Translations under genes and position numbers: made by a program
NCBI GenBank assembly: GCA_030068145.1
Contig: JAPJBO010000669.1
Span: forward strand, 62,001-126,000
Source: Diplonema papillatum
Taxonomy: Eukaryota; Euglenozoa; Diplonemea; Diplonemida; Diplonemidae
Reading direction: 5' to 3'
Length of the DNA stretch: 64,000 bases
Shown: positions 1-64,000 of the stretch, piece by piece
How the letters are laid out: each line of letters starts with the position of its first letter
How positions within the stretch are numbered: the stretch's first letter is position 1
Notes under the pieces: model-generated
The model's input: only the letters and a program-made list of their open reading frames with translations
What the model was told of the DNA's origin: nothing
Databases searched by the model: none

Positions 1-929
1 GTGTTGTTGGGCTGGGGCTTTTCTGCCCAGCCTGGTCCTGTCACACTTTTCTTTTCGTATGGCAGTGTAAACACTCGAATTGAGCATTTCTATTCAGGTT
101 TGGACCAACCAATCGCATCAATCTGGATCATCAGGAATGAAAATGCCCACAGAATAGTTTGGACAGGTGACACTGCTGGAAGTGTCCTTGTTTTTGGTTC
201 TACCTGCTCGAACCATTTTCGTCTCCATCTGGTCCATCTGTAGGATGCAAAAAAGCATGAAGTGGCAACGCCAGGGTACTAGCTTGGGGGGGAGTAACCG
301 GTCGCGAGACCGGTTTTGGTCAGAAAGCCGGTCTGGGCAAAAAGAGAATGTAGCTATTTATCTGATCGAATAATGGGTCATTATCCCACGTAAGTATTTT
401 TTTGTTTTATCCCATGGAGGACCTCATTTTAGCCACTCACGAAGGCCTCGTTGCTCCACGAGTGGCGAGAAGCCCAATGACAGTGTGTTTATCGAGTGGG
501 AAATGGCTTTATCAACTTGTAAAACGTAAAACTGCGTTGTGGACAACACAATGTCTTAGCTCCACTGAGCACTCTCGTTTTCCAGTATGATAAGGGAGCT
601 GCCAAAAGCCACACTGACCAACGTGCTGATGGACCGTACAGACGTGGTACCGGCATTCCGAAGGAACGTACTGCGTGGATCGCGTGCCGTTGAGCTTCGC
701 TACGCGGCCGGAGTATGGCACCGGCAAAGTGGGGGGCCAGGGCAGGAAATCCACACTGTGTCTTACCCGTACAGTTCTTGCTGAACAACAAATTTAGGTC
801 CAGACCTGTTTACCGGTTTTTGTCTTGGGGGTCGAGGTCAGAGCAAGTACCCTGGGCAACACGTCCAGCCCTAGTAGTAGTAGTAGTAGTAGTGTTTGAA
901 CTTAAGTTTTTTTTGCAAATATATGCATG

Positions 930-972
930 TTTTTTTGCAAATATAGGCATATGCATATATTTGCAAAAAAAA
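930..972. repeat. AT-rich perfect hairpin
   Basis: A 16-base arm, TTTTTTTGCAAATATA at 930-945, is followed about 10 bases later by its reverse complement at 956-972. Related TTTGCAAATA words lie just upstream. It could be a cruciform or the relic of a small inverted-repeat element. No function can be assigned. Confidence 0.7.
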
Positions 973-1164
973 CTGCATTTTGCGTATGCATGTCACAAAA
1001 GGTTGCAGTTTTCTGCGCATATATCTGCAAGTTTCCCTTTTTTTCCCGCCCCAATCTCCCAGGGGTTTTGACCATTTCACCTTAGAGAATCTGGTGACCA
1101 CCCAAAAAACACCTAAAAACCCTGCTTGGCCCTTGGCCCAGAGGCCCAGATCTTATGTTCCACC

Positions 1165-1167
<3 letters not shown>

Positions 1168-1196
<29 letters not shown>

Positions 1197-1197
1197 C
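1168..1197. repeat. Poly-C tract (30 C)
   Basis: Thirty consecutive C residues. Shorter C/G runs occur elsewhere, for example near 62671-62690 beside a poly-A run. The exact length may be affected by sequencing or assembly. Confidence 0.85.
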
Positions 1198-1510
1198 AGT
1201 AGATTTTGCCATAAGTCTTCACTGCATAAAGTCTGCAAACCGGCAGGTTCTGGTTTTGAAACCAGCAAACGTCGTGAAGCTATATCCCTGGAAGCTTACG
1301 TTTCACAGGACACCTCGTAGAGAAGTAGGGGCTCAAAGAAAAGTCCTCGCAAATGCTGATGCTATGCCGTCGGCGTTCCTGCCGAACGTGAACCGAGCTC
1401 ACGTCTACCTGGTAACCTCTAGTCGCGGGCAGGATCATAGTGGCGCAAGGAAGATAGGGATTTCGGGACAGGTCTGTAGACTGCCGCAACGTTGCCCCAA
1501 GGAGGCGCTC

Positions 1511-2158
1511 ATGACGTCGAGTCGTTCGTCGAGGCGGCAAGATGGGCGTTCCGCAGGACGAATGCAGCCACTTGAGAGGAAGCAGAGAGTGACGATCACG
1601 GCTTTCCGAAGACATTACGACCGCGGGGACCTGCCGGCCGGCGTGTTGCACCTCGGCACACGCAACGCAATCGACTGGAAAATAGCGCCTGCGCGCCTCG
1701 AGTACCACTTCTTCCTGCCGCTGTTTTTTGACGGCCTGCGCGAAGTCGCGGAACCGTACCGCACGCTCGCTGTGCAAGGATGCATCGACCTCGTCCTCGG
1801 CGCCCCTTCCAAAAGCCTCGCCTGCCTGCCAAAGCTGATTCCCGCGATTCGATCCGCCCTCGACACGCTGGATCCCGCTGTCGTCCACACCACGCTGGGC
1901 GTCCTGCAAGTTTACGCTCTGTCCAGCCCGCACGTGGGCCCCGCTCTCGTCCCCCACCTCCCGCACATCCTGCCCCCGTTCAGTGCCTTGCGAACGTGGC
2001 AAAATGCTGTCGAGCCCGTCGGCTTTGGGACTGTATCCAGACAAGCCGTCGGCGACGCGGCTATGGAAACCTTGGAAATACTTGAGAAACGAGGCGGCGC
2101 GGCGGCATTTAAAGCCATCAAGCGCACGCTCCCAACGTACGAGTCCTGTATACAATGA
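1511..2158 (+). CDS. PACRG: Parkin co-regulated gene protein (PACRG)
   Basis: PACRG is a helical-repeat protein of ciliary and flagellar axonemes, where it helps bridge the A and B tubules of the doublet microtubules. From the ATG at 1511 the product is 215 aa. It shows the family signature almost end to end: TAFRRHYDRGDLP near the N-terminus, YHFFLPLFFDGLREVAEPYR in the middle, a VVHTTLGVLQ helix, LVPHLPHILPPF, and a C-terminal GGAAAFKAIKRTLPTYESC that matches the usual PTYESC ending. The frame stays open further upstream through low-complexity DNA, with another ATG at 1364. I chose 1511 because homology starts soon after it and because PACRG proteins usually have a short basic N-terminus. 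No intron is needed. It lies 476 bp before the next + strand gene, and a separate promoter is likely. A ciliary protein implies a flagellated organism or life stage. Confidence 0.9.
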   Translation: MTSSRSSRRQDGRSAGRMQPLERKQRVTITAFRRHYDRGDLPAGVLHLGTRNAIDWKIAPARLEYHFFLPLFFDGLREVAEPYRTLAVQGCIDLVLGAPSKSLACLPKLIPAIRSALDTLDPAVVHTTLGVLQVYALSSPHVGPALVPHLPHILPPFSALRTWQNAVEPVGFGTVSRQAVGDAAMETLEILEKRGGAAAFKAIKRTLPTYESCIQ

Positions 2159-2634
2159 ACCTCGGCGATTTTGAGATCTCCTCGAGGTAGCCATCCTACA
2201 AGAGTATACAACACAGGGTTGCTCACCAAGAGAATTCCAAAAGAAGGCCGAGCAAGTGACTCATTTTTTTTTCTTGCGGCAAGTGGTTGGCCGCTTGTGG
2301 CCACCCAAAAATCTGCCACAAATACTGAAGCCAGTCCTGCGAGAGGAAGTTGATCCACGGCTCACGCAAAAAAAAGGACTGCCTCTCAACCGCCCTTTAT
2401 GTCTTCGATGCTGTGTTTTGTTGCCAGCACGTTTTCCAGCGAAACTGGCTGCCTGGGCTGACTTGGCTTACCTCACGCTTCTCCCAACTCGACTTTTACT
2501 CAGCAAACTTTCAGGATGTGCGCGGTCACTGAAATGGTGCCCGCAGCGCCAAGAAGCATGCGGCTTCCTGTGGAATTCAGGTCAAACGAATCGGCACGAC
2601 CAAACTACATCAGAATACGTTGACGACGGAAGGA
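2159..2634. other. Intergenic region between PACRG and the kinesin-like/OTU-like gene
   Basis: This should hold the 3' end signals of PACRG and the promoter and 5' UTR of the next gene. I see no clear TATA box, repeat or small gene. Confidence 0.5.
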
Positions 2635-5175
2635 ATGGGCAGAAAAGCTCGCACAACAGGCACGGGCGGGACGCACGTCGAAAAGGAAACGATGTCGGCG
2701 AAAAGGACGCTGTCGGAGATGAGAAGGATGGGAGGATCGGACTCATCGTTTTCGCTGCGAGACGGCCGAAAGGGATCCGACTCCAAAATGTCGGAGGCAC
2801 GAAGGGCCGAGATGAGGCGCAATGAGTCGAGAAGAATGTCAATGGACCGAGGTGGCGCCTCGTGGAACATCCGCGTCAGCGCGTTCCTGCCATCTGAAAC
2901 ATCCGACGTGTACTACAACGGAACAGAGGTCGTTTACACCCACGATGACGGTACCGAATCAACGTACTCAAGTGTAAAGCTCTTCACTGTTGAGGACCAC
3001 AAAGGCTTCTGCGGGCAGCACGTCGAACAGTTGACGAAACAGGCCCAAAAAGGTTACAACTGCCTGTTGCTCACGTACGGAAATCACGCACGCAGCAGAG
3101 TGAGTACCCTGATCGACCAGTATGGCATCGTGTACAGGACCGCCCGGCATTTTATGAGGATCGCGCGGTGTGTTAAGGTATCGATCCTGTCCGTAGGCAC
3201 CAACTCGATTATCGACGAGTTTGGCAACCCGAACAAGAGTCTGCACTACCTGCGAGATGACGTAAAAAACTACGTTCTGGACGCGCGCGTGCGGCGCCAG
3301 TTGGAAAACGAAGAGCAGCTGATGGACACTCTCGGCACTCTTGAAGAAACGCTACAGATGAGACAGCACATGAAGCAGAAAATGCTGTGGCCAGCCGTCG
3401 TTGTGATCCTGGAAGGCGTGGTTCAGGTGACGAACACAGATGCGGGGACGATTGTGACGACTCAGTTGATGGATCTGCCGTCGCCGAGCACGTGCCAGGT
3501 GTCGGAGTCGTTCACGAAGTACATCGCTGCGTACAGGAAGGAGGGCATCGAGACCACCACCAGCACGCCGATTACGCAGCTGATCCGGCAGTTTTTCACG
3601 CTGGGGGGCAACACTGTATTCCTAGCAGCGCACCTCAGCAACCACCGTCGCGACCGCGCTTCGAACAAAGCGACGCTCGACTTCTGCCAGCAGCTGGACG
3701 GCATCTCGCTGCCACGTGCCCGTAAGCCGTACCGTTCCGAGTCTGCTCTCAAAGACCGTCTTGTCGACATTGAATACTACGAAAGCCACCACAACCCCAC
3801 CCGCTTTAGCGAGCTCAACAAGACCCGCATCAACGATGACCTCCAGTGGATCCGCCAGCAGGTTGGTACCAAAGAAAAGGACGCCATCCAGCACGCGGTT
3901 TACAAGCGTATTTCCGACCTGGAAGAGAGCCACTACAGCGAGCCGTACCTGCGTGTTATTTCGCCCGAAGCTCGGGCCGGACTTGCTCTAGTGTTTTCGA
4001 ACAAGTATACCGTCTTTGGAAGGGATCCCTGGAGGAAGAAGCACGTGTCTGTTGCATTCCTCAAGGGTATTGGGCTTGCTGCTGATCACGCGTCTATCAT
4101 GTGGGATTCGACGAAATCGAGATTGGTTCTGTGCTCGATGTTTGGTGATTCTCACTTGAACAACCGACTCATGGGAAAAGCTCAGAAGAAGATTCTCTTC
4201 AACAACGACACCGTCACGTTCGGTACCAACACAAAGTACAAGGTCGTATTCCCGAACCACCACCACGAAGACGAGGAAGACGACGATGTTGATTCAGCCT
4301 ACCTCAGTGATGATGAAGAGTTTGCCGCGTTTACCACACGCATCGTAACAACACGTGTAGAGGTCCGCTTCTTTCTCAAGGCAACCCCCCGTTTTCACAT
4401 TTCCCAGATGGCTCTCCGCAACGAATTGGCTGACTATTGGGATACTCACGGAGACGACTTGAAAGTCTTCTTACCCGAACTCGACACTTCCCAATACATC
4501 GAAAAGCTGCGCGAGAACTACAGTTGGGGTGATTACCTCTCTCTTGTAGCCTTCACAAAGCTCAGGAAGGTGCAAATACGCCTTTTTTCAATCGATGAGA
4601 GAAGCAAGTTCCACACACAAACGGTAGGGGAAGCAGGCCCTCTTGTAATGCTTGGCTATATTGCCCAGGTGCACTACATCCCAGTCCTAGGCACGCTCAC
4701 CAACTTACAGCTCAAAAGGTTCCTCAACCCTCGAGCAGAATCCCGCGACAGCCCCTCCGTCTCCTCGACACTCCCAGAGGAACCGGTTCACCCGCGTGAA
4801 CGGCAACCGGCTGCACAACCGGAATCGCCGGAACGGCCACCCGCCCAACCGGCATCACCGGAACAGTCAATGACTCGCCCGGTAACACCGGAACAGCCAA
4901 GTGCTCGACCGCAAACGCCGGAATCGCGATCACCTGTTCTTCCGATGGGTCCGTCAACGCCAACACAAGCACAAGACTCGCAGGCAAGTCCAGCCGCAAA
5001 CATCCCACAAACACAAGAGCAGAATTCCCAGAACGTACTCAAATGCCGCCATTGTGGCGTGACAACAACAAGGTCCGGCAACCCGTTCGCTAACCAGTTT
5101 GGTGTGGGTGTGCACGAAAGGACCTGTGAAGGGAATTCGGAAGGACTGCAAAGCCCAAGCCCAGACCGAAATTAG
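2635..5175 (+). CDS. Kinesin-3-like pseudomotor / FHA / OTU-like / zinc-finger fusion protein
   Basis: A single open frame of 846 aa from the first ATG. Residues ~79-356 follow the kinesin motor fold in order: GYNCLLLTYG matches the segment before the P-loop, MRQHMKQKM replaces the NxxSSRSH switch I, QLMDLPSPS replaces LVDLAGSER, and LIRQFFTLGGNTVFLAAHLS matches the LLxxxLGGNSxT strand. The GxxxxGKT P-loop and both switches are therefore degenerate, and ATP binding looks lost. Residues ~455-540 are an FHA-like domain (TVFGR, ADHASIMW, SHLNNR, NNDTVTFGTNTKY), placed as in KIF1/kinesin-3. Residues ~577-686 resemble an OTU fold (ALRNELADYW, YSWGDYLSLVAF, final HY), but the DGNC cysteine box is missing, so peptidase activity is doubtful. 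A proline-rich linker with repeated PEQP/TPE units and a CX2C-X19-HX3C finger close the protein. Each domain is ordinary family knowledge; the combination is inferred from one continuous frame. A tethering or scaffold role is possible. Confidence 0.7.
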   Translation: MGRKARTTGTGGTHVEKETMSAKRTLSEMRRMGGSDSSFSLRDGRKGSDSKMSEARRAEMRRNESRRMSMDRGGASWNIRVSAFLPSETSDVYYNGTEVVYTHDDGTESTYSSVKLFTVEDHKGFCGQHVEQLTKQAQKGYNCLLLTYGNHARSRVSTLIDQYGIVYRTARHFMRIARCVKVSILSVGTNSIIDEFGNPNKSLHYLRDDVKNYVLDARVRRQLENEEQLMDTLGTLEETLQMRQHMKQKMLWPAVVVILEGVVQVTNTDAGTIVTTQLMDLPSPSTCQVSESFTKYIAAYRKEGIETTTSTPITQLIRQFFTLGGNTVFLAAHLSNHRRDRASNKATLDFCQQLDGISLPRARKPYRSESALKDRLVDIEYYESHHNPTRFSELNKTRINDDLQWIRQQVGTKEKDAIQHAVYKRISDLEESHYSEPYLRVISPEARAGLALVFSNKYTVFGRDPWRKKHVSVAFLKGIGLAADHASIMWDSTKSRLVLCSMFGDSHLNNRLMGKAQKKILFNNDTVTFGTNTKYKVVFPNHHHEDEEDDDVDSAYLSDDEEFAAFTTRIVTTRVEVRFFLKATPRFHISQMALRNELADYWDTHGDDLKVFLPELDTSQYIEKLRENYSWGDYLSLVAFTKLRKVQIRLFSIDERSKFHTQTVGEAGPLVMLGYIAQVHYIPVLGTLTNLQLKRFLNPRAESRDSPSVSSTLPEEPVHPRERQPAAQPESPERPPAQPASPEQSMTRPVTPEQPSARPQTPESRSPVLPMGPSTPTQAQDSQASPAANIPQTQEQNSQNVLKCRHCGVTTTRSGNPFANQFGVGVHERTCEGNSEGLQSPSPDRN

Positions 5176-6666
5176 CCCAGCACCTACCTGGCGCGCCTGA
5201 CCCAGCGAGCTACGAGGGTCGAAAAAATATCACCTACCCCCATTTCTTTTTTTTAAACAACCTTTCTCCTTTCCTACGTACTTTTATCATAGGTGTCACG
5301 GCAAGTTTTGGCAGCCGCTGCTTAACAAGCAGGTGACGACGTCATCCGATAACCTGACTTTCAAGGCAGTGCATGCTAATCCATGTGGTTCATGTACTTA
5401 AAAGAACTCAATGCTTAACAAAATTTGACGTGGGCGGCTTTAGATTTACATCTGAATGACACCTCAACACAAAGCAAGTTGTCGACAACTAACAAGTAAA
5501 AGAATAAAACAAAACTACGCATTTCTTTCCTCGCCCAGCTGAGGGCCAGCTACCAGCATATGAAAACAGATTTTAGCTCTCGGAGTTACCAACTACGAGT
5601 CTACAACCTTAATCAGATTTCTATATCTAGGGGAGGGAAATAGTACTTTGGCGGACATTGTCCGGCACTCACTCCCATATTGGAATTCTTGCGTTTCATT
5701 ATTGAGTTCTCCGCCCTTTTAGGGCTTTTCTCCCGCAGCATCTCTTTGATGGGGTATGACTAAACGATTGGCGAGAATGACGCTAGAACAACCAGAGCAT
5801 GCAATGGAAAGCAAATCAGAAGGTCACTTTGCGGAGCTTTCGCGCACCCCTGAAACCGGCAAGAATATGCTGCGCAGCCCGGAACCGTGTCCAAGTGCAC
5901 GAACCACAGAAAGAAGCATCAAAATGTGGCCCTCGCGCGTGGCCTTCGTCTTCTGAGGTCGAAGAGTACCCGAAACATGCCCGGATCAGTCCAGCCCGAG
6001 CAATCTTGTGTTGTAGGCTGGCACTTCTTTGGTCGCAAATTCCAGAGCCCAACAAGGTGCGGACGGCGGCCGTCCGCCGGACGGCTGCTGTCTCAATTTC
6101 GGGTAACCAACACAAGTCTGCTACCCGACGGCTGCTGTCTCAGTACAGGGTACAAGTCTGTTACGGACGGCTCCACGTGGCCAAGAGCCACGCCGCTTCC
6201 TTCCAAGATGAAAACGCGGAAGTGAAAAGGCGTTTTCCTGCGTACGATTCGCGATTCGACTGCAGCGACTATTTGGGCACAATTTCGTCCCAAACAGTAC
6301 TGCTGACGACGAGGGCACCTAGCATAGCTCCGGCGATTCAGTCGTCATCAACCGGTTCGGTGTTTGTTTGTTTCTTCCATCTTATTACACGTTCCTACAG
6401 AATCAGTTCGGGACATGTACGACAACTGTTGGTTGGGACCCTGAGAAGTCTGTAGCCGAAGACGCAGAAGAGACGGAAGACACCGGGAACTGGGGGCCGG
6501 ACGAAGATATGGAGGTGTGCTATTTTCTAGAGGTGTACCTCGTAGATGCCCCTACGAAACCCGTCTTTTGTGAAACGGGTAGAGCGGGGAGGTGTATGTC
6601 CAGCTTGTTGCCATTTTCGCATCAGACGGTATCAAACCTTGGGCTCACACATACACACAGCGTCAA
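5176..6666. other. Intergenic region before the PB1 gene
   Basis: Contains the 3' region of the fusion gene, including the shared 47-nt block at 5369-5415. At about 6060-6210 there is a repeat with CCGTCCGCCGGACGG-type palindromes that recurs near 31380-31700. Several frames are open for up to ~220 codons, but none has recognisable protein character. Upstream exons of the PB1 gene could lie here but cannot be shown. Confidence 0.5.
5369..5415. repeat. 47-nt block shared with the USP gene (copy 1)
   Basis: Forty-seven bases identical to 25722-25768, 193 bp after the stop codon of the fusion gene. Similarity continues in weaker form for about 20 more bases, to a GACGTGGG word. It is placed like a 3' UTR element. 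The second copy also lies downstream of a protease-type gene with the same C-terminal finger. Confidence 0.85.
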
Positions 6667-7335
6667 ATGAACGAGTTTCTGGCTTCAGTGATCAGCAACG
6701 ACCCGATGAAGGCGAATCCGGAAATTAACAGTTTCGTGGACCAGATCCTTGGAGAAGATGCGAAGGGGAACAAAGTGCAGAGCGAAACTGACAAGCTGCT
6801 CGACGACATTCTCAACGGAAGGATGCTTGAAGAAGCTGCAGGTGTCGGAGATAGTTCACCGACGGCGAAACAGAAGGGAAAGAGAAACAGAAGGGATAGA
6901 GGCGAGAAAGATACCAATCTTTTTGACAACGAGCCGTCTGAGGCTGACAGTTCGTGCCTTCCAAAAGTCCGGGTCTTCATTTCGATGTACGGCGACAATT
7001 TCCTGAAGTTCTTCATGTGTCCGCCTGATCTCGAGTACGACGAATTCATGGAGAGGATCGAGGTCAAGTTCGGGCAGGCAGGGCTCTCAGTCTTCTACGA
7101 GGACCCACAAAACGACTTCGAGCGGGTTGAGATCATGGACGACTATGCTGTCTCCGCCTTCTTTCGTAGACACGAAGACGAGAACCTGCGTCTTTACGCT
7201 TTCCCCGCTGAACTCAGCGGAACACGCTTGGCCACCTTACCATCAGCCCGTGGCTCCGTGGCCGACAGTGAAGCTGGCATGTTCGACTACGCCCCTCCTT
7301 CTCTCCCCCCCACTTCGCCCTTGAAGGCGAGGTGA
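6667..7335 (+). CDS. PB1-domain protein
   Basis: The frame from ATG 6667 gives 222 aa. Residues 1-65 are polar and acidic. A lysine/arginine-rich stretch (KQKGKRNRRDRGEKD) follows, then a PB1-like domain from KVRVFISMYGDNFLKFF to LRLYAF. It has the usual ubiquitin-like order: a basic first strand, a middle helix (YDEFMERIEVKFG), an acidic DPQNDFERVEIMDD loop resembling the OPCA motif, and a last strand LRLYAF. PB1 domains mediate head-to-tail protein pairing in signalling and autophagy proteins. The C-terminus is a short proline/serine tail. The frame is open a little upstream, and an AG follows a CA-rich run at 6653-6660, so a 5' exon is possible. No partner with a PB1 domain is visible in the window. 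Confidence 0.6.
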   Translation: MNEFLASVISNDPMKANPEINSFVDQILGEDAKGNKVQSETDKLLDDILNGRMLEEAAGVGDSSPTAKQKGKRNRRDRGEKDTNLFDNEPSEADSSCLPKVRVFISMYGDNFLKFFMCPPDLEYDEFMERIEVKFGQAGLSVFYEDPQNDFERVEIMDDYAVSAFFRRHEDENLRLYAFPAELSGTRLATLPSARGSVADSEAGMFDYAPPSLPPTSPLKAR

Positions 7336-10300
7336 AATGAACTGAACCACCGGCTCTTCTTAAACGCGAAATAGCTTGAAAATAACACTCGTCTCCGCTC
7401 CAATGATGTTTGTGCGGGCCGTCCAACTTGTTTGAGTTTTGTCCAAGTCATTCCTTGTCTACTCTATGTCGCCCATTCCACGAAGAAATGTCACGAAAAG
7501 CAGCCGTTTTGGGGTTTTGGAAACTTTTTGGGAAATCATTCTTTTGGGGCAAGAGTTCTCCCTGGCAATCATGGGCAAGCAATCGGTACTGAGCGAACTG
7601 CGGGACGAGGAAGAGGAGCAACATCTGTTAGTCCGCCCGGGCATTTGCTTTTGCGAGCAAGGCCCGCCAATTGCTGTCTCTGAAACCCTGGCCGGGCATG
7701 AATCAGTTTCTCGTATATTTTTTTCCACCGGGATCGGCTAGTTTTTTCCCTTAACGCGAACACGGCTTTGTTCTCTGCTGGAATGGGTGATATCTTTTCG
7801 TGGGGGTTTTGGGCCGGCATCCCAAGCAATAGGCTTGCTAAGAATAATTCCAAGATGAGTAGACGGGGTCCGGACAGGCCTTGGACACTTGAATAAAGGC
7901 GGTGCTGTCGAGTGCCGATGTACGGCAGCTCCGCGGAAATGTTCGTGCAAAGCGGAGAAGACTCATTTTGTTGTGTGAAGAAAGCTGGATAGCTGTCGGC
8001 GCGCCTACCACAAGGGGGTTGGGACGTATGTCGATAAGCCATAAGCTGTTGACGAGTAATCAAGTGAACAAGGACTTCACACTGCCCATCCCTCCCCACT
8101 CCCCTATCGCTCATCCAAGCAACTACACGCCCCGCGCCTGAGAAAATGTTACCGATACGCTCCAGAAACGTAGCAGGCATCCGTCCTCAGAGTTTTAGAG
8201 AGAGGCAGAAGTAGCTCAGAGCAAACCAAAACCAACGGCCCGAAACTCCGAGTTTCCTCCATAGCTTCGCGAGCACGAAGGGCTACTTTGGTACAAAAAG
8301 ACTTCTGATACCGACGAGAGAGAGAGGCTTTCAGTCCGGCTTCTTTCAAGCAAACCGTCTCTTGCCGGCAAGGACCAAACTCGGATGCTTACTCCTGACG
8401 GGTTTTCAAAGAAGCAAGAGCTGCATTCGACCAACAGTTCCCAAGACTATTTACGTTATCGTTCCACATGCCAAAGAGTTGCGCACCAGCAGCATCTCCC
8501 AAATAATGCCATCTTATGTCGCAGTTTACGTAGAAGTATTTCACCAAATTGATGATCCGAACCTTCTGCTATCAGGTGGCCACTGTCGGCTGAAAACCCT
8601 TAGTCCAAAAACCACTCTCTGTGAGAGTTGAAAGCTCGCTGGTTTTCTCTCACGCAGCATTTTGCGTCCCCAGTCTTTACATGTTTCCTCCTTGCCCACT
8701 ACTTGGCATAAGGGTTCTTCCCCCCACCGATCTTCCCATCCAACACATTTCCGCCATTCCCACTAGCCTATCGCTGTTACCTAAATTACAGCGACCAAAA
8801 GAAAGTGTACCTCCGGTCTACGATTGGGACTACGTTGCGTGGTTCGGTAAAGGGCCAATCCACCCGTGTTCGGATGCACAATGTATAAGAAAGAAGCTGG
8901 CGTCTGTTCAGTTCGGTCTTCAGCGACGCCTGTCCACTTTATGTAAAACAATAACCCTTCCTGACGGCACCTTAAGTCTGTTTATAGCAGCAAGAGCTGA
9001 AAGCAAGAGATCGTCCCCGGTTATGGAAATTCCACGCGCTCACAAACACACGCACATACTAGCAAGCTTGCTTGAGCGCCCATAGTGGCATCCCATTTTC
9101 CGTTTCCACACATTTGACGTACGCGATGCCCCCTATTTCCACTCTCTACGAGATTGGACAGGGTTAGTATTACGCAAACATCCAGGCCGTTTCCCTCTCC
9201 CGCTGTGTGTACTCGAAAGACCAGAAACGGAAAGCAAGGGATTCCACACACACACACACACACACAAACACACACAACACACTTCACTGCGTGAGTTTCA
9301 TCTCCGCGGCGCGTACAGTTGTCGCCGTTCAGACAAGATATCACCGTGTATAAACAGGTAACCCGTCTACAGCGATCCCTGCCGATCTCTGCTCACGTGC
9401 TTGTTGGCACCTTTCGTTCTGCGCTTTTTTTTTGCGTCCCGTTCTCCTCTCATCCCCCGATTTCCCCCCCAGTTACCCCCCCCTTTTTTTTAAGCTTCGA
9501 TTGCCACAGCACTGTTTTGGTGGAAGGCCCCTTTGCGCCTAGCCAGGGGCTCTTGCCTGAGTAGTGTTTCAGAGAGATAGGAAAAGCAAGGATAATCGGG
9601 CAGGGAGGACCCTCCTGTTCACCGCTAAAGAGGAAGTGCTTGACATCTCACAGAAAGTGAGGCGCTGTGTACTTAAGAAACCAGACCCCATCCTGAACGG
9701 TCAACAGCATCGGAGATCCGGATGCTACCTCAGGTGGGATAGCAACCTCGTGCGTCCACACTGCAATCTTACCTTTTTTGCTCTTCTCTTTTTGCTTGCC
9801 TGCAGTTATTCCCTCCCTTCGAACTCTTTTCTGTTTTTTTTCCCCCGTTCATTTTTGAACAAAAGTTCGCATTTCTTTCCGACGATTGGCTGAGATCCCG
9901 TGTACGATATCGATATAGTTCCTCGAAGGGCTCTTCGAACCCACGCGTCTGTTCTCGGTATCGTGATGTGGGCGCGCGATATATCCGGCTGGGACGGACT
10001 ACGCGGGTGGGGGGAATTACAGACTCTGGCGTGGCTCGGCTCAGGTTCCGGTCCAAACCCCAATCGCGCCCCCTTTGTTATTTCTTATTTCCGATCTTTC
10101 GTACAAGCACCATTGGTTCCCCCAAACGTAGCATCCGCCTCGCCGTTCGCCTTTCTAGCGGCATAATTCAGCGGGCACGAAGCAGCGCTAGAGGAGTTGC
10201 GGATTGGTCTTGAAGCTTCGTTTCAACCGTGTCTTGGGGAGAGTCACGGTTCGATCTTCGACGCGATGCTTGCGACGGTTATCACCGACAAGAGAGCATT

Positions 10301-10400
10301 GTTGGGTGCGATCGGAGAAGGGCGGTGCTGGGCCCTTTTGCTGCTGCTCACACGAGCAAGCGATAGTCTTAAACGTGCTCCCGATACTCAGCCCGATTTT
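7336..10400. other. Gene-poor stretch
   Basis: No gene with recognisable protein character is seen on either strand. It contains a (CA)n run at 9245-9279 and short C- and T-runs near 9430-9495. Open frames here are short and overlap on several strands, as expected of noncoding DNA. Confidence 0.5.
9245..9279. repeat. (CA)n microsatellite
   Basis: An imperfect dinucleotide run interrupted by AA and ACAACA. Confidence 0.9.
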
Positions 10401-10419
10401 TGTGGGAAAAAGTGGGGCT

Positions 10420-13400
10420 GCCGGTGGGTGGGCAGGTGGGCAGGTGGGCAGGTGGGCAGGTGTACAGGTCGGTAGTTGAGTGGACAGATGGGCGGGTGTA
10501 GGCAGGTTGGTGGATGGATGAACAGGTGAGTAGTTGGGTAGACGGGTGGCAAGTGCGTGAGCTGTGTACAGATATGCAGGTAGGTGTGCTCTTGTGCTTC
10601 GGACGTGACTCTCTTGAGCCGTCCGTGTTCCTCCTCCTCCTCCGATCCTCTTCCTTGGCCACCTCGACAGCTCGCAGGGCGTTCTTAGCACCGTGCGAGA
10701 GAACTCGGATGCATCTACCACTCCTATGCAGTTGTTGAGACATCCCCTGCAGCCTGCGGATTCGGAGGGCCTCAAGGCGAACCAGCAGTTGCTGGAAAAC
10801 CTGCAGGACCTGCCTTGAGTCCTTCGACACAGGGAGGTTGTGCATGTTAGCAGGTTCAGCCATCATCTGGCTCTTCTGTTTGCGGGTGCAACCTTCGGTA
10901 CCACGAGTTTGCCATTCTTATGTCAAACTCTCCAATTCCCTCTTGGGTTTTGGTTTGGGCAAGAAGTATTCACGCCCGCCATCTCCCGATCACCCTCCCA
11001 CTTCTGGCCACGCTGCAGCAGTCACGTGCAAACCGGGCAGACCCAGTCGTCGTCCCCCCATCTGGTCCCCGAACGACGAGCACCGCTCTTGCACCCGAGG
11101 TTAGCCTTCAATGCCGCATCGGAACAGTGGGTCGATATGCCGTTGTGCGAAGACTGCAGGAACTACCGGACCTGCGAAGTCGGCGGCCAGGACAGTGCTG
11201 CAAGCGGGGGCATCACCACCGCCGGGTGCTACAGCAACAACCCGAGCACGAAAAACCGAAGAGACGGAAGCGCGGGCCTTCGCCCCCGGGGACGCCCGAA
11301 GCGACGCCGAAGTCGAGACGCAAGCTGCGACCACCCATCCAAAAGCGCCACAAGGGAAGCGGCGGATGCCGGCGCCAGCACCGCCATCGAGAACGCCGCA
11401 GAAGGCGGCGACAGCACCAGGACGGCCGCTGGTAACGAAGCAGCGGAAGGACGCCATCATCGAAGACGGAGACGAACACTCCGCGGGCAAAGGTGCAGGA
11501 TAAGGTACCAGCGACGAAGAGAGGTAGCACGAAGAGGTAGTCACGAAAGAGAGCAGATGCAGATTATCGCCACAGGTTCTTTGCAGGCTAACTCTAACCA
11601 CCAGGACCAGGAACAGTTGCGGTCGAAGACGGCAATTCGAGCGAGGAGTAAGGTTGATAACCAAAATGAGAGGCACGATGGCCACCCCGAGACGAGTTGG
11701 AATGCGGGTACCATCTTTCCGGAGATTTCCGGTTCCTCCCGTACTCTACAACTCCCCACATTAGTGAACGTGGACTCCGAAGTGTGACACACCTTTCAAC
11801 CGGGTGCACGAATTCAAAATTCCGGGATGAGTTGAGTTTCGGGGGGTTTCGGGAAGTGTCGGGGAGTTTCGGGGAACTTACCAGGAGCCCGGACCAGGTG
11901 GCGAGGAGCATCTGGCGGTCACTGATTGACGAACCAGAACATGCTGAACATTGATAAGGTTTCAGGACACCCAGATTGGTTTCTTGATGGAAATCAACGT
12001 CCGCCTAGGCTCCTCCTCCAGCTCCTCGAAATGAAATGAATAAAAAGGCCAAACCTTCGGGAAAACCGGATCCGCCAGAAATTAAAACGTCACCATTAAA
12101 GCCGCCAGAATTACCGTCTATCCTGTAAGGGCATAAATTTGTTTTGAGTGGGAGAAAAGGGCACTACACCTTAAATATATTGTGCGCCGATCATCTTGCA
12201 CGTCCCGCACTGCGTCATCCTGTGCTTCTCGCAATACTTCACGGCGAGGCCGTCCCCTGCCGCGTTGTGTGCCTCGCAGCAGCGCTACCAACGCTTGCCG
12301 ACGTTTGCACTCTTCGCATTTCACATGTGATGTCCCGCACACTCTCTCGTCCTTGGTGGTGTGCCTGGGCACGCCTACCTCCATGCGCTGGGTCTCCGCC
12401 GCCCACTAAATTTACCCTCTTCTGCCCTTCTTGCCGGAGGTGCCGTCTTCGAAGGCGTCCCACCAGCACGTCCGATCCTTTCCTCCCCATACGTGGAGAA
12501 TACGTCCATCCCCCAGACCTCATCATTGAAGGCGTGCCTGTTCCTCCCCAGCTGCGACTCGAGCACGAGCATCGTCTCTGTACCCGCACGACCTCTGGTG
12601 AAACGGTTCCTGCCCTCGTTGCGCAGCGCAAGGTACCTCCTGTATTCGACCCCCCCCAGTAAGCGTTCTGCTTTGAAGGGCTGCGAAACCTCCAATTTGA
12701 GAGTCCGGGGGACCTTACGAAGGTCATTGCATACACCGTGCTGCATGAAGAACGGGTGCGGCCAATCTTCACCACGTTCAAGAACGAACCCCAAATACTT
12801 GTGGCCACTCTACGAACTCTGGCTTGTGAAGGTCCGGCGATCAACAGCCGCGAAGAACCCGCCCGCGCTGATGGCAGAGACGGCAACGAAGAGGAAATCC
12901 ACTCTGACGAAGAAGACGAAGAAACGAAGAAGACACAGAATGCGAGGAAATCGAAGAAAACGCCATCGAAGAAGAAGAAAGCTACTCTGACGAAGAAAAC
13001 GAAGAAGACGGAGACACATCCCACTCTGATGAAGCATCTGGTGAAGACGACAACGATAAACCGGCGACATCCATCCAGCCCCGCATGCCTGCCCAAGGCA
13101 ACCGTTTCGTGTCGTCAGAAGTCTTTTCCGACACAGTGTGTCAGTCCGCTGTGAAGGCCGGCCGCCTGTCGCTTACGCGATATTGCATCATCCTGCGTAA
13201 AGTCATCTGCGCTACGATCGACGGAATTCGCTCTCCAAGTACGGAGCCAAGGTGCTCAGCATTCCTACGAATCATGTTCCACGTCCTGTGATTCGTACTT
13301 TCAACCTGAATACCATGAGAAATCATGTTCTATCTCCTGTGATTCATGGTGGACTTGCAACAACCTTCACCCCGCCTTCACCCCGCTGTCGGACATATAG

Positions 13401-13520
13401 GGTAAGTTTGAAAATATGTCGGACATATAAGGGAATTTACCCAATTTAAATGGGCGTGAGCTCGGGGTTACTTCATTGAACCCTGACGTAGAATCCCGCC
13501 TTCGCCAGGGCCGGCTGCAG
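10420..13520. repeat. Multi-copy repeat family, copy A (rearranged)
   Basis: Segments match copy B (34335-36531) and copy C (about 60800-62511). The part at 11160-11560 matches 35080-35400 directly, including a CGGAAGCGCGGGCCTTCGCC block. The part at 10400-11100 matches 35800-36480 in inverted orientation. The part at 12140-12700 matches 34560-35040 in inverted orientation. One end, GGACCAGGTGG at 11891-11901, is the same terminal word as in B and C. Copy A carries a minisatellite of about 8 bp (GGTGGGCA) at 10423-10468. Reading frames are broken; fragments encode cysteine-rich words such as CEECK and CRNYRTCE. It is most likely a decayed transposable element with host- or element-derived cargo; the class is unknown. 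Confidence 0.6.
10423..10468. repeat. GGTGGGCA minisatellite
   Basis: About five units of an 8-bp repeat, followed by looser related DNA to about 10560. The inverted counterpart lies at about 36340-36450. Confidence 0.85.
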
Positions 13521-13863
13521 GGAATTGAAGTCGGCTGGCCTCGCTGCGGGAGCCCGAAACCTAATATCCGGAGTCCGGTTGTTTTCGGGCGCTTCTGAGG
13601 GTGTGCTGCTTTGCGCTGATTGGTAGTTGGGTTTTGGCGAGCCCCGACGACGATACAATCTAGCAGGCCTTCTCTCTTCTGAGTTCTTCTTCCTCGCGCC
13701 ACACAGGTGTTCACCACGCGCCGATTTACAACGTCCTCACCCGAATGACAGTTCACAGCGAACATTTCGGCAGTTGGTCTGTGGCTGGAAGACGCTTCGT
13801 GTTCAAACAACCTTCTGCAGGTGAGCACAGAAAGTAAAAAGTAACAGGGAATCTTTGCAAACG

Positions 13864-14850
13864 ATGACAGTTCAGAAGGAGTTCGTGCTTTCGACTGGCT
13901 CAAAGATGCCGGCAGTTGGTCTCGGCTGCTGGAAGATTCCTAATGATGTTTGTGAAGCGACGACGTACGAGGCCATAAAAGCAGGGTACCGGCTTATCGA
14001 CGAAGCATGCGCCTACGGAAACGAGAAGGAGTGCGGCGCTGGGATTAAGCGGGCCATCGGTGAGGGAATCGTGACCCGCGAAAAGCTGTGGGTGACGTCG
14101 AAACTCTGGAACACATACCACCGCAAAGAGCATGTAAAGGCCGCTTGCAAGCGGACCCTGAGCGACCTGGGGCTCGAGTACTTGGACTTGTACCTAATCC
14201 ACTTTCCGATTGCTTTGAAGTTTGTGCCATTTGAGACCCGTTACCCACCCGACTGGGCCTTTGACCCGAAGGCCGAAAAGGTTTGCATGGAAGAGGACAG
14301 CGTGCCTATGCATGAAACGTGGGAAGCCATGGAAGAACTCGTCAAAGAAGGATTGGTTCGACACATTGGATTGTCGAACGTCGGGACGACGATGCTGAGA
14401 GATGTTTTGAATTACGCAAAGGTGAAGCCTACTGTTTTGCAGATTGAGCTACACCCGTACCTGACTCAGAGCAAGCTGATCAGACTCTGTCGAGAGAAAC
14501 AAGTTGCCGTCACGGGGTTCAGCAGTTTTGGCGCAAGTTCGTATGTAGAACTCGGTGCTGCCACCGAAGTCGAAAGCTGCTTGGTGGATCCCGTTGTCAA
14601 GTCAATCGCAGACAAGCACAAGAAAACACCGGCGCAAGTCGCACTGCGCTGGGCCGTTCAACGTGGTACAGCTGTCATTCCAAAGTCAACGAAAGTGAGC
14701 CGCCTCAAGGAGAATATCGACCTCTTTGACTTCGAGCTGACTGACGAAGAGATGAAGACGTTAGACGGCCTCAACAAAAACAGGCGTTTCAACGACCCGG
14801 GTACGTTCTGCGAACCTGGCTTCGGCACGTTTTTCCCTATTTTTGAATGA
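13864..14850 (+). CDS. Aldo-keto reductase (xylose/aldose reductase-like)
   Basis: A cytosolic NAD(P)H-dependent reductase of aldehydes or sugar carbonyls, of the AKR2/AKR1 type. The ATG at 13864 gives 328 aa, the usual length. The (alpha/beta)8 signatures are complete. The catalytic tetrad is Asp46 and Tyr51 in LIDEACAYGNE, Lys80 in VTSKLW and His113 in LYLIHFP. Further signatures are HIGLSNVG, LQIELHPYL, and the cofactor-binding AVIPKSTKVSRLKENIDLF. DEACAYGNE resembles xylose-reductase-type enzymes, which carry DEAxxYGNE here, but the substrate cannot be fixed from sequence. The frame opens nine bases earlier at a TTG, which is not a credible start. A CAG/GTGAGC at 13818-13826 looks like a splice donor, so a 5' UTR intron is possible. 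All key residues are intact. Confidence 0.93.
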   Translation: MTVQKEFVLSTGSKMPAVGLGCWKIPNDVCEATTYEAIKAGYRLIDEACAYGNEKECGAGIKRAIGEGIVTREKLWVTSKLWNTYHRKEHVKAACKRTLSDLGLEYLDLYLIHFPIALKFVPFETRYPPDWAFDPKAEKVCMEEDSVPMHETWEAMEELVKEGLVRHIGLSNVGTTMLRDVLNYAKVKPTVLQIELHPYLTQSKLIRLCREKQVAVTGFSSFGASSYVELGAATEVESCLVDPVVKSIADKHKKTPAQVALRWAVQRGTAVIPKSTKVSRLKENIDLFDFELTDEEMKTLDGLNKNRRFNDPGTFCEPGFGTFFPIFE

Positions 14851-15362
14851 GTCCCCGATTGAGCTGGAATACTTTCTTGTGTGAATCCCATTTTTTGGAT
14901 GCCGGTTGTTTCTCAATGCTCGGTTCGGTAGCGACTACATATTTCAATACAAACGGTGCGGCGTACCTTTTTGGAGCTTGAAGACGCAGAGACAGTTCAC
15001 CACAGTAGTGCTACACGAGCTTGCATGCGCGGACGACCATTGAGCTGCCTTTTTTGACAACAAACCTACGCATTTTTTCTCGTCTCTCTTGTGCTCTGCC
15101 TGAAGACACGAAAGGTTCTGAAGAGAGCCTCTGGCTTTACGGCAAAACCCGCATGCGCAATACAAGCTAACGTCTTTGCGCTGTGTCGCAAAAATGCGTC
15201 GCTGCTTCAGCTTCCTTCCGTTCCCGTTTAACACCGCTGATCACTTACATGTTTTAATAGCATCGACCGTGATAGATCGCGGTATTCCGGACTAACGTAT
15301 ACCGGAAGACGGTCACTAGGTGACTACCTCACCGTGTCATGCTTCACTTGCACTCATTTGAA

Positions 15363-15917
15363 TCATCTTCGTGCGGTCCCTTCTCTCGCGTCCGTTTCCC
15401 TTTTTGCCTTCGATTTCACGCGGGGCATCATTCCTCGTCTTCGTTTGCTGGCGCCGGTGTCTTCCTTGCTGGGCTCGCCAGCGCTCGCCCGTCCGCGTAC
15501 CGGAGTGGTGCTTTCTGCATCTTCGGGTGTTCTACTCGAGGCGTGGCCGGTCTTGCTACTTGCTGTGGCTGGTGGCGCTGGTCCCTCCTGATCCGTTGAT
15601 TCACCGGACGTGGCAGGCGCTGGATAGTTTTCCTTCCTGCGGCGCTGTCTTGCGCTCGCTACATTTCTCACATCGTCGTATCTTGGGAAACTGTCCGTCT
15701 CCACCAACCCTGTGTCCGCAGGCCACCAGCTGGGCCTCGAGCGTCTCCTCGCCCGCTCGAAAGACCGGGCGGAACTCTTACCCGGTGAGGTGACGCTGTG
15801 CGCAACGATCCAAACCTTCTGACCCGACCGGGCAGTGACCTGCTCAGCGCTCTCGGTCGCTTCTCCAAGCGTCTTTAGCATCTTCGGGCACCAAAAGTGA
15901 TTGTTCTGCACCCCCAA
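15363..15917 (-). pseudogene. Fragment of a recurrent unidentified protein family
   Basis: The minus-strand frame contains MLKTLGEATESAEQ and, further on, RTPEDAESTTPVRG. Related words occur at 18481-18790 (minus, LAKTLKMLGESS and RIESLRTVRPS), at 32340-32440 (plus, APEDAKSTTPERG) and at 61800-62100 (minus, LLKTVGDALERNG and KIGSLRTVGAPP). Frames differ between copies and are truncated, so this looks like a multicopy element gene in decay. I do not recognise the family. The C-terminal part is lysine/arginine-rich. Confidence 0.4.
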
Positions 15918-16254
15918 CCTGTTCGGCTGTGTTGTTCACACATTGGTGACTTGACTTGTCTGGATTTCAGTAAACTGCGACAACAGCCCATTTCAAATTC
16001 CACCACTCAGATACTGCGCTGGTAAATCTTTGGCACGAGTAGATGAGACCGGAGATCAGATGGAACAAGGCACTTGTATCGACTTAGCGAGAATCTGTCA
16101 AGAAAGAAATCCGGGGCTGCTTATGAGCCTCGACTCTCTTACTCGGCTCCAGGCCCCGTGGCAACCCAAACTTCTGCCTGCCAGCCCACCATGCCCAGCA
16201 GAGAGTAGACCTGCTTTGGCTGCGCTGCACACTATACCACCAACGGGAAAAATG

Positions 16255-16330
16255 TGAGGAATTCCTCATGAAGAATTCCTCACCTTCTTTTTTCCAGCCT
16301 CTTTTATTTCTGAGGAATTCCTCGCACTGT
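16255..16330. repeat. Clustered GAATTC-centred palindromes
   Basis: GTGAGGAATT at 16255-16264 is mirrored by AATTCCTCAC at 16275-16284, and a second TGAGGAATTCCTCG lies at about 16312-16325. They could form small hairpins; no function is assigned. Confidence 0.6.
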
Positions 16331-16505
16331 TTTTGCTTGCGGGAGCTCTGATCGTTTTCATTCCGTGTTGCATGTGGCTAAAAAAATAAGGACGGGAAAC
16401 GGGTAACACCGTCCCAAATCCCAAGTCCAATTCTTGTTTTGACGTATGCCGCCTCCCCCCTAGCATAGGTGGCGGGCGAGTCACGACTCGCCCCAGACTC
16501 GTCTT

Positions 16506-16609
16506 CACTCGCCCTAGCACTCGCCCTAGCACTCGCCCTTGCACTCGCCCTAGCACTCGCCCTAGCACTCGCCCTAGCACTCGCCCTCACTCGCCCTTCA
16601 CTCGCCCTC
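16506..16609. repeat. 12-bp tandem repeat ACTCGCCCTAGC
   Basis: About eight units of a 12-bp repeat, with a few variant units (CTTGC, CTCAC). Because 12 is a multiple of three, both strands stay open and give artificial alternating ARAS or LALA peptides. Confidence 0.9.
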
Positions 16610-18022
16610 AGTACCATACAGGGTCAATTTCTTGTTGGGGTAGGCTGTTCCTGCCTGAAGGTCTGTTTGGCGGCTGTCCCTGCCTGAAGGTCTGTTTGGC
16701 TGTCCTTGGGTTGCCCGTGCCGGTGTTGAACTCTTTCTCCAACAGCACGGCCAGCGTCCCTGCGCTCATTCTGCGGTTCTTCGCTCTTGCCTGACTCCTT
16801 GCTTCCACCGGGCCTACGGGTAGGACGAAACCTGCCGTTCAGTGTCGCTGCTTTGCGAAGCCCTGCCTGCGGTACGGCTCGCACCTTGTCACCGGCCTTA
16901 CTTGCCGTCTGCTCTTGTATGGCGGCCTCGTAGGTGCACATCGACCGCCTGCTGGTTCGATGCCAATCTCTGGCTGGCGGGTGAACTCGCCTCGCGGGAA
17001 TTGCCGCATGCGCTGCGGGCTCTCTTCTTCTTTGCGACTGCACGGCCTGCGGCGGCGGCTAGTGCCTTGATGGGAAACTTCAGTTTATACACGGGTGTGG
17101 CGTCGTTCCAGCGGTCGTTGGAGCAAACTGCTTCGTCCTCCTCCAGCTGCAAAACGTGACCGGTCGGCATTTGCGGCGTACCCAGATAGTGTAAAGAACG
17201 TGGGCGGTCGGCATGGCGGCGTACCCAGGCAGCGTAAAGAGCATACACCTTGTCGCCACTTCCCGGGGAAGGCTGAGGCTCCCGTGTCAGCTGAGGAGAT
17301 TTGCTTCAGATTACGAGCAAATAATAGCAAATGTAAGCAAAGAAACGCAACTTTAAGCAATTTTAAGCAAAGTAGGCATCACGCACTAGGGATTTTGACA
17401 ACTGAGTAAGCATGCAACGAAGGCAGGAAAAGGCGAACCTGCGGAAACGGAGGAGGGACTGCGTTGCACGATAGCCGATACGATAAGAATGGCGCCGTTG
17501 AAGAAAAGCCTCGCAATGCTCAACCATTCTTACAGTGTTCCCGGAACAGAAGGAGAAGGACGATCGAAACCCCCAACATGACACCAGAAAAGCTGAAGAA
17601 CGACTCGATGTGATCAAGGTTCTGACTCGCAGACCTTGGGTCTATGCACAAGGGCACTCGTTCCTCTACTATCCGGTGGGTCCTGTTCAAAGAACAGGAG
17701 GCAGTAGATGCATGTCAACGAGGTGGGAACATGGCCGGTCTCAACAAGAGGCCACCATTGCAAGAGGCATCTGTCTGTCGTCGGGTACGATGGTCTCGGC
17801 CATGAGTAGGGGTGGGTGCGAAGTCTTGGATATGTCAGGCGGCGCCCTACCAGTGCAAGGGTTGTTTCGATGGACGACTTCCGGATGAAGCAGGAGAAAA
17901 TACAAGGAACTGTGAGAGCTTGATGGACACTCACAACGTCACAGCACAGCGGTGACAAAGCGCACGAAAGCACACCAATATTCCACAAAATGTTTTGCAG
18001 GGCCCTCGCATGTGGTCCTAAG

Positions 18023-18149
18023 TGGCCAGCCGCCCTGTTTTGAGATCGGAGAAGACCCGGAACGTGCCAGCGCGCTGGCAGGCGCTAGCAGGGCATGTTT
18101 CGGGCATCTTCCGGGTCGCCCCCCGACCTGAGAACAGGGTCGCTGGCCA
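18023..18149. repeat. Fold-back (inverted repeat) element
   Basis: Arms of about 26 bp, starting TGGCCAGC at 18023 and ending GCTGGCCA at 18149, enclose a second inverted pair (GAAGACCCGG and its mirror CATCTTCCGGGTC) and a central 14-bp palindrome, GCCAGCGCGCTGGC. Part of the same sequence recurs at 41219-41250 inside an intron. It is a small palindromic repeat, possibly a MITE. Confidence 0.7.
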
Positions 18150-18480
18150 CCCCCACGGGCAAGGGCCCGGGAACACTTTCTGGGTTTTTTCTGCGGGGTT
18201 TGTGCACTTGAACACGGTTCCGGGCTGCTCAGGCCGAAGGTAGGCCAATTCTAACTGGTTTCATGGGTCCTTCAAAGTGCCCAGTTTTTTGCTCTTTTTT
18301 GCTAAGATTTTCCCCCGGGGGTCCGCTCTTTCCATTCCCTCCCCTGGTGGTAGCATGTCTAGAGAAGCGGTCCATTCCCCATGCCTGACCACTAGATCTG
18401 TGCCTGTAGGCACCAGTGGTTCTCAAGCACCGCTTGGTCTCCTCGCTCAAAAGGCCGGGCGGAACTCATACTCTGTGTGG

Positions 18481-18790
18481 CTACTGCGAAGGGCGGACGG
18501 TGCGCAAGGACTCAATCCGACCCGGAAGCAGTCCTGCTCCAGTACTCGATTCTCCGAGCATCTTCAACGTCTTTGCCAAAGCAACGCCTTTACCAAGGCC
18601 TTCGCCCTTGTGCCCAGCGGGGTGACGCTCAACGTCGCCACCAGACTCCGGGCCATTGAAACCGTGGAAGATGGCGGCAGGCAATGCGATGCAGTTCCAG
18701 GGGATAGGGGGGAGGACCGGCTCATTATCGTACAAAGCCGAATCCAGCCGTTTGGCTCGTTCATGACCGCCCCGTCGATCAGTTGAAGAG
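18481..18790 (-). pseudogene. Second fragment of the recurrent unidentified family
   Basis: The minus-strand frame carries LAKTLKMLGESSTG and GRIESLRTVRPSQ, corresponding to the middle of the frame at 61607-62329 (minus). It is short and not accompanied by a full gene. Confidence 0.35.
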
Positions 18791-19014
18791 CTCAAATGAC
18801 GTGTTTTCCTGTTTGAAATGGAGAGTTCACGTGCGTTTTGGACGTGTAGACTGTCATCACACTCATATGCTCTCGTCTGATGAGCGATTGTACTCACTAT
18901 CGACTGTACGTTAAAAACCTCTCCAAGCAGGAATGTGGGTAGTTCAAAAGAATAGCTTCCAGGGACTTCAGGCTCGTAGCTCTTGTTCGCCTGGTCCGCG
19001 GTTTCAGGTCAACA

Positions 19015-19139
19015 ATGACCCTGACATCAGAAAGACGCAAGTCTCGCCGTTCTGAACTCGAAGCATTAAGAAACGCTATCGCACGCTACGAAGAAGATGG
19101 AAATTGCCTCACGGACGAATTAGACTTCATCGCTGACAG
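19015..19139 (+). CDS. Coiled-coil gene, exon 1 (start codon)
   Basis: ATG at 19015 opens 41 codons plus two bases, a short charged helix (SRRSELEALRNAIARYEEDG). It stops at a GTATCG donor in phase 2. Without splicing the frame ends after 55 codons. The word DGNC occurs here, but nothing else resembles an OTU protease. Confidence 0.55.
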
Positions 19140-22100
19140 GTATCGGCTTAAAAACTTTGTAGCCTCTGAGTCACCCTGCTGACATCCACAGCCTCAGGTC
19201 CAACTAAATTAGACCCTTTGCTCTTTAAGGTAGCGCAATGCGTTGATGACACAGAAACAGAAAGGCCAGCAGCCGGTCAGCATTGCACGACGAGTTTTTT
19301 TCTCAACGCTCTACTGCGAATGAGTCAACGGAACGCCATGGTTTGCCGTCCTCTGCTCTTCCCTCGCGCGATGAAAGATATTGTCGAAACAGAGGATGAC
19401 AAAGGCTCCGCCGCTGTTGGGCTGGCTACGGGGCTGGCTACGGGGAAGACTGCTATGAAGCATTCTTCATGGCACGGCCATTTGAGCAGCTGAACGGAAT
19501 TACCAGAAAGCACCTGGAAGACAGCACCGCCGGTCTACCCGTATATACCCGGTATAAGTGCATGCTTTCCTGGCGTCTTTCCACAGAGACTGGAGAAGAA
19601 GGCTGCATAGTCGAAACCGCGGTCTAGGATGGCGCCGGTCTGTGCGTGGCTTACTAGAACAAGCGGGTCGTCAACGCTGTTGTAGTGAAGCTGGCCAGGA
19701 TTTTGTGCGATTGTTTCCAAAGGCGCACGACTCGTAATTTGCACCGCAGGTCAGGAGATCGAGACCGCAACGCTTCAATATCAATATTCAATACGAAGGG
19801 ACCACAAATAACGTGCATCCGCGGTCCCGAAAGGCATTTCCGGAAGTGTCGTGTGTTGCAGCAGAAATGTCGCAAAAAGTTCAACGAAGTACAGTAAATG
19901 CTGAGAACTCGCAACCTCGAAGAAGGCCAAGCAGACCGCCGTGGCAAGAGGGCGCCCCCCCACCAGGGGACAACACGGGAAAATGGAGATTGGTGCGTTT
20001 GGTCTTCCCAGAGGGTTACATGCCTGTGTCAATTACCAGGCAGTTACTGTCAAAAACAGGGGGGGGGCATTTATCATTATTGTAAGCAACAGGTATACGT
20101 ACACGCTGAATCGCTGGCAAACCAGTTTCAGAGAGAAATTGAATTCAAACAACACCCGCTTGTAGAGAACCAACCACCTCCTGGTGGGCTAGTCTGATAC
20201 TTGCCGTCGTTGGGGAAACATTTACGTCGTCGGTCAGAACGAAGTGCAAAGTGGCAGACGGTCCGCATCAACGGGGGGGGGCGCATACTGTGCATACGAG
20301 TCGTATTCCCGTCTGAACTCGTATTTTGGTTTTCGGAGCAAATTCTCGCCAAACGACTCGTATTCTCGTGCCAAACTCGTCTAAACTCGTATCATTCTGG
20401 TCAAGCTCGTCTAAACTCGTATTGACGAGTTTGAGACGAGTACAGGCTATTTTCACTGTGGAACACGCAGCCGACTGTTTCTGCGGATGCATGGTGGTGA
20501 CATTTTTGCCGCCGACGACGACAACGACGCCGACGATGACTACCTGGAAGCTCCCCACATGTGCATTGCGCGAGGGCAGACCTTCACCAGGCAGTATTCT
20601 GTCCAAAACACCAATACATGTAACCCCCGACGGGGGAACCGTTTCCGGACGGGGGGTTCACGGGGGGGCATTATCACCCCCCGTGAAACCCCCGTGACAC
20701 CCGCAACGGGGGTTTTCTGGGTACCCTTTGGGTGGAAGATAGTCAGAACCAGCGCGAGGGTCTTGGCAAGCTCCTCCTCTGAGACCTGTAGCGCTGTTGG
20801 CGCGTCGAGGCGTGGAAATCATCCGTCTGCTGACCGCCCAACTCAGCGAACGAAGTGGAACCCCCAACTCTCCAAACAAAGTGGTACACTCAACTCAGCA
20901 AACGAGCCTGGGCAGAGAGAACAGAAACGTGCAAACTAGGGCGGGAGGTGGCATCAGATTCCGAAGGACAGACAGGCACAGAAGTCGGAAACCGGTCCAC
21001 CCACACGATGCAATCTACGACTGTTTTCGACAGCTATTGCTTGAGTTAGAATGCAAAGAATTTGTGGCAAGCATCTACATCGCCGGTTCGCGGTTACCTC
21101 TTCGCATGTGACGGCCCTCCCTTTTGGAGCGAACTTGGGGCTTGGGGCACGAGGACTTTGTCGACGGTACCAAGATACATCAGGGAACAGCTGAGTACCT
21201 TAGAACGGGCCAACAACACCGTGGACACGCAATTCTTTTGCCTCTGCATACGCACATGCTTGCACAGCTCTCTTCCACAGCCGTCTGACCACGTTGCCGC
21301 GCAAAAATGAACACATCAGGCATCGCTGCAACCCCCGTCGGGGAATTTGTGGTGGAAATCCCCCGTGACCCCCGTTTTCCCCCTTCGGAGGCTGAGCCCG
21401 AACCCCCCGTCGTTTTTTGCAATCCCCCGTCGGGTTACATGTATGGCCACCCCTTCTCCTGCATTTATGCCGTAACAAGATTGGCAGCCCCTCGGGCTTC
21501 TTGAGCACCGTGGCACTGTCAAAAACAGGGGTTCAAACGCACCAGAGATGCGTAGATCTGCGTTTTGACTGCGACGCAGATGCATGGCCGCTGTCACTGT
21601 TCAAGCAGAGGGCCGATGGAGTGCAGGCAAATTCGTGCTTAGCGGCAATAGGGCACCAGTGCCTGCGGTGCGAGAGGGTACAAGTATGAGGTGGGGCTAA
21701 TTCCGGTACATAATATTTCCGGTCCAGACTTATTCCGGTCCAGAATATTTCTGTTTAGGAAATACTGTGGCTATACTTCGATTCAGTCGTTATTCCACTC
21801 AAAGTACTGAACTTAAACACACACACACACCCACAGTGTTGCGAATTTCGAGGTGCCGAAGGCGACTCGACACACGGTTAACACTGCGTTTGCTCACCAG
21901 GACCCACCGCAGCAGCATCGTACTGACCTCCGTCGGCGCAGACGACCACCAACTAGCAGGCTTCATCCTCCCTATCACGGACTAATCTCAGAGGATCACA
22001 ACACCGAGAACTCCGCATCTACATCCGATTCAGAATCCACCAACACCGAAGCTCCTCCATTTACCGCGCGTGCAAGCGACCTTCTAACACACCCTCGACA

Positions 22101-25100
22101 TAAACTGACTTCGCCAAAAAGCGTGTACCCGTTGGACTTTCACGCGGTGCGATTGCAAGAAGGCGCAGACAACCGCACAACAAGGGACGCTGCAGTCACA
22201 AGCGGTCAGTTTCGGAGCAACGAAGGTTGCGTTCACCAACGAGCTGCAGCACACGGTGGAGTATTCGAAAGCACCGAAGGGGTAACACCGGACAGGATCG
22301 GCAGCAAAGCGAAGCACGAGGAAGCCAGCTCGAAACTACCGGCTTCGCCAAGACCTACTACCCACGTTCCTCAGCAGGACAAACCAAGACCACTGTTGCC
22401 GGGCACCCATGGACTTCCGCTGCTAAGTGATGGTGGTCTTCTAGATACAAACGAAATACACTCGGGTCGCTCGGCAGTAGCCGACAGCGACTGTACACCA
22501 CTGCCGCAGAAATGCCAGCCGGCACCACTGGGAAACGATGCTGGGGACGAAGACGGAAAACTGCGCACACCGGCTTCGATTTCTGACGCACCAGTGCTGG
22601 TCGCGAGTTCGACGATGCTTCGCAAGGAGGTGGGGCCGCCACTCAGCCACACGCCTCCAGTCCCACTGCAGACTGCAGCAGCCGATATCGGCAATATTAG
22701 GACAAGGGAAGGGGCTGAGTGGCGGTCACTGTTCGAGCTCTCATCGATGCGAGAAGCCGCGAAGCCGGCCATCCAGGCGGGTGAAGAGTATTTGACAGAG
22801 CACGTAACATCTATCATCCGCGAAAACGCGTCTCTCGCCGCACAGCTGGTGGACATCAAATCGCGAGTACGTGCCCACGAAGCGACGATCGAGCATATGG
22901 AATCGACTGCAAAGCAGCAAACCGAGACTATTGAACACTGCCGTTCCCAGATGTCTGGGCTTGCTCTCATTCCGATCCATGAGGACACCATCAAGCGTTT
23001 AGAGGCGCAGTGCTCGTCGAAGAATGAACTTCTGGCAGAGCTCGAAGCGAGCCTTGCGAAGGCTAGAGGCAAGCAGCGTGATGCAAATGCTGGCCTTGAG
23101 CTGGTCAAGAGGAACCACGCGAAAAGAATCGAGACGATGGAGCAAGACCACATCCGCGACTTGCGCGAACTGAAGGCAGAGCATGACGCCAAAGCGAGTG
23201 CCGCCGCTTCAAAAATGCAGGGCTTCACTTCAAAGATAGGTTTGTACCTCCCTGTCATTTTTGTCAATTTGTCAGATGGCGCTTGGGCTTCGAGCCAACA
23301 AACAGAAAGTGTCGAGAAAACTCAATTCTTGTTATTCCTACCCCACTTTATCATTGCTTAACACAGCAAACGCTTTTTTTGTGTTAACAATGCATTGTTG
23401 GCACTAAGAATTGGTAGTTGGCACAAAATGGCTCAGAATGCAGGTTCGCGGCCAGAATGTGGAAATACTGTCTTGGAATACAACTGTTTTTGCGACAACC
23501 AGTTTCTGCTTCCCTGGAGACAGTATTTGTTACAGCTAAAAAGCTGCAAACCACGAATCAGCGAGCCAGAATACGCCGGTAAGCATCCCCCCGTCAACTT
23601 CCACCCAGCGGAGCTCCCCGTCACATCAAACGAGTTGGCCACCCAGGCGGACGATTGTTCTACTACGACCACCGAACGAGAAGACAGCCTCGACGCAAAC
23701 CCCCCGCAGCCCACGTTAAACTGGAGCCCGAAGATGAGAGTAGCCAACCTGGTCACTGTCATCACCCTCGCAGCAGCAGTCGCAGCAGGTGGTGCCAGAA
23801 CCATGGCAAAGCTTTCTCGGTACACTACGACCAACTCCTGCTTTCTGCAAGCGGCAATGAACTTGATCGCCGCGACGGACATGGCTCAACAAGTCGTGAT
23901 GTACCAGAAGTGCCCACATCACGCGAAGGGCGAATGCACAGCGGCCGTATACGAATGGGTTACGGGCAATCGATCGCAAGCGACGCTCCTGCACGTCTTT
24001 GCTAGCATCGACGGACCATTCGGCTACGGCCAACAGTGCGACCTCGGGGAAGTGCTGAGAGCGACCATCTCCGTGCTACTCATCGAAAAGTTGGCACACC
24101 GAACCTGTCGGCACCGCCAAGACTTCTTCGATGGCTTATGGCACGAGAGCACGGTTGCCACGACCTGCTCAGTGTGCAATCACACGAAGTCGAACCGGCC
24201 CGAACCGCAGGATATCACTTTCCTACCACCCGCGGAAGCCACAATACAGGGAAGTTTGAACCATGTCGGCCAGTGGCGTAAGGCTGCCGACTACAAATGC
24301 GGCGCATGCAAGCACATCAACACCACATCAACCAAAACTGTCTTTAGCCATACTTCAACTGTCTTTCACACCGTCAACACGATGGTTATGATTCAACTCC
24401 AAAGGGTCAACAAAGACGGAACCGCAAACCGCACCGCCGTACACCCAGAACACTCAATCCGGTTACCAGGGCTGGGCGCGCAGCTTAATTTGAAAGCAGT
24501 TGCGGTACACACCGGCTTCAATGATGCTGGGCACTACCGCATCCACGCCTACAACGCTATCGCAGACACCAACCAGCGGTGGACGTGTTTTGACGGTTTA
24601 CAAACGTGCAGTACGGCGACACCCCGCTTCTCCGACAACGAGACCTACCTATGCGTCTACCAGCCCGTGGACGATCACACAAACGAAGCCCCATCTGTGG
24701 TTCCCTTACCTCCCGACGACCAACGCGCACGACTAGCAGACTCGACGCAAGACCTACTCGAAGCCTTACGAGGAGACGAAAAATCCCAAAACCCAAGCAC
24801 CGCAGAATCCCTGCAACCCACTACGGAACCAGAATCTAGCGACGAAGATGAACTCCAGTGCCCGCACTGCCTCACGCGCACGACGGAAACAGTGGAGAAG
24901 TTCAAAGGTTTCCAAGGCCTCCGAACCCACCAACGACGATGCAAGAACAAACACCGCTCACCAGCACGGACGAAATCGACGTTGTCAAACACTGCGCTTA
25001 AGAGAGAATGATGTCCTTTTTGACACAGCGACGGACGAACCGCGGGGAAACCGCTTTTCAACAGTCTACGACACCACAAACCGTGGTGCAAAAAGAGGCA

Positions 25101-28100
25101 TCAAAAACTGAGAACAACCAGAAGGAGTCCTTCAGTCGAATAAACCACAGGTACCCAGTGTACCCAGAGTGCCTAGGCTGTGGCGAGCAACGAACAGCCC
25201 AACATTTACCGCCGTTTCAAAAAAAACTATCAGCTCAATAAGTCCCTTTAGCACACAACTACGTAGTAGAAGACACAGATAACAATCAGATTGCCGCCAA
25301 GGCAACAGCTACCAGGACACTAGACCGATACGGGCTACATGGCAACCCCTGCTAAACATGCAGAAAAGAGCCCGACTCCCGACACCACCGAATGACCCGG
25401 CGGGAAAACCCGGAAAAAAGCACGCGGCGCGAAAGCGCAACATTTCGAGAATGGAGCTGGATATCACCAGCCCTGCCACCTCGACTTCATCCTCATCCAT
25501 GTCAGGATCGCCCCCTCGAGCGACTGCTTCGGCAGGACAGCCGGCGCGAAAGCGCAACAAACGAAGAATGGAGCTGGATATCACCAGCCTATTATCACCG
25601 TCCTCGTCCGCTTTGAGATCGTCCTCGGACGACGTATTCAAATAACCCTAGCCTATGACAAATGCAAGCTTACCCCTGTGGTACCTGCATTTCAAGTTCA
25701 CACTGCTAAACATGTATGCACGTGCATGCTAATCCATGTGGTTCATGTACTTAAAAGAACTCAATGCTAAACATGTATGCACGTGGGGGGCCCGAGATCG
25801 CTTTCCTCGCGAACGTGAACTCGGTGTCGGTCACAAGAACCATGAATTTGGCAAAGCACATAGGAAAAAAGAGCGCGCGCTAAAGTAAGTCGAATAGTCG
25901 GCAATAGAAAGCAAAGATATACACACAAACATACAATACCTTAAAGGAACCTATGTATGACTACGGTCACCCGGAGACTATAAAACCCCGGATCCCTAAG
26001 CGAACTTGCACTCTATAAAGAACGTTGGCAGCGGTTTAACCAGAACACATGTAGGTTAAATCGCACAAACAAAAAATATATTGCTCGTGCAGATGGCGAT
26101 TGACCTGAAGGCTGTCGACTGGTCTCCCATCGAGGTCGTCCCTGCCCCCGACGGTTGGGAGGCCGCCGACGCGGACGTGGACTGCTGCGTCGACTGTGGC
26201 AAGGCCCACAACTCGGGTGCCTTCGGTGCCCGGTGCGGCAAACGGGGGTTCCCGTCATGCCTGAAGGCATCCCTGCCGAAGGAGGTCGCGCCCCTGTTCC
26301 TCGAACACTTGTCCGAGGCTGGGTCTGTCCCCAGTGCCTGGTGTCACTACACCAGGCCGGCAGCAGCCTAAAAGAAGAACAGAACGCGAGGGGGACCCGT
26401 GATCACGATCCGGCTGTCCCCCCGAGCTTGGACCCATGCTCCCTGCTCGCTGCTCTCGAAGAGGGGCCAGTCAAGACTGCCTTTCTTGCATTGTTTGCAC
26501 AGTCTGCCATGCAGGCTCAGCTCGCTCCAGTGCCAGCCGCACCGGTCACTACCGAAGCGGTGGATCCTCGTCGAGTCACTACTTGGCTGGAAGGATTGGC
26601 GAGCGGACAGGGGCGACAGATGATTCTGTCGGAGGTTAAGGCACGGTACACGTACCACCTGGTGCCAGAGCACCCCCACGATGCGGGAAGCTCCCTGGAT
26701 CATGAGCGGAGGATGCATTTCTCCACGCTCACGGCTCTGATGCCCCTGGCACACAGCTCCCCGCCTGTCCTCCAGGTTTTGCACCAGATCATGGTCCGCC
26801 TCGAAGCCCTTCGCCTTAAATGCCTCCACTCGAACGGCACTGAGTTCCAGGTTTCCTGGGAGACTCGCTTCGGATCCATGAACTATGCCGACTTCACGAA
26901 GGCGGCCTTGATCCAAGCCCAGAAGGCCATGGCCGAGCTGGCAAAAGGCAGACAACAAGGAGGAGAAGAAGGAGCCCTCCCTGAAGAGGCCTCGAAGGTG
27001 AGGGTCGGCGAGTCCCGCGGGCCTGCCTACCGCGGGTTTGTGGGCAGAGGTGGTAAAGAGGTCACTACCTCGGAAACAAGACTTCGGGTGTCCCGATCAA
27101 GATCGGTTCCGAAGGGATCAGGAGGCAGTCCTCCTCGCCGTGCAGAAGTGCAACAAGAGCACCCCTGCCTGGTGAGCCGCGCTCAGAGGAGGCCCGACGC
27201 TTTCGTCCCACGTTATCCGACGAGGAAGCCTTCCTGATGTGGGTGAATCGGAAGGTGACGGCTGGCGACATCAAGGCCGAGTCGGCTCTCCAGTACGTGA
27301 CCTACTTCCGGATGTCTCGGGTGAACTGGATGAGCGCATACCGGCGCTCGGTCAGGCTGACCATGGATCAGTTCGAGGGATGCCGGGCGGACCCCATCCA
27401 AAGAGGAGGTCCTACAGGTGGTCTCACGAGGCCCCGGCTTGCATACCATGGCCCTCCGGTTCCAGTGGTCGACGGCGTGCCGGTTCGTGGACCTGCAACG
27501 GGTCCGGTTGGACCACATGTGGTCGGTGGACAAGCAACAGGTCATGATCCTGTTTGTCGGCGGGAAGACCGACCCGACGTCCCGAGGACAGGGTCTCTTA
27601 CTGCCACGAAGCGGGGCTTTTCTGACGCCTTTTTGGGAATGGATCACCATCCAACGCCCTGCCAGCGGCCCCAAGGCGTTCGTGTTCCCCAACCTGTCAA
27701 GACAGGCTTACAACAGTTTCCTTCAAGAGGAGCTGGGGGTTCCTTCACACAGGATCAGACATGCCGCGCTGACTTGGGTGGCTTTTGTGGAAGGAGAGCA
27801 AGCAGCGATGTGCGTAGGTCGTCACGTCAACCCCAGGACGACGCGGCTGTACACGCCGCATCACCTTTGGCAGCCGACAGTCCCGGGTACAGCTGCGCTG
27901 CAGAAAACCGACTGAACGACCGCCCCGCTAAGCCTCCATTGTGGCCGCGCCACCTGGACAAGATCCTCCAGGGTTACGACTACGCCAACGGTTGGTTGAA
28001 CGCCAGCAGTGGAAAACGCGTAACGAAGGCATCCTATGAAGGTGAAATAGCTTCGACGGCTCCGCCGTTCAGTCACGAAGCGCTCCTGCACGATTTTCCC

Positions 28101-31100
28101 GCTCTCCGGACCAACATGCGATGGTTACTGGATTCCGAGTTCATCGGAAGCATGTTAAAACCGGGTTCGTTCGTATCCGGCCCTGGTCCGCGTTCTGGGA
28201 CTCCGTCGCGCCTTGCCCAGCTGCAGTAAAGAGCTGCCTCGTTGCCCAGTGCTCCGACATGCGTGGCTGCAATGGTGGAAACCGCTTTACACTCGTTCGA
28301 TCGATGTCGTCTCCGACGCCAGCATGTCGGCATGGGCCTTCGTGGCAGACGGGTCCCATGTCTACGGCGGTTTTCCTGCGGAGTTACTCCACGCGGCCAT
28401 CTTCATGAAGGAGCTATACGCCGTCGTTCGGGCCGTACAGCACGCGGTCCACGGCCAGTCGAGCGTGGACATCAACCTGCTTTGTGACAACAAGGCGGTG
28501 ATAGGCTGCGTACGCCGCGGCTACACGCTTCGTCAGGATGCGATGCAGCTGCTAACTCTGATCAACAAGAGCTTGGCCTCATCCAGGAGCCGGCTGAATA
28601 TCAGCTACGTCCCGTCGCTCCAGAACATCGCGGATCAGTACACAAGACTAAATCGCCCGCAATGTTAGCGCCCAACATCGACAGCCCACTTCGTCGAGTC
28701 CTCGTCAAGTGGGTCGGTTAGTTCTTCCTCCGTGTGGCATGCAGTTCATCATATCAGGCGAGCAACCGCCTTTTTGCTTAGTTTTCCGCCGGGTCCCATC
28801 CCGCGTTATCAGTCGCTCACGGTAGGAGGGGGGGGGGTTCGAATAGGGGCCGCTCGTGCTCCGGTGCCTGTTCTTTTTTGCGACAACCAATTTCTGCTTC
28901 CCTGGAGACAGTATTTGTTACAGCTAGAAAGAACGTTGGCAGCGGTTTAACCAGAACACATGTAGGTTAAATCGCACAAACAAATGTAATCAACCGTGGA
29001 TTTCCGGGCCCCTACAAAGGGAGCAGTTTTCGAGCAGCATTTCACACTTCGCAGTCGGTCTGACAGACCGACTCGGACCGGTTTTTTTCGTACTTTTTTC
29101 CGAGTCAGAAAAAAGTCAGACGGCCGTCTTTCTCGGACCCCGGTCGCCGTCCAGACCGGCTTCGTCACCACAAGGGGTGAGGTCGAACGGGCCGGCTCGC
29201 AGCCGGAGCCTGGGCCGACCCCGCCGGCCGCCGCAAGCGGCGAGGTCGACGAGGCCCACCACCCAGCCGCCAGCCAGGCGTACCTCCCCTCCGGGGGGGA
29301 GCAGCACGGTCGGGCAGGCCGTCACGGACTGGATCCGGAAGCAGCAGCGGTGTTTCAGCCACGGGGTCGACTCGAGCATGAACCCCACCCTGGAACCCTG
29401 CCCGGACTAACCAAGTCCGACTGTAGTTCGGAGTCGGACAGGCCCGAATTGGAAGCGGACTCGTCGGGACCTAGACCAGGCATGAATGAGGTACGTGATA
29501 CCATATGTGATCCACTGCCCTCTCGCGCATGGCAGACATAATGGCCGCTGTGTAAAGGCTCCGCTGCTTCCGGCTCAGCATTCGCTCAAACTCCTTCTGG
29601 ATTGAACGCCCTTCGGTTGCAAGTGCAAGACACTTGAACCAATTCTATAAGCTTACTTCTCCTGTTGGCAGTTCATGCAGCAAATCGTGTTGGCAGAATG
29701 ATAACATTGCGAGGGCTGGATGTGTTTCGAAGTAGGCCGTTCCATCAGTTGCAGCCTTCGTTGGGAACAAGCCGAACAACCCACTCTCAAGAAGTTCCGA
29801 CACATCCTGCTGGGCGTTTCCTTGAAAATTCTCAGGCATACACTTGCGGATTCGGGACAATATGGCAGACAGTGTTCCTGTTTCGACGTCTTGCTGAAGA
29901 AAGAGTGAGATCGTTACAAGCGTCATTCGCAGACGCAATGCGGTTGACCATGTTGTGCATCGAAGAAACTGTATGGCCCCCAAGAAACAGCTGTTACAAG
30001 TTTTGAATCCTGCGAAATCTCCTATTCACAACGTTGTTGGCTGCTTCAAGACCACGTGTAAACGTTTCCTCGCCTACAGAGCACGGTTAGACCATACTTG
30101 GCCTCCTGGCAACCCACGTTCCATCAGGCTGTCCATCTCTTGTACGGCGGTGTCAAGCATCACCCCACCAGTTCTTCGGGCGTTGGGGGGTGTACTCATC
30201 GTGTGCTGATAGCCCGCAGGACTGAAACCATGGTCAGGAACGAACGACCAGTAGCCTTGTTAAACCCGATGGCTTCTTCATAGAAGAAGTCCCTGATGGC
30301 TTCGTGGGCGCCCACTGCAGTGGTCGCTCGAGTGAGGAATTGCACCATATTCAGCTGCTTCGTCTTGGCTTCTCGTTTTTCTTCTGCTGCCTTCAGCTTG
30401 ACGACGAAGGCGGGTGTGTGCTACCACCGTGGGATCTTTTGGAGTGCAACCGCCAATGCCGCCTTGGCCGAGCAGGTGCGCAGCAGAGGCGGTGGAGAAG
30501 GCCTTCTCGCAGAACTTGCAGGTTACCTTGCATGTGATTGTCACCCCCTACCAGGCGTCTCCTTTGCGCTTGTTCGCCTTTTGTGACGAAAGGTCCGTCT
30601 GGATATTTTACTTAGTTGCCCCTCTTCCTTGATAGATTGCGTTTCCAGTGAATGCCGCCCTTGATACAGTAAACGCTGACACAACGTTTACTCAACGTTT
30701 ACTCAACGTTTACTCCACAATGAGTAAACGTAAACGTTTACCGTTTACCTGGAACACTGCCCTAGCCTAGGCCTATGTTGGCAAGTAAACGCGTTTCCAT
30801 CCGTTTTTTCCAAAACATGAAAACGGAAACGGAAACGGAAACGGAAACGGCTCCTTGGTTTTGCAGGCTACCCCGGGGAAACCACGCAACACCACCAGGG
30901 GTTACTACACGGTGAAGTCCAGCCCCAGAAGTTGGAGTTGAAGAGGGTGCCCGAGTCACACCCAAAGAGCGGGTGTGTCACCCGCTTTTTTAACTCCAGC
31001 TTTAACTCCAGCTTCTGAGGCTGCTCACATCCCGCACAGGGTGTGTCAACTTGCAGCCAAAACCGAAAATGATGTCGTGCATACGACCTCGTCGAGAAAA

Positions 31101-34100
31101 GAAACGGGGAGGTCACCAGGCCCGAGTCCCACCCGAAAGGCGGGTGTACGAAAAGTGCTTAGCAGTGTGGTTATTAGCGAACCGAGCGTGCGGAAAAATC
31201 CAGTGGCAGGTGGAAAAAACCTTTTTTATGAACGGGGTTTTTAACATTTGGGGCTTGGCAGGGTTGTGAGATTTCCGCTTATACCGCCTTCCGCACCCGA
31301 GTGGCAGACCGATACACGTACCCACATGCGCTTCCACTTTTATTCCTCAGTTGTTTGTGGTTTAAGCATATTCCTTGCAGTGTCCTGTCTCGATACAGGG
31401 TACCCAACGCACGTCTGCTACCGGACGGCTTCACGTGGCCAAGAACCCACGCCGCTTCCTTCCAATGCTTCCCCGGCCTGTCAGAAGGCCCGAGGTTACA
31501 GGTCCGAGATAGAGCTCTATCTCGCTGAAGGGACGTTTCGGTCCCTCCACTCAAGAGCTTCGCCAGAATCAGAACCCCACCAAAGTCTAAGCTGAGTGAA
31601 CCACAGCTACTTTGACCAACCCCGATAGCCCTTGAGTACTCGGCGCACGGCCTACCAGCCGTCCGCAAACCCGGGCGGACGTCCGCCGTCCGCCGGACGC
31701 GGACGTCCGGCCGCAGAAATCACTGCCCTAGGGGGGGCCCCGTAGGTAATCGGAAAGAATCGTGTTGAACTGGACTAAAGCCGGAACGGGTAAATGACAG
31801 ACCGGGTAAAACCTGAGACACCTGGGGGTCCCAGATTTCACCAGTCCGTCATTAACCCGTTGCTTTAATCCGCTGTTGTAAACGTCACACGCACCTTTAG
31901 TCTGCCGTCACATTTAACGGCGCTTACAAGAACAACGAGCTGCGTTGTGCTGCGGGGGAAACTGTCCTGCTCAACGCAACGCTAAAACTCCCGTTCCAGC
32001 AAAGCCATGGGAAGAGGAAGAAAGCAGTAAGCATTTCGCTGTTTTTGACTCTAGCAGCTCGAAGGATCCTGTGTGAACAGAAGATGAGAAGGACAGGAAG
32101 CAACCATCGTGAAGTGAGGGTCCCAATCCCAAAATGAAGCGGCTTGGACTGAAGCGTCGATGACAGTTGAAAAGCTGGTCGGTAAAGCGTCGCGAGCTTT
32201 AGTCAGCAATGGTACTCCTTGTTCTACAAGTCCCGCTGACGTGTGTCTCGATGCACCATGGGAAGCTCTTGCCAAAACAACCGAAGGAGCTGGTTGTCAC
32301 TCACGCTGAGGACTGTCCACTCCTTGATGCGAAAGCCGACCATGCCTCGCAGCAGCACGCGGGCAGGGCCCCCGAAGACGCAAAAAGCACCACTCCGGAA
32401 CGCGGCTGGGTGAGAGCCGGCTCGCCAGTCGAGCTGAGTATTGAGCAGGCGAACGTCCCCCAAAGCGTGGGCCGGCACCAGAGTCGCGATATTCTGCAAA
32501 AGCATGCAAACCTCGAAAGAAAAAGTCGAACCGGGTAAAAACTGGGACACCCAGGCCCATTTTTGGGAGTGTCCCAGGTTATACCCCGTTGATCCAATTA
32601 CGGGTACGGTATTATAAAAGAATCCGACCCGGCCGGTGGGGTTCGCCCCAGGCTGGAAACATCTGAGGTGCGGGTTTGCTATGGTTGACGAAAGGGGTGG
32701 AGACGAATCCTAAGACCCCAACGAGAGCTTACAATGAAGTCAATCTGGAAATCCGCTTCTGCCGGTTCGTCCCCGTGACTCCTTCGTCCTTCGCAGTAGC
32801 GTTTTGAACCCTTATTTCAGCACTATCGTCCGCAACAATCGTCCGCAACAATACTACAGTCTCCCTGCAAGAGCTCGTCGCGCAGGCGACAGGCGCTGCC
32901 GAGTCGAAAACAGCCGAAGCAGCTGCAGCCATGCTGAAGGGAAAGAAGGCAGCTGCCACTGTCGCCGCACTGGAAGCTGAGAAGCAGCAGCACCACGAAA
33001 TGCTTGCGGCCGCTTCGCTCCGCATCGGCTCTGCCATTCGCCTCCTCCACCGTGTCCACGCAGACAACATAGGCCCTGCGAGCAGCCGCCATCAAGAATG
33101 TCAGCAGGCCGACACTGTAACCACGACGACGTTGGAAAACGACTTGCAACAACTTGACAACGCCTGTTCAGCAGTGAAGAAGCACCTTCAGGAAGAAGCC
33201 GTGAAAAAAGCAGGCGAGATAGAAGACCTGATAAAGGAAAAAGCAGCTTACCAAGCGAAAGCGGCAAAGTACAAGGCAAAGGTGCAGGACAAGACACGAG
33301 ACCGCCAAAGACTTGTCGATGACACCGACGAGTTAACGAAGCAACTGTCCCGGAAGCAGGCAGAATGCCTGCAGCTCAATTCACAATTGACAACCTTCAG
33401 GCTGGAAGCTACACGCTTCGAGGCGAGTCTCAATTCTGTCCGCCAGGAGGCATCTGAGAACGCGCAGGAATGCTCCAGTATTGCAGAGAAACTGGAAACG
33501 AGTGAAGCCGCCCGCAAGGTTCTCCAGGACGCCGTCGACAAGGCCGAGAGCGCATCTGCGCAGAGTAAGGCGCACGCGCAAAGAGCCGACAAAGCGAAGA
33601 AAGACGAAGAGGCCCGTGTGCAGCAGCTCGAACGCATGCTGACTTCAACTCAAGACGATGTCTCGAAGCTTTCGAAGCAACTGAGGGATGTGGCGAAAGC
33701 ACAGCAGGAAGAACGCGCCCGTATGGCAAAAAAGATTACCAACCTCGAAAGCGATCTTCTTCAAGTAACAGAAGCTAGGAGTGACCTTGCAGAACAGCTC
33801 AGTCGGTTGCAGCAGGCTCGCGAGACTACGGAAGAACGGAATGCTGCACGGGTTAGAGAACTCAGTCAGGTATGCCCATTTGGATGTGCTGAGAGGTGAA
33901 TCGACGTCTGATCTGCCAACAGCGACTTTTCCGGCCGACTCTTCGGGGATCGATAGATGACATCAATTCCGAAACCCGTGATATCGCGAAGGCGAGGCAG
34001 TTGGTGAGGCTAGCTCCCGAACGTCAGAGCTTCCCCCCTCCCTCCATCTTCATTCGGGCTGCGCCAAGGATCATTGGGGTGAGCTTCACGGCGCGGTAGC

Positions 34101-37100
34101 GAGCAAGCTTGTGTGCCGGCTGGGCTCGTGTGTTAGACCAGCAGTCACAGTTTTGCACCTGCGCCTCCACCGCTTAGTCAGTCCCTCACAGGTCGCTTGT
34201 TCGCAGCGGCCCATATATTAGCAGGCCAGCTTGGGCGAACGCGGCATTAACTGTCTAGTCAAGACTATGCTAACTCTCTCTCTCTCTCCCTCTTTGTAAC
34301 AGGGTTGATGAAATGTGGAATAAAAATCCCTGGACCACCTGGTCCAGACGAAAATATCGGGGGAGTATCGGGGAGTTTCGGGGAAATTCGGGGAGTTTCG
34401 GGGTATTTCCTTTGTGGCGACCACTTTCCCTGCAGCCGGCCTTGGCGAAGGCGGGGAGGGGGCTACGCTATTATGGCCCTACCTTGCGCTGAGCGGTCCC
34501 GTGTTTGGCTATGCCCCGAAGACGAAGATAGAGGCTGAGAAGGAAGGACAGACTGGGAGGTACAGGTTGGCACGGTTTGACACAGGTAGCGACAGGATCC
34601 GCTGCGGCAAGGAGAGCAGGAACTGTTCCACCAGAGGTCGTGCGGGTACAGAGACAATGCTCGTGCTCGAGTCGCAGCTGGGGACGAACAGGCACGCCTT
34701 CAATGATGAGGTCTGGGGGATGGACGTATTTTCCACGTATGGGCGGACGTGCTGGTGGGACGCCTTCGAAGACGGCACCTCCGGCAAGAAGGGGCAGAAG
34801 AGGGTAAATTTAGTGGGCGGCGGAGACCCAGTGCATGGAGGTAGGCGTGCCCAGGCCACCACCAAGGACGAGAGAGTGTGCACGAGACATCACAAAGCGA
34901 AATGCGAAGAGTGCAAGCATCGGCAAGCGTCGGTAGCGCGCTGCTGCCGAGGCACACCACGCGACAGGGGACGGCCTCGCCGTGAAGTATTGCGAGAAGC
35001 ACAGGATGACGCAGTGCGGAACTCACACCGCGGATGCCTGCCTGCAGCACGATATGCCGATGTGCGGAGTCGGCGGCAAAGAGACGGAAGCGCGGGCCTT
35101 CGCCCCTGGGGACGCCCGAAGCGACACCGAAGTCGAGACGCAGGCTGCGACCATCGGCCCAAAGCGCCACAAGGGAAGCGGCGGATGCCGGCGCCAACAC
35201 CGCCATCGAGAACGCCGAAGACAAGGCGACGACACTAGGACGGCCGCTGCAACGAAGCGGCGGCGTAAGGACTCGCCATCATCGAAGACAGAGACGTGCA
35301 CTCCGCGGCGGGCAGAGGTCAAGATAAGGTACCAGTGACGAAGAGAGGTAGCACGAAGAGGTAGTCACGAAAGAGAGCAGATGCAGATTATCGCCACAGG
35401 CTCTTTGCATGCTAACCCTAACCACCAGGACCAGGGGCAGCTACGGTCGAAGACGGCAATTCGAGCGAGGAGTAAGGTTGATAACCAAAATGAGAGGCAC
35501 GATGGCCATCCGAAAGCAGGGTTGCAGGATGATGCTTGGCCAAGGATACGGTTGCTATGGCGACTGGGACAGAGAGATAACGCAAGATAGAGAGTCCTCC
35601 TTATGGGGTGGTCACACCTTCGCAGTCCCAGGGCCTCCACCCACCTGCATACGGTCGTCGACTGACCATTCCCGAGACGAGTTGGAATGCGGGTACCATC
35701 TTTCCGGAGATTTCCGGTTCCTCCCGTACTCTACAACTCCCCACATAAGTGAACGTGGACACTCCTTTCAACCGGGTGCACGAATTCAGAATTCCGGGAT
35801 GGGTTGACCCACTGTTTCCGATGCGGCTTCCAATCATCGAAGGCTAAACTCGGGTGCAGGAACCGTGCTCGTCGTTCGGGACCAGATGTGGGTCTGCCCG
35901 GTTTACACGTGACTGCTGCAGCGTGGTCAGAAGTGGGAAGGTCATCGGGAGATGGCGGGCGCGAATACTTTTTGCCCAAACCAAAACCCAAGAGGGGATT
36001 GGAGAGTTTGACATAAGAATGGCAAACTCGTGGTACCGAAGGTTGCAACCGCAAACAGAAGAGTCAGATGATGGTTGAACCTGCGCACATGCACACGACG
36101 CGTCCTGTTCAGACTCCTCCCTGTGTCCAAGGACTCAAAGGCAGGTCCTGCAGGTTTTCCAGCAACTGCTGGTTCGCCTTGAGGCCCTCCGAATCCGCAG
36201 GCTGAAGGGTGTGCCTCAACAACTGCCCAGGAGTCCAAGCTACAGTTGGTAGATGCATCCGGTTAGTAGAGGAAGAGGATCGGAGGACGAGGAACACGGA
36301 CAGCTCGAGAGAGCCGCGTCCGAAGCACACTAGCACACCTACCTGCACACCTCACCCACTTGCCCGCACCCGTCTACCCAACTACCCACCTGTTCACCCA
36401 TCCACCCGTCTGTCCACTCAACTACCAGCCTGTACACCTGCCCACCCACCGGCAGCCCCACTTTTTCCCACAAAAATCGGGCTGAGTTTCGGGTAGTTTC
36501 GGGGAACTTACCAGGAGCCCGGACCAGGTGGCTGGACGTGAAACTCAAGAGGAGCCGAAAACTCCGCTGTCTCCGGGTAGCTCACAAACAGCGCCTTCGG
36601 GCGTGCAAAATCGAACTTCAAGTCATCGCGGCGCGTTAACGTGGAAAACCGGGCGCGTGGCGAATGGAACCTGCCACGCCCCGACAGCTGTGGCAGCGAG
36701 GGGGGCCAAGGTCCTCACGTAACGCAGAAAATGACCCGGGGGGGCCGGGTGCCCTGCCTGTATGGATCCCGGGTCCAGACGTCCGCCAACTGTTCGTCGG
36801 TTGGGACCCACACTGTCTACAGGCGGGAGCCGTGACGTCAAGCGGCTTCGTTGATCTCGGGGCACCGACCGACTGAACGTCAAGAAGGTCAAAAAGAGGG
36901 GGGGTGGCTCGTCCCGGGCGGTGCCCTGGAGCACCTGCTGTGCCTTCTCCAGGGTCTTCATCGTGTCCGTCGCCGGGCCCTCGACGTAGTACCGAAAGAC
37001 CGCTTTCTTTCGGTGGCCCGTGACGACCATCGCGTCGTCCTCGCTCATCGTCCGCCTCAGCGCCGTGGCCGCACCCCTCCGGAAACTCTTGGTCGAGTGC

Positions 37101-40100
37101 GACCGCCCCAGCGTCCGCTTCGCCGCCGAGAGCAGGTGCGGGTACTCGAGCCTCGGGAACAGCAGAGAGTTCGGCTCCGAGATGCTGTCGAGGTGTCGCA
37201 GCACGATGAGTGACAGAGGAGCGGCTACGAGCCCGTAGCGCCCCTTGTCCGCCTGGCGCGACTTCTCCCGCCAGATGTCGACGAGGGTGGTGGGTGACGG
37301 GCCGCGGCGGGACACTGTCAGGTCTCTTTTTCGAAGACTCAGAACGGTTTCCGAGCGAGACGCCAGTGCCCACATCAAGGCCTGAGCTGCGGCCGTCTGG
37401 AGCCCCCTCGGCTACGGCCCGCATGACCGCTTCCTGCAACGCGGCCACTACCGGCAGAGCCACGGCCATCCTCCGCGCGCCAGTTACCAGCCGTTGCAGC
37501 CAGGGCAGGCGTCGTTGCTGCGCAGGTACCCCCTTCGACTCGAGGTGCGCTTGCAGCAAACCGACGTACTTGCCGACCGTCGAGCCGCTTGCACGGTGAT
37601 GAGCCGGGCCCCCCAGGCAGCGATCTGGTTCGCCAGGCTCCTCGGTGGTGACGGTACCGAGTCCAAAAAGGTTTGGAAGCTCGTTAACACTGTCTGGGTG
37701 GCGGCAGAGTGCTGACGGCCGTGCCCGAGTGCGTGATGTAACGAGCCATCTTCAGGGGGTCGTCGGTCTTCACCCCCGTCTGCCGCGCGGTCTTGACCAG
37801 GGCCTCACCTGATCGCCCGCGGTGCCGCTCTGCCAGAGACGAGTGTCGAGGAGCAGCCTCGCTCTCGTCCATTGACATCAACGGCTGGAGGGGACCAGTC
37901 CCCAGCCGGCTGCTCCACGCCCAGCTTCATTTGCGGTCCCGGCCGCCCTTTCCCCCCTTTCCCGACGGGGAGCGGAGCGGGCCGAAGCCCCGGAAGAGCC
38001 TCGACTGGGGGCGTTCCGTTGGCCGCGCGGCTCGTGGGCGTTCCAGCCTCCGCCCCACCCTCGGGCGTGGCTGTTGGCCGCCTTCTCCGCCTTCTCCCAG
38101 TCGGGGTCCTGCTCGGGGTCCCGAGAGCAGTAAGGCGTGACTAACCGCCTTACTGCTCTCGGGACTCCGAATGGTAGGCGGGTGTGGCCGCCGTTCGCTT
38201 TTGCCGACATGGGTGCTCGCCGTGGGGCGCCCGCAGTCTCCGCAGCTGGCCGGCCGTGCTGACCGGGGGGTCGAGTTTCGTCGAGATGCGTCGCGCTTTG
38301 CGGGGTTGCGGAGGCGGGTGGAAGGCGGCATTGCCGGTGGGCTCGCGGTTTACGACGAAGCCCCGGACAACGTGTCCAGCTCGAGGTACTCGTCGACGCC
38401 CTCACTCCCAGGGTGTCGAGTGGCTCCGGGTGCGCGGGCGGACGCGGGGCTCCCTCTGGCGAGGGTAATTAATGTAACGTCGAACCGGATCGACCTGCGC
38501 GCGTTGGCGGCGATTGACGGCTTTGGTCGCTTCCGGGAGGTGCTGCCGATGTTGGTGGATCCGGCGGCATTCGTGAGCGAGGTGGTTGAAGGCGTAGGCG
38601 GGTGCCATCACGCGGGATGGAGCGGCACCGGGCGACTCTGCTGGGTGGCGAGCGACGTCCGTTCGCGGCCGGCATTCGCGATGAAGGCGTTCACGACGCC
38701 GAAGAAGGACGGACGAACGGCACGTCTCGTTCTGGATGCCCGGCCGCTGAACGACCCGATGAGCCGACCACCTGGCATGGACCTGCCCGGGCTGCACGAC
38801 TTTGTCGACGAGGTCAAGCGACACCGGTTCGCCATGCTGTGCGACGGCGTGTCTTACTTCTACCAGTTTTCCATCCACACGGGCATATTGCGGTATTTCG
38901 GGATTGGTATGAAAGGGTGCGACATGCTGTTGAACGTGCTGTGCATCGGTTGTCTTGGGCGCCATGCATTGCGCACCGCGCATCGAATGTGCTGGTGCGG
39001 GAATTGGGCTTGGCCTGGGTAGACAACTTCCTTGTCTTGGGTGGGACGCTGGACGAGGCGGAGCGGAACGTGGCCGCTTTTCGGAAGAGGATGCAGGCGG
39101 TGCAGGTGAAGTGGCAGGTTCGCTCGCGTTTCGTGTGCGTGGGTCGAGTTCGACCTGGCTGCCGCGACGCAGCGGCACAGGCTTGACCCGTCGTGGGCGG
39201 AGCGGTGGGTCGACGGCAGCGGAATGACGGCGGTGCTTTCCGGCAGAGTGACGGCCCGACAGTTCGCCGAAGTCTTCGGGGGCGCCGTCTGGGCGACGGA
39301 CATCCTGGCGGTGCCCCGCTGCCACTCCGCGGCGTTGCTGTCGTTCGCGGGAAGGCTCGGCGGGCGCATGGTGGGTGCTGCAGCGCCGACGTGGGACGAG
39401 GTCGTCGACGTTCCTCCGTCGGCGAGGCGGGAGCTGGGCGCGCTCCGGAAGATCGTACGGGGGAACCCGTGGGTCGTGGGCGGCGTTCCTGAGGACACAG
39501 GGAGCGTCCTCTGGACGGACGCCAGCTCGCGGGCGTGGGCGGCGCTGCTGGAGACGGAAGGCCGGTTCGTGGACGGGCGGCAGGGCGTGTTCGCGGGACC
39601 GGACGCGGGCGCAGAATCCGACCAGCCTGGACTGCCTGACCAGACCAAGTCCTGGCGGTAGGTGCTGCAAGATCAACAGGAAGGGTGGGTCTTCTGGGTC
39701 CTTGGTTTCTTTCAATGGGGAAAACGGGAACAAACTTAGTTACCCAACGAACAGATGCAGAACGTGCCCTGCTGTAGGAAGGTACAAGGTTGTTAAAAGT
39801 CCACACGAACCACAGGAGCACAAAGTTACGAAGTTTTCAAAATACCGCAACGCAGCAGCGGGCATTCGAAGCTTGTCACTCACCATCTCCGTAGTTTGAT
39901 AGACATACACACCGCCACCGCAAGCCTATATCTCACCACCCCTCCGTTCCCTTGTTTGCGTGCGCGGGGCGATGGTTCCAGGCACTCAGACACCCGCAGG
40001 CACCGCACAGCCCTTTTTAGCTCGGTCAGACAAAGTGCTAACGTCCCCTGCTATCATTTTGAAAACAAAAACAGAAGCTGGAGGATTGTCAGGAGCGACA

Positions 40101-42498
40101 CCGTGTCAGTCTTGCTAAGTTAGATGCGACAGAGAGAGCCGCGATAGAGACAACAGAAAGACTGACCAAGGAACGCGAGCTGCGCGCGGCCATCGTAAGC
40201 TCGAACAACGAATTTCAAGCTATTACTAATGCCGCAAACCACGCCAAGGTGAGATCCTCATTCGCAGTCGAAAGAGAGTTGAAGCACAACACCACCCTTC
40301 CCGATGAAGGCTCTAAGCTTTCTCGCCAACACGAAATTCCTGACGAATCAGACGGTGACGAAGGAACGGAATCACTCATTCTCGCAATGGACGAAACGTC
40401 CAAGCACACTAGCAAGGTGTTGGGGGCCCAGCCCCACTTGCAGGAAGGTTTGGAGGAAGATTCTCGCCAAAGGTCTTCAGACACCAATAAGGTACTACAG
40501 AAGTACGAACCAGACGAACTCGACCTCCTCTTGGAATCTGGCTTCTCGTTGACCCGGACAACGAGACAACACCAATCTGATTCGCACGAGCATGAAACAC
40601 ATCATGAGGAGTCGAAGCCTGAACCCGAACGCGCCGCTTACCCTTCGGATACGGCGATGATCCGTGCAGCTCGTGAGCGTTCGGCAGCACCCTCGGAGTC
40701 TTCCAGTCAGGTTTGATTTTTGTTGATTCAGTTCAGATCAGTGTTGTCGAGTAAGCTCTTCGCCTGTTTCCCCGTACCCGATGAAGCTGCCCTGCTGTGC
40801 GCCTCATGGTAAAATACCCTCCACCACAGCTGCACGACTTGACAGGCAGGTTACGCGACTTGACCGTCAACAGCGGAGAGAGCAGAGCTCTGGGCACAGC
40901 ACAATCGCATTCGGATGTATTGAGTAGCTACAATGACATCCAGCATGACGAGACAACGAATCAACCAACGACTCACGAGCGGCTTGCACAGAGCTACAGA
41001 TCATCACTGCGTGAGGTGTCCCACACTGCATCCGAAACGAGAAGCGCTTACTCGTACCAAAGCCAGTCCAATGAGGATGACGCGTCGGGCGACGGTCACA
41101 TGGACGCCGTACAAAAACACCGAGAGGTATGCAAGTTGACATGTTTCACCATACGTTATCAAATCGCAGTACACGTTGATGGGAAACTTTCTTCCGAAAG
41201 ATTCTCGGGATGCGTTCCGAGTCTTCTCCGACCTCAGAACAGGGCCGCTTAGGCATTCTACCCGGTTTCATGCGCCCCCCAACGTGCCTATTCTTTGCTC
41301 ATTTTTGCATTCGATGGTCGTTCTGGCGCTATTTTTTACCAGTTTTGGCGTCATACACCATCAGAGAGGTGCTGCGGGTCCAAAGCCACCTGAAAGCACG
41401 GAATAACCGCGCTATAAAATCCACACGAACCCTCAGCTAAAATGGCTGGCACGCCCCTGGGCAGTGAGAATAGCAAACATTGAACGTTTGCACGTTTGAC
41501 AAACGTTTGCGTTTGCAAAATCCATGTCAAACGCGAATCAGACGTGAATGAGGCGCTGGCTGTGCCTGCAGTGGGCATCCGAGCTAGGGGTCGGCTTTCG
41601 AACACTCGAGCCACGAGGCCAGGGTATTCATGCCCCGGGGCCGCAGCGTGTGACAGAGCACTTGTTGGAGGCTAGTATCTTTCTTCAAGGAGAACCAGAA
41701 AGATGCCTTTTTTCCTTATTTTCGTGCAGCCACATGGACAGGTGCTATCAAGGGTCGCGTGCTATATCCAGACTCGGTCCATCGATTATCAAACGTCACA
41801 TTTGCACGTCAAACGTTTGCATTTGACAAACGTTTGAAAACATCACTGACCCAAGGCAATCCCAAGGGAAAATTTGTTGTCCAATTGGGAAGAGCGTGGC
41901 GATCGGAGCTCTGATTACCTCCTCCCAGCGCACCGGACACCCTGGCGGTGCTCTTCAACCCCCCTTCGGTTGGCAACTCATCAGGCCCTGCAACGGACAT
42001 GAAGCGCGCAGACAACCTCCTACTCTACTACACTACTGCCTGAAGGGTGTACGCCCGGTACGACGTGCTCAGCGCACTAAAACGGACATTTTTGAATCAC
42101 ACGCGTGAAAAAACGGAGCTTTTAGCCACGCGTGTCACGCGCGTATTTTGCGATGAGTGAAAGGGCGAGCGGGCGGAACGCGCGTTTTACTACCATGTTC
42201 ATTGCGAAGGTTACTGTTGTGGCTGGGTGGCAGCTGTGCTGTGTGCTTGACCCCACTAGCCCGCATGAATCGTCAGCTGGACTTAAAAGCCACCAGTTTC
42301 GCGTTCAAATATAATCCTTTGCAGAATCTGCGCGCGCTCGTCCCCGTTTACGGATCCGTTGCCGAGCAAGTGAGCCGACAGATCGAAGAAAAGCTGTTGG
42401 AAGTATCGCGCAATGACGAGGCCATGCAGCTCTTAGAAGAGATGCGCCTGTGTGCAAGACCGAAGGCAAAGCGCGGGCACAAAAAGAGAAGCTCCTAG
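19015..42498 (+). CDS. Long coiled-coil protein, six exons with transposon-filled introns
   Basis: Proposed exons: 19015-19139, 21837-23239, 32821-33869, 40075-40710, 40830-41126 and 42325-42498. The sum is 3,684 nt, exactly divisible by three, giving about 1,227 aa. Junction phases agree at all five joins (2, 1, 0, 0, 0). Donors are GTATCG, GTTTGT, GTATGC, GTTTGA and GTATGC. Acceptors end in CACAG, TTCAG, AACAG, CACAG and TGCAG. The N-terminal third is polar and serine/threonine-rich. The middle (end of exon 2 and exon 3) is long heptad-rich coiled coil with Ala/Gln/Glu/Lys bias. Exons 4-5 are acidic and disordered, and the end is basic (KAKRGHKKRSS). I recognise no family; a structural, centrosomal or trafficking role would be typical but is not shown. 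Introns of 2.7, 9.6, 6.2, 0.1 and 1.2 kb hold a same-strand USP gene and several mobile elements. Confidence 0.6.
20617..21440. mobile_element. Non-autonomous element with C/G-rich inverted ends
   Basis: Left end CATGTAACCCCCGACGGGGG at 20617 is mirrored on the right by a CCCCCGTCGGGTTACATG end near 21424-21441. Inside each end are further G- or C-runs that can fold, for example CACGGGGGG...CCCCCCGTG at about 20668-20694. No transposase is visible. It sits in intron 1 of the coiled-coil gene. Superfamily unknown; the flanking TA may be a target duplication. Confidence 0.5.
21837..23239 (+). CDS. Coiled-coil gene, exon 2
   Basis: Begins after a CA-rich tract ending CACAG and ends at ATAG/GTTTGT, phase 1. 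The first ~290 codons are polar and disordered. The last ~160 are heptad-rich (ENASLAAQLVDIKSRVRAHE and ELLAELEASLAKARGKQRD). Past the donor the frame quickly loses coiled-coil character. Confidence 0.65.
23428..25011 (+). CDS. USP-type ubiquitin protease with C-terminal zinc finger
   Basis: A ubiquitin-specific cysteine protease, expected to remove ubiquitin from proteins. The frame from ATG 23428 gives 527 aa; ATG 23734 is an alternative start that would drop a repeat-derived N-terminus. The Cys box is TTTNSCFLQAAMNLI (Cys138) and the His box HTGFNDAGHYRIHAYN (His369), followed by RWTCFDG. A zinc ribbon is formed by TCSVC and KCGAC (Cys247, 250, 291, 294), as in the fingers of many USPs. 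After an acidic serine/threonine linker there is a CX2C-X19-HX3C finger (CPHC...HQRRC), spaced exactly as in the fusion protein at 2635-5175. The gene lies on the same strand inside intron 2 of the coiled-coil gene. Codons 20-39 come from a DNA repeat also found at 28875. Domain evidence is good; expression is unproven. Confidence 0.75.
   Translation: MAQNAGSRPECGNTVLEYNCFCDNQFLLPWRQYLLQLKSCKPRISEPEYAGKHPPVNFHPAELPVTSNELATQADDCSTTTTEREDSLDANPPQPTLNWSPKMRVANLVTVITLAAAVAAGGARTMAKLSRYTTTNSCFLQAAMNLIAATDMAQQVVMYQKCPHHAKGECTAAVYEWVTGNRSQATLLHVFASIDGPFGYGQQCDLGEVLRATISVLLIEKLAHRTCRHRQDFFDGLWHESTVATTCSVCNHTKSNRPEPQDITFLPPAEATIQGSLNHVGQWRKAADYKCGACKHINTTSTKTVFSHTSTVFHTVNTMVMIQLQRVNKDGTANRTAVHPEHSIRLPGLGAQLNLKAVAVHTGFNDAGHYRIHAYNAIADTNQRWTCFDGLQTCSTATPRFSDNETYLCVYQPVDDHTNEAPSVVPLPPDDQRARLADSTQDLLEALRGDEKSQNPSTAESLQPTTEPESSDEDELQCPHCLTRTTETVEKFKGFQGLRTHQRRCKNKHRSPARTKSTLSNTALKRE
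23487..23543. repeat. 57-bp repeat (copy 1), inside the USP frame
   Basis: Nearly identical to 28875-28931, with about two mismatches. It is translated as NQFLLPWRQYLLQL in the upstream part of the USP frame. This suggests that the true USP start lies downstream, or that the repeat has been taken into the coding region. Confidence 0.8.
25358..25645 (+). CDS. Small basic/serine-rich protein with a duplicated motif
   Basis: A 95-aa frame from ATG 25358. The motif ARKRN(I/K)(S/R)RMELDITS occurs twice, about 40 residues apart, each copy followed by a serine-rich tail. The DNA of the two units is also similar, so this may be a tandem duplication rather than conserved protein. The KRNKRR words could act as nuclear localisation signals. 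It lies 346 bp after the USP stop and could be a separate gene, a further exon or noncoding DNA. No family is recognised. Confidence 0.3.
   Translation: MQKRARLPTPPNDPAGKPGKKHAARKRNISRMELDITSPATSTSSSSMSGSPPRATASAGQPARKRNKRRMELDITSLLSPSSSALRSSSDDVFK
25722..25768. repeat. 47-nt block shared with the fusion gene (copy 2)
   Basis: Identical to 5369-5415. Here the core is bracketed by two copies of TGCTAAACATGTATGCACGTG, at about 25704-25724 and 25763-25783, so a unit of about 60 bp is partly duplicated. It lies 711 bp after the USP stop codon. Confidence 0.85.
26017..28984 (+). mobile_element. DIRS-like tyrosine-recombinase retroelement, incomplete
   Basis: Bounded by perfect 57-bp direct repeats (26017-26073 and 28928-28984), which suggests a fairly recent origin despite the worn coding parts. 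In order it shows a gag-like region with a cysteine cluster (CCVDCGKAHNSG) at about 26093-27000, a tyrosine recombinase at about 27240-27915 (IRHAALTWVAF, then GRHVNPRTTRLYT), and an RNase H at about 28230-28668 (SDASMSAWAF, then LLCDNKAV). No reverse transcriptase is recognised between recombinase and RNase H. The parts lie in different frames, with about three breaks, so the copy is a non-functional fossil. It sits in intron 2 of the coiled-coil gene. Confidence 0.7.
28875..28931. repeat. 57-bp repeat (copy 2), abutting the DIRS-like right end
   Basis: Second copy of the sequence at 23487-23543. Its last four bases overlap the first bases of the right-hand terminal repeat of the DIRS-like element. 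Confidence 0.8.
28985..29599. other. GC-rich patch and flanks
   Basis: The stretch at 29160-29405 is much richer in G+C than its flanks and resembles the Kangaroo-like element region in composition. It may be a fragment of such an element. Flanking AGTCGG/CCGACT words repeat in both orientations. No gene is supported. Confidence 0.4.
29600..30630 (-). pseudogene. Decayed hAT transposase (N-terminal half)
   Basis: Read on the minus strand, the region begins with a BED-type zinc finger, VTCKFCEKAFSTASAAHL, at about 30530-30470. It continues in another frame with AHEAIRDFFYEEAIGFNKATG at about 30310-30240, a typical hAT segment after the BED finger, then with a helical region near 30180-30060 that contains stops. 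At least two frameshifts and one stop separate these blocks, and the catalytic core and C-terminal dimerisation part are not seen. It is therefore a DNA-transposon relic inside intron 2 of the coiled-coil gene. Confidence 0.6.
30660..30860. repeat. AACGTTTACTC and AAACGG tandem repeats
   Basis: Three AACGTTTACTC units at about 30682-30716 are followed by GTTTACCGTTTACC and a CACTG/CCCTAGCC border at about 30757-30770 that looks like a hAT-type end. A hexamer (ACGGAA)n run lies at about 30817-30851. Confidence 0.7.
30861..32820. other. Intron 2 remainder, repeat debris
   Basis: Includes a sequence at 31375-31500 that matches 6150-6215, GC-rich palindromes at 31676-31715 (GGACGTCCG-type), a CACTG/CCCTAGGG border at about 31723-31735, and a fragment of the recurrent unidentified frame at 32340-32440 (plus, APEDAKSTTPERG). 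No intact gene is seen. Confidence 0.5.
32821..33869 (+). CDS. Coiled-coil gene, exon 3
   Basis: Starts after CTTATTTCAG with two bases that complete the codon left by exon 2, and ends in phase 0 at CAG/GTATGC. Practically the whole exon is heptad-repeat coiled coil, for example KYKAKVQDKTRDRQRLVDD and LESDLLQVTEARSDLAEQL. No other domain is seen. Confidence 0.7.
33870..34334. other. Start of intron 3
   Basis: Ordinary noncoding sequence with a (TC)n run at about 34276-34291. No gene or clear repeat. Confidence 0.5.
34335..36531 (+). mobile_element. Multi-copy repeat family, copy B
   Basis: Bounded by the inverted word CCACCTGGTCC (34335-34345) and GGACCAGGTGG (36521-36531). Next to each end are G-rich repeats of GTTTCGGGGA type. 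The middle has broken frames. At 34570-35040 one encodes a cysteine/histidine pattern (RVCTRHHKAKCEECK, then KYCEKHRMTQCG in another frame). At 35040-35340 one is Arg/Pro-rich and shared with copy A. At 36340-36450 there is the inverted GGTGGGCA minisatellite. It lies in intron 3 of the coiled-coil gene. I do not recognise the superfamily. Confidence 0.5.
36620..39660. mobile_element. Kangaroo-like DIRS retroelement (recombinase on the opposite strand)
   Basis: Plus strand at 38171-39661: reverse transcriptase (RLVLDARPLNDP, then CDGVSYFYQF, then a WVDNFLVLG catalytic block) and RNase H (VLWTDASSRAWAALLE). Minus strand at about 36840-37560: tyrosine recombinase (KSFRRGAATALRR, then VTGHRKKAVFRYYVEG). 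A recombinase gene inverted relative to the RT is the hallmark of Kangaroo-type DIRS elements described in Volvox. The RT-RNase H part has about three breaks, while the recombinase part reads as one frame. G+C is clearly higher than in the surroundings. Terminal repeats were not found, so the limits are approximate. It sits in intron 3 of the coiled-coil gene and is treated as a fossil copy. Confidence 0.7.
38118..38165. repeat. Perfect 20-bp inverted repeat inside the Kangaroo-like element
   Basis: Arm GTCCCGAGAGCAGTAAGGCG (38118-38137), 8-base loop, and exact reverse complement (38146-38165). It lies between the divergent recombinase and RT genes. It could be a recombination site, a transcription barrier or a palindrome used in circularisation. 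Confidence 0.85.
39661..40074. other. End of intron 3
   Basis: AT-richer than the element to its left and without recognisable genes. Ends in AAAACAG before exon 4. Confidence 0.5.
40075..40710 (+). CDS. Coiled-coil gene, exon 4
   Basis: Opens in phase 0 with KLEDCQERHRVSLAKLD, continuing the coiled coil of exon 3. It then turns acidic and polar (DESDGDEGTESL, HEHETHHEESKPEPE) and ends at CAG/GTTTGA. An in-frame TGA lies directly before the acceptor and another just after the donor, which supports these boundaries. Confidence 0.6.
40830..41126 (+). CDS. Coiled-coil gene, exon 5
   Basis: Follows CCACCACAG, phase 0 at both ends, and stops at GAG/GTATGC. Polar and Ser/Thr/Gln-rich (SYNDIQHDETTNQPTTHER). 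Confidence 0.6.
41127..42324. other. Intron 5, containing a MITE
   Basis: Holds a partial copy of the 18023-18149 fold-back element at 41219-41250 and the hAT-like MITE at 41462-41848. Confidence 0.5.
41462..41848. mobile_element. hAT-like MITE, copy 1
   Basis: Starts CAGTGAGAATAGCAAAC and ends with the mirror GTTTG...CATCACTG. Both ends carry repeated CAAACGTTTG words. It is homologous along its length to 49841-50281. The flanking octamers CCCCTGGG and ACCCAAGG agree at only 5 of 8 positions, so it is older or altered. No coding capacity. Confidence 0.7.
42325..42498 (+). CDS. Coiled-coil gene, exon 6 (stop codon)
   Basis: Follows ATAATCCTTTGCAG in phase 0. Encodes a helical segment (VAEQVSRQIEEKLLEVSRND) and a basic tail, KAKRGHKKRSS, then TAG. 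An ATAAAA word about 85 bases later could be the polyadenylation signal. Confidence 0.55.
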   Translation, partial: NLRALVPVYGSVAEQVSRQIEEKLLEVSRNDEAMQLLEEMRLCARPKAKRGHKKRSS

Positions 42499-43625
42499 TA
42501 TCCCACAACACCGTTGAGGGTGCGGTTGCAGTGCATAGATGAGAATGCAATAGCCAGAGAGAGAGTCTCAAGCGAATCACTACACATATAAAAGCAAGTA
42601 CGCATTGTTTGCATCCTATGTTGCTTCTGGTCAACCGAGGCCCTACATGCTCATCCAGGGATTCTGTTTGCTTTTTTTTTTTGGCATTTTTCTTCGTTAC
42701 ATTCTAATAGAAACAGTCTAGAAACTGTGAACAAGCCGTATCACCTCTTCCTTTGCCATTCGCTTTGCACAACTAGCATAACAGGGCTGGATTTCCACAT
42801 TTGTGGTTACTGTTATCGTTAGAGCGACGTTTTGAGCAAGATTGTGGTCGAACAAAAACCTCCAGAAGTATGCGAAAATGGTGTCACAACACGGTCCATG
42901 CCCCACTAACGCAGCAGTGATCAATGAAAACCCCTTGCTAATACCACCCACCGACTGTAACACACAAGCGATCAAGGCGGGGCGCGACAGGAGACACAAA
43001 CCCCACTGTCTGGCCGGTGATCCGTAACGCGACTGAAGATGCTGGGTAGCGGATTGTAGAGTCTTGCGACACGGCGAAACTCAGGTGCTCTTGTCACGTC
43101 GACGCCGAGGGGCAGCAGTCATAAGGAACTTGAGGAAAATGACAGGCTGGGTGACGCCGCTTTGCCGGGTTTGCGGGGTTTGAATCAAATGAAACTGTAG
43201 GACTTTAGCCCAACTCCGACCAAGCACCTACAGGTTAATTTCCACTTTTTCCTATTTTTCATTTTTATAGAGTGCCTTCGCTCTTTTGGGCATTCTGGGG
43301 CTGGAATTTTGCGATTTCGAAGCATATCTTTCCATTGCCGCCCTTGGAAGGCGAAATTTTGACATGATGTTGCACTAGTCTGTCATCGTCTTCTCGCTTA
43401 TGACCGTCTCTAATTCGTCGACAACGTTTCACCGCAACCTTGACAATCTTTTGTTTTCTCGCGTGGTTTAGATTTCCTTCCTAGGTTGGGCTTGAGCAAA
43501 AGAGAAGAAGAAAGGCGGCAGACGTCATTTTGCGTGCGTTCCGGGGGTAGGGGGTTGGAGTGATGGCGAGATAACGGGCAAGACGCAGGAAATTGAGGTA
43601 CGGGGCAGGTGGGCAGTTCACGCAA
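42499..43625. other. Intergenic region left of the piggyBac gene
   Basis: No convincing gene. It should contain the left end of the piggyBac element, but I could not identify its inverted repeat or TTAA border. Confidence 0.5.
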
Positions 43626-46247
43626 CTACTGGCCACTGCAGTCACTTTCATCAGTAGACTCGGTATACGTCAGACGCACTCCTTTGAGTGTGGGAGGGCG
43701 CCCCTGCTTGCAAGGGCGGCCGCCTCGTTTCTTCAAGCGCTGGGTCCCAGGAGTTTCCGGCTCGTAGTAATGGTGGTTCTTGAGGGTGTGAAACCGGGTA
43801 AAACACGGAGCGGGACACAGAGCCACGCCACATGTTTTGCAGACATATTTCGTCTTGACCAAACGAACATGGCATTTGCACGCAACGCGGGTGTCTGTTT
43901 CCAGAATGGCATGGAACTTGCCATCCAGGCGCGACGGGTGGTCGCTAGCCCGAGGTGTGCGCGTTCCGGGGCTGAAGTCCTCAGTACTGCGGTTGTCAGC
44001 AAGTAACCCGCGGATGAGCTCTTTTCTGAAGTCCTTGAAGGGTAAGGACCCGCGATTCTTACCAAGACGCTTGTACAAGATAAAACTGTTCAACGCAGAC
44101 ACTTCGAGCAAATAAAAGAAGACTTTCATATACCATCGTTTGCCCTGCATGAATCGTGTCGCCCGGGCAAGGTACTGGTCGCAGCGATCTACCCCCCCCA
44201 TGTGTTTGTTGTAAGCAACCACGATGTCTGGCTTACTGACCTTCAACCGCTTTCCCCCCTTGCAGCGACGCTCAAGCTCGGTCATTGTTGTTCCAATGGG
44301 GAGTGTTGACAACATGCGGACTTCACGCTTGTCAACCCACTCCAAGAACGTGATCGGCGAACTTTGGCGATACTGGCAATGGCCGCGTTTCGGGGCCGCA
44401 GCCTTATCCGCTTGGGATGGGCGGCCGCGCTTCTTTTGGGACTTGCTAAAAAGTGGGATCCCGTTCCGATTTTTGCGGACAGTTCCGGCCGCGTGGAATC
44501 CCAAGGTGTATAATTTTAGCATGAGGGGAATGCTTGTGTAGTAGTTGTCCATGTACATGTGCCTTCCTGAGTATGCATACAGAGCCGCAGCTGCAAGAAG
44601 TTCACGCTCACCAACGTTCACGGGGCCAGGGTTAGTATCCGTGTCAATCTTACCGGTATACACTGACGATACCAATGTGTAACCAGTCTGTGACTCAGCC
44701 AGAACAAAACACTTCAAACCGAATCGATGCCGTTTCATGGGCATGTATTGCTTGAAGCTGACACGACCTTTGTACTTGATGATCGACTCATCAAAGCTAA
44801 GTTCTTTATCGGGAGCATAGACATCCCGCCATTGGAGAGACACAAGCTGGAAAATATCTCTTATCTTGATGAGTCGGTCCGGGTGTTCCTTCTTTCCACT
44901 GAGGGGGTCTGTGAAGTGCAGCGTCCTGTGAATATCGTGCCACCTTTTCCTGGACATGGTTTCAGAAAAAAACGCGCATTGTTCGATAGGGTCCACGGAC
45001 CAGTACGAGTAGAGATCCTGTTTCACGGACAACCCCATCGCGTATGTGACAGCACACCAGCGAAGAAATTCCGCAATATCGGGTGCTTCGTACGAGATAC
45101 CCTCTTTCCCTGCAGCATACACACTCATGTGCCCAATGATCTGGGTGACCACCAGGTCGGTGAACATGCATCTGAAGATGTCAGTGGGGGAGGAATCCTC
45201 ATCAAGGTCGTAGGACGGATTCGGTCCGGTCTTCTTGGCGTTGAAAGGGAATTCGAGGTTGGGCTCGACTTTGCTGCTCCACGACAAGGACTTGATCGCT
45301 GCACCTGCTGCCTTGACCGCAGCGCTCTCAGTATTCGGTGGGCGGCCTCGCGGTGCTGGGTTTGCGGGGGGCTTCTGTGCCGGTCCTTTTCGTGGTCGGC
45401 CGGGGCGCTTCGGTGCAGGCTTTGCGGAGGGCTTCGGCGCCTGTTCTTTTGGTGGCCGGCCGGGGCGCTTCGGTGCAGGCTTTGCGGAGGACTTCGGCGC
45501 CTGTTCTTTTGGTGGCTCGCCAAAAAAAATGTTCATAAAGTGGCCGAGATCACCGCTCTGAACCCGCGGGTTGGCCAGGAACACGACGTTGGCCGGGTGG
45601 GGTCGGTCTTCGCCTCGCTCGACTGAGCCGGTTCCTCTCAGCACGGCCCAGTTGTACAGCGCTGTGTACACTGTCTCCGGATTGGGCTGGAATCCGATAC
45701 CGTGTTGGAGGCAGAAGCTCGATACCTGATAAGTGTCCAGCTCCGGTAAGCGTGCCACACTCCTGCAACGCACGTCGAAATGTTCGCGGGCGAAGCTGAG
45801 AATGTTCAATGCCGATGGCATCGCAAAACTTCCCTCCATCGCTCGCATGAGTGCGATGTACCCGCACTCCACCCCGCTCTGCTCGTCACGCAGCTGCAGT
45901 GTCACACCCCGGATACCGCCGAACTCACGTCGCGACCGTTGCCTGTCCCAGTTCCCGCAAGAGTCGACCACTGTCACCCGCCCAAGCGCGGTGGCGTCGA
46001 GATGATGCACTTGTTCGCGCACTGTCCTTCCCGACCTGTTGTTGTCGTCATCGTCATCCTCTTCCTCTTCTTCATCCTCTTCTTCTTCCTCGTCCTCTTC
46101 CTCTTCCACCTCTTCTGCTTCCTCGTTGTCCTCTTCTTCTGTCGACCCCACACTCTCCATATCCGTGGCCGCCCGCTTCCTTCCAGACATTTTGTACTTT
46201 TCACTGCCCAAGTTCCTGGATTGTTTCGACTGTTGTTGACAAGGCAT
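43626..46247 (-). CDS. piggyBac transposase, uninterrupted, with N-terminal extension
   Basis: The frame on the minus strand from ATG 46247 gives 873 aa without interruption. The transposase core (DDE_Tnp_1_7 type) shows the three catalytic aspartates in LSFDESIIKYKGR, YMDNYYTS and GGVDRCDQ. A C-terminal cysteine-rich finger follows (CKCHVRLVKTKYVCKTC, then CPAPCFTRFH). Unusual is the ~330-residue N-terminal extension: a long Glu/Asp run, a region with SGVECGYIALM and DLGHFMNIFFG that has the look of a Cys/His peptidase-like fold, then three PKRPGRPP/GRPRK units resembling AT-hooks, before the core begins at about SPTDIFRCMF. The AT-hook-like units are tandem DNA repeats. It encodes cut-and-paste transposition at TTAA sites. 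The open frame suggests recent activity or domestication. Confidence 0.85.
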   Translation of the reverse strand: MPCQQQSKQSRNLGSEKYKMSGRKRAATDMESVGSTEEEDNEEAEEVEEEEDEEEEEDEEEEEDDDDDNNRSGRTVREQVHHLDATALGRVTVVDSCGNWDRQRSRREFGGIRGVTLQLRDEQSGVECGYIALMRAMEGSFAMPSALNILSFAREHFDVRCRSVARLPELDTYQVSSFCLQHGIGFQPNPETVYTALYNWAVLRGTGSVERGEDRPHPANVVFLANPRVQSGDLGHFMNIFFGEPPKEQAPKSSAKPAPKRPGRPPKEQAPKPSAKPAPKRPGRPRKGPAQKPPANPAPRGRPPNTESAAVKAAGAAIKSLSWSSKVEPNLEFPFNAKKTGPNPSYDLDEDSSPTDIFRCMFTDLVVTQIIGHMSVYAAGKEGISYEAPDIAEFLRWCAVTYAMGLSVKQDLYSYWSVDPIEQCAFFSETMSRKRWHDIHRTLHFTDPLSGKKEHPDRLIKIRDIFQLVSLQWRDVYAPDKELSFDESIIKYKGRVSFKQYMPMKRHRFGLKCFVLAESQTGYTLVSSVYTGKIDTDTNPGPVNVGERELLAAAALYAYSGRHMYMDNYYTSIPLMLKLYTLGFHAAGTVRKNRNGIPLFSKSQKKRGRPSQADKAAAPKRGHCQYRQSSPITFLEWVDKREVRMLSTLPIGTTMTELERRCKGGKRLKVSKPDIVVAYNKHMGGVDRCDQYLARATRFMQGKRWYMKVFFYLLEVSALNSFILYKRLGKNRGSLPFKDFRKELIRGLLADNRSTEDFSPGTRTPRASDHPSRLDGKFHAILETDTRVACKCHVRLVKTKYVCKTCGVALCPAPCFTRFHTLKNHHYYEPETPGTQRLKKRGGRPCKQGRPPTLKGVRLTYTESTDESDCSGQ

Positions 46248-46439
46248 TGAAAAAGCCGGTTTTCCGGGGGTTTCCCCAATCTCGCCACTTGGTTTCAATC
46301 GTCATTGCTGACGAATTTTTGACATTCGAGGGCGGCAATGAAAAGACTTGCTCGAAATGGGTGAATTCCATATTTTTGGGAATTTTTTGGCGCCTCCTGA
46401 GCACCCCTACAGGAAAATCCAGATTAAACCGGGACATTC

Positions 46440-46652
46440 CCCATCATGCTATTAAAGTTTGCTAATTTCCCCATTATGCTATTAAAGTTGCTAATTTCCC
46501 CATTATGCTATTAAAGCTGCTAATTTCCCCATTCTGGGGGGGTTTTTTGCTAATTTCCCCATTATGCTATTAATGTTGATAATTTCCCCATTATGCTATT
46601 AAAGTGGTGCTAATTTCCCCATTATGCCATTAAAGTTTGCTAATTTCCCCAT
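46440..46652. repeat. ~29-bp minisatellite, left arm
   Basis: About seven units with CCCCATTATGCTATTAAAG at their core, one interrupted by a G-run. The same unit is found inverted at 48436-48606. Confidence 0.9.
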
Positions 46653-47332
46653 TCTGCGACTGGGCTACTGGCGGTCGTAGTACAGCACAGGTAGTCTGGT
46701 CAAGACTTTTTGTGAGTAGTTTTGTCCATTTTCGAGGAAGATAGTGACAATGCACTTTCTAACCGTGCCTAACGCGAGCAGTCGTTTGATGAAATCGATT
46801 CGACGGCGCTACTTAGCCTACTGTCAGTAGATTGTTTCGAGAAAACGGCTTATTTCCACCGGACAGTTAACTTTGCAAGTCACACTGTGACTCCGACTCA
46901 CAGCGTCTTGGCACTGTGCTGGTCCGCGGGAAACAATCAGCATGTTCACCAAAAGGGGTCAGCAGGGTTCGCACTGACAGCTCAGCTGGTGATCTGACAC
47001 CAGACTAAGTTGGAGCAGACTAAAGACAGCTGCACCGAAGCTAAGCTCTCACTGTCTCAGCTGCACTGTAGCAAAGCAACGCTTCCATACTGTAGGCTGC
47101 ACTGCAGCGTGGACCTTTGTGGTACTCATTTGGAAATTTGATGAGGCTTTTCATCATTTCATGAGCCCAGTTTTGTGTTGTCACAGTTGTGGATTCAGAT
47201 ACAGTGGAATGCCGCTGCGGTGGCCATGATGGGCGCCGGGTCAAACCCGAAGTGCCAGGGCGGGCACTTCGGGTTTGAACGTGTTCCCGTCGGCCATGCT
47301 GCATGTCTTGGACCAACCAAGGACTCCTGAAG

Positions 47333-48266
47333 CAGTGTGGCTCCTGGGGCCTGGCGCGTTTGGCGTGGCGTGGCGCGCGCCAAGCGCGCCAAGCCTGGCG
47401 CGTTTGGCGCGGCGCGGCGCGTTTGGCGCACCCTGTAGTCCCAAGGAAATTTAGGCTCCCTCGTCACATGCGCGGGGCAAAAAGAGTACCTCGGGGGAAT
47501 TGATAATTTTCCCGGGCCATTTTTCGATGCACAAACAGTGGAATCTGGTTTGGGCAAAAGTTGTGGTGATATTTTCCCGCTGGTCCACGCAACAGATCTT
47601 TTTCAACGACGTTTTGCTCGCCCTCAGCTCCGATGAAGAGAACGGTTCAAAATAGACTCGGGGACCCATAAGTATGTGTGTGGTTCGTGACTCCTCATAA
47701 GATGCAGAGCACCGGGCGGCAGGTTTACCACGGGAAGGACAGGAATCGTCCCCAGGTAGGTTACAATTTCCCGCTGGTCCACGTAGCAACTTTTTCCCGA
47801 CGACTTTTTGCTCGCTTTTTTCTCGGATGAAGAGAACGGTGCCAAATAGACCCGGACCCGTAAGTGGATCCCTGTGGTTCGTCGGCCTTGCATTGCCGCA
47901 GGGTACCATGGATTACCATGGCGAACACGTCCAAACCGGTCCAAAAAGGCTGCTTGCAGGGATCGATCCCCTGCAAAAAGCTTGTTTTTCAGTGGCTCTG
48001 GAAGAACAGGGGGTGTGGGAAGGCACCAGCATAGGTGGACACCTCCTGAGAACAGGTTTTCTTCGATCTTCTCATCGAACAAAAAAATTGTCGGAACGCA
48101 CGCCGGGATCGCCGAGAAAATGGACAAATGATGAACCCAAAATGAAAAAGTTGTCAATTCCTGGTGAAAACACTATGGGCGCGCCAATCGCGCCAAACGC
48201 GCCAAACGCGCCAGAAAACAGGGTTTTCTGGCGCGCCCTGGCGCGGCTGGCGCAGGAGCCACACTG
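47333..48266. mobile_element. hAT-like non-autonomous element with 7-bp target duplication
   Basis: Ends CAGTGTGGCTCC (47333) and GGAGCCACACTG (ending 48266), flanked by CCTGAAG on both sides (47326-47332 and 48267-48273). It contains two direct copies of a ~130-bp segment (about 47560-47690 and 47755-47890), related to 56035-56165 next to a hAT transposase fragment. GCGC-rich repeats lie just inside both ends. It is nested in the TTAA-flanked element. Confidence 0.75.
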
Positions 48267-48435
48267 CCTGAAGGAGTGTACTGAAGATTTCATGACCAGC
48301 AAGCTATTAGCCGTATCCTCACATACGTAACAAGGGTTTGCGGGAAGCCATTCCCGAAAAGGTTGGACATGTTCGTGGTAGAGGCCGCGGGAAACTGTGG
48401 AAAACGGGTGGAAACCCGCCAAAACCCCAAAAAAT

Positions 48436-48606
48436 GTTTTAATGGCATAATGGGGAAATTAGCAAACTTTAATAGCATAATGGGGAAATTAGCACCGCTT
48501 TAATAGCATAATGGGGAAATTAGCAGCTTTAATAGCATAATGGGGAAATTAGCACCACTTTTATAGCATAATGGGGAAATTAGCAAACTTTAATAGCATA
48601 ATGGGA
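48436..48606. repeat. ~29-bp minisatellite, right arm (inverted)
   Basis: About six units of the reverse complement of the left-arm repeat. Confidence 0.9.
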
Positions 48607-48619
48607 ATCACCCGATTAA

Positions 48620-49840
48620 ACCGGACATATATGTCCGGTTGGTCGGAGTTGGGTTAAGATTGTTTGTCCAGCTAAAACATTCCCTCCTTCCTTGCAAACA
48701 CGTCTGTGCAGGGGCAAGTAGCCGTGAAGCCAACACCCCCGTTGTAGGTGCAAGCGGTGCAGCTTGCACCGCTCGCAAATCGGATTCTTGAAGGCTGAAG
48801 GCTGCCAGCCTCCTCTGCTGCTGGCTACTGGTCCCCCGGCTGAAAGCGACAGCAGACAGCCATTTGTCCGACAAGCCACGGATAAAACAGTACACTACAA
48901 TGGTGTGATCCGTATGCCCGGTGCAAATCCGGCACAAACCCGGAAAAACTCAAGGGGGGTCCGATTTTTTATTTTGCACCCCTTCAGGTTATGGCAGGTG
49001 ATCGCAATCAAGCTAAACCGACTACACCAGGGTCCTGTCGAGTAAAAACCAACCAATAAATATGTAAGGCGGCACCGAAAGTGTAGGTCCACCGCAGAAG
49101 GTACCCGGAGTGCTTTGCCATTGCAGCGCTGAATGCACACCTCTCCACCGCGCCGTAGCCTCCCTTGTGCCCTGGGTTCCATGATTGGCTGTTCTCGGCC
49201 GGTATGCCCGAGTCGGTGTTTCCTCGTCTTTACACTTCTTCTTCGATTGTTTAACCCCAACGTCCGGGTCTGCCACTGGTGCGGCCCCGTTTCTCCGCTC
49301 CTCTGTCTCTTCTGCTTCACCTCATGCTTCCCTCCGGGCCTGCCTGCGCTTCCAGTCCGCTGGGTATTGTTCCAGGGGCTCAAACAGCGGCTTGGTCAGC
49401 CACCGTTTGAAAGGATGCGGAACCAAAGGTAGCAGTCTGCTCAGGCCATCTTAAGCCATCCGACAGCACCTTCTAGGCGAGGGAAAACCGGTTGTACTTG
49501 ATGGGCTGGGAACCTGCCCGTCCGAACCGCTTGTTGCCGACTTCTGTTCCGATGGCACAGCCGGGTTGAGAGGGGAACTTCTGTCCCTCGTTCTGATCTG
49601 ATGGAGATGCTTGCTTCTCTTTCTGTTTTCCAAGCTACGGAAGGGGCCTCAAACCGACAGGATACCGAAGCCCGTAGGCTGAACATGACAGAAGGGCGAG
49701 GGACCGCAAAGAGCGGGACAAACCCCCACGAGCACCAGACGATCATGAAACGTGGCAAAGTCCACCGCGAAGCCTGAAATCTCCACGACCAAGGGTGCTA
49801 GCGAGACAAAAATAAGAAACCCGGACCCCCCCCCCGAGGC
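48620..49840. other. Noncoding stretch
   Basis: Contains GGCACAAACCCGGAAAAACT at about 48931, repeated at 57486. No gene is recognised. Confidence 0.45.
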
Positions 49841-50281
49841 CAGTGATCATGGCAAACGTTGAACGTTTGAACGTTTGACAAACGTTTGCGTTTGCAAAAT
49901 TCATGTCAAACGTGTATCAAACGTGAGTGAGGCGCTGGCTGCGCCTGCAGTGGGGACCGAGTGTGGGGTCGGCTTGTGAACACTCAAGCCACAAGGGCAA
50001 GATCTTCATGCCCGGGGCCCCAGAAAGTGGGAGGGAACACTTGCTGAAGGCTAGTATCTCCCTGTATCTCCCTGCGCACGCCCAAGGAGAACCAGGATGT
50101 CTTGTTCCCTTATTTTCGTCGTGTCCGTCTGCAGCCACTTGGACAAGTGCTATCAAGGGTCGTGTACTGTGTACAGACCCGGTCCATCGATTGGCAAACG
50201 TCACGTTTGGACGTTTGTCAAACGTTTGCGTTTGATAAATCTTGTCAAACGTACGTTTGCAAACGTTTGATAACATCACTG
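49841..50281. mobile_element. hAT-like MITE, copy 2, with 8-bp target duplication
   Basis: Starts CAGTGATCATGGCAAAC and ends GTTTGATAACATCACTG. The flanks CCCGAGGC (49833-49840) and CCCTAGGC (50282-50289) match at 7 of 8 positions, as expected of a hAT target duplication. Homologous to 41462-41848. No coding capacity. Confidence 0.8.
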
Positions 50282-50867
50282 CCCTAGGCTAGGTTGTCGC
50301 AGCTTCCATTATAATTTTCTTGTGGCATTTTCGTATAAATTTCGAATTGTGGGCGTCGTGGAGTGCTCCCTGTGGGGGTTTCGCCGGCATTTGACCTTGA
50401 GTCGGGCCCAGTCCGGGTTGGTCTGGGCTGATCCGGGTATGGTCCGGGATGATCCGGGTATGGTCCAGACGCATCCAAAGACCAAAATGCAGCCACAAAA
50501 GACGGCAGAAGGGTCAGACTGTGGCAGGAATGACTCAGGATGTAGTCATTTGTGTCCAGGAATGCTCCAGAAATTTCTCTACACTATTTTTCCTCCAGAT
50601 TTGGGACTCCCGGTTGTAGAAATTCTGAAAGTCGGCTGATTTCGGACGTCTTGTCGAGGTGGCCGAAATCTCCTTTTTCACCAAGCTTTCCCTCTCTTTC
50701 GCACTTTTGGGTGACATTCTGATCAGCTTCTGGGTCACACACCCTCGATAACCTCATCCGTACCGATGCTGGGGGTGAACAACACCCGCAAGTGCCTAAA
50801 AACATGCAAGAATGGTGAAAATAATAAACGCGACAGGATTTACCATGGGAGTCGCGGGTGGATTCCC
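50282..50867. other. Noncoding stretch left of the 30-bp minisatellite
   Basis: Contains repeated GATCCGGGTATGGTCC words at about 50429-50468. No gene is seen. Confidence 0.45.
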
Positions 50868-51205
50868 AATACATCACTCATTCGCATCTTTTTTCCCAAT
50901 ACATCACTCATTCGCAACTTCTTTCCCAATACATCACACACGGTCAACTTCTTTCCCAATACATCACTCATTTACAACTTCTTTCCCGAAACATCACTCA
51001 CCTGCAACTTCTTTCCCAATACATCACACATTTAAACTTTTTCCCCGATACATCACTCATTTGCAACTTCTTTCCCAATACATCACTCATTTGCAACTTC
51101 TTTCCCGATACATCACTCATTTACAACTTCTTTCCCGATACATCACTCATTTGCAACTTCTTTCCCGATACATCACTCATTTGCAACTTCTTTCCCAGTT
51201 GGTCA
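50868..51205. repeat. 30-bp minisatellite
   Basis: About eleven units of CCCAATACATCACTCATTTG plus CAACTTCTTT, mostly one or two changes apart. A period of 30 keeps several frames open, which produces artificial ORFs. Confidence 0.95.
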
Positions 51206-51458
51206 CTAATTTGCATTTGGTAGTGATTGCAACACAAATTGTATTCGTTTCCTGTCTCGGGTTCAATCCTCATTGCCACCATCGTCATGCTGTCTCTCTC
51301 AAGCTGTCGAGTCGACTTAGCTGCAAGTAAGCCACTGCAAGGAATCAAGAAGAGCGAATGAAATGCGTCTTGTAGTGCAAACAAAGCCAGGCGGCCAATG
51401 AAGGGGATCTTTGCTGAAACGGCACAAGAGAGAAAAAGAAACGAGAACTCAGAATGCC

Positions 51459-51861
51459 CAGTGTGGCTCCTGCGCCAGCCGCGCCAGAAAACCCTGTTTT
51501 CTGGCGCGTTTGACGCGATTTGCGCGCCCTTAGTGTTTTCACCAGGAATTGACAACTTTTTCATTATGGGTTCATCATTCGTCCATTTTCTCGGCGATCC
51601 CGGCGTGCCTTCCGACAAATTTGTTGTTCGATGAGAAGATCGATGACGAAATCTTCCAGAGAACCTGTTCTCAGAGGGTGTCAACCTATTCTGGTGCCTT
51701 CCCACACCCCTGTCCTTCCAGAGCCACTGAAAAACAAGCTTTTCACAGGGGATCGATCCCTGCAAGCAGCCTTTTTGGACCGGTTTGGACGTGTTCGCCA
51801 TGGTAATCCATGGTACCCTGCGGCAATGCAAGGCCGACGAACCACAAGGATCCACTTACGG
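51459..51861. mobile_element. Truncated inverted copy of the 47333-48266 hAT-like element
   Basis: Begins with the intact end CAGTGTGGCTCC at 51459 and matches 47862-48266 in reverse complement. At 51861 the homology breaks, and a U6 snRNA sequence takes the place of the rest of the element. Confidence 0.75.
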
Positions 51862-51922
51862 CAGGGACCATGCTAATCTTCTCTGTATCGATCTAATTTA
51901 GCGGGTGTCCCATTTCTGGTAC
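51861..51922 (-). pseudogene. U6 snRNA 5' part, fused to a transposon
   Basis: On the minus strand the bases from 51922 to 51861 read as U6: a 5' stem-loop (GTACCA-GAAA-TGGGAC), the invariant GATACAGAGAAGATTAGCAT with the ACAGAGA box, and CATGGTCCCTGC. After CCTGC the canonical GCAAGGATGACACGCAAA is absent. It is replaced by CGTAAGTGGATCC, which belongs to the hAT-like element (compare 47871). No TATA-type Pol III promoter is visible upstream. It is a truncated copy, not a working U6 gene. Confidence 0.8.
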
Positions 51923-52420
51923 GCAGGGAAAACCTGCTACACGGGAGCCAAGCTTACGTGCAGTGCCACGGGCTACGGGTCAAGTGGCTACCGATTACCC
52001 AACTAAAGCATCAAGTCGTGAGGCGCACCTTTGGGGCTTGCCGCTTGCGCTGAGCACAAGCTCGTCGAGACGGTCGCAGATCGGACGGGGTTGTAGCACT
52101 GTGCTGCCTCCGACTCAAGCTTTGCAAGTTGTGGTTGACCGTCACGCATAGCTGTCAGCCACAAGGTTGCCACATTGTGGCCCCATTTAGCCACAAAGTA
52201 GCCACAAACCTTGTGGCTACCCTTGTGGCTAATTATGCAAAATTTTCCGAGACTAGAGGTATGCTAATAGCTCTATCGAGCCAACCCCACTTTTTAGGGG
52301 GTCCGCGGGCGAAGCCCGGGGGCACTTTTTTATAGTGAGATTTTAGTAAGTAGTCAATTCCCACGGCTCCGGTTTTTTTTGCCCCGTGATTGAAAAGGGC
52401 TATTTGCATCTAGATTTCAG
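51923..52420. other. Noncoding stretch between U6 fragment and SINE-like copy
   Basis: Contains GTGGCTA/TAGCCAC words in both orientations at about 52153-52228. No gene. Confidence 0.45.
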
Positions 52421-52500
52421 GTCTGGAGGCCCGGGTTCGAACCCGGCCGAGGACACTTTTCCAGTCGAAAATGGGTTTTGGAATTTGTTGGTTTTCGGGG
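52421..52500 (+). repeat. tRNA-derived SINE-like repeat, copy 1
   Basis: Contains a GGGTTCGAACCC B-box inside a palindromic T-arm, then GGCCGAGGACACTTTTCC and a GTCGAAAATGG tail that matches copy 2 at 52721-52795 on the other strand. No A-box was found upstream of this copy. The arms do not form a clean cloverleaf, so it is not a tRNA gene. Confidence 0.5.
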
Positions 52501-52579
52501 TCATATGCCCGAAATTTGCGTTTTTTTGCAGAGTTTCTCAATGTCTCACGGCTATTGGTCACCCCGGGGAATTTGAGTC

Positions 52580-53419
52580 AGTCTACCGGAACTTAGCATC
52601 GCCCGAACTTTGCTTCACTTTCACCAGAAGCTTATTATTAGTATTAGCTTCGCCCGAACTTTGCGTTGACTCAGCTTCGCCCGAACTTAGCTTCACCCGA
52701 ACTTTACTGTTATCCGAAACAAACCCCGAAAATCATGTTCGACCGGAAAAGTGCCTCGCCCGGGTTCGAACTCGGGACCTCCAGGCTGGAGTCCAGCTTG
52801 ACGTCTTGCGCTGTTCACTCTGCCATCACGGTGTCATTTCCAGGGGGGGAAACTTCCCGACCCTTTACGCTCCGGGCCGGGTTTTTCTTGACCCGTGATT
52901 TTGCACCGGGTGTTTGCATACTTGAGGCCCGGACGGAACTTAGCCTGCCAGAACTTAGCTTCACCCGAACTTTGCTTTGCTTCGCCCGAACTTGCTTTCA
53001 CCAGAACTTAGCCTCCCCAGAACTTAGCTTCACCCGAACTTTGCTATGACTTAGCTTCGCCCGAACTTGACTTCACCAGAACTTAGCATCGCCCGAACTT
53101 TGCTTTGCTTCGCCCGAACTTTGCTTTCACCAGAACTTAGCCTCCCCAGTTTGCTTTGACTTAGCATCGCCCGAACTTGACTCACGAGAACTTAGCATCG
53201 CCCGAACTTTGCTGCCGAACTTTGCTTTCACCAGAACTTAGCTTCACCCGAACTTTGCTTCGCCCGAACTCAGCTTCACCCGAGCTTTGCTTTCACCAGA
53301 ACTTAGCCTCCCCAGAACGTAGCTTCACCCGAACTTTGCTGCTGACTAAGCTTCGCCGAACTTAGCTTCGCCCGAACTTTGCTTTCACCAGAACTTAGCT
53401 TCACCTGAACTTAGCTTCG
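52580..53419. repeat. CCCGAACTTTGCTTCACC-type minisatellite, left block
   Basis: An irregular array of short units alternating GAACTTAGCTTCACC and GAACTTTGCTTTCACC, interrupted by a SINE-like copy. It resumes at 55129-55300 on the far side of the 53427-55128 element, so both blocks were once one array. Confidence 0.9.
52700..52900 (-). repeat. tRNA-derived SINE-like repeat, copy 2
   Basis: On the minus strand an A-box-like TGGCAGAGTG (52816-52825) precedes a B-box-like GAGTTCGAACCCG (52762-52774) by about 45-50 bases, the spacing of a tRNA promoter. A region shared with copy 1 follows. The two copies face each other within 400 bp. Confidence 0.5.
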
Positions 53420-53426
53420 CCCGAGC

Positions 53427-55128
53427 CAGGGTTCGGGACGTGGATCCACGTGGAAATGGAAATCGTGGAAATTTCCACGGATTTCCACGTTCCACTGCTC
53501 ACACCGGTGAAATTATCAATTCCGCCAGTTGTGTTTTTTTGACGACTTACCCGACTGTGGAGACACATTTTCGACCACCATTTTGACCTTCTGGGGCTCA
53601 ACCCCCAAGGTTCACCTTTTTCTCGGTTGTCTTTTTCTCGGTTGTGAGTTAGTTTGAAGGAGAACACCCACCGAGCTGTCTGAGGCTGTGAAGCACCAGA
53701 GTGTGGCCTTGGAGCTGGCACGGGACAAGCTGACGACTATCGCCCCGCGAGCGCAACCAGGACCGCTGCTCTACGAAATCCTCTCGGGAGGGAGCGATGC
53801 TGGTCCCCAGACCGCGGAGTAGCCAGCCGTGCCACGGCTGGGCGCAGCTCCGAAGCCAGCGCCCACACTGCCTGTGCAGACGCGGCCTTGCCTCATCAGC
53901 CGGCCCACCCGCACGCCAGAGCCCCCCAGGAAACTGTGCCGGTCGAGGCGCAGCTGCAGTGGGAGAGCCTGAATGACAGCACCAGTGCCACCACCGTCTG
54001 CCCCTGTCCAACAACCCTCTCAAAAGTCCTGCCCTGAAGACCTGGCCTGAATATTATTGGGCCAGTTTTCCGATAACGGCACAGTCGCCGCAGACAGAGT
54101 TTTGAAATGCCGCTCGACAGCGGCTTCGCCCACACGCCGCTGCCGCGCAACTCGACCGGGTTCGAGATGGAGCGGAAGACTCCGAGCCAGACGGCGACCA
54201 ACAGCTGAGCCCGAGGGCCGGTTGAGACTTTCGAGCGTGGGCAGTGTAACTGTAAGGCCAGTCAAGAAGCATTGCAAGCGTTGGCGCCGCTTGCCGATTC
54301 CGTCGTCAGTGGAATAGCGGGACTGTACTCAGTAAACGACTGCCGAGCGGTTCTGGACGGCGCAGGCCCGTTGACGGTGGAGGGGTCTGCAGTTCGGGTG
54401 CTCGTGTCGGTGTTTGTGCCGGCCAAATTGCGGCAGCTTCTTGAGACCCAGCCTTTGCCCCAGGCTCAATCCGAGCCGCAGCTGGCGGCTGTGGCTGCGA
54501 GCAGCTCGCGAATGCGCGAACGCAGTTTCGCAAAGGAACCGGCAACTTCGTTTACGAAGTTGGCGAAGCTGTGGTTCTTCGCAAAACACGCCCCGCACTC
54601 CCAGGAGGGCTCGTGCCCTCGCTGACTCAGTTTCTTCTGCCGTCGGTGGTGGCACTGGTGCTATTATCAGGCTCTCCCGCTGCGCTGCGCCTCGACCGGC
54701 ACATGGGGGCTCTGGCGTGCACGGCGCTACTCCGCAGTCTGGGGACCGGCCTCGCTCCCTCCGAGGATTTCTTAGAGCGGCGGTCCTGGTTGCGCGGGGC
54801 GATAGTCGTCAGCTTGTCCCGTGCCAGCTCCAAGGCCACACTGGTGCTTCACAGCCTCAGACAGCTCGGTGGGTGTTCTCCTTCAAACTAACTCACAACC
54901 GAGAAAAAGACAACCGAGAAAAAGGTGAACCTTGGGGGTTGAGCCCCAGAAGGTCAAAATGGTGGTCGAAAATGTGTCTCCACAGTCGGGTAAGTCGTCA
55001 AAAACCCCCAACTGGCGGAATCGATAATTTCACCGGTGTGGGCAGTGGAACGTGGAAATCCGTGGAAATTTCCATGATTTCCATTTCCACGATTTCCATT
55101 TCCACGTGGATCCACGTCCCGAACCCTG
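53427..55128. mobile_element. hAT-like element with ~0.5-kb terminal inverted repeats
   Basis: Starts CAGGGTTCGGGACGTGGATC and ends with its mirror. The inverted repeats extend about 490-580 bp from each end (53427 to about 54000, and about 54640 to 55128), the left one with a short extra insert. The 7-bp flanks are identical: CCCGAGC at 53420-53426 and 55129-55135. The unique centre is about 0.6 kb with no transposase. It is inserted inside the GAACTTTGC minisatellite. The CAGGG...CCCTG ends and short duplication suggest hAT. Confidence 0.8.
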
Positions 55129-55300
55129 CCCGAGCTTTGCTTTCACCAGAACTTAGCCTCTCCAGAACTTAGCTTCACCGAACTTAGCTTCACCAGAACT
55201 TAGCATCGCCCGAACTTTGCTGCCGAACTTTGCTTTCACCAGAAATTGGCTTCACCAGAACTTTGCTTCGCCAGAACTTTACTGTTTCCCGAACTTTAAC
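55129..55300. repeat. CCCGAACTTTGCTTCACC-type minisatellite, right block
   Basis: Continuation of the array at 52580-53419, split by the element insertion. Confidence 0.85.
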
Positions 55301-55941
55301 TGGTAAACGGTTTACTAAACAGCTACTGCTACTAAAGTAGTAGTAGGCATTATGCACACAGAATCATGCATAATTAAGGTTGGCGAGAGTGACAGACCCA
55401 TTCTACTTTCAAAGCGCTTACCATTTCTGTCCTGACACCCTCTGAGAGGGCCTCTCAACCAGCGACCGGCGCTCTCCGAGCCTCTTGAATGACCCCAGAG
55501 GAGGAGTGGGAGAGAGCGGCAAGTACCGCCGCAGCCAAACAGATTTGAATGCTGCCAGAAAGCTGCAAAGAAAACGTGTCAGCCGTCTGATAATAGTCAG
55601 GAGCTGGCGGATGGTGACTGAGCTTGAGCTCCCTGCCGCGGGCCTGCGGCCCGTGCTGCCCTGCTGGACTGGTATTGTCGCAAGTCAGTCACTTTCAACT
55701 TTCCCTTGTGCCTTGGCTGGGCCTGTGCTATAGGAGCCTGCGAGGAATCGGTCATTCGACTGACTCACTGTACACAAATTAAATCCTCGTCGAATGCAGT
55801 TTACGTTCAAGTGACGTTCTTTTCCGTAGCTCATGAGACATTCGAGTGACACCACACTGTCAGAATTCGGTGGAAACCTGAATTTGAGTCTGAACTTCAG
55901 CCAAATGCAAATGAGTGACCGAACGGGAAAGAAGTTGTAAA
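55301..55941. other. Noncoding stretch
   Basis: Has a short (AGT/ACT)n run at about 55325-55346. No gene is supported. Confidence 0.45.
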
Positions 55942-56399
55942 CAGTGTGGGCCGCACCGACCTCCGCACCGGTGCGGGCGCACCGGTGCGCTGTTCGGTGC
56001 GCCGGTGCGCTACACAATTCCTTTGTTAGGGAGATTTTGTCGCTGGTCCACGTAGCGGACCTTTTTCGTCGATTTTATGCTCACGTTCAGCTCCGATGAA
56101 GAGATTTGTGAAAAATGGACCCAGGGAACAAATGGTTCGTGGGTCTTGCTTGTGGTCAGGGCAGCCGGGCACGGAGTCTACACCGCGGGTTGACAAAGGT
56201 TTGCACCATATATTCACGCCAAAACAGTCAAAACTACCAGCGCAATAGTGTTGTTTCGTCGGGGTCAAATGTCGAAAAACGTGCCCTGCGGGAATTGATA
56301 ATTTCGCGTGCACAGGCACTTGAACCAGGAAATCTGAAACGGAAACTTCGATTTCCAGGGTTTGCGGGTTTGCGGGTTTGCAGGGTTTGCGGGTCATCG
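55942..56399 (+). mobile_element. Left part of a hAT element related to 47333-48266
   Basis: Begins CAGTGTGGGCCGCACCG, close to the CAGTGTGGCTCC end of the nested element. It then has GC-rich palindromes of GCGCACCGGTGCGC type (55960-56012), and at 56035-56165 the ~130-bp segment that the other element carries twice. A GGGTTTGCGGGTTTGC repeat at about 56358-56395 separates it from the transposase fragment. The matching right end was not found. Confidence 0.55.
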
Positions 56400-56762
56400 A
56401 ACCTTTCGACGGCATTTCCAGAGACAAACAATCTGTTGGCCATTGCTGTTGTCCTGCCAATGGGGACAGCATCGGTCGAGCGTGTCTTTTCAAACATGAA
56501 AAGGGTGTTGACAAAAGCCAGGAAGAGGTTTCACGAGCAGACGCTGACCGCCGTGCTAATGCTCGGGCTCAATGGCCCGTATGAACGTGGCAGCGTCATC
56601 CCGAGGAGCGCTATGGAGGCGTACCTCAATGCGTGGATTGCGAGCCCAAGAACGCTGAACTTCGCCACGTGGCCGGAGTATGAAGCGTGCGTCGACAAAG
56701 TGGGGGTCATGCGCAAAAATATGATGACTAGCCCAAGGCTGCTGCAATCGGCCGTTCATTGA
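56400..56762 (+). pseudogene. hAT transposase, C-terminal dimerisation part
   Basis: The frame ending at 56762 contains NLLAIAVVLPMGTASVERVF followed by SNMKRVLTKARKRF, the hallmark C-terminal block of hAT transposases. It is followed by about 75 more residues and a natural stop. The upstream part of the same open frame is repeat DNA without transposase features, so the BED finger and most of the catalytic core are missing. It is probably the remnant of the autonomous parent of the non-autonomous elements at 47333 and 51459, given the shared flanking sequence. Confidence 0.75.
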
Positions 56763-58149
56763 CGCTGTTGTTGGCCCACTCGTCCCTTTGTTTCCCGTAG
56801 CAGACATATGGCTTTCTGGTGTCTGCCCTCCTGCAACACCCCCTGTGCACAAAATTTGGATACAGACCAGTTTACCAGTTCTGGGCTCGGGGGTCGAGGT
56901 CAGAGCTAGTATGCTGGGTTGGACCACCAGAGCCCAAAATAGGTGAGGTGGACCATTTTGTCCGGTCCAACTTATTTCCAAAAAATGGATGCCAAGCCTG
57001 TCCGGCATAAGACGCACGCAGGCAGAGATATTCGTAACCTCCTGGGCCAAAAGCAAGATACCAGAGCTTCTTTTGCCGTGCAGCTCTATTTCTGGTACCA
57101 GGACGTACCTGTGCACGACTCTGCTCTGAGAGGACAAGAACGCCTCCCTCGCGCTCCGTCTCTTCCGATGTTATTGTCCCGTGTTCCCACCGCAGGGGGG
57201 TCGTGTTCGAGTGTTCACGTTTGCCTTGGAGTGGGGGAAATCTGGATTGACGCGGTCTGCCTAGAAAAAGAAGCCGGTTCTTCTGAAAGTGTGCTTCACT
57301 TGCCACAGTTTCACCCCAAAACACCTGCCAAAACACCTGAAATCACTTGTAAATCTTACTAGTGCACTTGTAAAGTTTACAAGTGCACTTGTAAAATTTA
57401 TTAGTGGCACTTCTAAACCATTTTCACTTGTAAAACCACTAGTAAATTTACTAGTGAAAGCCTTTACTACTGCACCGTGAACCCGGCACAAACCCGGAAA
57501 AACTCCAGGGTGGATCACACCATACAAACTGGGGTATTTCATTGTACAGGTAACAACACAATGGGTATTTGTAACAACAAAGATGCGCGTGTGGACGAAG
57601 TGAATCGAACACCCAAATCTGCTGCACAACGTGACGTCTCTGGTATGTTCCAGTATTCCATTCAGATCTTTGGAGCTTCGTCCCACCCTATGCAGAACCG
57701 AGAAAAAGGACATTTGATTATGCAAGGTGGCTGGTGCTTCTTCACAGGCCTGGCACACGGCTACGTTCTTCTATCTAACCCTTTCTCTGGTTTTCTTTCG
57801 ACCCGTTGCTGCTGACAGGCCCAGAAGAGAAATACAGGTCTGGTAGCAAGTATCTTTTCGTCCTGCAGATTGTAAAGTGCATGTCCGAGGACATTTCTAC
57901 CTTGAATCAAGCAGTTCTCGACTTGGTCATGCCATTCCTGTCAAAGGTGAACTATTCCACGCCACGCAAAACTGCGGGTATACCAGAACCCTGTCATGGA
58001 AGACAGAATGAGGTCGAAATCTGTGCGATAGTCGGAACACAAATGCAGGAAAACGAACACCTGAAGTCTTCAAATGCAATTTTAGCCATTGAGATGATAC
58101 AGCATACATTCCACAGGAGGTAGTAGAGCGGCGAGCACTGCTTCAACAG
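56763..58149. other. Region upstream of the phospholipase D exon
   Basis: Contains the repeat at 56850-56930 (partner at about 785-870), a CACTTGTAAA-type tandem repeat at about 57355-57465, and the GGCACAAACCCGGAAAAACT word at 57486. The first phospholipase D exon with the start codon should be here or further left, but I could not identify it. Confidence 0.5.
57355..57465. repeat. CACTTGTAAA-type short tandem repeat
   Basis: Loose repeats of ACTTGTAAA and ACTAGTAAA with inverted partners (TTTACAAGTG, TTTACTAGTG). Confidence 0.75.
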
Positions 58150-59313
58150 TGGCGAACGAGTACCGACTCCTGAATGGCTGCTTCGATATCACCCTTCACG
58201 AAGGCGACGGGTTCTCCAAGGAGGACTTGCTGAGCCAAAATGACGCTTTCTGCGAGGTCCGCGACCAGCAGCGGCGCCGGTTGCTCAAAACAGCCGTGGT
58301 GAAAAACAGTAAAAACCCTGTCTGGAACATGAAACAAGTTGTGTCCATGACCGAATGCTCGCAGCTATGCTTCGTCGTAAAAGACAGTGATGTTGGTCCT
58401 GATGATGAATTGGGATTGAAGGTGCTGAAGGCGAGTTGCTCGGTTCTCAGCCCATTGTTCAAAGGCGAAGCTGTCAGCGCATGGATTTCCCTAGAAGGAG
58501 GGTCCAGAAGAGCTCGGATTCCACGCGTGCGGGTGACAATAAAGCCGATGCTGCACAAGCTTCCTGGAACGCTTGGCGTGCATTCGTCAACGTTTGCCCC
58601 GCACACCCAGTGTCGAGTCACATTGTTCCAAAGTGCACATGTTGGGAGTGAACGATCATATCTGCCAGATATCAAGGTCTACACAGGCAGCGCAGGTGGA
58701 ACGAAAAAGAAGCACAAAAATCCGAAGTACGCTTTCTGCAAAGACGACAATCTCGATGGTGAGCGGGTGTACCAGCCGAGGAACGCTTGGGAAGAGATGT
58801 ACATAACAATCTTGGAGGCGCGTCACTTCATCTACGTGATTGGATGGTCCGTTAATGTGGACGTATCCTTGCTTCGTGAAAGGAATATCGAGGTCTCCGG
58901 GTATGAAGGCCTTGATGGCCGTAAGCTCAAGTTCGGCGACCTCCTGATCAAGAAGGCCAATGAGGGGGTTACTGTCTGTGTGTCCCTTTGGAACGGGGTC
59001 GGAGGATCTGCTGCATTCGACTTTCCCGGAATCATGGGAACGTATGCTGCCATTACACAAGATTATCTGAAGGGCTCGCGGGTTCACGTTGATACTTTCG
59101 TACGCAGAGGTGAAGACTTGAAAAGAAGCGCCGCGAATGCCCTGCTGTACTCGCACCATCAGAAATGTATTGTATGCGACGCACCTGCCCTGGCAGGCTC
59201 CCATAAGCCCAGGCGGCTCGTCGGCTTTGTAGGTGGCATTGACATTACGAAAGGCCGCTTTTCTACTCCTTTGAAACACATGTACGGTGAGCCGCTGCGT
59301 TCTTGGACCACAG
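58150..59313 (+). CDS. Phospholipase D, C2 domain and first HKD motif (exon)
   Basis: Phospholipase D hydrolyses phosphatidylcholine and similar lipids to phosphatidic acid. This exon follows CTTCAACAG and lacks an ATG near its start. If the previous exon ended in A, the junction would form ATG-GCG-AAC. Codons 5-125 are a C2 domain (RLLNGCFDITLHEGDGF, NPVWN, VVKDSDVGPDDELG), the calcium/lipid-binding module of plant-type PLDs. Then come RNAWEEMYITILEARHFIYV, GWSVN, and the first catalytic motif HHQKCIVCD with VGFVGGIDITKGRFSTP. The exon ends at ACAG/GTGTGT (59313/59314). The second HKD must lie beyond the window. All visible catalytic residues are intact. Confidence 0.85.
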
Positions 59314-60799
59314 GTGTGTCACTTGTTCGCCCTATGTTGAGGTGTGAGAGCACAACGCAAAAGGGTGGAACTGCACAGTAGAAAAAGGAGCGGCTCTCTG
59401 TGCTGCCCCTTGCCTTGCAGCACCGTCCTTTCTCGGATTTGTTTGACGACACTGACTTGTGTTACCCAAATCGTCCTTCTCTCCATGGCGTACCCCTTGC
59501 CACAATCTGGATCTTAATTTGCTCTTTGTCCCAGCAGTCAAAATGGGGGTTTGCATAATTTTGTGGTGTATCACACCACAAAATCGCGTTCCGCAGTGTG
59601 AGTCTCAGGTTCTCTGAGCCAAAACCTGGAAAGTTGTGTCTGGACCCCTTCGACCCTTTGGACCTCCAGTAAACTCTCATTCTTGGAGGTCCCCTGGTGA
59701 ATTCTTTTGACAATAACAAGGTGCATCACACGTGTGATCCACGTTTGTTATAGCCTTTGCGTTGACAGGCACAGAAGTCACTGCACGAGCCCTCCAAACA
59801 CCTGTCACCATGATCTCAGCACGTCGTTTACAAGCACGGTACACAAGCCCATTCCCGAACACAAGGATTTTAGTGACTGCAATATCGGCGGTGTTGCCGG
59901 TCTGTGCACACCCTACCAGTGTTTTCTGGACAAATTCATCATGTTGGGACCAAACGTGGCACGAAAGGTTTCAATTCCGTTTTGGGCTAAAGCTCAGCGA
60001 CCATACTGTTATGGGCAAAAACGTTTGCTGTACCGTTATGAGCCCGGGGTAACAGAACGGCGGCCCATGCAGATCATTTTTTTTTTGTGTCTAACAAATG
60101 CAATTTGTCAAGAACAAAAACAGATCGATTGGTGTGGTCCGTATAGCCAAGGGGAACTACGGGGGAACTACGGGGAACTGACCTTGGGGTGTCCTTTTTT
60201 TTTTTGTAGGGGAATTTTTTCAAACGCCACGCACCGGCGCAAAACCCGGAGCTTTGGAGTGACCAAAACGGTTCCTCTTGCTTGGGCCTTCCACAACAGG
60301 GCCAAGCCTTTCGAAAAATGGAGCCTGTCGGTGGCGACGCCCCTTGAAGGGGTGGTGCTTTCGTGCCGCCGTGGAATGCGCATGAAGGATTTGTTGAAAA
60401 AGTAGACTCGACCGCTATCGTAGGACTCGCAAAAGTCGGTTGCAGGAACCTAAGTAAAGCTCGCTACCGGCCCTTCAACGTTCGCCAGGAGGACTGAAGG
60501 AAAAGCTCAGTTACGACCATTGCGTGCTTGTACAGATTAATCGCGTTTTCGCGACGGATGGCAGAGGCCGATCGAGATCTAGGATATCTTGGACAGCCCA
60601 CAGGTAAAATTGGTCGGCAGCACGCAATCAAGAGTCCCATGGTGATTTGATGAGGACAGTCATAGACGAAAGGATGTGCTTGCTCAGCAAGCTGAGTCCA
60701 ACTTGTGTCTGCAAGTTACTTCTTGATAAACTGCATGCCCTCACCCGAAGCATGCGATTCAAGGGTAATGTTGTTGTGGGCAAACTGCTCTACGATCTT

Positions 60800-62511
60800 T
60801 GGGCCAGAAGGATGCAGAGCCCGAAGAACCCAAGGCTTTCCCGCGTCCGAAATCTCCCTCCCACCAGCGAAAGAAGCAAACAAGCCAAGAGCCTCTCCTT
60901 GCGCGCCATTCCGACAAGTCCAATCCCTCTTGGGTTTGAGCAAGAAGGTGATCCGCAATCACGTTCAGAGGCCCAGGTGGCGTTTGCTTCAGCTCCTCTA
61001 CTCTGGGAGAAACCGGAAGCTCTCCGGAGATGGTATCTGCATTCCAACTCGTCCCTTCCCGGAAAGATCAGTCGACGGCTGTTTGCAAGTGGGTTTGCAA
61101 GTGGGTGGAGGTCCTGGGACTGCGAAGGTGTGACTATCCCACACAAGAAGGGCTCGCTGTCTCTCTGTCCCTGCCGCCATAGCCACCTTATCCTCGGCCA
61201 AGCACCAGTTTCTCCTCCTGCAACGCAACCTTGTCTTCAGCATGGCCATTCTGACTGTCATTCTGGTTATCAACCTTACTCCTCGCTCGGGTTGCCGTCT
61301 TCGACCGCGACCGCCTCTGATAGTTTGGGTTAGAATGCAAATAATCTGTGGCGATAATTTGCATCGCCGGTGTCGCGGTTATCTCTTCGTAGGTGATGTG
61401 TCATGGTTTCGCCTCTTTAGCTCGTCTTGATCGTCGCGCTCAGGCGCGCGTTTGGTGCCTCGCTTCTTCTTCGATTGCTCGCCAGGTTCATCGGTTGCGC
61501 GTCGATTTCTGCTTCTTCAAGGCGCTAGGGCGATGACCGTGTTGCCTTCTGTGGGGTCGTCTGCCCGCTCAGCTTCTTCGCTTGCGCTTCGATGCGTCCT
61601 TTGCGCCTATTGATACCGGCTCCGCCGCGCCGCTTCTTCGCTCGCGTTGGCGCCGTCTTCTCGACCTTCGCTCTCGGTGGCGATGAGGTTCCGCTCTTCG
61701 GTCCCATCTTCTCCCGCTGCTTCTGGGAGCGTTTTCCCTCTTCCACCTTCGGTGCAGACACGGGGCTCTCCGCCTTCTTCTTCTTCTTTGCTGTCTTCTC
61801 CGCTCGCCAAGGCCGCCCGGTGGTGCCCCTTCCGACAGCACAGTTTGGGCCTTCGACTTCGCAAGTCCGCGCCGGCTCCACCACGGAAGATCGGCCTCAT
61901 CTCGTACCCCGTGAGGCACGGCGGGGCTCCCACCGTTCTCAGCGACCCTATTTTCTCCAGTTTCCTGCCTGGCAGAAGCGGTCCGTCGCCGTTTCGCTCC
62001 AGCGCATCCCCGACGGTTTTTAAAAGTTTTGCGAGTACCCTCGCACACATGCTCAACGGTGTCCCGTCCGTCGTCGCTACGACACTGCCCGGAAGATCCA
62101 GTTTCGTGCACACTTCAAAGTCGACGGCGAGCTCCACCATCGAGACGTCACCCGCCACCGACCAGCACATCCCATCCAGCCAATACTGCAGCGCCCGGAC
62201 CCACCTCTCTCCTCCGACCGCCGCTAAGGTCTCCAGTCCCGCGATCGCTTCGAAACCCGGCCGGTGCGGGGCCTCTGATGGAACATTTCCCGCTCTCTGT
62301 ACCGCAGCTGATCCTGTCACTCCTGTCAAACCGTGACTCCCAGTCTGTCCTCCTTCTCATCCTATTCCTTCCTCTTCGGGGCGCGCAAGCTGGGGCCGTA
62401 ATACTGCACCTTTGTAGCTCTTCCGCCCCACCTTCGCCAGGGCGACTGCAGAAAGTGGTCGCCACAAAGGAATTACCCCGAAATTCACCGATTTTGGCCT
62501 GGACCAGGTGG
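60800..62511 (-). mobile_element. Multi-copy repeat family, copy C (inverted)
   Basis: Ends in GGACCAGGTGG (62501-62511) like copies A and B. Segments at 60935-61430 match 35350-35830 and 11500-11800 in reverse complement. A neighbouring GGTCGCCACAAAGG block matches the left end of copy B. Confidence 0.55.
61607..62329 (-). pseudogene. Open frame in copy C, unidentified protein
   Basis: A minus-strand frame of ~240 codons, the longest surviving frame of this family. It contains FEVCTKLDLPGSVVATTDGT and VLAKLLKTVGDALERNG, then KIGSLRTVGAPPCLTGYEM, then a cysteine-containing and Arg-rich end. In an overlapping minus frame (61525-61884) a Lys-rich continuation begins with TCEVEGPNCAVG, similar to CRNYRTCEVGGQDSAAS in copy A, so the original gene probably spanned both frames. 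Copy B carries a different middle (Cys/His words) between similar flanks. I do not recognise the protein. Confidence 0.4.
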
Positions 62512-62651
62512 CTTGTCTCCTGGGGTGCTTTATCTTATACGCTCGAATAACCCGAAACTGTCCATATTTTGTGACGAAAAAGTGCAAAGTAGCTTAGAAA
62601 CGCTCTCCAGGACCCAAGGCTGCATCCCTGAAGCACTCAGCAAAAAAACAA

Positions 62652-62690
62652 GAAAAAAAAAAAAAAAAGACACCCCCCCCCCCCCCCCCC
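62652..62690. repeat. Adjacent poly-A and poly-C runs
   Basis: An A-run of about 18 bases followed closely by about 18 C. It could be the worn tail of a retroposed sequence or simple slippage. Confidence 0.8.
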
Positions 62691-63938
62691 ATGTTGAACT
62701 ACGGGGGAACAACGGAAAACTGGCCCACCGACCAAACCATCGATGGCAGCGTACTATCCTCACTCCCGTTGTAGGAGTGAACCCGTGTGGGTGTAGCTCG
62801 CGACTAGTACTGGTCATAAAGTCTTTGCAGAATCTTTCTACCTCGACTCTGGCACCTGAGGCACGGACTGCTTCAAAAAACCGCGCCTGGGGCACAAGAT
62901 GTGGCTGATGGTGCGAACATGTTGTCACATTTGGCATCAAAACTGACTGAGTGAGGAACACAAAACTGTTAAGAGGGAAGGACAGTGTCTATCCTCATGC
63001 TTATCAGGAGTCTTTGTGCTCTCGAATACTCTTTGGGCAAACCGCTGTGTGTGACACCATGCCAGTTTCGGGATCTTCATACTGCACCTGACAAGGCCTC
63101 CAATTCTTTTCCGCGCCTGCGGCGCAGGATGTAGGACTATGTCATCATTTGTCTCGTTTTGTCTAAAGTGTCCACCAGCAAAGGATTCATATCAAATTCA
63201 TAAGGTCTGCTGGAGTGCAGTGATATCCCGGCATGAGATCTCGCTTGTGACGATTTCTAATGCTCAGCACCTTCGGCTGACGCTGCAGTGGCATCTGCAT
63301 CTATCTACCACTACCCAGCTTGTGCACTGCACGAACAGCATGAAATTGCTGGTGTTTGCTTCCTCCGGCATGTCGGGGTTGGCGGTGGGATCCAATCTCA
63401 GAAGCTGGAGTCAAAGCTACAGTGGAGCAACCCATCTCTATCTCCAGCTCACGGTGAGCACTGACAGACACTGCAAAAAAAGCGCGACACCGAAACAACG
63501 CCAAAAAAAAAAAAAACTTTTCCTGATTTAGGCTTCCTCCGGCATTTCGGAGGTAAGCGGGAGCACTGAGTGGGTCGTAAAAAAAAAATTTAAAAACCCC
63601 GGATCTCTAGGTGAACTAACAACCCGTACTCAACATCTTAACTCGCACTGCGGATTCCCCCGTTGGCCAGACGGTGGGATTGGTGTCTCCCGTCGCGTCC
63701 CGCCTTGTTCGCTTATGGGGCGACACCAGGTCACTTCTTCTGTTGTAGAATCGACGGCTGTGCGGAGGTCTCCAACCACAACATACACATTCATTGGGTA
63801 CTTCGCATTGTGTCGGTGTCAGAGAAAAAGAAGGTGTCTGCAGCTTATGAAGTCGATTGTGAAGGCTTGACAGCAAGCTTATATTATGCTGCCGGTACTA
63901 TGTAAATTACCCCTCATTCCTTCATCATTCCTTCACAG

Positions 63939-64000
63939 GTACAACAACCGATTTCTACAACCCGTGCCTTGATGGTGCTTCAATCGACAACTCGCCACAG
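63939..64000 (+). CDS. Phospholipase D, next exon (partial, runs off the window)
   Basis: Starts after CCTTCACAG and is in frame with the previous exon (ACA-G/GT-ACA). It encodes TTTDFYNPCLDGASIDNSPQ, which aligns with the DDFHxPNFxGASIxxGGPREPW segment that follows the first HKD in plant-type PLDs. This identifies the intron and shows the gene continues to the right. Confidence 0.75.

Follow-up and report, generated by a model that had tools for sequence, protein, structure and literature searches.

Target-specific LINEs probably parasitise a putative RNA element of Penelope-like retroelements in Diplonema papillatum

The window, a 64,000-nt stretch of Diplonema papillatum DNA, carries ORFs for two protease-type proteins, P0001 and P0002, and two identical copies of a 47-nt block (5369-5415 and 25722-25768; Table 1). 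Block matches in 100 shuffles averaged 0.00 even with 3 mismatches allowed, bearing out the identity reported in a preliminary description. The same C-X2-C-X19-H-X3-C finger ends both proteins, as had also been reported, and residue shuffles reproduced the motif in 0 and 1 of 2,000 cases for the two proteins. Their main domains differ as described, with OTU (E 5.4e-7) and UCH/USP (E 1.6e-6) each above the Pfam cut-off. The Cys box of P0002 presumably starts at residue 147 and its His box at residue 379. Four extra USP ORFs (L044, L045, L047 and L051) were chosen by the finger motif itself and so provide no test of it.

Table 1. Features of the OTU and USP loci in the window (TSD, target-site duplication).
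Feature	Position	Strand	Basis or detail
Exon of host gene DIPPA_12219	2692..4362	+	nr protein P0076 matches P0001 as far as ..RIVTTRVE
Predicted DIPPA_12219 intron, GT..AG, holding PLE piece and LINE footprint	4363..6400	+	annotated protein junction VE/NQFG
5'-truncated OTU-ended PLE (family A)	4404..5529	+	partial OTU domain, C-terminal finger, 3' terminal repeat
C-X2-C-X19-H-X3-C finger codons, PLE A	5044..5127	+	P0001 residues 809-836; motif also in L066 PLE
PLE pseudoknot element, 5' half	5292..5318	+	P1a GGTGTC, ACGG, PKa, GGCA, P2a GCCGC
TSD TGCTTAACAA, first copy	5319..5328	+	second copy 5412-5421
First-family LINE, 5'-truncated, ~83 nt	5329..5411	+	includes block core 5372-5411
PLE pseudoknot element, 3' half	5412..5463	+	loop, PKb, P2b GCGGC, P3 hairpin, P1b GACACC
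5'-truncated USP-ended PLE (family F), USP domain and finger	23512..25011	+	matches from P0002 residue 40 onward
C-X2-C-X19-H-X3-C finger codons, PLE F	24859..24942	+	P0002 residues 489-516
PLE pseudoknot element, 5' half	25323..25349	+	P1a GACCGA, PKa CTACATG, P2a CCCC
TSD TGCTAAACATG of second LINE family	25350..25360	+	repeat at 25704-25714
Second, related LINE family, 5'-truncated, tail GCATTTCAAGTTCACAC	25361..25703	+	P0031 match
TSD TGCTAAACATGTATGCACGTG for first-family insertion, first copy	25704..25724	+	second copy 25765-25785
First-family LINE footprint, 40 nt (block core)	25725..25764	+	identity to first-site block
PLE pseudoknot element, 3' half	25765..25832	+	PKb, P2b GGGG, P3, P1b TCGGTC
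Terminal-repeat sequence common to USP PLE L065	25935..26019	+	78% identity to L065 64-147 and 9690-9773

The OTU fusion protein of the preliminary description is not the annotated gene product. Protein P0076 resumes at window 6401 after RIVTTRVE, omitting 4363-6400, and the intron borders GAG/GTCCGC and TACAG/AATCAG fit the annotated junction. The fusion appears to be an ORF reading through a splice donor, and DIPPA_12219 is predicted to splice the intervening retroelement piece out. An OTU fusion gene, or a truncated element fused in frame, was rejected because the annotation places the piece inside an intron. Kinesin-like and PB1-like matches of DIPPA_12219 were every one under the Pfam cut-off, and no OTU match was found in its relative P0077 from another data set (37% over 791 aa).

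Both window proteases are 5'-truncated Penelope-like retroelements (PLEs). The family A piece is 78.9% identical to the L066 PLE over 256 aa and, in pieces, 83-98% identical in nucleotides. The OTU domain of P0001 is partial and lacks the catalytic-Cys segment (GNGNCLF in L066). Matches to P0002 include segments at 58% identity within open frames reaching 2,762 codons, and L065 at 54% identity; L065 carries sequence like that at 25935..26019 at both its ends. The common finger arises because both proteins come from one retroelement superfamily with differing deubiquitinase-like domains.

The PLE layout comprises GIY-YIG, CxC, telomerase-like RT, OTU or USP, and the C-terminal finger. In L066, OTU and GIY-YIG were above the Pfam cut-off, the latter (E 5.2e-5, position 301-349) N-terminal to the RT motifs. 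GIY-YIG was below the cut-off in L065 (E 0.026), above it in the relatives P0004 and P0005 and just below it in P0006; Pfam gave no GIY-YIG match in P0010. The L066 and L065 protein linkers contain CPC and CAC. The L066 terminal repeats (247 nt) are 100% identical, and those of L065 span at least 212 nt, clipped at the edge of the fetched piece. P0006 shares 30% identity with L066 across 93% of the searched part. A Foldseek search with its model (mean pLDDT 50, RT core better) returned telomerase for all 14 best PDB matches (best E 4.5e-9), albeit at low TM-scores of 0.20-0.26 by query length; R2 ranked 17th. As modelled, the PLE RT thus appears related to telomerase RT. A sequence profile from the PLE alignment found no RT in the PDB, returning USPs and one designed protein (E 4.5). 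Structure alignment A1 held 12 of the 13 PLE relatives, with P0012 left out.

Penelope-like elements with an N-terminal GIY-YIG, said to have been described by Craig et al. in 2021, make up the Naiad/Chlamys clade, which is defined by an endonuclease (EN) N-terminal to RT and a CxC linker. Judged by their domain order, the D. papillatum elements have both features. They resemble Naiad/Chlamys in placing GIY-YIG ahead of a telomerase-like RT with a CxC-containing linker, in their pseudo-LTRs and in the missing canonical hammerhead; a hammerhead is not known to be required in this N-terminal-EN clade. Features not known from Naiad/Chlamys are the C-terminal OTU or USP domain plus the C2HC finger, the conserved terminal-repeat pseudoknot and the diplonemid host.

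That predicted pseudoknot element comprises helices P1 and P2, a pseudoknot helix of 7-9 bp in most sites and a hairpin, P3, with the constant letters ACGG, GGCAR, TGCTNAAC and ACGTG. L066, the one full PLE checked, carries it in each of its two terminal repeats. Alignment A3 drew on 25 element sequences, leaving out L060 (longer loop) and L084 (degenerate, without P2b); P1b was unrecognisable in four more (L021, L054, L061 and L082), and L085 equals L079. Covariation reached 0.536 against 0.173 in shuffles (0 of 500 attained it) and at most 0.161 when slid. Pseudoknot arms scored 6.3 within families versus 2.4 between them. P1, which was tested separately because MAFFT places P1b wrongly in A3, paired at 5.9 of 6 positions versus 3.1. 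Two of the five measures did not exceed shuffles (double-change pairs, 11 vs 10.0; pair types, 20 vs 23.7), and pseudoknot pairing was poor or partial in L060, L077 and L082. Single-sequence folding of 4 sequences, using a program without pseudoknots, improved only mildly on shuffled sequences (z -1.2 to -2.0).

Rfam returned nothing on the window and no ribozyme up to E 10 in 7 loci (24 hits) or in 16 loci (5 hits). None of these 24 and 5 hits overlapped the element, and most were miRNA, small-RNA or CRISPR-repeat families under the gathering score; one was an LSU rRNA fragment in L064. A hammerhead or other Rfam ribozyme was rejected for the sequences searched, no ribozyme being among the hits.

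The element probably acts as RNA for the PLE, perhaps in cleavage or in binding by the RT or the finger. Conservation as DNA, for example as a fold that the endonuclease of the PLE or LINE recognises, would fit the insertion of LINEs within the pseudoknot loop, and covariation by itself cannot separate DNA from RNA. We nevertheless consider this improbable, since G-U pairs at several pseudoknot-helix columns better fit RNA and the helices cross, an unusual arrangement in extruded DNA. On the RNA reading, the pseudoknot might even be a new self-cleaving ribozyme class standing in for the hammerhead in PLEs with an N-terminal endonuclease, with at least two LINE families specialised on its conserved loop; we regard this as a speculative idea, more doubtful than not.

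The 47-nt block is part of neither PLE but forms the 3' tail of a separate LINE. Genomic copies have the tail in common and differ at their left ends, and with a further query including the family A PLE flank they matched that flank too. A full-length copy encodes ORF1 and a 1,992-codon ORF2 with AlkB, EEP and RT domains (Exo_endo_phos, E 1.4e-8; RVT_1, E 1.1e-18); ORF2 opens with AlkB and a 2A-like motif, and a spliced leader lies at the LINE 5' end. Truncation at the 5' end is frequent, down to ~40 nt. The window copy at the OTU locus is 95-99% identical to genomic LINE copies over the common stretch. A second family is represented by P0031, which shows 55% identity to the first LINE across 48%; in its copy at the USP locus, the first 35 codons match residues 1567-1601 of P0031 (1612 residues) with 100% identity.

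Only the 40-nt core of the block (5372-5411 / 25725-25764) is surely LINE. Its TGCT at the first site, and its outer GTG and TGCT at the second, are also part of the target-site duplication, so that the block is the overlap of two things, LINE tail and duplication. In silico deletion of 5319-5411 yields an exact empty site, as found in L057. The second window site was struck twice, by two related LINEs.

Genome-wide, the block has 1,483 exact copies. The preliminary description had foreseen such abundance, at random positions, as the outcome that would speak against it; abundance was found, but placement is not random, and the association is with PLE terminal elements instead of protease genes as such. 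With a tail pattern lacking TGCT, 2,555 exact LINE tails were counted, and TGCTNAAC follows directly in 2,082. The 473 others indicate that the preference is strong, not absolute, or that sites decay. A looser 10-nt tail stands directly before a PLE 3' half-site in 1,973 cases, the loop is uninterrupted at 2,044 element sites, and reversed-pattern controls gave 0 in each case. For the second LINE family, 338 genomic tails are followed by TGCTNAAC. The insertion site is evidently this loop of the predicted PLE pseudoknot.

Among the first 30 listed block copies, a PLE 3' half-site came next in 21 and another LINE copy in 5. Duplications of at least 7 nt were found in 14 of these loci; none of 7 nt was found in the other 16, partly because long LINE copies reach beyond the flank that was compared or fetched. 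Searched with 15 PLE proteins, 28 of the 30 had no PLE coding sequence within ~1.5 kb. The matches at the other two (L020 and L035), both to P0016, are doubtful since P0016 matches LINE ORF2 as well.

The block could instead be a small, independent SINE-like repeat moved in trans by the LINE. Short copies are common, 17 of the 30 extending at most 25 nt past the block by script, corrected to 16 because L012 is really a long LINE-subfamily copy; since the search pattern started at the block's 5' edge, breakpoints near it are also partly forced. As breakpoints are scattered from 83 nt (first window site) through ~270, 410 and 660 nt (L007, L005 and L004) to ~1,230 nt (L003), and no distinct 5' part was seen, extreme 5' truncation of a LINE is preferred and a SINE-like origin seems unlikely.

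The preliminary description had proposed a shared 3' module: a shuffled exon and UTR, a mobile cassette, or a gene family linked by a targeting finger and a common RNA element, here the block. Part of this stands, in that a finger near the C-terminus and a 3' RNA element are common to both families; that element is not the 47-nt block. The block is instead a separate LINE footprint that interrupts the shared PLE element, and a shuffled exon or shared UTR is ruled out by empty sites and duplications. With the loop insert-free in 2,044 elements, duplications flanking the block, other copies running upstream into LINE ORF2 and an annotated OTU-locus product that omits the PLE segment, the proposal as a whole is very improbable.

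We propose, with a probability of roughly 90%, that target-specific LINEs parasitise a functional RNA element of another retroelement, the PLE. At sequence level, the nesting, duplications, site preference and covarying structure are established. In a first layer, PLEs would carry the conserved pseudoknotted RNA element in their terminal repeats. In a second, APE-type LINEs would enter its TGCTNAAC loop by target-primed reverse transcription, the cut falling between P2a and loop, duplicating 7-24 nt of target and often copying just the last 40-70 nt of LINE RNA. The LINE probably reads its insertion site as DNA, and insertion would kill the PLE element.

EEP and RT in one ORF, 5' truncation and target-site duplication identify these as APE-type LINEs, and they insert at one sequence, as target-specific LINEs do. 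Tx1L/Tx1D exemplify such LINEs in the Tx1 clade. The EEP endonuclease, precise target, duplication and multicopy, mobile target are like theirs, a likeness by features. Unlike in Tx1-type LINEs, the target appears to be the loop within a covarying RNA element shared across many PLE families, ORF2 opens with AlkB and a 2A-like motif, and a spliced leader lies at the 5' end. Target-specific APE-type LINEs are known to include transposons among their targets (PMC4640811). Canonical PLEs have hammerhead ribozymes in their terminal repeats (PMC11167929 and PMC6431247), and the element resembles these in terminal-repeat position, small size and compact fold. It differs in being pseudoknotted, in constant letters without CUGANGA and in giving no Rfam ribozyme hit (E <=10, loci searched). 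Permuted hammerhead ribozymes (PMC10085705) also combine compact RNA, pseudoknots and covariation; they keep CUGAnGA, which is missing among the element's constant letters.

The LINE target may be hard to mutate away, as another mobile element needs it. Some 2,000 uninterrupted and 2,000 LINE-interrupted element copies in one culturable genome amount to a natural insertion screen of a retroelement's RNA. A Penelope-type RT fitted with deubiquitinase-like domains and a finger would likewise be an uncommon architecture. Were the pseudoknot catalytic, it would fill the missing-hammerhead gap in the N-terminal-endonuclease PLE clade, and one retroelement would be exploiting another's ribozyme.

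The identical 47-nt block reported downstream of two protease-type genes in the preliminary description was confirmed; chance would produce none. It has 1,483 exact copies in the 271 Mb assembly used for all genome-wide counts (the accessible text of the genome paper, PMC10161547, gives about 280 Mb). The best-matching annotated proteins are those of Diplonema papillatum, with identities reaching 100%. Copies retrieved with a 66-nt query differ at their left ends and share the tail, as well as a family-A Penelope-like element (PLE) flank that the query also contained. Because differing left ends over a common tail are the hallmark of 5'-truncated LINE copies, this sequence pattern identifies the block as a LINE tail. 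One full-length copy (L039, reverse strand, ~8.1 kb) contains two ORFs: ORF1, of 674 codons, and ORF2, of 1,992 codons, which encodes an AlkB-type 2OG oxygenase (E 5.9e-12), an EEP endonuclease (E 1.4e-8) and a reverse transcriptase (RT; E 1.1e-18). Between AlkB and EEP lies a 2A-like motif, GDIEQNPGP. In this one copy, a single TGA separates the two ORFs in the same frame, and no Met occurs in the following 207 codons, which reach into the AlkB domain. This suggests that the AlkB, endonuclease and RT domains could be translated only by TGA readthrough. The copy begins with a 39-nt sequence whose letters we take to be those of the D. papillatum spliced leader. It fits the spliced-leader exon, so trans-spliced RNA was probably the template from which the LINE was copied. 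Followed by GT, this sequence occurs 236 times in the genome, and among 100 places listed some contigs carry arrays at ~1.2 kb spacing. A spliced-leader exon of 39 nt is stated in the accessible text of PMC10161547, and that of PMC9289625 reports an active AlkB domain in Gypsy elements of orchids.

The LINE showed a pronounced site preference. The last 27 nt of its tail has 2,555 exact copies, 2,082 of them with TGCTNAAC directly next. The 10-nt tail joined to TGCTNAAC-N(3-12)-ACGTGGG was found 1,973 times and the uninterrupted-loop site, GGCARNNNNTGCTNAAC-N(3-12)-ACGTGGG, 2,044 times; reversed-pattern controls gave 0 in every case. We surveyed the first 30 block copies among the matches listed, using a pattern that already ends in TGCT. 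NAAC continued 28 of these, and the full 3' half-site followed in 21, a tandem second LINE copy in 5 and neither in 4. Target-site duplications (TSDs) of at least 7 nt (range 7–24 nt) flanked 14 copies. Sixteen extended no more than 25 nt past the block (17 by script, which counted as short L012, a long copy from a LINE subfamily). Together, the sequences indicate a site-specific LINE.

Both window sites were reconstructed. Excision of the first insertion restores exactly the empty site of L057, with TGCTTAACAA as TSD. The second site comprises, in order, a 5' half-site, 343 nt of a truncated LINE belonging to a second family, the TSD of that LINE, a 40-nt footprint and the 3' half-site. The first 35 codons of the 343-nt copy are identical to residues 1567–1601 of a second-family protein (P0031), which shares 55% identity with the first LINE across 48% of the query. 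The second family's tail precedes TGCTNAAC in 338 places; with the nested copy, this indicates that one site serves two LINE families. Upstream on the same contig, a second USP PLE copy (L045) carries the same second-LINE tail and first-LINE footprint; both LINEs had therefore probably inserted before this region was duplicated.

Coordinates of features in the window and in its proteins
Feature	Position	Remark
47-nt block, first copy	5369–5415	
47-nt block, second copy	25722–25768	
Excised interval, first site	5319–5411	
5' half-site, second site	25323	
Intron of DIPPA_12219	4363–6400	GT start, AG end
Resumed match to DIPPA_12219	6401	
Coiled-coil-like ORF	21853–23361	directly 5' of USP segment; possible splice donor AG/GTTTGT near 23240
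Long inverted, some direct repeats	10380–12622; 34364–36493	bound central 22 kb; ~81–100% in pairs listed
29–31-nt tandem repeats	46437–46657; 48438–48605	opposite orientation, ~1.8 kb apart
Finger, OTU protein	residues 809–836	
Finger, USP protein	residues 489–516	
AlkB-type domain, L039 ORF2	residues 159–255	

Fuller copies of the target carry ORFs 5' of the sites, of 1,547 aa (L066, OTU-ended) and 2,663 aa (L065, USP-ended). GIY-YIG and OTU exceed Pfam cut-offs in L066; GIY-YIG is weak in L065 (E 0.026). The predicted structure of a relative (P0006; mean pLDDT 50, RT-core blocks at 80–90) had telomerase as its best 14 PDB matches, at low TM-scores (0.20–0.26 by query length), and R2 in 17th place; a sequence search of the PDB returned no RT. 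Terminal repeats are 247 nt and identical in L066, both containing the element, and at least 212 nt in L065. GIY-YIG, a telomerase-like RT and terminal repeats are PLE traits, and the LINE target is thus a PLE element. GIY-YIG ahead of the RT and a CxC linker are features of the Naiad/Chlamys clade, with which the domain order and linker seen here would fit. OTU domains also accompany RT in two proteins from other eukaryote data (P0058, P0068) and seem recurrent in retroelements. A 28S rRNA fragment (L064 1–798; Rfam E 3.1e-14) lies near one PLE site.

The element runs P1a, ACGG, PKa, GGCAR, P2a, TGCTNAAC, PKb, ACGTG, P2b, P3 hairpin, P1b. For pseudoknot plus P2 at 23 sites, paired cells (85.6% versus 62.8% shuffled) and covariation (0.536 versus 0.173; slid versions ≤0.161) were each unequalled in 500 shuffles, tests that kinship of the sites inflates. 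Double-change pairs (11 versus 10.0) and pair types (20 versus 23.7) did not exceed shuffles. Scored as paired bases minus 1.5 per bulge, 19 distinct pseudoknot arm pairs averaged 6.3 versus 2.4 across pairs, equalled by none of ~2,000 shuffles; L082 (1) and L077 (2) scored low. P1 was paired at 5.9 of 6 positions versus 3.1, in 9 distinct helices. Clear, distinct compensations in the pseudoknot are GATAAGCC/GGCTTATC, CTACAAG/CTTGTAG and ATGTTTG/CAAACAT. Folding of four single sequences without pseudoknots gave z of only −1.2 to −2.0, and the loci searched matched no Rfam family at the element. Covariation points to a pseudoknotted fold.

Pfam upheld the earlier OTU and UCH/USP calls, and the shared C-X2-C-X19-H-X3-C near both C-termini is real, arising in 0 of 2,000 (OTU protein) and 1 of 2,000 (USP protein) residue shuffles. 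The L066 and L065 proteins have the strict finger, as do 3 of 13 database PLE relatives (P0005, P0007, P0015); the other 10 and all 59 LINE relatives lack it. Four further USP ORFs bearing it were selected by the motif itself and carry no weight as a test. The proposed OTU fusion protein did not hold: the annotated host protein DIPPA_12219 (nr) matches the locus up to ..TTRVE and skips the PLE segment as an intron. No OTU was matched in a transcriptome-derived relative (37% identity over 791 aa), and the catalytic Cys segment is missing from the window's OTU-type PLE copy. The most likely reading on these grounds is that this OTU is a relic lying within an intron. The window USP copy retains what we take to be its Cys and His boxes; this PLE may also be intronic.

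The literature covered, largely outside subscription journals, showed nothing comparable for PLEs with GIY-YIG and OTU (where OTU came up, it referred to Helentrons), PLEs with a pseudoknot, diplonemids with Penelope, deubiquitinases with retrotransposons or AlkB with non-LTR elements. The word Penelope is absent from the main text of PMC10161547. To the nested insertion, TSDs, site preference and covarying element at PLE ends observed here, known LINE biology would add a nick by the LINE endonuclease at the P2a/loop border, reverse transcription primed at that nick and its frequent termination after 40–70 nt. Insertion would break up the pseudoknot, and so presumably disable the element. More tentatively than these steps, the element may function within PLE RNA, either as a ribozyme or by offering the RT or the finger a handle.
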